Assembly: GCF_035083965.1 (NCBI RefSeq)
Contig: NC_089723.1
Location: 40,183,193 to 40,247,192 of the forward strand
Length of the DNA stretch: 64,000 bases
Direction: 5' to 3'
Source: Branchiostoma lanceolatum
Lineage: Eukaryota > Chordata > Leptocardii > Amphioxiformes > Branchiostomatidae
A model generated the notes under the pieces. The model ran no database searches. It was not told the origin of the DNA and saw only the letters and a list, made by a program, of their open reading frames with translations. Made by a program: the position numbers and the translations under genes. Positions 1-64,000 of the stretch are shown piece by piece; position 1 is the first letter of the stretch, and every line of letters begins with the position of its first letter.

Positions 1-70
1 GCAGCATGAAGGCTCAGATTTGGAGCAGTGTGGTCTAAGGGTTAGGTTAGGTTTAGGGTTAGGGTTATAG
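1..70 (+). repeat. Truncated copy of MCTP exon 104-280 followed by TTAGGG-like repeats
   Basis: Bases 1-34 closely match exon bases 143-176 (GCAGCATGAAGGC... versus GCAGCATGAAGGC...) with a few substitutions. The copy then breaks off into AAGGGTTAGGTTAGGTTTAGGG-type repeats. The offset is about 142 bp, so this is the right-hand part of an upstream tandem copy of the exon's 5' side. It lies in an intron and is not expected to be coding. Confidence 0.8.
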
Positions 71-103
71 TTGAGTTTATCGTGTCTATGCTGTTCTCTG
101 CAG

Positions 104-3100
104 TACTTAGCGAAGAGAAACCGGCTAGTGGAGACCCAGCGCAGCATGAAGGCCCAGATATGGAGCAGCGTGGTGAGTCTGGTGCTCATCGAGGGGAAGG
201 GGCTGCTGCCCATGGACGACAACGGACTCAGCGACCCCTACTGCAAGTTCAGGCTCGGCAACGAGAAGTACAAGAGCAAGGTAAAATCTTCACTTTCTGC
301 ATTATGTACAACTCAACCTTAATACATCCTGTATCCAATACTGTATATAGGAGGGGGAAATACAGAGCAAGGTAAAGTTTCTCTTCCTGTGTAGAAGCAT
401 TCATTTGTCAGCTTCAATACATCCTGGCAAATTATAGATTCTAATAACACACAATAAACTGTAGAGAGGGAAACATACAAGAGCAAGTATATCCTGTACC
501 CAATAGTGTTGTACTGAGGGGGGCTGTAGAAAGTAACTGTTGACTCTAGATCTGTCTAGTTTAATTGGAAAACACTACTAACAGTAATGTTGCCAGGTTC
601 AAACTGAGCAGACATGTGCTCAGAGCCTGGCCTTTAGTGTTAGATCAGTAAGAGACTGCACAGGCCTGTCAGGCTCTGTGGATTATGGACGCAATCATGA
701 TTGCTGACTCCATTTGTATGCTGGAAATGTCTGCTCCGGCAAATGTAGGTCACCAAACTCTTATCTGACATTGCGCGCCCCGATCAGAAGCCTGCCACTT
801 AAATGCTTCAGAGTGATGAAGGGCAGGATGCAGATCATGCAATCTTACCGTGAGAGTTGCTTGTAACAAGTCTTAGAATGAACTACTAGCTTAAAACAGC
901 TTAAAGAATAACAGTATCTGTTACAGTTAATGTAGTATGTTCTGTTACTGTTAACAGTTACAGTTAATGTAGCATAATTATCACAAGTAACTCATAGACC
1001 ACGTTATTTTTAAGACAGCTTTTGTTTACAGACTTGTGACTGTGGCATGTACATTGTACATTCATTGCACTGTACATGTAGGTTGCAAGTAAGACCCTGA
1101 CTAACTGTGCCATGTACATGTGTGCTGCAGGTTGTAGTAACATGTATGTTGGTTGTACCACAGGTTGTAGTGACATGTATGTTGGTTGTACCACAGGTTG
1201 TAGTGACATGTATGTTGGTTGTGCTGCAGGTTGTAGTGACATGTATGTTGGTTGTGCTGCAGGTTGTAGTGACATGTATGTTGGTTGTGCTGCAGGTTGT
1301 AGTGACATGTATGTTGGTTGTACCACAGGTTGTAGTAACATGTATGTTGGTTGTGCTGCAGGTTGTAGTGACATGTATGTTGGTTGTACCACAGGTTGTA
1401 GTAACATGTATGTTGGTTGTGCTGCAGGTTGTAGTGACATGTATGTTGGTTGTGCTGCAGGTTGTAGTGACATGTATGTTGGTTGTACCACAGGTTGTAG
1501 TAACATGTATGTTGGTTGTGCTGCAGGTTGTAGTAACATGTATGTTGGTTGTACCACAGGTTGTAGTGACATGTATGTTGGTTGTACCACAGGTTGTAGT
1601 AACATGTATGTTGGTTGTGCTGCAGGTTGTAGTGACATGTATGTTGGTTGTACCACAGGTTGTAGTAACATGTATGTTGGTTGTGCTGCAGGTTGTAGTG
1701 ACATGTATGTTGGTTGTACCACAGGTTGTAGTAACATGTATGTTGGTTGTGCTGCAGGTTGTAGTGACATGTATGTTGGTTGTGCTGCAGGTTGTAGTGA
1801 CATGTATGTTGGTTGTACCACAGGTTGTAGTAACATGTATGTTGGTTGTGCTGCAGGTTGTAGTGACATGTATGTTGGTTGTGCTGCAGGTTGTAGTGAC
1901 ATGTATGTTGGTTGTACCACAGGTTGCAGCTAAGACCCTGAACCCGCGCTGGCTGGAGCAGTTCGACCTGCACATGTACGATGACCAGACCAGCGTGCTG
2001 GAGATCTCCGTCTGGGACAAGGACGTCGGCAGCAAGGACGACTTCATGGGCAGGTGAGACCAGCTGGGGGTTTATTCACAAGATAGCTGGGTTGCCCCCT
2101 TTCCTAGAGGGCCCAGCATATACAGGACAGACATGTTACATTCAGTCTGACTGGAGACAAAAAGTGGACGACATACAGTTACTATTAGTGTAGAACAAGT
2201 AAAATCCTAGATTTAAAATCACTGTTCCTTTTTCTCCCTGAATTAAGTTGCCACAAACTTATATCAAAGCCTTTTACAGTACGTCTCTCTCCCGCAATCT
2301 TTCAAGTCACTGCTTGTAGACCTTTCTGCAGACTTGGGCCATTCTCTCTACCCACGCATGCACTGTGGGAGTATTAGGGTTCAGGGCAGCAATAATGTAA
2401 ATGCAGAAATGTTCGCGGTGGGTTTTTGTCCAATACTTTAGCAGTATCTGACTATAGCGCTGCCGCGAACTTAAACCCGCCGCGAACACTCCATTTTCGC
2501 CTTAGTGCAAAATAAAAACCATGCGAACTTGAATGCATTAATTTTACAGTATATTGGGTTTTACAGTTGTCAGCAGGAATCTTTAATGTCACTTTGTCTT
2601 GCACTATATGCAATGAAGCATTCTATGGGGACTTAAATGTATGCAGTAGTTTTATATCAGTCAGTCAGTCAGTCATGTTTATTGCATGTTCATGCCCTTC
2701 CGGGCTAAATGCATTACAAGTAATACAATTGTGCATTGTAATAACAGAAAAAAATGAAGAAAACTATTCTATGTTCTATCTACCTCTAAAGTTTACACGC
2801 TACTTCTCTCTTCTTGAGACATGTGTACACGAATTCACAGAGTTTCTCAATTACCGATTGATTATTCGATGACATCAAGTATATGAACAGTTTGTCATTT
2901 GTTAAGTTTGTATATCTCTGGTCTAGTTGTATTGCGTTAACCAAAGAGATGCGTAAATCTTTGTACAGTGAGCATTCTAGAATAAAATGTACTTCATCTT
3001 CTATAGAGTTCTTATTACAGAGTGCACATAGCCTATCGCTAGGAGGAGTCCGGCTGTATCTACCAGTTTCAATATGCAGTGGATGGTCGCTAATTCTTAG

Positions 3101-6100
3101 CTTAGCCATGGCTCGGCGATGGCTAAAGTTTTTGATGTCAAGATATTTTTCTCTTTCATATGCCCGTTTGAATTTTCTGTATGTTCTTAATTTGTTGCCT
3201 TGGTTCTCTTTTTTGCCAGGGGAGTTTAGTTCTGAGTAAAATGTTTGTATAAAAATGTCTTTCAGTCTTTGTTTTAAAGCAGACTGTGCATATGATGTAT
3301 TGTGATCCTTGTTAATAAGTAGGTAGGCATAGCCCGACTCCTCAAGAATTTTACTAACATCGGATAACCAGCATGGTACTTTACTTCGATGCAATTCTTG
3401 CTGTACTAAATATGCTTCAAACTGAAGGCTACTTGTCGGCACCTCTTTAACCAATTTTTTGTAATATGAATATAATCTAGTGTAAATTGCAATCCATAAC
3501 GGGAACCTACCCAGTTCTGCTCTTGCGGCGAGGTTGCTAGCATTCTTTCTAACACCCAGGATTGATTTACAAAACTTAAGATGTACTTGCTCGATTGGGG
3601 ACTTGTCGTTGAGTCCACTTTTGCCCCACGCCTCCGCACCATAAGTTAGTATTGGGACTACGCATGCATCAAATAGTTTACAATAGACAGATATTGACGG
3701 GTTACTGTCTCCCAGAGTTGTTTTGATACTAAATAAAGCTCTCAGAGCTTTCTTATAAGTAAGGCTGGGGCCGGAGGTCAGGGTGAACACGGGTCCCTCT
3801 GCTGTGATCTTTGTGCACTCGGACAGTAAAAACTGCTCCTACCAGCCCACGCACACCCAAGCACACCCAAGCACACCCACACACACCCATGCACGCCCAC
3901 GCTACTTTGGTTCAAAAGTTTACCAAACCCACGCACGCCCATGCCACTAATTGGTTCAAAAGTAGTTAAAAAGTTCTTGTGAGTTAATTTTCCTCACCGA
4001 AGGCCAGCAAGAAGGCCTCACTGACTGCTATGACTAAGACTGGTCCAATGATTTTACTGTGTATAATTACAAGAGTTACATGCCTTGGACAGTACTGTGT
4101 ATGTTGTGTATGTTGTGTATGATGTATGATGTATAATATGCTGTGTTTGTGTAGAGCACAAGTGGACCTGTCCGAGCTGAAGCGAGAGGGTTAGGGTTAG
4201 AGTTAGGGTACATGTAGTGTGCTGTGTGTGATGATTGTGTAATGTTGTGTGTACAGGTGCCAGGTGGACCTGTCCGAGCTGAAGCGAGAGGGTTAGGGTT
4301 AGAGTTAGGGTACATGTAGTGTGCTGTGTGTGATGATTGTGTAATGTTGTGTGTACAGGTGCCAGGTGGACCTGTCCGAGCTGAAGCGGGAAGAGACGCA
4401 CCACATCGAGAAGGAGCTGGAGGACGGGGCGGGCTCCGTGTCTTTCCTACTCACCATTACAGGTAACTCAGGTGTTCTACAGGTGACTCAGGTGTTCTAC
4501 AGGTAACTCAGGTGTTCTACAGGTAACTCAGGTGTTCTACAGGTAACCCAGGTGCTTTATACTTTAGTCAGGTAACTCAGGTGTAGTCTACCTATAACAT
4601 GGCCAGCTCACACAAAGCCCCCCTTGTTAGACCACGGTCCATTAAGTCTTGTCAGTGTTACAGCCCAACAGCAATATACTCTTGACACTCCCCATCCTGT
4701 TTTCTTTTCGAAAGTTGTTTTTTTCTATTGCCATTTTGACCCTAGTTTTATCTGCTTAGAAGCGCCCTTTGCAGCCAGGCGTGTGATTGGCCCTGGTACA
4801 GCAGGAGGTTAAAGGTTAAAGGTGCCTGGGGTTAAAGGTGCCTGGGGTTAACCATAGCTGTAGTCAGTAATACCACGGTGGACATGCATGTTGCATGGCA
4901 ACCATAAATACGGCACCTATGAGCCGACAGTGCTGCGGGCCAAATTTGATATGTCATCATAAATATTCTTCACTGCACACGATGACCCAGTAACCCCTAA
5001 CCCCAATTAGATTTTTGAAATCAATTTTTTATACTCATACCACTGACTCCTATTCGCATAACCCCAATAACCAGCACAAGTGGTGCAAGTGTTCCAAACA
5101 GTGTCATACTCCCCACAGATTATCTATAGTTAGGATTGCCTGTAAAGGCACACATGTACAGCCTTGAAGACATGCACAAAGTTCTTTGTAGGGCAACCTT
5201 TGGGACCCATAGTTTGATTTTGGTCTCCTGATTTATTCCCAATGTTCCAAGTTAAAATTAAGACTGCTGTATACCATTTAGCGTTTTGCCATTTGAAGAC
5301 CATTTTCTACATTTCTTGTCAGTCATAATTATTACAGTTTTCTCATTCCTAATGAAAAACCTTCCAAGACTTATTATTAATTATAATAACTTCTCTACCA
5401 GCGATAGGGGTTGGGACTGTCACTTGCATAACATTAATCTTGTCATCACACAGTTCTCATAATATTTTGTGTCTGTTTATCTTTTAATCGTATATTTGCA
5501 TGTTTACAAAAATAAAGATTTGATATTTTTGTTTATATTATACATGTAGTAGAATGGGCACTTCACACAAGCATTAATTTAATTTCTTTTCATATTTTAA
5601 GACTAATTGTTTGGCTCTGAGCTGATCAAGGTGACCTGGACAAGTCTCATGTCTGTGAGAAAGCCACTTAACTTATACTGGACTGAAATTATGCAAAATT
5701 CAATGTAAATAAATGTACAGTGAACAATGAAGAGCTTTTTTAAACCTCTTTGACTGACTATTTTCCATTGAAGATTAGTAGATATACGCTACAAATCTCC
5801 CTTAAACTTTATTCAGTCATACATACAATGATCTTCTCAAATGTTATAGGAAATGAAAACATGAAGAAAATAGACTTTTAGCCAAATTTGTTTACATTTT
5901 TTAACCACGTGTTGATTCCATCTTGGTCAGCTCCGAGTCCCAGCTTCACCGCTAGATTATCCCTCCCTGTTTCACATAACGTTTTGTTCTGTTCTCATAA
6001 CATGTGGTTTTTGTTCTGTTCTGTTCTGTGGCTGGTGCATGTTGGTGGCGTGTTGGGTTGTGCTGTTGTAGGGCATGCCAGCCATGCACACTCCCCGCCC

Positions 6101-9100
6101 TGCTGGGGGGCAGACGGCTTCCTCAAACCACAGATAGGTAACCACACAGGGTACCGGGGGGAGCAGTACGCTCTGGGCCTCACCAAGACATTAAGGGGCA
6201 CAACTCAAATATTAGCATATCATCATCATCATCATCATCATCACAGAAACGTCCTGCAGCTGCATCAGTCTTTCATCATAAAGTATAAAGCCTATTATGG
6301 TCCTCTACCGACATTCAAGTCACCATGACCCCTACTTTGCAGGCGACGCCCTTTTGCAAATCAGTAACAATTTGGCTGCAACCTGAGGTGTGCGGGCCAA
6401 CTTGCTCTGCTGAAAGTCAGTTCCTTATAGCTTAAATACGAAAGGAATCCTCGTCCAACATTGGCTTATTTTTATTCCCACTTACTGACTGATTTTCTAA
6501 AGGCCTTTGACTTGAAAGTAATGACCACAATCATGATATGAATTTGGTTGATATCGAGAAAAAAACTGCATACTATATAACCATACCCTGAAATTCAAGT
6601 TGTGCACCTTTTTCTTGGTGAGGCAGAGAATCTATTGGTCACCCCTCGTACATGTGGGGTTCTGATTGTGCGATCACAAAGTGCCGCATCGTTGGTCTTG
6701 AGCCAAAATGCAATAAATGCTTTTAAGCCTAATTTTGCACATTTGCACGGACAATCAAGTATCATTAGTGCAATCTGTTTTTACTTAACTTTTATTTAAT
6801 TTACTTTATATTTTATTTTTTTGCCAACATAGAACCTTAGATCCTGCTTTTATTTTTCATTCAACTGTACAAAAAGACTTCCAAGTCCTGAGTGACAGCT
6901 CCCCCTGTCTGTTTGTGTAGGTAGTGCAGGCAACGAGACGATCACAGACCTGGCCAACTACATGCCTGACCCCAGAGAGAGGCTGGAAGTACAGAGAAGA
7001 TTTGTGAGTAATAGTGTACACCTGCGGGTGGGAATGACACTATATGAGAATTACAAGATAGGATAATCATTGCAAAAACTGGAAATGCTTCTCATAATCA
7101 ATAATATGCAGTACTTTACTTTCTTCTGATATTGAGAGAACCATAATATGATTATATAAATGTACGATCATGTCTCTTACAGCATTATAGATTATTAAAG
7201 TCACATTCCTCCAATTCCACTAAAGTTAACTATAGCTGAAAAGACATGTCTGACTGTCTCCAGAGATCATTACTTCAGTTGTTCGTGTGATTACATGTAT
7301 TCTTGAATGATGATTGGTGTTGACTGTTGAAACCTTCGTTGTTTCTGCAATCAGAACATCATTTACTCCATGTTTGACCATTAGTCGACATACATATATA
7401 TACTGTACCTGTTACAATGCTGTTTTACACTAACCCCCCTCGTGACTGTGCTGTTTTACACTAACCCCCCTGTACCTGTTACTGTGCTGTTTAACACTAA
7501 CCCCCCTCGTGACTGTGCTGTTTAACACTAACCCCCCTCGTGACTGTGCTGTTTAACACTAACCCCCCTCGTGACTGTGCTGTTTTACACTAACCCCCCT
7601 CGTGACTGTGCTGTTTTACACTAACCCCCCTCGTGACTGTGCTGTTTTACACTAACCCCCTCGTGTTCACAGTCTTTACTCAGGTCCTTAAGGAACTTGA
7701 ATGACGTAGGATTGCTGCAGGTCAAAGGTGAGTATGTGATGTTCTTTACTGATTCCTTCACTCTTTCCTGCAGTTTCACGTTGGGTAATTGTGCATAACT
7801 AGGTTTCTCCTACTTACCGGTAGTAGTAGTTTGTTTGCCAACCAGTTTTAAGCAATATTTGAGAAAACTTATGAAAATGCCCAGCACTGAAATTCTAAGC
7901 AATCACGAACTGACTTCTAACAATATAGCTTTTACCCACCATAGTGGAATATTTGCCATAATTATTATGAAAATGCCACTTTGTCATTCATTCTAAATCA
8001 AAGTTGAACTGAAATTGCCAACACAGAAAATTGAACTCATCCAAATTTTCAACTGATCATCTCCAGTCCTTGGCAAGGATTTACAGTTCAGCTTTGATTC
8101 AGAATGACTCCTACCAACACAGATAAACCTTCACGTGACTCTATTTCACCTCCCAGTGATAAAGGCGACAGGTTTGCTGGCGGCGGACTTCGGGGGGAAG
8201 AGCGACCCGTTCTGTGTGCTGGAGCTGACGAACGCCCGGCTACAGACTCAAACCATCTACAAGACTCTCAACCCCGAGTGGGGGAAGGTCTTCACATTGT
8301 AAGTATCGGGGGAGATTCCAAACTTAAGGCAGTAAGACTTGATCTAGAGGGGCATTGATGCACTTATCAATACCATAATATGAAAGTATGTTTTGGTATG
8401 AAAGTATGAAAGTGTTTTTTGTCTAAGTTGAAGGAAACTTTAATCGCTTAACGCTACCTCGAACTTGGTTAACTTGGTAATTTCACAAACTGATAGCCTG
8501 GAATATTGCACATTGTAGTGTCAACACTCACAGGACAACTGCTAAGCAATGGTATTGAAAAGCATTTATACACCTGGATAAACCATTGTTGCTTCACACA
8601 CAGTCTGCTATCAAGAGGCCCTTCCCCTGCCTTAGTTGAGCTTGTTTTTGTTTATATATTTGTTTGTTTTGATGTTTTTGTGTAGCCAAGTTAAAGACAT
8701 CCACTCCATCCTGGAGGTCAGTTGTTACGATGAGGACAGGAACAAGTCAGCAGAGTTTCTGGGCAAGGTGGCCATCCCGCTACTCAGAGTAAGCACTATT
8801 CTTTACTCTGTGTTTAGTAGGAACAGATTTCCCCACGCACTGACGAAAGACAGCAGATGCTGTCATAAACATCTGAGTACTAGTAACCATTTTAAAAGCT
8901 CGAGTAAATTTTGTGTTTAATAGGAACGAGTATTATCATGTAAATTTGATATAAAGCTATATTGCTGGTAGTATGATATTTTCCTGCCCTTCCAGATTAA
9001 GAACGGGGAGAGGAAAGCGTTTTTCCTGAAGGACAAGAAGCTGAGGAGAAGAACGAAGGGCTCCATCGTACTGGAGATGGAAGTCATCTACAACTCCGTA

Positions 9101-12100
9101 AGGAACTTTCACTTTTCTCTCATCTACAACTCCGTAAGGAACTTTCACTTTTCTCTCATCTACAACTCCGTAAGGAAACTTTCACTTTTCTCTCATCTAC
9201 AACTCCGTAAGGAACTTTCACTTAATAATATAGAACTTTCTCTTTTCTCTCATCTACAACTCCGTAAGGAACTTTCACTTATAGAACTTTCACTCAAACC
9301 GTCATCTACAACTCTGTAAGGAACTTTCACTCAAACTGCATGGTCTCTTTCTATTTTGGAGTTGATGATTAACACACATTATAATGCCTGTAAGCTGCAT
9401 GTGGCATATTGACTTTCATTGTGACACAAAGTAGAGCTCCATCTCAAGTAGAGCTGCCAGTAAAGACCATCAGTGAGTCCTCCTCCAGTGTGAAGGATTA
9501 CATGACTTTGTCTAGTACAGCATCAGCTGTGTGGTAACCTCTAACCTTTAACCCCTACAGATCAAGGCCAGCTGGAGGACGTTCAACCCTAAGGAGGTGA
9601 AATATCTACAGATGGAGCAGAAGTTCAAGAGACAGGTGAGTCTGACGTCGCCCGGCTTTGTTTGAGTAACTCAGATGTTATTTAGCCTGAATGGGAATAC
9701 TTCAAGTGATGCTGTTATCGTTTACGCTTCATGGTGAACATTGATTGTTAGGAACCCACTGTGGACCTACTGTGACCACTCCTACTCAATGCCCCTATTT
9801 TAAAGTGGAGGAGTCCAATGAACCCACTCAAGTCCAAAGAGTTATAGAGAGCAGATTAAAGTTTATTTGCTCCGAAGATCTTTGTCGTGTCTGGTCTCGG
9901 GCTTTGAGTATTGGGAGACTTAACCTGAAGGGGTTCACAAGAAGTACATTTGAATACTTTGAAACATTGCCAGTCGTACTGTTTGCCCTGCCTAGATCCT
10001 GGTCAGTTTTAATACACTGACTATGTTGATTACCCGACTGTTTCTGCCCTGCGCAGGTCCTGGTGAGTTTTGATACACTGACTATGTCTTAATGAGATGT
10101 TGATTATCCGACTGTTTCTGCCCTGCGCAGGTCCTGGTCAGGAACCTGCAGAGAGTGAGCCGGCTGGTCATGGCCGTCGTCAACACCGGCAGGTTCGTCA
10201 AGAGCTGCTTCGAGTGGGAGTCAAAAACACGCAGCATCACCGCCTTTATAGTAAGTCTGATCCTCACAACACTGATAGTGTGTTATGTTGCAGATGTATG
10301 TGCTGATGGTGTGTTTTGTTATTGTTGATGGTGTGAATTGTTGCATATGTACATGCTGATGGTGTTTATTTTGAACAGATGTGCATGCGGATGGTGTTTT
10401 TGTGCAGATATTTGTGCTGATGGTGTTGTTGCATATGTATGTGCTGATGGTATGTTCTGTTCTGCAGGTGGTGTTTGTGCTGATGGTGTGTCATGTTGTA
10501 GATGTACATGCTGATGGTGTGTTCTGTTGCAGATGTACGTGCTGATGGTGTGGAACTTCGAGCTGTACATGTTGCCGCTGGTTCTGCTCAGCATCTTCTT
10601 TAAGTACTACATCGTTCGGTCGGTGATGGAGGGGAGGACCGACCAGCAGGAGGTAAGGACCGACGAGGTGTGTGAGCTGATTTCTGCTTTTGTGCCACTA
10701 AACAAGGCTGTAAGGTTGACACTCAATGTCTGGGTGAAACCCATTACATGGTGAATGTAATTATAACCATTCAGTTAAAAGAATAAATTGGGTGAGAGTT
10801 TCGGGGTGAAACGATGCGTTTTTGAGTCAGTGAGTTTACAGTATATAAAGGACTTACTAAACCTCCACATTTGACCTCCAAAACTGGTATCCAAACCTAT
10901 AGCGGCAGCTAGTAGGTTTGGGTACCAGGTGAGAAATCTGGAGGTCTGGAGGTCATTTATTAGTAGTTTACAAAATATAGATAATGTGGTAATATGTGAA
11001 ACACATTATATGCATATTGTAAGATGTGAAGCACATTATATGCATATTATAATATGTGAAACACATTATATGCATATTGTAAGATGTATAATCTGCCTGA
11101 TTGCTTGAGTCCAGTTTAAAGCTTTGTTTGTTCCGTTCTGCAGGAGGCTGAGGAGGAGGAGCAGGACGAAGATGAGGATGATGAGGAGAGGGGAAAGGTG
11201 AGACGAGTATGTCTGACTTGTAGTTGATAACAATGTCATACACCGCTATCTCTCACCTTAGCCACATTCAGTTTAAACCAATCACATCAATTAGTCCAAT
11301 GCTTAAAGAAATGGCCCCCTACGGCCTTGCGTTGAGAGAGATCTTTAAAAAAAAAAAGTTATATCTTGTGTATCTATATAGCTGGTATAACCACCATTTG
11401 ACGCAGGACATCAGCTTCACAATCTTAACATAAGCCTGCAGGGATTCCGGTTCAGAATTGTGATTTAATGCTTTATCCTGTCTTCTGCTTGAATATTAGA
11501 ATTTTTGTCTGCAGGAGAAGAGTAAGAGTTTAAAGGAGAAGCTACAAGCCATCCGTCTGTCAGACTGTGCAGAACGGGCTGTGTGTTCACCTGTTGTCTC
11601 ACCTGTTGCCTCACCTGTTGCCTCACCTGTTGTTTCACCTGTTGTCTCACCTGTTGTCTCACCTGTTGCCTCACCTGTTGTCTCACCTGTTGTCTCACCT
11701 GTTGTCTGAACTGTTGTCTGAACTGTTGCCTCACCTGTTGTCTCACCTGTTGTCTCACCTGTTGTCTCACCCGTTGTCTCACCTGTTGCCTCACCCGTTG
11801 TCTCACCTGTTGTCTCACCTGTGTTCTCACCTGTGTTCTCACCTGTTGTCTCACCTGTTGTCTCACCTGTTGTCTGAACTGTTGTCTGAACTGTTGCCTC
11901 ACCTGTTGTCTCACCCGTTGTCTCACCTGTTGTCTCACCCGTTGTCTCACCTGTTGTCTCACCTGTGTTCTCACCTGTGTTCTCACCTGTTGTCTCACCT
12001 GTTGTCTCACCTGTTGTCTGCAGGAGAAGAGTAAGAGTTTTAAGGAGAAGCTGCAGGCCATCCAGGACGTGTGTCAGACTGTGCAGAACGGGCTGGATGA

Positions 12101-14053
12101 GGTGGCCAGTTTGGGCGAGAGTGTCAAAAAGTAAGAAATACCATTTACTTGTCCTTGTCCTTACTTACACACGATCATGTCCTTTTTATTGAAGGCATAC
12201 AGTTTTTTGTGGTGTCAAGTCCTCCAAATGTACTTAATAGCAAGTGGAATGTTTTTTGTCACAGGATGTCTTCCAAAAGGTACTTGAAGTAAAAGGAAGT
12301 TTCTTGTTTCCGTGTCTGCAGTGCTTTTAACTGGACGGTTCCGTTCCTGTCGTGGCTGGCTGTCATCACGCTGGCCATCGCCACCGTCGTGCTCTACTTC
12401 ATCCCCCTCAGATACCTGGTCCTGGTTTGGGGTACGTATCAGATACCTGGTCCTGGTTTGGGGTACGTATCAGATACCTGGTCCTGGTTTGGGGTACGTA
12501 TCAGATATCTGGTCCTGGTTTGGGGTACGTATCAGATACCTGGTCCTGGTTTGGGGTACGTATCAGATATCTGGTCCTGGTTTGGGGTACGTATCAGATA
12601 CCTGGTCCTGGTTTGGGGTACGTATCAGGTACCTGGTCCTGGTTTGGGGTACGTATCAGATACCTGGTCCTGGTTTGGGGTACGTATCAGATACCTGGTC
12701 CTGGTTTGGGGTACGTATCAGATACCTGGTCCTGGTTTGGGGTACGTATCAGATACCTGGTCCTGGTTTGGGGTACGTATCAGGTACCTGGTCCTGGTTT
12801 GGGGTACGTATCAGATACCTGGTGCTGGTTTGGGGTACGTCAAACATCCAGCTTACTGGATCAAGCTTAGTCTCAGCATCATATGTCAAGTATTTATGGT
12901 TGGACTTCCACTGAGCCTGATGGGCTGGGACCAATGATAGAGTTGTAGTGCCCTGTCTCCAGAGTCACTTCCCTTCATTGAGTTTTTCTTGTGACAATTT
13001 TTGTCATTTGGCTGTAGGCATACCTGAGCATCTCCCGTTTTTTAACCCAATCATCACCAACCTTACAGATCTGCTCTGCAGTTTGGGTGAAAAGATAAGG
13101 TTTCAGATGTTTTGATTTTTCCCCAAATTTTAACATTATGCCCAATAAGTATTCCTGCCCTAATGTCGCTAACATGATTACTGAAGACCACGTTGATTGC
13201 TGCTAACCCTAACCTTGTGCCCTCTGACCCTTACCTTGTGCCCCCTGACCCTTACCTTGTGCCCTCTGACCCTTACCTTGTGCCTTCCGACCCTTAACTT
13301 GTGCCATCTGACCCTAATATTGTGCCCTCTGACCCTTACCTTGTGCCCTCTGACCCTTACCTCGTGCCTTCTGACCCTTAACTTGTGCACTCTGACCCTA
13401 ATATTGTGCCCTCTGACCCTTACATTGTGCCCTTTGACCCATACCCTTTGCCCTCTAACCCTTACCTTGTGCTTCCTACAGGTATCAACAAGTTTACAAA
13501 GAAGCTGCGGAACCCTAACGCCATTCCCAACAACGAACTCCTAGACTTCCTGTCCAGGGTGCCGTCAGACGAAGAACTGGTCAGTTATTAAAAAAAAAAA
13601 TAATATTGATCTTTCCAGTAAAATGATTAACAAAATCAGTCAACCGTCTACCGAAAAATGATATGAGATTAAGAACAATGATGCAATGAAATGATAACAT
13701 CAACAACTATGACAATGATAACAGAAATTCAGACGCAACAAACTTTAGACATGATACAAAATGTTAGTAACCAGATATCACAGGCATTAAGGGCCCAATT
13801 TTCCCTGATCTAGTTTATGATTGAATTTGCTTTTGATGCGTTGACGTTGTTTCCATGTAGTAAATCCTCCTTTCAGTTTGATAGCCACCACATTTGAAAC
13901 AGTTGCAGAGTTGGAGGGATGCCAACAATGCCGGCTTTCTTGATGCCAACAAAAGTGATGTTTGTGTCTGATTTCTGCCCCCAGATTGAGTATAAGGAGC
14001 TGAAGTCTGAAGAAACCCAACAGCTCTCCCCCAAGAAAAAGAAGACCAGCTGA
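104..14053 (+). CDS. MCTP: MCTP: multiple C2 and transmembrane domain protein (5'-partial)
   Basis: Sixteen exons join with consistent phases: 104-280, 1923-2053, 4359-4462, 6921-7003, 7673-7727, 8157-8298, 8686-8788, 8996-9097, 9561-9635, 10131-10250, 10533-10652, 11144-11197, 12024-12130, 12322-12431, 13482-13579, 13985-14053. They encode 549 residues plus TGA; the first C2 domain and N-terminus lie off the left edge. Domain order: a C2 domain (exons 1-3; loops [10 protein letters not shown] and [10 protein letters not shown] carry Ca2+-binding Asp), a second C2 domain (exons 5-8; [12 protein letters not shown] and [14 protein letters not shown]), a linker, then two membrane segments (around [14 protein letters not shown] and [19 protein letters not shown]) flanking an acidic stretch (exon 12). 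The tail has the family motif INKFTKKLR and ends in KKKKTS. Known MCTPs are ER/vesicle membrane proteins that bind Ca2+ through C2 domains and act in membrane traffic and synaptic homeostasis. MCTP1 and MCTP2 are not distinguished. Many of its splice junctions lie in tandem repeats, described separately. Confidence 0.95.
281..1129 (+). other. MCTP intron, unique part
   Basis: Intron sequence after the donor at 281 (AAG|gtaaaa). A short imperfect echo of the exon end (gagagggaaacatacaagagcaag, near 463-486) follows the donor. I see no gene or mobile element here. Confidence 0.6.
1130..1922 (+). repeat. 33 bp minisatellite, 24 copies, spanning the acceptor of MCTP exon 1923-2053
   Basis: Unit GTTGTAGTGACATGTATGTT followed by GGTTGTACCACAG or GGTTGTGCTGCAG. 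Every unit ends in an acceptor-like CAG and begins like the real exon (GTTGCAGCTAAG). Two variants (ccacag/gctgcag and gtgac/gtaac) are intermixed. Because 33 is a multiple of 3 the array is open in several frames. In the MCTP frame each unit would add the 11 residues [11 protein letters not shown] (or ...VLQ). The real acceptor is taken as the last copy (ends 1922) because the conserved sequence AKTLNPRW follows. Confidence 0.95.
2657..3785 (-). mobile_element. 5'-truncated non-LTR retrotransposon (LINE) 3' end
   Basis: A minus-strand open frame of about 330 residues runs from about 3790 to 2786. It resembles the C-terminal half of LINE ORF2: a post-reverse-transcriptase segment ([20 protein letters not shown]) and a Cys/His cluster ([21 protein letters not shown]). 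Downstream on the minus strand come AATAAA and a (TGAC)n tail at about 2657-2680, typical of a LINE 3' end. The right boundary near 3760-3790 is a 5' truncation, and the polymerase core is absent. It sits antisense in an MCTP intron. Clade (CR1/L2/I-like) not assigned. Confidence 0.8.
3840..3930 (+). repeat. CACACCCA-rich simple repeat
   Basis: Short degenerate array of (aag)cacaccca and cacgccca units just right of the LINE, within the same MCTP intron. Confidence 0.7.
4135..4358 (+). repeat. 102 bp repeat: two decoy copies of the acceptor and 5' part of MCTP exon 4359-4462
   Basis: Copies with exon-like starts near 4155, at 4257 and at the real exon 4359 are spaced exactly 102 bp (GTGGACC at 4162, 4264, 4366). 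Each has the acceptor region, then CAGGTGGACCTGTCCGAGCT and GAAGCG. The decoys break off after AAGCGAGA into GGGTTAGGGTTAGAGTTAGGG. The real copy continues as GGGAAGAGACGCACC. The decoys meet a stop in the TTAGGG segment. Confidence 0.9.
4459..4562 (+). repeat. 20 bp repeat, 5 copies, spanning the donor of MCTP exon 4359-4462
   Basis: Unit ACAGgtaactcaggtgttct. The first copy contains the real exon end and donor (ACCATTACAG|gtaact, gt at 4463). Four more exact or near-exact units plus a partial one follow, each a donor-like site. Confidence 0.92.
4563..6920 (+). other. MCTP intron without recognisable genes
   Basis: About 2.3 kb of AT-rich intron. It contains a few short repeats (ggttaaaggtgcctgg near 4808) and a (CAT)n microsatellite at 6221-6242. 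Open frames here are short and unlike any protein I recognise. Confidence 0.6.
6221..6242 (+). repeat. (CAT)n microsatellite
   Basis: Seven to eight uninterrupted cat triplets within the MCTP intron. Confidence 0.95.
7418..7668 (+). repeat. About 31 bp minisatellite just upstream of MCTP exon 7673-7727
   Basis: Unit tgctgttttacactaaccccc + ctcgtgactg, about eight copies. The array runs to within a few bases of the acceptor (ctcgtgttcacag|TCTTTACTC), so it supplies the pyrimidine-rich tract but does not include exon sequence. Confidence 0.9.
9084..9335 (+). repeat. Donor-spanning tandem repeat of MCTP exon 8996-9097 (6 copies)
   Basis: Unit catctacaactccgtaagga followed by actttcacttttctct. 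The first copy holds the real exon end (ATCTACAACTCC|gtaagg). Five further copies repeat 14 exon bases plus the donor, with small indels in the tail. Confidence 0.93.
9975..10137 (+). repeat. Acceptor-spanning repeat of MCTP exon 10131-10250 (3 copies)
   Basis: The stretch gactgtttctgccctgcgca|GGTCCTGGT appears near 9980 (degenerate, cctagATCCTGG), near 10040 (exact) and at the real acceptor (exon from 10131). Copies are about 60-74 bp apart, separated by gatacactgactatgt. Confidence 0.88.
10283..10540 (+). repeat. Acceptor-spanning degenerate repeat of MCTP exon 10533-10652 (about 8 copies)
   Basis: Copies of ttgcagATGTACGTGCTGAT and GGTGT, with substitutions, tile the last 250 bp of the intron up to the true acceptor at 10532. 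The coding copy is identified because it continues into VWNFELYML. Confidence 0.85.
11515..11582 (+). pseudogene. Broken duplicate of the 5' part of MCTP exon 12024-12130
   Basis: An acceptor-like ctgcag is followed by GAGAAGAGTAAGAGTTTAAA and then a close copy of the real exon start. The copy lacks AGGAC after GCCATCC, so its frame is broken, and it ends at AACGGGCTG, where the 12 bp array begins. It lies 509 bp upstream of the real exon, with the array between the two copies. Confidence 0.88.
11583..12020 (+). repeat. 12 bp minisatellite (cacctgttgtct) in MCTP intron
   Basis: About 36 copies of cacctgttgtct/cacctgttgcct, with two longer duplicated blocks containing gaactgttgtct and cacctgtgttct. 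Its last unit forms the polypyrimidine tract of the true acceptor (ttgtctgcag at 12014-12023). Confidence 0.93.
12411..12841 (+). repeat. 31 bp minisatellite, about 14 copies, spanning the donor of MCTP exon 12322-12431
   Basis: Unit AGATACCTGGTCCTGGTTTG + GGgtacgtatc contains the last 22 exon bases (encoding RYLVLVWG) and the donor gtacgt. Fourteen near-identical donors follow one another. The period is not a multiple of 3, so all three frames cycle and stay open; the resulting long open frames are artefacts. Confidence 0.95.
13203..13475 (+). repeat. 21 bp minisatellite upstream of MCTP exon 13482-13579
   Basis: Unit ccttaccttgtgccctctga + c, about 13 copies, starting at a ctaaccctaacc motif and ending a few bases before the acceptor (gcttcctacag). 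It supplies the polypyrimidine tract only. Confidence 0.9.
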
Positions 14054-16270
14054 TGAGTCTGGAACGTCCGTTTAGAGCTTCTCTGCCAACTTGCACTGCT
14101 GCACGGTTACCTGCACTGTCACCACGGTTACCTGCACTGTCACCACGGTTACCTGCACGGTTACCAGGGTTACCTGCATGGTTATCTGCACAGTTACCAT
14201 GGTTTCCAATGCAGACGGTCACCATGAACTGCTGTACGGTTACCGTGGTTGCCATGCACTCGGTACGGTTACCACGGTTACAGCAGTTACCACAGTAACA
14301 GCAGTTACCTTGGTTACCATGCCCTGCTGCATGGTTACCGTGGTTACCACAGCCTTGCTACACAGTGTATACACACACACAACATTCAATTTGGTTCCGC
14401 GAAGCTGCACACATGTTAGCTTGAAGTATAGTATATTGACCATATGAAGGTTGATAAAGCCCAAAGCAGTGTAATCTTTTAGAGGAATTTTAGTTCTATT
14501 ACACTACTGCCTCTTAATTTGCATGACTCACTAGCATGAGCGTGTTTGTAGTCAAACTGCCTTCCAGACAAATCTTCACCCATAGCAATGCTGCTGCAGC
14601 GCGTGTGTCGGTGTGTTTGCCTCTAATGCAGAAGAATCTCTTATATAAGTGCAGCGGTACAGGGCGGATAGGACTGTTGTACTCAGCTGTATGACAGACA
14701 ATAGATGAAGTTTGTGTACAGGGCACTTCTCAGATTTGTAAACAGTCTCAAATTGATTATTTTGACCAGACAGGATTTTACAGCATTACTATAAAAAAGC
14801 AATATGCCGCGCCTACCATGCAAGTATCACGTAACCGCAGACTGTAGACTGCAATATTATATTATCACCCAGAATAGAAGGGCGGGCTTGTTGTTACTGT
14901 TTGTCTTACCTGTAGATCTTATTTATTACTTTGTCCCATTAAAGCTGGGTATTTGTGTGTTGGAAGATGAGAAGGCTGTAGAGAAGGTTTAAGAATTTCT
15001 CTCTCCTCCAAAAGCCATCAGACTCTCTCTGAGCATATCACAGTTTAAAGCATAAGCTTGTTTTTAAGATTTTGTATTTCCAGGTTATAGATTTATTGCA
15101 TTTGTACAATGTAACATTTGATTTGATTCTGTGTTACTAATGATATAAGGTCTGTATGATTCCCAAATAGCTTCTACCTCTTCCAAATGCTTATTAGAAT
15201 TAAAGAGTATTATTTTACACCTTATTTCTTTATGGTTGAATAGAAATGTGTTATTTTATCTGCAATGCATTAGTATGTATTAAAACATGCCAGATAGGTA
15301 AAACTGTAGTGTGCAATATAGAACTGTTTATTGTAACTTATTCATATGTAGTGTATAGAGTTGTTTTATTACAGACAGAGTTAGCGGCTGGCTGCTCCTG
15401 TTATTTTCTAGTTTTCATGCAGCTGAAGCAGATGTGAAGATTTGTTTATTTTTGTTCCTCCACCCTGTGAATAACATCGCCGCATCTCTACGAATTTCTT
15501 CCAAAGACTGAAAAGTTTCTCCGGCTCCTTGCGACTGTAAATACCTCCCGTGAGACCAGATGGAAGTTTCCCTGCCATCTTTTGTCCCTGTAAATAAACT
15601 GTCTGGACGACAAATCTGTACATTTGCGCTGCATGAAGACTGCGCCGAGGAGCCGTTTGTATCGTTACCTGCCGGACCTCCATGCCTGTGGAAACAGCCA
15701 CGCAAAACTACTGCTGGTTCCGCAGAACGGTGTGTGTTGAAGTTTTAGGGGGCGAGTTTTACATTTTCAGGTGGGCTGCCGGTCTGTTTCAACCAATAGG
15801 AATGTTTGATATCTAGTTGTAGAGATTTCCATGAACTCGATGATCATTGCAAAGTGTGGTGTTGCCAGAAGAACAGCCTTAACCCGTCGGGAGGTGCTTT
15901 CTGGACAGCTCTACACGGAAAGTTGAGACCGACATTTTTATCGCTGTGAGGACTTATCGAGAGTCAAATCCATGGAAAGTTGCTCTTGACGAACGTTGTT
16001 TTGAAATGCGGGACAGAATTTTAACCGAATGTCATTAAGCACCAGTTTGGAGTAGAGTTTTAGGTTAAGCAGGTTTCTATAGCTACATGTGGAATTATGA
16101 AGACTGCCCTTGCAGCCCTCCTGGGTTATCAAAACATTTATGAGAAGGGAGTTTTATGACGGCTGTGTGTTTGTACTTGTACTGTCTGACCTTTGCATAT
16201 GCAATACATGTGATGAGAGAATGCCTTTCTTATGCAAGAAATGAAATAAATTCTATCACAGTTTCCAGTA
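14054..16270 (+). other. Probable MCTP 3' untranslated region
   Basis: Sequence after the MCTP stop. It begins with a degenerate ggttaccatg/ggttacctgcactgtcacca repeat (about 14090-14350) and continues as AT-rich sequence. A poly(A) signal AATAAA at 16245-16250 is the most likely transcript end; an earlier aataaa lies near 15591. No other gene is apparent. Confidence 0.55.
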
Positions 16271-16502
16271 ACTTTGCTTGTGTGGTTTATGGTTCATGAT
16301 TTCCGACTTGTCCAGAATTCCGAATGTAAGAATACTATATATGAGTCCAGTAAGTGGCCCATTTTGCAGCAGATATGGCTTGCAAAAAACACCAAAATTT
16401 GCACAAACATATATCATTGTGATGCCCCCGCCAAACACAGTACATGGTACGATAGTCAATATAGAAGAAATATCTGTTGTATTTGTAAATATATCAAAAA
16501 CC

Positions 16503-18190
16503 AGTCCACACAAATATGACCTGTCCTTGGTGCTGAACACCATCCAGACACACACACAAATATGACCTGGTGCTTAACACAACCCACACAAACACAAACC
16601 TGGTACTGAACACCATCCACACACATACAAACCTGGTACTGGACACCATACACAAACACACAAGCCTGTCCCTGAACACCATCCACACACAAACCTATCC
16701 CTGATACTGAACACCATCCACACACACACACAAACCTGTCCTTGGTGCTGAAGACTATCCACACACATACAAACATGTCCCTGGTGCTGAACACCATCCA
16801 CGCACATACAAACCTGTCCCTGGTACTGAACACCATCCACACACACAGACCTGTCCCTGGTGCTGAACACCATACACACACATACAAACCTGTCCCTGGT
16901 GCTGAACACCATCCACACACACACAAACCTGTCCCTGGTGCTGAACACCATACACACACATTCAAACATGTCCCTGGTGCTGAACACCATCCACGCACAT
17001 ACAAACCTGTCCCTGGTACTGAACACCATCCACACACACACAGACCTGTCCCTGGTGCTGAACACCATACACACACATAAAAACCTGTCCCTGGTGCTGA
17101 ACACCATCCACTTACACACAAACCTGTCCCTGGTGCTGAACACCATCCACACACACACAAACCTGTCCCTGATACTGAACACCATCCACACACACACAGA
17201 CCTGTCCCTGGTGCTGAACACCATACACCGATGCAAACCTGTCCCTGGTGCTGAACACCATCCACACACATACAAACCTGTCCCTGGTGCTGAACACCAT
17301 CCACACACACACAAACCTGTCCTTGGTGCTGAACACCATCCACAAACACAAAAACCTGTCCCTGGTGCTGAACACCATCCACACACATACAAACCTGTCC
17401 CTGGTGCTGAACAACATACACACACACACACACAAACCTGTCCCTGGTGCTGAACAACATACACACACACACAAACCTGTCCCTGGTGCTGAACACCATC
17501 CACACACACACACAAACCTGTCCCTGGTGCTGAACACCATCCACACACATACAAAACTGTCTCTGGTGCTGAACACCATCCACACACATACAAACCTGTC
17601 CCTAGTATTGGACACCATCCACACACATAAAAACCTGTCCCTGGTGCTGAACACCATCCACACACATGCAAACCTGTCCCTGGTACTGAACACAATCCGC
17701 ACGCATGCAAACCTGTCCCTGGTACTGAACACCATCCACACACATACAAACCTGTCCCTGGTGCTGAACACCATCCACACACATACAAACCTGTCCCTGG
17801 TGCTGAACACCATCCACACACACACAAACCTGTCCCTGGTGCTGAACACCATCCACACACATACAAACCTGTCCCTGGTGCTGAACACCATCCACACACA
17901 CACAAACCTGTCCTTGGTGCTGAACACCATTCACACACATAAAACCTGTCCCGGGTGCTGAACACTATCCACACACACACAAACCTGGCCCTGGTGCTGA
18001 ACACCATCCACACACATAAAACCTTTCCCGGGTGCTGAACACAATTCGCACGCATACAAACCTGTCCCTGAACACCATCCGCACGCACACATACCTGCCC
18101 TGGTGCTGAACACCATCTGCACCCACATAAACCTGCCCCTGGTGCTGAACACCATCCACACACACACACACACTCACAAACCTTTCCCTG
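16503..18190 (+). repeat. 1.7 kb minisatellite (about 37 bp unit) between MCTP and CSK
   Basis: More than 40 copies of cctgtccctggtgctgaaca followed by ccatccacacacataca(aa), with indels in the CA-rich part and many point variants. It lies between the convergent 3' ends, outside any recognised exon. It creates long open frames on both strands that are not genes. Confidence 0.95.
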
Positions 18191-18229
18191 GTGCTAAACA
18201 CAATCTAAGGGATGCAACACTCCCTAATC

Positions 18230-20538
18230 TTTTATATTCATCAGCAGTGACATATAACACACAGAGTTTTTGTTACAAATAAATGTTTATTACAAGGATA
18301 GTTGTTCATCTCATAGCTTTCTCTGTAGTCAAATCTACTCACATTTACCCTGCCTCTACAGAAGGAACTTAGTACCAGATAATCTCCCATGATTGTGATA
18401 AATACCGGACAGCCGTGCTGACATAATTGTACCATTATTCGCATAGCACTGGCTGAGGCTATAACATAAAGTCACTACTATTAAAAAAGGTCACATTACA
18501 AAATACTGCGGGGTGGATCAGCCATTCCGGCTGCGGTAGGAAAGGCACATGATGGTTCTCGGGATCGTAACAGACACATATTTCACTCTGCCCTAGCAAA
18601 CCATTCTTACTCAATGGTCTCCTCAAACCCTTAATTCACATTATTGTAGTGACATGATTGTACACTACAGCAGGTACTCGTTACAATAGTTTTGTGGTTA
18701 TGATACAGGTAAGTATGCAACACTGCAGCAATGACCAGCCTCTGTAGAGCTTATAGAAGTCCTTTAAACACAAACAGTGCAAGAAATGTGCAAAAATGTG
18801 CAAAAATCACCACCAGTTCTGAGAACAGTGACCCAAAAGCATGTGTTGCAGCCGTGTGAAGAGGCATGATGAACATTTTTGCACAGGTTCTAATGAGAAA
18901 GTTCCTGGAGATTTTGATTTCTGCTTATGGACCTCATTTGCAGCAGAAAAGCAAGTAATTTGTAAGGTCGAAACATTGCCAACAGTGTGATTATCTGTTC
19001 AGTACATAAAGAACTGTTACAGCCGAGTATCTGACTTCCGGTGCAGTGAGCAGGTGGAAGCAGGAATACTGGAGGTAAAGGTTTGGTAGGTTTGGTACTG
19101 GCCGAGGGAAGCGGCAACACTGTCTGAAGTCCTGCTTCATCACCTGTTGAAGCGATTGCATGAGTACAACTCTACATGGCATTCAGGCAACACTGGAATG
19201 TATGGGAGACGTTGCTGCAGTGGTTCAGCTTAGACAAGGCATGCAGTTGGCTGCAGGGATGTACACTAACTAGGACCATGTCATGTAAAATTTGGTTCAA
19301 GCAATACCATTCTCAAGTAATATCTTGAACAAAACAGGCTCTTTTTTTCTGATTCCTTTTACAATTCAATATGATTTTCCTAGCAAGTGCAATTTGGTGA
19401 GTATGCTTGCTATGTTGCAGTAGAAGACACAGCAAAACTGAAACTGCACAGTAGAAAATGGCAGTTTTCCCCACATATGAGTGAGGCTATCCCAGTGCAG
19501 GAAACTTGCAGCCAAACAGTAGAAGGCTTCATAGTGCACTTGGCTGCCTACCTCAGCCAAAATGTACACATGTAAAGCCAAAATGTAGACACACAAGTTT
19601 CAAGCCAAAATGTAGTCATACAAACATTTACTGCCTTGTTGGTTGAACTTCTAATTTTCATGCACAGCCATGATTGGTGAGTATCAATACGTAACTGAAC
19701 TCCCTCACATGTCGGCCGCACCGATTTCTTTACGGACGCATGTTTAAAAGCTGCACATTTCACGAAGTCTCTTGCATACATGCTGTACACTATCATAAAT
19801 ATCTTACAAATGGCAGCAACAGCTTGAACTAGCTTCCAGCAGAAATCAAACTTTAAAACCTCTCACATTTCTTCCTGTTTACATCACTAAGGGCGGGTAA
19901 ACTTTGCCACTCACAGGTATATATGGTGATCGAGCTAGCAGGAGATTGTTAAGCTCCAGTGGTGATCAGAGAAATGCTGGCCTTGCCTACAGTAGCTGCT
20001 TTTCCTTTCATATTGGGTCATATCGAATTCATTACCAGAACACAAAGGCAGGAAATATATACAGAATTATGGAAGCTACTTCAGTGATCTGGCTTCTACC
20101 CTTCTAAAAACAACATGTCTCTATGCGGTTTACCTTTTAGTATGGCAATTTTTGCATAAATGTTGGCTACAAATAACAATAGGGTTAAATAATTACCTCT
20201 GTATGCCACATACACCAGTAGAATTATCATAGCTGACATACATTTCAAAAAGACACATAATATATAAAAATGATAACAAAGCATAACATGCATTTCTGTT
20301 AGAAATAGAACACTACAATGGCTACGGATATCATATACACAGTACTTTAACCTTCACCTGACCTTCGAATACATGTACATCCAAGGAAAATAACAAACTT
20401 TGAAATTGTCAATATGAGGACTCAATCTGATTGGTCGATATGAAATGGAGTTAGGAGAATATTACGACGAGTTAAAAGAAGGTAACTTATATAATGTTAT
20501 ATGGAAGGTAAAAAAGGTTAGAGGTCAGAGGCCAGGAG
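18230..20538 (-). other. Probable CSK 3' untranslated region
   Basis: From the CSK stop (20539) down to a minus-strand AATAAA (plus-strand tttatt at 18286-18291) there is no other recognisable gene. The 2.2 kb length is plausible but the transcript end is inferred only from this signal. Confidence 0.5.
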
Positions 20539-31416
<10,878 letters not shown>

Positions 31417-34009
31417 GACTGCCAGCCCAGTGGAGAGACGTCAGCACAGCTTTCTCTGGACCTGCGGAGAAACAGTCTGATGTCAGCAAGGATTCCAGAA
31501 GGTTCACTCCGAGTCTGACTACAACATGAGACGGCAGTTTCCTTTCCTTTAGTCAACTTCTGTATCTTCTCAAGGTCCCGGATTTGTGAGAAGTTGCTGT
31601 TGCATAACAACTTCACAAAGTTAACCTGATTCATATTCAGTCTTCATGTCACACCAGAGTTTGGTGTCTCAGCCATCGACTTAAAGTACTACTTATAACC
31701 ATGATAAAGACAAACTTCACAGCCCACTAATGTGGGTTGACAAATAATTAAAAATTTCAGTAGATGAAATATAGATGTGCTAGCTGCTATTTCAGAATGA
31801 TGATTACTGCATTGATAATTGCATCTTGACTGGTGTATCTATTTCTTAAACCAAAAAACGCCAGGGTGCACAGTTACTGTTGCAAAAGCTGCATGTACAA
31901 TTACAGTATATACCATATCTTGCAGTGGACATAAACTATTGACCAACCAAAATCAGCTGCATAGCGCATTTTCATCATCATCATCTGTCAATGTGTCATA
32001 CTGGTTACAGAGTTGGCCCCCTTCAGTCAATCAATATTGACCATATATGGCACAATCCTAAATGATATCAGCTCTACAGCCTTTAATCTGTGTGATAACC
32101 AGCCTTGGCAGGACATGTATATTTATAATTATCACCTCCTGACTAGGGACAAGGCCACTTCCCTAACCACCATTGATAGTACAATATCATTCTTAGCTGG
32201 GATTACGGTGATGGAAATTACAGCATTTATTAGTTGTCCGACATATGATTAATACAATCAAGGGTCCACTAGACTAGTACCGTTCAGCTTGTAAAAATCT
32301 GACCAATGGGAAGTTGAAAAGTGTAAACATTCCAATTGGTTTTATCAAAACCTGTACAAATGTACAGCACATCTGTACAAATTTTGGTTGAAAAGGACTG
32401 GCTACTACATGTAGATAGGCAAAAGGAATATGGAGTTTTCATGGCTTCTGACTGTAGTGATTTAGGCCCGGAGAAACATATGTTTGGTTACTGACACCTA
32501 GATGTACAAATACAGACATACATATCTGTGTATAAATAACATAATTATGTATATATCTATATTACAATGTATCATGTAGTACATATCTGTATATAATGTA
32601 TCATGCCTTTATGAGTGAGTGTGCAAAGCAGACTGAAGGCCAGCTTATCGTTTTCTTGAGGTGAGAACTTTCACAAGTACTGTCAGAGTAAACACAGATT
32701 TCCTGTGAGCCAAATGTGCCAACAGCAGCGTTTGCCAACCTGTCAGCAACTGCAGGGGTCAGGGGTCAGCTACATGTACTAGGGGTCAGCTGCTAGGGGT
32801 CAGCTGTTAGGAGTGAGCTGCAAAGGGACAGACACAGAAACATTCTCAGTCCTAGCAGGTTAACCTTTAACCTCTGTGCTGAGTCCAGTACAACTGCACA
32901 TACCCAGTAAACAGTTACTGGTAGCAGCTGGCACCACAGCGGGTTTGAAATCGTTGGGAGGGTTACAAAAAAGTCAATACATGTATCTGAATTCTGATGA
33001 TAAGAAAAAAATCCATGAAATTAAAAAAAAAATGCATGTAGCAAAGAGAAATTTATTTAGACGACCACAGAATTACGTCACCAATATGTTCCGACACTAG
33101 ACACTATCACACACACCTTGCCCCGAGGGTCTGATTTAAAGTTCCTTTGTTAATACAGAACTTAATAATTATACAGTAATGATGTCTTCATCACGTGATA
33201 ATACATTTCAGCTACCTGACCTAACACTGTCCACTTTACATCCGGAAGTCCAGTTTCCGGATTTGAAGGCGTCCATCTTGGAAATCCAATTTTCCAACTT
33301 TTTTTCTACTGAACATACAGATTAGTTTTACATGTCATTTGAAAGAGCATGATTTCCCTTGCGTTATGGTACCTCTAATTTGGTCATAAGATGTAAAGCT
33401 ATGAAGATATTCCTTTTTAAAGTTGCCCAACCCATACCAACATTGATTCGGCCTGGCGACTAAACTGGGGCCACAGGGGGCTAACAGTGGGCTATCCCAA
33501 TGAAAATGGGCAATAAATAGTCCTTCTACACTGTTGAAAACACTCGCATAATGAGTTATCACACCTAGCTAGTCAGTGTATTAGCACTTATTTGACCATT
33601 TTCTCCTGAGGTGAACAATTTGATTTGAACAAGAAGCGACTATCAAACCTCCTTGATTTGACTTTACCAGATCACAGTGCTACATTATTTAAAACTAATA
33701 AGCTATGTTGTCAATTAGCTTGACTACATAGGACATCTGGACATCTGCAAAGATCAAAAAAAGTATAATGGACCTTGGTTGTATTCATATAAGCAGTGAT
33801 AAATGTAACCAAGATTGAAGATGTAACAGTGTAAAACTATTTTGACCTTTTTTAAAGAGTAAGGTGGAAGAAACCTTGAAGAAAGAAATCAAATTCAGCT
33901 GTAACAGTTCCAATTGTCTTCCCTTGGCCCTCACAACAAAAAAAAGAATGTTAAGAAATCATTGGGAATTTTCATAATTTGTATTTTGAGAGATTAAAAA
34001 AGCCTCAAT

Positions 34010-34047
34010 GCAAGGAGGTTACAGGCCTATATATTAAACCTCCTTGC
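34010..34047. repeat. Short inverted repeat GCAAGGAGGTT...AACCTCCTTGC
   Basis: Perfect 11 bp arms separated by an AT-rich 16 base loop. Same arm sequence as the elements at 36729 and 61214. Confidence 0.9.
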
Positions 34048-35020
34048 TCAATGTTTAAGATATGCTTCGAGTCCTGAGTTGTGGATTTGTTTGTTTTTCA
34101 GCAGGGTCTAGACCATGTATAACTTGATTGGTGTTTTGATTCTCTTATCGATCAAAAGCCTTCTAATTGCTTGCTTGGCCCATGAATATAACATCTTTAT
34201 TTGACCAAGGATATACAAAACCTCCTTGGTTTTCCTTAATGGCAAAGATTTGTCCACTTATAAAAACATTTGTAACATTACGTAACAAAGCTTCAGGTAG
34301 ACAATTTGCATAATACTTACTGATCACCCATACAAAAAGAGCGGATAATGATACCTACCAATTAACATGATTAAGACAGAGCTTGAATGACAATGGTCCA
34401 TTATTTACACTTGTCAAGTTTGTTTTGTTGCTGTTGCTTGCTGGCAATTGACAAGCAGGCCATCTTTGCACACCAAGATTTACAAAAACCAAGGACACTA
34501 TAAAATGTCCTTGCAAAAACTTGGCCATGCGGCCTTATACTATAGTATATCATAGTTTAATATGTAACAAAGACTTTTTGTTGCGGGACAAATTGAGCAG
34601 GCAAGATGAAAATGATACACTTAAAAAAGTATGTTAACAATAACATGAAGAAAAGTTTACATGAAGAACACTACGTAACGGTTTTGTTTCGAACCTGACC
34701 TCCTGAGGTAGGCTGCAACGGTTCAGAATAAAATGGTTTCGCAGAATTGTAATCATGAACCCAAAAGCGTTAAGGAACCGGTTCACATTGATGTTTTATG
34801 ACATGGTACATCCGGATACATGAGGTCATAGTTCTTGGCATCACTTGGGCTTTAGCGCAGGAAAGAGTGAATTCAATGTTTTTAGCTGTCGATCGGAGCG
34901 TTTTTGAATCATAGCTTTTTGCTAAGGTTCTCACAAATGGTCCAATGAGGACACGAGAGCCCTGGTATCTATGTGGGGGAATCAGGATGTCCAGAAGGAC
35001 CTTGATGGCATTCATCGAAA

Positions 35021-35056
35021 CAAGGACATTATATAGAATTCTATATAATGTCCTTG
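35021..35056. repeat. Perfect 36 bp palindrome
   Basis: CAAGGACATTATATAGAA followed directly by its exact reverse complement. No spacer. It shares the terminal CAAGGA with the other palindromes of this window. Confidence 0.95.
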
Positions 35057-35194
35057 ATCGGAACCAGGAGGTGTACGAAGAAATTGCTATGGGCATGAAG
35101 GACAGCAGTTTAGTGCCAATTGTAGACACAACTCTTTGTCAGTGCTCGGAAAAGTGAATGTTTCAGCTGTCAATAGGATATTTTTGAATAGTAA

Positions 35195-35385
35195 AATCTT
35201 GTTACGGCCGCTTACTCGAGGTGCGGGATTACAACAGAGTTATGCAAATTCAATGTAAACCGTTTTCAGCGCGGGTGCAAGTTTGCATTGCTGACGCAAA
35301 ATGTTAACCGTTTCAATTCTGGGTTCATCCGAAACGGTTTGAAGCATTTTATTTTTTTAATCATGAACGTGGCCTTTAGTTATTG
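35195..35385. repeat. Dispersed repeat shared with 57755-57925
   Basis: Both places contain gtgcgggat(t/c)acaacaga, a gcgggtgcaagtttgcat segment and an aaccgtt-rich stretch with atcatgaac in the same order. Probably a degenerate transposable element. Confidence 0.6.
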
Positions 35386-36728
35386 TTTAATAAATGTGGT
35401 TCAGATGGCAGCTAGTTAACACATTGGTGTGGCTAGCATGTTTTTATATCAGGTTAAAAAATGTTTGATTGCATTTACCAATTATAACTTAGATGAATAA
35501 GTCAGTCTCCCCACTTGAATTGCATGGGTATATCTCCCAAGATAGCTCTTCATTCCATATGGCTTTTTTACGAATGTATTCAAGGTGATATTATCTATGT
35601 AAAAAAAGTGGTGGAACATCAGACTGAGGACAAGCATGATGCTTTTTTGTAGCTAAAAGTACTAGTGCAATCAATGCAGCAGAAAACCCTACAACTCCGA
35701 TCCTGTATATCATAGCCAAGAGCAGTGTCCCGGTCACCGTCATGCGTCACCCCTACGCTTCTCCTCGACAAGTGTATTGGCAGTTCTTTTTGCGCAAACT
35801 TTCTAAAACTGTGCTGCACCCCTCCCCACACTTTCTGTCTCAACCGGTGACACTACTTAATAAGATAGCAACTTGAATGACAAGACTCATTTGATAACAG
35901 ACCATGGGGTGAATTTGAGTAAACCAAATTGCGAATACAAAGGCGAATCCTTGCAACTACGTCATTATGTGCATTGTTTCAAGGGCTGAACGAATCGATC
36001 GACATTGACACTATCAAGAATTCTATAGACAATATGTAGTAGATTGGTCGGGAGAGGTGGCTTCGATACTCTTCTAAGTTTATCAGTGTTTATTATCTTT
36101 TAAACAAGCCGTTTATCAGTGTCTGTAAATTTAAGTACCATATTTTTTTTTCAATGAACAGCGCACACCCTGTACCTGTATTGTAGCTTAAGTTACTCCT
36201 AAACCTTTTAGCGAAGTTGTTTTAGAAATCGTCAATACGCATTTGGGAATCCCCACCACAAACATCCACCAATCTTTGAGAAACCATAATGTATTCACAT
36301 TGTTATGCAGCCCAGACTTCCACCGCTATTGTTCCTGTATGCAAATGAACATCACTATCACAACATCATGAGTGGCTCAGTAACACTCCATTCAAACAAG
36401 GACAATATTATATAATGTCAATTAAATATCGAGAAGAGTAGGTCGCGGTGTGCTTCGGATAAAAAATCAGAAGGGGTAGCTTTTCACGCCACATAATCAA
36501 CCTACAGCCTCCCTGACTTATTAGTCGCAGGACTTGAAATTCAGTACTGTATTTTCCTGTCATACTTCATAGTAAATAAATCCTGTGTTACTATAATGTT
36601 AGTAACATAAAACTACCTGCACCCTGCAAATTTAAACTGCACCATCTAATCATTTTCCCGTTCTGTCCATCAAATGTAATAATTTCAAAGTGATATAATT
36701 CAAACCTAAATCCTGCAATCTGTTCTAA

Positions 36729-36758
36729 CAAGGAGGTTAAAATATTTTAACCTCCTTG
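36729..36758. repeat. Perfect 30 bp palindrome CAAGGAGGTTAAAAT/ATTTTAACCTCCTTG
   Basis: Two 15 base arms without spacer. The arms begin with the same CAAGGAGGTT seen at 34010 and 61214. Confidence 0.95.
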
Positions 36759-37536
36759 GTTCTGAGGGCAGTAAGGCAGTACAAAGTGAACATATTGTTT
36801 TATAAAGAAAATGGCAACTACCTGAATTGGATCACAGACCTACTTTGAATCATACTTGCTTAATTAGACTGTATTTCACACCAACTGGCAAAGTGTGAGT
36901 TGAGTTCTGGAGAGTGAGCCATTGACAATGGAGACCTGGCATTGACTATGGAGAGCTAGATAATGCCCACATGGCCATTTGAACCTTGGTCGATTTACAT
37001 TTTTCACACCTTTTCAACCAAATTACCAGTTCGGTGGGCGGGCTTGGGTTCAATGGTCTAGGTGATTCCAGGTGTGATAGCCTCCTGTGGGCGAAAGCAA
37101 TTGCCACTCGATTACTGGTATAAACCCATGTGGCCATTATGAAGCTGCATTGTGCTCAGACAGGACTACAACGTAAACATGCATTTTCAACTGGTCATAT
37201 CTAAAGCGGTGAACATCACTGACTTATAATTTTTACATGATTATGTTCATGATGAAGAGAGCTTTCAGCTGATACCCAACTTGTAGGCAAAAATCAATCA
37301 TTTCTGAAGATTCCTAATAGCTTCTGTTTTTCCACATGTGAACTGACCAGTGTTACCTGCTCTTTTGAAACACGGGACGTCTGACTTCAATCAAACAGGA
37401 CGTCCCTAGTTGAAGCTAGTTGTACTCTATTTCACCAGATTCCAATGAGGAAATGTGTTAATTGCCTTTCAACAGGAACAACATCAGGACTTGTTACGCC
37501 GAAGGGCAGCTATACCGGCTATATAGATACAGATAC

Positions 37537-37612
37537 ATGTATTTGGGATTCGAACCTGGACCCTCTAGTCTAAGAGTCAGCTCCCCTATATAGCCACACG
37601 GTGCCACGAGGC
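37537..37612 (-). repeat. tRNA-like sequence (tRNA-derived SINE or tRNA-Lys-CTT pseudogene)
   Basis: The minus strand has a B box GGTTCGAATCC (37546-37556) preceded by GAGCTGACTCTTAGACTAGA, resembling the anticodon arm of tRNA-Lys(CTT), and a weak A-box-like TGGCTATATAGGGG. The acceptor stem is not conserved, so it is not a functional tRNA gene. Confidence 0.5.
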
Positions 37613-38612
37613 ATTCTTTCCATTTATGCAATTTTCCAGCTGTGAACTGACCTTGGAGACAACTTAAGTTTTAAAAAAAACATTATTTACATATTTCTTG
37701 ACAGTTGTCATCAAGTTATCTGGCCACAGAAATTTACGACCATACTAGTACCATATCTTTGATAGTTTGAATTCATTACAGTACACTGTCAGATGTGATG
37801 ATGGTAATGGAAATTACATTGATCTTATTATTCAAAAAAATTTAAAACTATGCTGAGAAAGAACCATTCTTCATAAGGAAGATGAGTTTATCCGTATCAG
37901 TTCAACTTATAATCCTCACTACACTGCCTATAGACTCAGATCATGTACTAAAATAACACTTTGTCTTGAACTTTGAGAAGTTGTTCTGCTTCCTACAAAT
38001 TATCTGTTTATATGATAACTCATTATATGTGATTTCCTCTTTGTTAAATCAGCCCATCCTTTCCGCCCCTTGCTCCATCTGCAGCCCTTTCTGTTCCACA
38101 GTGTCCCACTAACGAACGTATCAAACATTAACGTGAGGATGTAAGTATCGTAACGTCGGTGTGCTGACCCTCCCCCATGCTCCCGCCCCTCCCAGAACAG
38201 CCACATCTGGGAGATACCAAAACGGTGCAAGTATTTACCCAAGTAATTCTTTCAATTGTAGAGATGTGTTGCACCGAATCGTGATGATTATACAAATCTA
38301 CACAGCGGTTCTACAGGTGTGACCTCACCTGAACTTGGCCAGATGAAGGGCAAGTTCGCGCCGTTTCGCTGGGAAGTGCCGTCCGCATAAAACTTCCACC
38401 CAAACCAGGAAGTGCCCGATCGGGGCCGTCGGTCACCCAGACCCGAGCGCCAGTTTCCGGGCTCCCGTGCAGGCAGGGGGCGTAAGTCTCTCGCGCCGAC
38501 GGTCCAGCTCCGACAGATGCCCCTCCGGGAGCGAGCTCTAGCCTCAGGAAGGCGCGGTAGGGCGAGGAAAAAGTGATTTTTACCCTGTTGATCATCAACT
38601 ACTCCAACTTAC

Positions 38613-38740
38613 TTCCGCCAGCCGCCATGTTGGATCGGGGTTCAGCCAAAGTGATCGATTACCCCAGACCCTCTAGGGACAATTGCGGATTTCCCGGCAT
38701 GCGTCAGGAAGGGCGGGGGATTTAAACACTATGACTAGGT
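38613..38740 (-). promoter_or_regulatory. Likely CSK promoter and first exon with TISU/YY1 element
   Basis: On the minus strand the sequence CAACATGGCGGC (about 38621-38632) is an exact match to the TISU/YY1 consensus. It is followed after GGCGGAA by a good donor (gtaagt, exon edge 38613). A GC box (gggcgggg) lies upstream near 38710-38720 and the region is CpG-rich down to 38.35 kb. The gene assignment to CSK is inferred from position, strand and the acceptor at 31462. The ATG in this element would open a short frame that overlaps the CSK ATG. Confidence 0.5.
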
Positions 38741-39040
38741 GACCCTACTAGCTTGTCACTTTGTCATGGCGTTACTTCCCTTTTGGGGCAGAAAACTGCT
38801 TTCTTCTTCTCCAATGTGCTACAGGTTCTTTTATCAAAATATGATATCTTTAGATAAAGCAGAATTTCTTTTAAAAATTTTTTGTACAATTTTCCAGACA
38901 AGGCAGAAAACATAAGGTCACCAAATATTCATTGTAACGTTACTAGAAGTCACGAGAGCAAGTGTGGCAATGTGATGTGTCATCATTATGCAGTGTATAT
39001 TGTTCTCATCTCTCCCTTAGTTTCACTATTCACCACAGAA

Positions 39041-39118
39041 GTAGCCCAGGTGCCATCCAGTCTTTTCAGGGCAGCGAGTGTAGGTGCCCCGGTAGTAATG
39101 GGATGGCACCCGGGCTAC
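39041..39118. mobile_element. Short foldback element (MITE-like)
   Basis: Inverted arms GTAGCCCAGGTGCCATCC and GGATGGCACCCGGGCTAC (one mismatch) enclose about 42 bases. Confidence 0.7.
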
Positions 39119-39174
39119 CACACAAGATTTGGCAACAATACTTTTCTCCCTTCTCAGTTTCCTGCTTACTTATA

Positions 39175-39261
39175 TCACTCTCCCATACAGAGCTGTTCCG
39201 TGCCATTTATATTGATGTTATGTTTATAACGGGTGCAGGATCGCTCTGCATGGGAGAATGA
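39175..39261. mobile_element. Short foldback element (MITE-like)
   Basis: Inverted arms TCACTCTCCCATACAGAGC and GCTCTGCATGGGAGAATGA (two mismatches) enclose about 49 bases. Confidence 0.7.
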
Positions 39262-39354
39262 TATTGCATTGAAGGCAAAAAGCCATTCCCACCCAAATAC
39301 ATGTATAATTATGTTAGAATAATGACGTAGACACCAAGCCACTTTGCAAGATAT

Positions 39355-41216
39355 AAATTTTATTTGATGATGTTCTACTGCCAGGAGCAGCGTCCACAGG
39401 TCTGCTCGGGACCGCACATACATCAGTCCCAATTCCCTCATTAAAACTCTGGCTGGTATGTACAGAAACAAGCCTCCCTTCAACAGAGGGGCGCAAAGGG
39501 AACGTTCAGGGAACACTTCAGGAGATAACAAACTTTCAGAGAGATGAAACATAGGAGAATATTGCAGACAAATATGACAGTGGTGCACGTCGGAGCCAGC
39601 AGTAAGTTAAGACGACCACCTTGTCTCTCTGGCATTTAAGATTCCTTTTCCATCTTTAAGGAATAACCTTTACCTGGAAATCAAGTTTTCAGCAGAATTT
39701 CATCTGGAACAGATATACCAATGCCATATTTGGCAAACACACTGTTGCTAAGTAACAAGGATACACATTTCAAACGTTCTAGGGGATTTGTAGTGACCTG
39801 GCTTTCAAAAAGGTTTCACTAGATCAAGGTTCAGGTTACTGACTCCACATAAGTGCTGTTCATGCTGACATTTGTTTTCAGTATTGCAGAATGGGTGGTA
39901 CAGAAGTGAAGGAACAGAAACAGAGATCATTCCAACCAACAACATCACTGTTTAGGCTCAAAGGAACACCAATACAGATGTGAGATGAACCAAGGCCAAT
40001 GGTATAACAGTAAAAGCTCTCACATAATCATAATTTCTCATACATTTTCAAGCTGCTGCTGAAAGTTTCCCTGCTTCCATTGTTAACAATTAAGTTAATC
40101 TGAGAAATTACTAATTACTGAATACAGGGGTGTGCATGTGGGTCAGCTGATATCTATGGATTCCCACTGTTAACACTCGTGCCGACAGTCACCGCAGGAT
40201 CAGTACAAACATGTAAGTATGGCAATGGACAGTTCTTTTTCTTTTTACTTTGCAGCAAACGTGAACTGCATGGGTGTTTCCAAGTGAACTCTGGAAAACC
40301 AGTACATCGCTGTGAGGCCCTCCTCTGAATGATCTCATTTCTGAGATACAAAAAGAGATGAATCTGTGACCACAGTAAGAGTTGTGATGCTTCACTGGAG
40401 AGCAACACACCCCTGGATCAAAACGTTGACTTTGGCTTTGAGCAAGCTGCTGGCACCAATCTGGTACACAGAACCATTAATTTTCTCTTCCTTACTTCAC
40501 ACAACCCCTGTACTACATCCTATGTTGTATCCCATCCCTTCATAACATCAGAACATAGCAACATCCTGCATCTGCCATCACGAACACCAACTTACAACTC
40601 TATTTGTCATGTCAACAGAGTCAAGTGGTCTAAACCAACAAAAACCTACCGTGTCTACTTAGACTCAGTCGAGGACTGCGTTTAAAAAACTTTCAATCTT
40701 CAGAGTAGCGCAGAAAATCATCACGTACATGCAGGTCAGAAAGAAAAGCAACTGGGAATTGGAACAGTCTGTACAAAAGCGCCCTCTAGCCTTCTGTCGG
40801 GGTAAGACACAAACATTCCACTCGCTGCTGAGGACCTGAGAAGTCCTGGACAAACAAACATCTCATCATGTTCAACATAATGACAGAATCTGATGTGGGA
40901 CTGACAAGGATAATCATGTAGACATAACTTTACACAGGAAACCAAAAGGGAGGTGTCTGTTTTACACAAGAGGACACTGATAAAATGCTACAAGAACCCA
41001 CATCTCCCCTGCCCAAAGGACAGACGCCCACCCATCGAATGTACAGACTTTTCATGCCACAGTCATGCAGCGGCGGCAACAGGTGTTTCATCGGAACAAC
41101 ATCGTGTCTATCAGTCGCCAGGTGAGAACGAGGAGTTTACAATCTTTAGGACCGGCACACTTTTGCTGTGGGTATGGATGGAACAGTCCACACTGCTGTA
41201 GGGGAGAGGGGCGTCT
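39355..41216 (-). other. Probable COPS2 3' untranslated region
   Basis: From the COPS2 stop to a minus-strand AATAAA (plus tttatt at 39359-39364). No other recognisable coding sequence. Confidence 0.5.
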
Positions 41217-49126
<7,910 letters not shown>

Positions 49127-49752
49127 CTTGGATTTTCGAGCAAGTTCACAGCCCGCCAGACGCATGCGCCGTGAACTCTAACCGGGCGGGAGCGCAGTCT
49201 CGCGGAATCTCGCCCTACTTTGCACTGCAGGTGTGCGAGAAACGGCGAGAGTCTCGGGGAATCTCGCCCTACTTTGTGCAGCAGGTGTGCGAGAAACGGC
49301 GAGACCGCTTTGTGCACCTGTTGCTCCCGTTGCCATGGCGCTGTCCGCAGGTGTGAAGCCCCCTGATACAAGTGGACACCAGGGTATGTTGACCTGGAGC
49401 GAAGTGCACTGCATCAAACAATCGCGATTTCATATTTTATGCATAACCTAAATATGCAGAAAGCTATGAAACATTGAAAACCCACATGTGTCGTTTCTAG
49501 TGCGGGCTTGTGATTTATCAGAGAGCTTGAATTACAGCGGGACTCTTTCCTAAGCGGATGAGGTAATTGTTTACTCAGTCGGCCCTCCGGTCCTTTTGTT
49601 GTTGCTACTGCAGCGTTGCCTAGGCGTCCGTAGCAACCGCTCAGTATATGTTAGGGGTGACAACACCAACCAGCTGACTAGTGCATAGACCGTCGCCCTG
49701 CGAGCACGTCGCAACATTTCTAGCAAGTTTTTACCGGACATCATCCTAAACC
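49127..49752. promoter_or_regulatory. Bidirectional promoter region of COPS2 (-) and ODF3 (+)
   Basis: The two ATGs are 626 bp apart, head to head. The COPS2 side has an NRF1-like palindrome CGCATGCGC (49161-49169) and two 54 bp tandem units from 49198 and 49252, each beginning TCTCG(C/G)GGAATCTCGCC and containing GTGTGCGAGAAACGGCGAGA. These resemble the TCTCGCGAGA promoter motif. Toward ODF3 lie X-box-like sequences: GTTGCCATGGCGCT at 49329-49342 (2 mismatches to GTTGCCATGGCAAC) and GTTGCC...AGCAAC at 49615-49637. RFX control would suit a sperm/cilia gene. This is inference. Confidence 0.6.
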
Positions 49753-52611
49753 ATGCCTGAGGAAGAGCAGAGGACGAGGCCCATGATTGCGGCACGGGAA
49801 AGAGGTAACTCTACTTCCTAAAAACTAAAGAATATTTCTACTTCAGGGCGTATGTTCGTTTCCGCCCATGCCATTTGACTTCTATCCATTCATTCTGGCT
49901 GTCTGGGAGTGTGGCAATCCTGGCCACTGAGACTGTTTAAGTGGTACTTGATTTGGGAAATCTTGTCTCTGTGTACATCTCTGATGGGGGAAGCATTTTT
50001 CAACAGTGATTTTTCCCTCACAGAATCTGATTTTGGCACAAATGTGCTGGGGGGTTATTGGAAAAAGCGTGGAAATCAGCGCGTGTCTCAGTTCGTGGTT
50101 GGTTGATCTCATACCTGAGTAAAAACCCAGCAGTTTCCCGGCAAAATTGTTTCGTTTACATCTTGATATGTCTCCTTCCCCTATTATGATAAGTTTATTG
50201 GATACTTTCTGCCCAGTCCTGCCACACTTTTCTGGAAAGTTCGTGATTTTCCGAGGTCGGACACCCTTGAGCGCACACCGTGTGGGCGCCATTGTTTACA
50301 GTGGATACGGCGTTGTTTGGGACCCACGCAACGCGCCTCTCCGAAAATCTCTGGTTTATCGGAAAGTTTTTAAATTTGTTCATGAATGATCTTTGTGAAT
50401 TGGAGTTAAACCCTACTTTTTTCTAAACCAAAAAAGAAACAATTGAATTCATTGAAGTCTTTTAGCCAACGATCATAATAAATAAAGTTAGGACGGTGCA
50501 ATATGGTTTACATAGCGGGCGTGCAATGAAGCGTTTCCTTGTGCAAATAAAGTAACTGGTACTTTAGGGATCTTCTGGGGTGATTGGATTATCAGATACT
50601 TAAAATTAATGCTTCTGCTCCAAAACAGCGTTGTCTTTTTGGCTTTGACTTCCGAGCAATGCTAGACCAGGCCATCGTACAGGAAGTTTGCTGTCCTTAT
50701 GTGGGGTGTGGTTGCTACTTTGAGGTTGGGTTGAATGGGAAAAAAATTACCCATTAAAATAAATCCTTCATGCAAAGGAGCTTCCAGAGAGACATTTATC
50801 GTTCCGTCTCAATGTCCCCTTGTACGCAGTGCTGTTAGTCGGTCATGCCCCATTAGCAATGTCACAGCAACATACTTCATCCACGGGAAAATCGCAATTT
50901 ACTGCTCAGCGCTGAATGGTGGGTTCTGGGTTTGAATGCACCAATCTCTCGGGGAGAGGCAAAACATTCTAACTATTGTCTGAAAAGCCCGGGGACAATT
51001 TTAGGTTCATTGTACAGTTCATGAAAAATTGATGTCAGAATAATGCTCTTTCGTGTAGAAAGTGACAAATAGCAACTGGCTGTCATGGAAACACGATACA
51101 CAATGGTATCATGTCACTCTGATCCCTGTGGTTATTGTCATCAAATCTAGACCTTTTTCCTGGGCTCTTCTCAAGCACTCAAAAAGTAAACCATGCAAGT
51201 TACTGTCATTTTCTAGGTAACCATATCCATAGCTCCATATCATATTGCTTTCTTTGTGTCCCTTGAGAAAATACTAGACTTTGTGAGCAACATTTTGTCA
51301 ACTGCAGATTTTACATTGATGCCTCCCTGTACCATTGTGTACTGTGACTCTGAGTTAATGTTGTATTAATAAAATATCACAGCATCATGTATTTCATCAT
51401 GAAAGCTTGTATTGTAAGTAGCCTGGGCCATAGTTAAACTCATGCTGACGTGCCTGTTTGTTTTGTAGGACCCGGGCCGGGAAGATACGCCCTGCCGTCC
51501 AACGTGGGCTACATCAAACACGACTTCACCAAGCGGATGAACCCCTCCTACACCCTGGCCAAGCGCCTGGAGGACACAAGTGAGTACAAGTCTTCATCTG
51601 TGCAAATCTTCCTCAGTTTGCCAACTACGTTTGTTGAGTTTGTTTATAGACAGATTACGGATGGAGTTTTCAGCGTGCCAGTGTTGTACGCCCCAACAAA
51701 TATCTAACGGAAACTGTTTTTCCCCTGCAGTGTTTAAGAAGGACTGTAGCCCAGGACCAGGATACTTCATCGAACCCAGAATCACCAAACACGGCGTGGA
51801 CGGGACACCCTCATACTCCGTCTCCGGTCGCATCCAGGATCCAAGTGAGTCTGATTACTTTAAGGATGTTCACTGCACTGATCTGTTCTTATTGCTGCTA
51901 ATTATCGCACTTCATTAATTTGCAACGATGCTTGAGTTAGAAACAACTGATGTGAAACTGTCCGATTGTAACAATTTAGTGGATGAGAGAGTAGAGCTTG
52001 ATTATTGGTGGAGGAATAGTTCTGGATGAGATTCATCTAGGATAAAGAACTAAAGCCTAAATCGCTTGCTGTACTTGGGAAGCTGACGACATTGAAATAC
52101 TGACCATGCGATGTTCTGTCCCCCCGCAGGAGTGTTCCAGCCCCCAGGCCCCGGGGCATACTCTCCGGAGAAGGTCCACCCCCAGGGGGAGCGCCACGCC
52201 CCCGTGTACTCCATGGCGGCCCGTACGCGCTACCGCAAGCGAGACGCCGTCCCGGCCCCCAACAGCTACTCCCTGCCGCAGCTGCTGGGCAGCAAGGTCC
52301 CCAACAAGTACTCCAGCTCCAGCTACTCCATGACGGCGCGATCCAAAACGGGAAGCTTCTCCGAGGATCTCGCGAAGGCTCCCGGGCCGGGCCGCTACAA
52401 CGCAACCGACCCGAACATTGTCAACAACAAGAAGCCCGCTTACTCCATGCTTGGTCGCAGCTTCATGCCCGGAGATTCCACCAAGAAGCCCGGGCCGGGG
52501 GCGCATTACCCGGAAAGAGTTTACGTCACGAAGAAGAAGGCCCCGACATACTCGCTGGGCATCAGGCACTCCGAGTACATCACCCCGCTCATTGTGGACG
52601 TGATGGACTAA
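49753..52611 (+). CDS. ODF3: ODF3/CIMAP-type outer dense fibre / ciliary microtubule-associated protein (complete)
   Basis: Four exons: 49753-49804, 51469-51579, 51731-51844, 52130-52611, phases 1/1/1, 252 residues (human ODF3 254). The N-terminus is MPEEEQRTRPMIAARERG. The body is a series of STPGR-type repeats built on PGPG(R/G/A)Y followed by Y(S/T)(M/L/V) and (G/A)R: PGPGRYALP, PGPGYFIEP, PGPGAYSPE, APNSYSLP, PGPGRYNAT, PGPGAHYPE. It ends YSLGIRHSEYITPLIVDVMD, closely matching the ODF3 C-terminus. Family knowledge: CIMAP/ODF3 proteins associate with sperm flagellar fibres and ciliary microtubules. The last exon is GC-rich relative to its surroundings, and a long minus-strand shadow frame results. 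A poly(A) signal lies at 53096-53101. Confidence 0.94.
49805..51468 (+). other. First intron of ODF3
   Basis: 1.66 kb, with donor gtaact and acceptor ttttgtag. Open frames here show no similarity I recognise and I see no repeats of note. Confidence 0.6.
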
Positions 52612-53120
52612 AGCAGCATTGGACTCATACATACAACAGCCAGATCACGAGATTACATCAATGCTGCTATCCGTCAGTAGTGATATCTACCGGTAGATAC
52701 TCTGACAGCCAACCTCCAGTTGTTTATTTATCTGTGAAAGTAAACACATCTTATAGCAAACTGACTTTTACTACCATTACTGGGATATGAATGCCAAGAA
52801 ATTATGTTTTTACAGTGTTGTATCGTTATCATTTTGATATGTCTAATCATATTTCAGTATTTACTAACTAGTAAAAAGGTTTCCGTTATCAAATGTGGTG
52901 TATCCAAGGACTTAACAGTGGAACTGTGATTCAAGTTGTAGACTGTAGCTGTGCAGAAAGCTAGTTTAGACACGAAGATGAAATTCATGTGAAAGCAATT
53001 TATTCCTAGTAAAATCTAGCTGCTTTTGTCCTAACATTGTATATTTGTTTGTCATGGGTTGCACAGTTTTGAGAAGTCTATTTTGTGTTTTTGTCAATAA
53101 AGGATCATGTTTTTTCACAT
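52612..53120 (+). other. ODF3 3' untranslated region
   Basis: Runs from the stop to the AATAAA at 53096-53101 with a likely cleavage site just after. Confidence 0.6.
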
Positions 53121-53645
53121 AAGATTTTCTTTCTTTAGTATTTGCAAAGATGCAAGTGTTGCAGTTGACCACAGTATTGCCTAACAAAAGGTTGAGATAA
53201 AACAACTAAAATTAGAAAGGCCGGCAAAATGGCTAAAAGGAGTGGGTAAAAACCTCTGCTTAGAGTTTAATTTAGCAAGTACCATAAACATGGTAGAGTT
53301 ATGTTAGCAGCATACAAAGAAGCATCCCTCTCAAAACTATTAGTAGAAACTAATTATCTCCATGAAAAAGACTTTTTCATGGGGATGTTTTGCATGTGTT
53401 TACGTGTGTGTATGTTTATGTCACCATAACTGAAGAACGTGTGGATGGATTGTATACATGATATTTGGTATGTGGGTTAGGTGTTGGGAGGAGAAAGGTC
53501 AAGGTCGACTTTGGGCCCCTGGTATGTGTCACTGGAACTGCAATGGCGTATTTGTAAAAATCTTCTAAGGAGAATAACTGAAGAAAGGAACAACAGATTT
53601 TCATGTTATTTGGTATGCAGTTAGGTTGGACAGAGATGTACAAAC
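53121..53645. other. Intergenic region between ODF3 and CKS1 3' ends
   Basis: No gene seen. A pair of related stretches, (a)taactgaagaa...gatggattgtatacatgatatttggtatg and ataactgaagaaaggaacaacagattttcatgttatttggtatg (near 53426 and 53574), suggests an old dispersed repeat. Confidence 0.5.
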
Positions 53646-54046
53646 TAGGGGTGGATACCGGTTCGGCTTAATAAGGTCCAAGACCAGGTTTAGGTCCAGA
53701 GATTCAGGTTCAGGTCCGGACCTGAACCTGTTCAGTTGATGTTTTGTTTTATTAGACCAATATCAAGCATAGAGAATTAATACTCACACACACAACTATA
53801 AAAGTTTCTTGGGGAGAAGACTTTCAAGATAAACCAGCGTTTGATATTTGAATGTTGCACTTGTTTTAAATGCCTTTTTGTCACAGGGGAGACTCAAAAC
53901 ACTTTTTATCAAACAAAATAGAAAAATATATTTGTACTTTGTTCAGTTTTTTTTGGACTCAGGATTTTGGCTTTAGGTTTTTTGGACTCGGTTCTTGGAT
54001 GTTATAAAGGTCCGAATCAGGTCCAGCGAACCGGTATCCACCCCTA
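53646..54046. mobile_element. hAT-type MITE with 8 bp target duplication
   Basis: The 401 bp element has terminal inverted repeats TAGGGGTGGATACCGGTTCG and CGAACCGGTATCCACCCCTA. It is flanked on both sides by the identical octamer GTACAAAC (53638-53645 and 54047-54054). An 8 bp duplication and a TAGGG start fit the hAT superfamily. The interior has no transposase and contains degenerate aggtccgga/aggttcaggt words that continue the inverted-repeat theme. Confidence 0.9.
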
Positions 54047-55343
54047 GTACAAACTGAAGTGCAAATTGGGACTGAATTTGCATAAGTAATGAGGAAAATC
54101 TACACCTCCATTCTAGGCATATGATGGGAGCTCACACCTGTTAGTCTCAAATCTAGGACAAGAATTCCCCAGGTCCCAAGAGCTGGTGGTCAAACCACAA
54201 AGGGGTTAACACTACCAAACCTGTATAGTCTTGTTTCTATTATGTGGATACCCTCTGGCACATAAAACAAAACAACCAGTGGCAACAACAAATAACTTGG
54301 GTAAATAAAACACATCATATATAAAAACAAATTTCATGGAGATTTGGGGTCTTCGGACTCTTGTTCTGAAATGTATTGCTTCAACTTTGTTCTGAAAAAA
54401 TCACACAAAAAACTCAGAATAGCCAACAAGGAGAAAAAGGAATTCAGTCCACACAAGTGGATCACCACATATTAATATAAACACCGACAGTTTACTGAAA
54501 CGAGCCCAGAACTCATTTCGCCTAATTCATCTAAGAAACATACCAAAGACCATGCTGTCGTAAGGCAAGAACAGTTGCAGGGGAATTTGCTGAAGGCTTT
54601 TCCAAAATGCGGTTAAAATGTTTGACAAATTGCAATATTGTAGGTGACAGAAAAAAAATTGCGCCGTCTTCAGGAGATACCATTACAGTTGATTAACAGC
54701 CAACAAGCAGCCATTTTATTTTTCAAACTTTATTCAACAATATACTCTAGTAAATACAATAGAAAAGAGTTGCTATAACTAAGGGAAGTGTTTGTAAGAG
54801 GTCCTACTGGAAACTGACAAAGGCTGAAAATGTAGGCCCCCACAATTACTATTGTCTTCCCGTATCCTTACAATATTTGAACAACTATTACATCTATTAC
54901 TATTGGTCCATACATACATGTACTTCTACAGCTGTTAAAGTTTAAGAGAGGACAGTGGTGTTTAGTTATGACGTATCAACACTGCAATATTGCTATCTTA
55001 CTGTAGTGATTGTAATATTTACATGTTGCAAACTTGCAGTGATATTACAGCAATGAATGCATTTAGCTCAGAACAGTATAAAATGGGGAAGTTCATAACT
55101 TTTGGTGACAGAAGATTTAGAGTTACGAGTATAGAGCAAAGAAAAACATGGGCACATAGACAGAATAGAGACAACCTTTGAAGGCAACATCTGTTCAACT
55201 AAATAGTCCATAATGTTGTTTGGTTGTTGTTGCAGAGCAGCTGCCGTGATGTCATCAGTGATGTCATGAGTTGTCCCGCTGTAGCACCTGAGTTGTGGTT
55301 TGTACATGGTCCAAGCAGATGTGCGGGGACGCCTGTGCTGTCA
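54047..55343 (-). other. Intergenic sequence and probable CKS1 3' untranslated region
   Basis: A minus-strand AATAAA (plus tttatt at 54729-54734) lies 0.6 kb beyond the CKS1 stop and probably ends its transcript. The 54.05-54.7 kb part has no recognised feature. Confidence 0.45.
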
Positions 55344-58300
55344 CTAGTGGTCCGGCTGGGTTGTGATGGGTCGCCGAAACAGCAAGATGTGTGGTTCTGG
55401 ACGGAACAACAAAAATGAATGTCACTACAGTTGCAGTTTTAACTGTCACTACAGTTGTAGCAGTAATTCAATACTACATGTATGCAGCCTCATGAAAGTC
55501 AGCAGGGCTCGAAATTCATTTTTGGAAATAGGTGCACTGGTGCACCCAACCTAAAAAATTGGATGCACAAAAAATAATTTGGGTGCACCACACAAAATAA
55601 TACCAAAACATTAAAGCTTGACGCTACAGCCTCTCTTATAAGAACTTCAATCTGTGATTCTACCCAGATTTCAAATTTCAACCAAGCAATACATCAAATA
55701 AAGTACAAAAGATTACATTGCTTTTACTGATACTTACATTTCAAGAATATTCTGTATGCTAGTGTACAAAAATGTCTAGGTGCACTAGTGCACCCACAGT
55801 CAAAAATTAGGTGCACAGCTCCAATTTTGGGTGCACACAGGTGCACATGCACCCACTATTTCGAGCCCTCAGCGGGTCATCATATATTTTATTCAGAGCA
55901 CAACAAAGTCAAAAAAGCCGGCCCGTCACCCCTAGAAATGTCAACCACAAATGTGATCAAACACTACAAACTTCATTTTGACCTTTATGCTGGATGAATG
56001 TTGTAGCAGCTGCTAGAGTGGCATAGTGACGGCGATCAGAGTCTAATTCCAAGAAACACTCGCTTTCTGGTACTACAGTGTACCTTTCAGAGAGCCAAGT
56101 GTCCATTGTTAGGTGTTATTGCAGTTGCTAACTTTTGATTTCATGTTATATGTTTGAATCTTTTAGCTTGAGTGTATTATCTAATCAGTTTGTGTTGAGA
56201 CTGGATCTTATTCGTTGAAAGAAAATCAGACGTTGCATGGACCAATGCTTTTATTGAAAGAATCACATCATTTTTAATAATTCCATGTTCAAGATTGTTT
56301 CGTTGGGGCTGTCTACAGACAGTATTTTTGCAATGAGTAAACAAAACTAAAATGCAAAATTAATGGAAAATAAAACAGGATGATTGCCAGAAACACGACT
56401 TCATACATTTGTACATTGTCAAATTGAAACTGGGGACCAAAGTTTTGTAATTCGAACTGTAGAAACTAAACAGTACAATGTATTTCAACAACAGTTCTCT
56501 TGTACTAGTAGGTGCTTTAAAGTTTTTTTACCTAACCAAAGTAACCATGCAATTTGCTACCCCGTGGACGCTATTTATATATTTAAGGTATATTAAGAAG
56601 CCTTTAATGTATTTATTTCTATTCCGCAAGGAAGATGACGACTTCGCGGAAAAAACAAATTTGCTAACCCTTTTTTTTTAATGTTTTGAATGAGCATAAC
56701 CTGGCACGTGCTTCATGTAGTGGCACCAGCCCTGGCTCTGTTTAATGGGACATTACCTGGCTCGTGCTTCATGTAGTGGCACCAGCCCTGGCTTTGTTTA
56801 ATGGGACATTACCTGGCTCGTGCTTCATGTAGTGGCACCAGCCCTGGCTCTGTTTAACGGGACATTACCTGGCTCATGCTTCATGTAGTGGCACCAGCCC
56901 TGGCTCTGTTTAATGGGACATTACCTGGCTCGTGCTTCATGTAGTGGCACCAGCCCTGGCTCTGTTTAATGGGACATTACCTGGCTCGTGCTTCATGTAG
57001 TGGCACCAGCCCTGGCTCTGTTTAACGGGACATTACCTGGCTCGTGCTTCATGTAGTGGCACCAGCCCTGGCTCTGTTTAATGGGACATTACCTGGCTCG
57101 TGCTTCATGTAGTGGCACCAGCCCTGGCTCTGTTTAATGGGACATTACCTGGCTCGTGCTTCATGTAGTGGCACCAGCCCTGGCTCTGTTTAACGGGACA
57201 TTACCTGGCTCGTGCTTCATGTAGTGGCACCAGCCCTGGCTCTGTTTAATGGGACATTACCTGGCTCATGCTTCATGTAGTGGCACCAGCCCTGGCTTTG
57301 TTTAATGGGACATTACCTGGCTCGTGCTTCATGTAGTGGCACCAGCCCTGGCTCTGTTTAATGGGACATTACCTGGCTCGTGCTTCATGTAGTGGCACCA
57401 GCCCTGGCTCTGTTGCACACCGATGCCTCTCCACTCCGACTCAGACATCAGGTGGCTCTTGGGGACCAGTTTGGCAAGCTCCTTCGGCAACATCACATGT
57501 CTGGAGAAAAAAGAAGAAATTATGTACAAATGTATTGCCTGCCTTAGTGCCTAGGCCAGGGACTGGCCCCTAGCTACTCTGAAGGGAGTTTTATTTACGA
57601 TTCGGGGCCGATCTGACTTGTTCCCAGAAAGGAGCTATACTCCAAACATCATTTTGCATGCAATTTAATATTTCCGGTGGATAAGGGTGTCTTGCCATTG
57701 ACCGATACACGAAGTTGATATTTTCTGTGGAAACGTTATTTTTGGTGAAGGCTCTAAGATTGAAGTACAAGGCTGTGCGGGATCACAACAGACTCAGCGG
57801 GAGAGATTATGTAAATTGATGTATTTACCAATTCGAGCACGGGTGCAAGTTTGCATCGTGAATGCAAACCGTTTTGAATCGGAAAGGAATCAAACCGTTA
57901 TGATTTTTGCATCATGAACTTAGGCATCACATTCCAAACTTTCAGGAGTTCATTTGTCTGTTTTATGGTCCAAGCTTCACAAGCTTAAGCATTTGTGGCA
58001 ATAGGAAGTATCCAAAGTGCCCGGAGTCTTGTATACTGAAGAATTTTTCTTTGTATCGGACTGATCAGAAATTCTGGGTTGGCTAGACAAAAAAAAAAAA
58101 GATGACAAAGTAGAGAGCCTGACAAAAACGCCTAAAAACACGTCAAAAACCAGCCAAAACCCATGCTCTGCTTGGAGAGTACTTTGAACTAGCCGGGAAC
58201 TCAAATCCGTACTTATAAGCTGTGGCGACTAACGAAGGGAGTTTTTGCTTGATATTACATATAGAAAGTATATGTAATATGATGTAATATCAAGCAAAAA

Positions 58301-60509
58301 CTCCCTTCGTTAGTCGCCACGGCTAATCCTTACTGGAATCCGAGTACCGAGGAAAGTTCAGCTCTGGAAAATGAGTATTGAAACAAATTCAGTTCTGAAC
58401 GTCCATGCTGACAAAGCTTCGGTACTGGAATAAAGCCGTTCCGTACTGGAATTCTTGTACGTAACTTCCTTCAGACCACTGCTTCTCTTACAAAAACGTT
58501 TTGTTCGTTTAGTTTCAAATGTCCCATACACATTCCCCTCCTCATCGCTTTTTCGTAATCACAAAGTTATGACTATATATGATATTAACAAGCTTCAAAC
58601 TTCTATTTTTGTCCATAAAATAATCAATGATAGTTCATGTGTACCAAATCAATTCAAACGTCTCTTTCACTTCAACTCGGAATTTCATCATTATAATACA
58701 AGGCAACAAAACAACTTGAAACAGATACAAGCAAAAACACAGCAGCGAATGTTCTCCATGATGTACAGATGCCCGCAAACTTGGAATAGCTTACATGAAA
58801 ACTTACAAAACTGCAAATCACTACTGAGATTCAAAAACATGTTAAAAAGCTCCATTTTAAACAATCAATCCTTTGCTTAACCTTCTATTCTTTGGTTTTT
58901 CATTTATATCCTGCATGTCTGGGTGCATTTTTTGTGTTATTGACTTGTGTTGTTATATATGCTTGTCGTTATTTGCATCGTTATTATTTATCGAATTGTT
59001 TCCTTTCTTACTTAGTTGGTAATTTTTCTGTGTTCAGTTAGGTAATTGTTTCTTTATATATAATAATTTAGTTCTTGTTTTTTGTTATTGTTATTATTAG
59101 TTATTGATTTTGTTATTTGTTACGATATTAAGTTGTCATTTTTTTCTCTATCTTAATTTATCATTGTAATTTATTCTGTTTGAAAAATGGGGATGGAATA
59201 TTATAGACCACATTGGTCTCTACCTTCCCCGGCACTATGTGTATTGACCTGTCACATGTATGTAAAATTCTTTTACCTGTGCGAAATAAAAAGACAAAGA
59301 CAAAGACAGTACTGCCACGTGTTCCGTACTGGGCGCCCAGTAAGGAGCCATCTGTACTAGTATATTTGCATGATATATAGCAAATCTAATTCAGAATTAG
59401 ATACTACTACATCATACCAAGGACTCCCTGGTATGATCAAGGATCTAAAAAACCTCCTTGCAAGTTGATTATATCTTACTGTATTACTATTAGTGTATAG
59501 CAATTACATATACACTAGCCGTGGCGACTAACGAAGGGTGTTTTGCTTGATAAACACCCTTCGTTAGTCGCCACGGCTACATGATACAACTTTACAAGTG
59601 TTTAAGATTGTTACTGGGAGGGAGAGAATACAGCCTGAGATATTCTTCGAAAGTGCAGGGAACGCAGTAACAAGAGGGCACAGCCTCAAGCTTAAACTTT
59701 TAAAGTACCCTTTGCCAAATCAAGAACAAGAGCACAAGTATTAGTGTTTAGTGCGAGGACAGTAAACACTTGGAACTCCCTACCAGAGACTGTCTCCAGC
59801 AAAACAGTGAACCAGTTCAAGTCTCAACTAGATCGACATTATTTGGAAGGAGCTGATGCACGAACACGACGGAAGCGAATAGATCAGTCCACAACAGGCG
59901 CTGCCTTCCTCGACTGAACATGGTTACGATGAGTAGAGTAGAGTAGAGTAGAGTAGAATTTTCGGTCAGGTAGGACTGTTCCAGTTTAGACCGCTGGTAT
60001 AAAGGTATATACAGTTAGTGTCTGGGTATGTGATTTTACTGGAGACAACTGCTACTAGTAACATTGACCAACAAATGGAGCTAGCTTTAGGGAATGTCTT
60101 GTTGATGAGACGAGAACTGACGGAGATGTTACGGAGAAATTTCTACTGGTGGTGGTTTGGGAGGGGTCACGTGGAGATTGGAAAAACAAAGTCGTTTGTA
60201 GACTCACTGTAGAGTAGAGAAGAGTAACATGCCAAAAGAGTAGTGGCAAACTGACAACTGCATCAGGGACATTGCTAAACGCTTTCGCAGTATCATATGA
60301 AAATACTTGGCTATGTAAAGATGGCCAGTTCTTTCACGGAAAACGAATAACAAACGCCTGGCTGGGAACGACTTCCCAGGATAAAAGATGGCCGCAAGCA
60401 CAAAGAGAAATACACACAGGAAATCATATTTTTCGACAAAACAAACCTACCTGTATTCAAATTTATCATCGTAATACTTGTCCGAGTAGTAGATATGTTT
60501 GTGAGCCAT
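55344..60509 (-). CDS. CKS1B: CKS1-type cyclin-dependent kinase regulatory subunit (complete)
   Basis: Three exons on the minus strand: 60451-60509 (ATG), 57373-57500, 55344-55396, phases 2/1, giving 79 residues as in human CKS1B and CKS2. Exon 1 reads [19 protein letters not shown]. Exon 2 carries [20 protein letters not shown] and [15 protein letters not shown]. Exon 3 carries the conserved [10 protein letters not shown] and then a divergent tail ITTQPDH instead of the lysine-rich vertebrate tail. The QSQGW and SESEW residues favour CKS1 over CKS2. The phosphate-binding and HEPEPH hinge region is intact. Family knowledge: small nuclear/cytosolic adaptor that binds CDKs and phosphorylated substrates and, with SKP2, promotes p27 degradation. 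Exon 3 is only 53 bp and lies 2 kb from exon 2, beyond a repeat array. Confidence 0.94.
55504..55869. mobile_element. MITE with AGGGCTCGAAAT terminal inverted repeats
   Basis: Left end AGGGCTCGAAAT and right end ATTTCGAGCCCT enclose about 340 bp rich in ggtgcac/gtgcacc words (gtgcactggtgcacccaa, gtgcactagtgcaccca). The ends look hAT-like. A target duplication is unclear (cagc on both sides). It is nested in CKS1 intron 2. Confidence 0.75.
55870..56696 (-). other. CKS1 intron 2, unique part
   Basis: AT-rich sequence without recognised coding or repeat features. Confidence 0.6.
56697..57413 (-). repeat. 56 bp minisatellite, about 12 copies, spanning the donor of CKS1 exon 57373-57500
   Basis: Minus-strand unit: CCAGGGCTGGTGCCACTACA + TGAAGCACGAGCCAG|gtaatg + tcccattaaacagag. 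It includes the last 35 or so exon bases (encoding [12 protein letters not shown]) and the donor. The true exon is the highest-coordinate copy. The period is not a multiple of 3. Confidence 0.95.
57755..57925. repeat. Dispersed repeat shared with 35195-35385
   Basis: Shared words gtgcgggatcacaacaga, gcacgggtgcaagtttgcat, caaaccgtt and atcatgaac, in the same order as at 35.2 kb. Confidence 0.6.
58217..58325. mobile_element. Foldback element, arms GGCGACTAACGAAGGGAGTT
   Basis: Long near-perfect inverted repeat: agc(t)gtggcgactaacgaag + ggagtttttgcttgatatta on the left and its complement on the right, with an AT-rich centre. The outer arm equals that of the hairpin at 59516-59579. Confidence 0.9.
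58440..59310 (+). mobile_element. LINE 3' end (C-terminal ORF2 fragment)
   Basis: An open frame (58455-58880) of about 140 residues has the layout of a non-LTR retrotransposon C-terminus: [56 protein letters not shown]. It is followed by AT-rich 3' sequence ending in aaataaaaagacaaagacaaagaca, a simple-repeat tail. 5'-truncated; no polymerase domain. Confidence 0.8.
59516..59579. mobile_element. Perfect 28 bp-arm hairpin element
   Basis: TAGCCGTGGCGACTAACGAA followed by GGGTGTTT, an 8 base loop TGCTTGAT and the exact reverse complement: 64 bp in all. It is a shorter relative of the element at 58217-58325; tgcttgat is found in both interiors. Confidence 0.93.
59600..59960 (+). mobile_element. 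LINE (CR1/jockey-like) 3' remnant with (GAGTA)n tail
   Basis: One frame reads [20 protein letters not shown] and [12 protein letters not shown], the classic C-terminal motif of CR1/jockey-group ORF2. An upstream segment in another frame ([14 protein letters not shown]) shows a frameshift. The tail gagtagagtagagtagagta lies at 59930-59955. Confidence 0.8.
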
Positions 60510-60820
60510 GTTCGGTCGTGTTTGAGGGGAAGTACAGCCCGTTTTCCGTGCGTTTTCGGCTCACAGTGGTTCAGCTGGAGGAAACGTCGTGATTCTTTCT
60601 ACACAGCTGGAATTTGAATTCCCCGGCTTCTGCTGATTGGTCCAGCTATGTCACGTGATGGCGAGGTTTTTAAATATTTTTATCGGAAGGTTTGTGGAAT
60701 AATAATTGTTCATTATGTTCTAAACTGTAGCACTAAAAACTGTATCGAAATATGATGGAATACAACAAAGATGAAAAAAATTACGTTTTATCTCCTGAGT
60801 TTCTAGGTCACGTGATCAGA
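60510..60820 (-). promoter_or_regulatory. CKS1 promoter with CCAAT, CHR-like and CACGTG motifs
   Basis: Upstream of the CKS1 ATG (minus gene) lie a CHR-like TTTGAA (60613-60618, plus strand), a CCAAT box on the coding strand (attgg at 60636-60640) and TCACGTGA at 60651-60658, with a second TCACGTGA at 60808-60815. CHR plus CCAAT is the known arrangement of G2/M genes, including vertebrate CKS genes. Function is inferred. Confidence 0.5.
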
Positions 60821-61119
60821 GGTCAAAGTACCAAGCTGTCATGTTCGGATGGTCACAGTCTCTGTTGACTAATTTTATTTCCTGTAAGTTTTTTTGTTAT
60901 TCGCTTATAGGAGGATTCAAAATTCAGATACCGAGGTAGAGTTTAAAGGTGCAGGAAGACAGATAAGGTAAGCTTACATTTGACTTGTTTTGATAGAGTT
61001 TTTCCGCGTTGTTTAAAAGAAGTTTCTGCAAGTACTTTACTCTCGCTTTGAAGCATAAAGCACAGAGATATCTCCGCCTTGTACAAGAACCTGTGAGGTG
61101 TTGTTTGAGGCGTGTCGGT

Positions 61120-61160
61120 CTGTCTGTCTATCTGTGTGTGTGTGTTTGTGTGTGTGTGTG
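61120..61160 (+). repeat. (TG)n-rich microsatellite
   Basis: Tgtctgtctatctgtgtgtg followed by tgtgtttgtgtgtgtgtgtg, just upstream of the palindrome at 61214. Confidence 0.85.
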
Positions 61161-61213
61161 ATTTCGACCTGCTATGTTGACATTATGGGTCGTACAGGCG
61201 GGAATATACTCCC

Positions 61214-61261
61214 CCAAGGAGGTTCAAAAATATATTATAAGGTTTCATAGAACCTCCTTGG
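61214..61261. repeat. Inverted repeat CCAAGGAGGTTC...GAACCTCCTTGG
   Basis: Perfect 12 bp arms with an AT-rich 24 base spacer. Same arms as the elements at 34010 and 36729. Confidence 0.93.
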
Positions 61262-61338
61262 AAATTATGGATACACCAAAGAGGTTTAATCAACTTAAAG
61301 GGGCATATTGTGACATGAGCATAAAACAAAATTCTTTG

Positions 61339-61627
61339 TTTTTAATAATAATAATAATAATATCAGGTGTATTTGCAGCCAGTGCCACAGGCAGGTACCC
61401 AATGTGTAGGGTAATGAGGCTGTTTAACGTGTTCGAGGCACCTCCTCGAGCACGGGACCCCCGTTTTACGTCCCTCCCGGAAGACGATTTCGTGGAAAGC
61501 TTCGTGAGGCTACAGCAATCCGGACGTCCTTGGTTGGTCCCCCATCCAAGCACTGTCCGGACCGCGCGTTGCTTAACTTCCGAGATCGAGGGATCGGGTG
61601 TATCCAACGCGCCACGCGGCCGTAGCT
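61339..61627 (-). mobile_element. 5S rRNA-derived SINE-like element (or 5S pseudogene with tail)
   Basis: On the minus strand 61627 to about 61505 aligns along its length with 5S rRNA: CTACGGCC start, CTCGATCTCGGAAGTTAAGC (box A region), CTTGGATGGGGGACC (box C region) and a GCTGTAGCC end. Several substitutions and a shortened central region rule out a normal 5S gene. Downstream come a 150 bp body (ggtacctgcctgtggcactg) and a (ATT)n tail at 61343-61363. That is the architecture of a 5S-headed SINE (SINE3 type). It could instead be a 5S pseudogene next to unrelated sequence. Confidence 0.65.
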
Positions 61628-61918
61628 TTTTGATTATTTTTCTACATCATTATAGATGAATCTACCTTATTACACTGCACAGCAATATTCATCACGTATG
61701 GATGCGACTTTGTAGTATCGTGCGGACGTCTTTAAAAAAATTGTATACGCAATCCCCACCACCACTTGACTTGTCTGCCATTTTGTCGAACCATCGCCGA
61801 ACACGCGATCGAACGTGCGACGTTCTGAAGTTTGATCACTTGTGGTGATTTTCCTATGACGCTCGATCTCGGACCGTAACGGTCGATTCGATTATTTCTT
61901 AGCGTTCTACGCTGGCTT

Positions 61919-61959
61919 ATTTGCATATTAACTTGCGGGACGCAAGTTAATATGTAAAT
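61919..61959. repeat. 19 bp-arm hairpin inside the TTAA element
   Basis: ATTTGCATATTAACTTGCG, loop GGA, then CGCAAGTTAATATGTAAAT (one mismatch). Confidence 0.93.
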
Positions 61960-62141
61960 GAACCAGATTTTACACGTTTTGCGTTTTTCGTCGTTTATTA
62001 ATGCTGGAAATGTGACAAAATGACAGGAATATGTTGGAAATAAGTAACAAATAAGTTACAAATGTGAATCTTAGTGTAGATCTTTCAAATTCTTACTATT
62101 TGCAGTTTTTGCCCACCAGGTTCTACAATATGCCCCTTTAA

Positions 62142-64000
62142 GAGCAAAAATTATCTTGGGTCCTAAGCTTCCATAGTCGGTTTTAGAGCTTGAATGTATT
62201 GAGGGGCTGGTTTTTCCAATATAGTTTTATGTGTATATGATAATATATTACTTATTAGCAGAATGTGCAGAATTTACACTTTGCCTGAAGTTTGATCCCA
62301 ATCTGCGAGACCTGTCAAGCTGGAGCTGAACTGGAGTTTTTGTTTCATTTTGCTGAAATGTCTTTGAGTGTTGAGTATGAGCCCTGCAAAAACATTAAGA
62401 TTTATCTCACTCTCAGCAGGGCCGACTGGACCAGTCTCCTAACCTTTTATGCTAATCTGGCTAGCTACAGAAGGACTAGCTTTGAGAAACAGTTTTTGGC
62501 ACGCAATCGATGTAGAAAAAGTGTGATTTACAGTAGTGTGGAGCAGCAGTTCATCAGTGGCATCATGAATTTGCCTCTACCAGGCTCCAGAGGCAGCTGG
62601 AAAGAGTAGAATTTGGCCAAATAGACAGAAAACATGCAAGAAAAGCTAGTCTGCTATGAGGTACAGTTTACCACTTTAGGATGGCATATTGTCTTGACCT
62701 TAGGGAGACTGTCCCCAAGTTTCTAACTATGATGTTTCTATGAAAAAAGCCTCAGTCATGGATTGATAATGTTTGTACTAGTATTTGTTATCATGGGTGT
62801 AACAGAGCTGGTATCAGCTGCTTACTACTCTCATTTCTGCTTGGCAGTTGCAGATGTTGAATGTCCCAATCTTACCAGCTGATTTACCCTGGATACCCAC
62901 AGTAAAATCATGCCTAAACAGAAATTCAGGTACAGGTACAGTACGGTTACAGCGGTTAGGTACAGGTCCGCACCTGTACATGTATCTTAACAAGTTTAAG
63001 ATACACAGGTACAGGTTTTAGATACACAGCTCTAATCCAATATGCGGTCAAACCTGCCCAAGGCGACCACCCGGAGGACCGAGGAAGAGCGGTCGAGTTG
63101 GACAGGTGGTCGTAATGTTGATCCATACTAGAGTACACACATAGATGGATGGAACATGATGTGATTTTAGACAGCATAACTACCACCAGGTTTAATTCCC
63201 ATAGACAGAAAGATCCTACAAATTGCAAAATTAGATTTTTCGTTTTAATTTTGGTGTGCTGTTACATCATGTACTAAAGCCCTGGCAAAAACCTGCTGAC
63301 CTCAGCCTTCTTTTGGGCTCCGACCGTTGGATAAATGGGGCAAAAAGTTTTCGATCTGACAAATGAATGATGAAAACGGAATTTCACTGGCCGAGCTCAT
63401 GACCACATTGAAAGACGGAGTGCAGCAAAACGTACAGCGTCGGCGATCACAGAGTGCAGCAAAACGTACAGTGTCGCGATCACAAGCAAGCAGTGCCCAA
63501 TAAAGTATTGTGAGATTCATGGCAGTAAAAAGAAAATACGAATCTTAATTTTCATCAATAACGGGAGTATTTTAAATGTTCATATTAAGTGGGTCCACTG
63601 AATCAATGATACTTTGAACTGCTGCTCCAGGAGTTCAATATCAGTGGGTCCATTTTGTAATTACGTACTGACTTTTGTACAAAATTACTACAATTGTCTA
63701 TAATAATGACTAATATATACTTATGTTTGAATTCTCCATGTATGTCAATCAGACAAACCTACATGTAGTTCTAAAGCAGAAATCAGCCATTCCATTGATA
63801 AGTAATTATCATCCATTTACTAGCCTGATGAAACTATTCATGCTGAATCATGGAAGAACAATGCAATAGTCACAGCTATAATCATAAAAGGCTTTGTCAG
63901 TCCACATAGCAGATTATATTTGGGTACTCTTTACTATATGCTGTAGCTATATGCATGTACTACTAGTACTAAGTACTAGTGCACATGGTAGGCTGTAGAG
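62142..64000. other. Unassigned right-hand end
   Basis: No gene recognised. An open frame at 62292-62609 has no motif or family resemblance I can name and no splice-supported extension. Small repeats: tacaggt/acctgta-rich stretch 62930-63020, and a gagtgcagcaaaacgtacag duplication at 63419-63490. Sequence near 63050-63115 (ggtcaaacctgcccaaggcg and its partial complement) looks like a decayed inverted-repeat element. Confidence 0.5.

Follow-up and report, generated by a model that had tools for sequence, protein, structure and literature searches.

The duplicated splice junctions of four neighbouring genes in amphioxus, MCTP, CSK, COPS2 and CKS1, are mirages, that is, splice junctions tandemly duplicated into their own introns. 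They were found in a stretch of 64,000 nucleotides of the Branchiostoma lanceolatum genome (hereafter the window), where 16 of the 86 exon edges have a close copy inside the adjoining intron and where intronic duplications lie at or near exon edges far more often than their random placement predicts. Our preferred reading, to which we attach a probability of only about 0.4, is that mirages arise from the repair of staggered breaks at splice junctions, sometimes with insertion of telomeric sequence, followed by amplification, and that they are tolerated through exon definition.

Splice junctions copied into introns

Five genes were rebuilt in the window (Table 1), with several exon ends corrected by hand; all of their introns (43/43) are of the GT-AG type. 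The solved chains of the COPS2, CSK and CKS1 proteins match the respective models across nearly the full length of each model in alignment, and the MCTP model has a PRT_C match and two C2 stretches. Protein homology runs uninterrupted over the mirage junctions of CSK, COPS2 and CKS1 in sequence alignment, and that of MCTP likewise spans its mirage junctions when aligned with a guide protein.

A junction window of 8 exonic and 12 intronic nucleotides was taken at each edge, and a copy matching at 16/20 positions or better was searched for up to 2000 nucleotides into the same intron. About 0.03 chance matches would be expected across all edges (a binomial estimate that assumes the four bases to be equally frequent). 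Seven donor edges pass, at 4462, 9097 and 12431 (MCTP), 21677, 22233 and 30682 (CSK) and 57372 (CKS1), together with nine acceptor edges, at 1922, 4358, 10130, 10532 and 12023 (MCTP), 20715 and 22432 (CSK, the latter at only 16/20) and 41361 and 45056 (COPS2). An earlier note on this DNA had listed some 18 duplicated junctions in the four genes. Fifteen of the 18 are clear, and three stand in part: at position 1 the window begins within a copy of MCTP exon 1, which leaves the copied junction itself outside; the MCTP repeat at 1130 holds 4 exonic nucleotides by ungapped extension, or 7 by blastn; and at 44225 in COPS2 the exon start and intron flank are copied, but the acceptor is degenerate and fails at 16/20. 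That list did not contain MCTP donor 280, the copy of which (15/20) falls below the threshold. The absence of junction repeats from ODF3 is confirmed, with a copy at 0/4 edges, as is the view that no single mobile element is responsible, since every array is made from its own junction, with periods of 20-203. Nor do the arrays resemble a transposon or introner family, in which one sequence would recur at many sites. In CSK the exon 10 donor mirage adjoins the exon 11 acceptor mirage, and intron 10 therefore consists of those two arrays.

Table 1. Gene models and junction-associated repeats in the window. Match, best copy of the 20-nucleotide junction window; TL, telomere-like.
Gene	Feature	Position	Strand	Exon edge	Exonic nt	Match	Remarks
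MCTP	gene model	104-14056	+				16 exons
CSK	gene model		-				11 exons
COPS2	gene model		-				15 exons
ODF3	gene model		+				3 exons
CKS1	gene model		-				3 exons
MCTP	exon 1 decoy, partial	1..67	+	real exon from 104			1-34 = exon positions 141-174 (31/34 matches), then TAAGGGTTAGGTTAGGTTTAGGGTTAGGGTTA; TL sequence imperfect from 36; left end cut by window; join placed by hand
MCTP	33-bp array, 24 copies, reaching exon 2 acceptor	1121..1929	+	exon from 1923	4-7	18/20	AG kept in 23/23 decoys
MCTP	102-bp acceptor mirage, exon 3	4162..4388	+	exon from 4359	30	20/20	TL tract at join of each copy (4187-4209, 4289-4311)
MCTP	20-bp donor mirage, exon 3	4458..4554	+	last exon base 4462	5	17/20	aligner initially placed GT within array (4471), reset by hand; unit contains near-repeats inside itself
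MCTP	31-bp array, intron 4	7418..7665	+	exon 7673	none		stops 7 nt before acceptor
MCTP	36-bp donor mirage, exon 8	9084..9331	+	last exon base 9097	14	20/20	
MCTP	~74-bp acceptor mirage, exon 10	9978..10141	+	exon from 10131	9-11	20/20	
MCTP	31-bp acceptor mirage, exon 11	10272..10552	+	exon from 10533	~19	18/20	copies degenerate; AG kept in 3/5 decoys
MCTP	copied acceptor and start of exon 13	11505..12095	+	exon from 12024	first 40-72	19/20	copies separated by 12-bp polypyrimidine array (11587-12019)
MCTP	31-bp donor mirage, exon 14, 14 copies	12408..12840	+	last exon base 12431	24	20/20	GT kept in 13/13 decoys
MCTP	21-bp array	13203..13472	+	exon 13482			stops 9 nt before exon 15 acceptor; 5' edge is TL CTAACCCTAACC (13203-13214)
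CSK	48-bp acceptor mirage, exon 11	20686..21417	-	first exon base 20715	26-30	20/20	15 decoys
CSK	39-bp donor mirage, exon 10	21417..21693	-	donor 21677	16	20/20	
CSK	26-bp donor mirage, exon 9	22175..22245	-	donor 22233	12	19/20	
CSK	120-bp acceptor duplication, exon 9	22403..22603	-	first exon base 22432	30	16/20	
CSK	40-bp donor mirage, exon ending 30683	29465..30720	-	donor 30682	21-38	20/20	GT kept in 29/29 decoys
COPS2	60-bp acceptor mirage, last exon	41337..42003	-	first exon base 41361	25	20/20	10 decoys
COPS2	exon 9 duplication: intron flank and exon positions 2-49	44049..44301	-	first exon base 44097			TL tract at join, imperfect as far as 44229; join placed by hand
COPS2	~151-bp acceptor duplication, exon 7	45015..45382	-	first exon base 45056	42	18/20	
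CKS1	56-bp donor mirage, exon 2	56695..57414	-	donor 57372	42	20/20	GT kept in 12/12 decoys

Position of the duplications

Intronic duplications with a unit of at least 20 nucleotides were compiled by hand into a list of 26 loci. Seventeen contain at least 5 exonic nucleotides, against 4.9 expected (P=7e-9), and 24 contain an edge or sit within 30 nucleotides of one, against 8.5 (P=2e-12). In these counts MCTP intron 1 is entered as edge-including with 7 exonic nucleotides, although ungapped extension gives 4, and the original unit of MCTP intron 12 was set by hand at 100 nucleotides; if COPS2 exon 9 is dropped, the first count becomes 16/25 (P=1e-8). Outside the list are nine intronic TRF loci with a unit below 20, the TRF row at 22442 (for which the CSK exon 9 duplication is used instead), a 37-bp repeat dispersed in CKS1 intron 1, the MCTP exon 1 copy truncated by the start of the window and the copy of donor 280. 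When TRF arrays are taken alone (period at least 20), 19/23 lie within 30 nucleotides of an edge, against 6.3 expected (P=3e-9), and the test that the earlier note had proposed, overlap of arrays with exon edges by at least 5 bp, gives 10/23 against 3.2 (P=2e-4). Such a positional test, over at least 16 junctions in four neighbouring genes, sets the present arrays apart from the published mirages.

The proposal that the process starts at exon ends thus holds as a bias of arrays toward edges, but the edge alone is too narrow a description. Seven of the nine listed duplications that lack exon sequence stop 7-28 nucleotides short of an acceptor, which implies that the zone concerned is the splice junction together with the polypyrimidine region. 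Seven edge duplications (at 4162, 9978, 11505, 22175, 22403, 44049 and 45015) have only two or three copies, which indicates that the bias precedes large amplification.

Telomere-like tracts

Four independent TTAGGG-like tracts with a score of at least 10 were found, at 45-67, 4187-4209 (copied at 4289), 44240-44253 and 13203-13214. The first three appear to mark the join of a duplication that includes an exon edge (MCTP exon 1, MCTP exon 3 and COPS2 exon 9, respectively); the fourth borders an array on the acceptor side. The earlier note, which proposed no generating process, had passed over the tracts at the three joins and was to that extent incomplete. From tract to end of the exon copy the distance is 3 nucleotides in one case, with the end found by script, and 0 and 11 nucleotides in the two where it was set by hand; the last becomes 1-2 nucleotides if the imperfect start at 36 is counted. 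Nine other hexamers with the same base composition give 11 tracts; none of these lies within 12 nucleotides of such an end, and one lies at 13. The association of tracts with joins has P=5e-4 at a tolerance of 12 nucleotides, two of the three joins being hand-added; the lower value of P=5e-5 requires that the imperfect start of the first tract be used. With script-found joins alone, 1/4 tracts is at a join. It should be noted that the association had already been seen when it was put to the test, in one window and at three loci.

In all three join tracts the G-strand, read 5' to 3', heads away from the copied exon end, and the COPS2 copy terminates in AG, followed by GGTTAGGG. The COPS2 intron flank is also duplicated (score 30, equalled in 0/1000 shuffles) and the MCTP exon 3 unit repeats exactly, from which it follows that the tract sits between copies. 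If the 16 passing edges are taken together with MCTP exon 1 and COPS2 exon 9, 15 of these 18 junction duplications, including all seven donors, have no telomere-like tract. Chance suffices to account for two further telomere-like 9-mers, at 4995 and 13511; there are 33 telomeric 9-mers in all, mostly inside the four tracts. An excess of telomeric 8-mers (64, against 11.7 expected and 4-33 for the nine other hexamers) was set aside, as these overlap within tracts and 11/64 are copies of one 8-mer that recurs with the unit of the COPS2 60-bp array.

Proposed origin of the mirages

The per-array positional bias and the telomere-like sequence at some joins point to a process that can be tested, the repair of breaks at splice junctions. 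It would start with a staggered double-strand break, one nick falling in the exon and that in the other strand in the intron, some 20-200 nucleotides apart; filling in and joining of the overhangs would leave a single tandem copy. Telomerase, or a telomeric template, may in some cases extend the exposed 3' end with TTAGGG before it is joined, and the unit would later be amplified by slippage or unequal exchange. There are precedents in the direct repeats of Daphnia introns that were ascribed to staggered breaks (PMC4202315) and in the telomeric inserts at mammalian breaks (PMC2246262, PMC7215372). Splice junctions and the acceptor-proximal part of the intron would have to be prone to breakage, for which nucleosome edges or co-transcriptional R-loops can be offered as guesses. 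Exon definition, in which sites are paired across the exon, would then allow the exon-proximal donor or acceptor to beat up to 29 decoys, nearly all of equal strength. Against a staggered break are the length of the units, which at up to about 200 nucleotides is long for such a break, and the lack of edge enrichment per base; in addition, pseudo-donors are often in arrays too, and sequence similarity could therefore contribute.

A bolder form of this proposal is that staggered double-strand breaks recur at amphioxus splice junctions in the germ line, and that the junction is copied into the intron when they are repaired, with TTAGGG now and then added by telomerase to the exon end at the break. 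Mirages would then be fossils of past breaks at exon edges, and a main source of intron growth in the lineage. We are inclined to doubt that it holds to this extent. If the pattern were genome-wide, amphioxus would offer a natural record of break sites in genes and a route for intron growth; exon definition would likewise be stress-tested there, by up to 29 donor copies, almost all of them equal in strength to the real one and apparently ignored.

Alternatively, duplications might occur anywhere, those anchored on a junction being kept and re-homogenised with one copy under selection, while interior arrays decay past recognition. Functional junction copies are under selection, and merely 2/26 intronic duplications lie more than 30 nucleotides from an edge, as this account would have it. 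However, the duplications with two or three copies, in which there is little to homogenise, are biased too, and homogenisation is possible for interior arrays as well; we regard such survivorship as unlikely, if worth serious attention.

It could also be that no break at the junction is needed, because CAGGT and pyrimidine runs supply short direct repeats that seed slippage or microhomology joining. Amongst strong donor-like sites away from exons, 9/45 are copied on the matching side and 8/45 on the other; these belong to four arrays, sites within one array being counted repeatedly. The near-repeats inside the 20-bp unit at 4458 are also in keeping with slippage. Strong pseudo-acceptors, by contrast, have a matching-side copy in 0/15 cases (1/15 on the other side), most junction copies extend 9-42 nucleotides into the exon, past the consensus, and the telomeric tracts are left unexplained. 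Slippage driven by sequence is, on this evidence, distinctly improbable as the source.

The decoys themselves raise the question of whether spare donors and acceptors are kept for better splicing or as a buffer against mutation. Protein homology identifies the exon-adjacent copy as the functional one. GT or AG is intact in 126/131 decoys (70/72 donors and 56/59 acceptors), and 112/131 score above the functional site or within 0.5 bit of it. In an alternative decoy set 6/254 dinucleotides are mismatched, where the other columns predict 21.8, and in a further selection without degenerate arrays 1/226. These figures are suggestive only of selective maintenance of the decoy dinucleotides: 9.4 of the 21.8 expected mismatches come from the MCTP intron 1 array, and copies within an array share ancestry, which makes the counts non-independent. 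Use of 96/131 decoys would cause a frameshift or add a stop, and the exon-proximal site would therefore have to win, as exon definition predicts. This damage to the protein also counts against selection for redundancy, which we consider very improbable.

It remains to consider that TRF arrays make up about a quarter of intron length (7909/33154 bp), so that some edges are inevitably covered: arrays take in 15/86 edges and 1174/6000 random intronic points, with no excess at edges. An array grows from one unit, only the position of which is random, and for this reason the per-array test is preferred to the coverage null; chance together with long arrays is a scarcely tenable explanation in the face of 17/26 loci where unit placement predicts 4.9 and of 10/23 arrays where whole-array placement predicts 3.2. 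Amphioxus genomes are highly heterozygous, which would favour an artefact of assembly through the merging of divergent haplotypes. One globin mirage was indeed misassembled in the draft genome (PMC3087553), and copy numbers here may be wrong, but the units, of 20-60 bp and repeated up to 30 times, differ at each junction, and published mirages have been reconstructed from traces or verified by resequencing (PMC3087553, PMC3902484), which makes this the least credible account.

Comparison with known systems

Mirages have been published for amphioxus Adh3, the globins BflGb6 and BflGb9, troponin C and PGBD5, and are described there as exon-intron boundaries, both 5' and 3', that are copied in tandem in the manner of minisatellites, with units of 10-160 bp, many with AG or GT (PMC3087553, PMC3902484). 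The earlier suggestion that the present arrays are of the same class is upheld by comparison with these accounts, in that the repeat unit spans the exon-intron boundary at 16/86 edges and has splice signals inside it. Unlike the mirages as described in those papers, the present set includes an intron, CSK intron 10, that is wholly two mirages, as well as acceptor-side arrays that contain no exon sequence and, at three joins, telomere-like tracts. Adh3 data and globin RT-PCR were reported as showing regular splicing, and the 2010 globin paper regarded the generating mechanism as unclear (PMC3087553). No link between mirages and telomeric repeats was recognised among the literature matches listed, in a search with most subscription journals outside its scope.

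New introns of Daphnia have direct repeats, in introns and of exon ends, that were ascribed to staggered breaks (PMC4202315). The exon-end repeats there are of 4-12 bp and mark new introns, whereas the lancelet units are of 20-200 bp and often amplified. Intron gain through tandem duplication of AG/GT sites is discussed in PMC3087553, and a duplicated splice junction is common to that process and the present one; here introns grow, and no new intron is shown. CSK intron 10, made of mirage copies, is the case that bears on this comparison.

In mammals, telomeric sequences inserted at breaks are reported, some with a target duplication, for which staggered breaks were held responsible, and with an AG or GG that is in register (PMC2246262, PMC7215372). 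As with those interstitial sequences, short (TTAGGG)n lies at internal positions in the window. Three of the four tracts are at an exon-copy end, two of these ends having been placed by hand, and duplicated flanks are seen in COPS2 and MCTP exon 3. In humans, none of the interstitial telomeric sequences were placed in exons and 31% in introns, which was compatible with random insertion (PMC7215372); here, by contrast, 4/4 tracts are at splice-junction or acceptor-side arrays.

Gene models and the known phenomenon

Mirages, tandem copies of an exon-intron junction within its own intron, take their name from amphioxus Adh3 and are reported too in globins, troponin C and PGBD5, according to papers that cite the Adh3 case (PMC3087553, PMC3902484), which bears out the Adh precedent named in the earlier note. 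Since amphioxus mirages are published, the phenomenon itself is not new. As far as the literature searched shows, what is added here is a per-event positional test, acceptor-side arrays, an intron built wholly of arrays and telomere-like joins. The analysis covers one window and one sequence (64,000 bases, zero N), and copy numbers depend on the assembly.

Gene structures were built with a custom spliced aligner, with human protein sequences as guides. By hand, the MCTP exon 3 donor was reset from 4471 to 4462, the exon 4 acceptor was changed and a 5-bp exon at 4858 removed, and the acceptors of exons 12 and 13 were placed at 11144 and 12024, respectively; in CSK a 16-bp exon at 25357 was removed and the exon that ends at 26583 was edited, and the ODF3 acceptors were set. 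The five models contain 43 introns, all GT-AG, of median length 476. COPS2 residues 2-443, CSK residues 1-438 and CKS1 residues 1-77 align with solved COP9 signalosome subunit 2, carboxyl-terminal Src kinase and CKSHS1, respectively, and the MCTP model has two C2 stretches and a PRT_C match at its C-terminus.

Gene models, telomere-like tracts and acceptor-side arrays lacking exon sequence
Feature	Position	Gene, strand	Description
Gene model		MCTP, +	16 exons
Gene model		CSK, -	11 exons
Gene model		COPS2, -	15 exons
Gene model		ODF3, +	3 exons; placed solely with the human protein
Gene model		CKS1, -	3 exons
Tract 1	45-67, imperfect repeats from 36	MCTP	after partial exon 1 copy
Tract 2	4187-4209, copied with unit at 4289	MCTP	after first 30 nt of exon 3
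Tract 3	44240-44253	COPS2, -	after copy of exon 9 positions 2-49
Tract 4	13203-13214	MCTP	5' edge of acceptor-side array before exon 15
Exon-free array	7418
Exon-free array	13206
Exon-free array	21793
Exon-free array	24751
Exon-free array	43357
Exon-free array	44109
Exon-free array	46054

Junction copies at exon edges

Each exon-intron boundary (edge) was represented by a probe of 8 exonic and 12 intronic bases, and a copy had to match at least 16 of 20 bases in the same intron, at most 2000 nt away. Copies were found for 16 of 86 edges (7 donors, 9 acceptors). Of 18 junctions that the earlier note had placed in tandem repeats, 15 are clear and those at 1, 1130 and 44225 are partial; ODF3, said to have none, indeed has a copy at 0/4 edges. 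A possible decayed copy of the MCTP exon 1 donor (280-371; 15/20, 91 nt downstream) is absent from that list. Examples include the MCTP donor at 12431 (unit of 24 exonic and 7 intronic bases, 14 clean copies), the CKS1 donor at 57372 (42 exonic and 14 intronic bases, about 13 copies), the CSK donor at 30682 (about 30 copies) and the COPS2 acceptor at 41361 (about 11). CSK intron 10 (20686-21693) has no unique sequence: at 21417 a 39-bp donor array passes directly into a 48-bp acceptor array. This join, at which both share CCC (by eye), suggests that the acceptor array is the older.

Seven of the nine exon-free duplications listed stop 7-28 nt short of an acceptor, and not one of the nine begins immediately inside a donor. 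On that basis the active zone differs by side, being the exon edge at donors, and the exon edge together with the polypyrimidine region at acceptors. In the acceptor-proximal arrays at 46054-46160 and 24751-24943 the sense strand of the unit carries strong donor-like motifs, and no annotated exon lies there.

Association of arrays with edges

Two nulls were applied to this association, and their outcomes differ. By intron coverage there is no enrichment, a copy lying within 250 nt for 15/86 edges versus 1174/6000 random intronic points, because 7909 of the 33,154 intronic bases are themselves array; 313/6000 points outside exons and edge mirages had a copy within 250 nt. The per-unit null is the apt one. 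Arrays grow from one unit, whose placement is the sole random one, and an array begun off an edge does not take the edge in by growth. For 26 duplications with units of at least 20 nt, compiled by hand, placement of the unit predicts 4.9 that include an edge, against 17 observed (P=7e-9); when those no more than 30 nt from an edge are counted too, the total is 24 (8.5 expected, P=2e-12), and among units of at most 60 nt the figure is 11/19 versus 2.5 (P=8e-7). The comparison with shuffled positions proposed in the earlier note was made more strictly, with TRF arrays only and whole arrays shifted inside their own intron, and the association persists: 10/23 lie on an edge (3.2 expected, P=2e-4) and 19/23 within 30 nt of one (6.3 expected, P=3e-9). 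Self-BLAST of the introns gave 21 repeat components, the only ones off edges being in MCTP intron 11 (56 nt), CSK intron 3 (more than 200 nt) and CKS1 intron 1 (a dispersed repeat).

Telomere-like tracts at joins

The motif GGGTTAGGGTTAG was first spotted in the printed arrays at a join, the end of a copied exon piece; the whole-window scan came after, and gave four independent telomere-like tracts of score at least 10. The gap to the copied exon end is 11 nt for MCTP exon 1 (1-2 nt from the imperfect start), 3 nt for MCTP exon 3 and zero for COPS2 exon 9. A script found solely the MCTP exon 3 join, the other two being added by hand because their junctions fall outside the window or are degenerate. 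When every join is counted, 3/4 tracts lie at joins at a tolerance of 5 nt (P=5e-5, the MCTP exon 1 tract taken from its imperfect start) or 12 nt (P=5e-4); with script-found joins alone, 1/4 does. Nine further hexamers of equal composition gave 11 tracts, of which 0 had a join within 12 nt and one had a join at 13 nt. Telomere-like tracts are absent at 15 of 18 junction duplications.

In all three join tracts the G-rich strand, read 5' to 3', heads outward from the copied exon end, the orientation expected if repeats had been added to an exposed 3' end. At COPS2 exon 9 the intron past the tract holds a diverged copy of that before the decoy, a non-functional junction copy (score 30; 0/1000 shuffles as high), and the tract is therefore flanked on both sides by copies of the same segment. 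The array at 13206-13472 has a 21-bp unit holding ACCCTTACC, by eye one mismatch from the telomeric C-strand, and on this resemblance may descend from a telomeric insert.

Origin of the duplications

In mammals, interstitial telomeric sequences are described (PMC2246262, PMC7215372) as inserted at double-strand break repair; in some cases the target is duplicated, which is attributed to staggered breaks, and AG or GG falls in register with the repeat. The COPS2 exon copy likewise ends in AG, in register with its tract. Direct repeats in Daphnia introns have been attributed to staggered breaks (PMC4202315). On these grounds we prefer staggered-break repair: the likeliest first step would be a staggered break across a splice junction, filled in and joined, with telomeric addition in a minority of events, and amplification would follow by unequal exchange. 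Nucleosome edges and R-loops are guesses at why junctions should break. Less probable rivals are the preferential survival of edge-anchored duplications and, somewhat less probable again, slippage seeded by the splice consensus.

Decoys and splicing

The 16 edges have 131 decoys, which keep GT in 70/72 donor and AG in 56/59 acceptor cases. Scored with matrices built from the 43 introns of the window, 67/72 donor and 45/59 acceptor decoys equal or exceed the functional site or come within 0.5 bit of it. Use of 96/131 is predicted to cause a frameshift or an added stop. The frame stays open for 35, of which 23 are in MCTP intron 1, where each of the 23 decoy acceptors counted in a 33-bp array (1121-1929) would add a multiple of 11 residues without a frameshift or a stop; their use could give MCTP a variable repeat. 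Protein homology puts the probable functional site at the copy touching the exon, which is the first in a donor array and the last in an acceptor array. The functional pair would thus be the closest across the exon, as exon definition would pick, whereas nearest pairing across the intron predicts the opposite. Regular splicing is reported from Adh3 data and globin RT-PCR (PMC3087553).

Arrays outside annotated edges

The largest array without a tie to an annotated exon edge (16519-18168; 39 bp, 43 copies) lies between MCTP and CSK, whose 3' ends converge there, and its minus strand is open over 539 codons. A 54-bp direct duplication (49196-49304) lies immediately upstream of the first coding exon of COPS2, which may place it in the promoter or 5' UTR.
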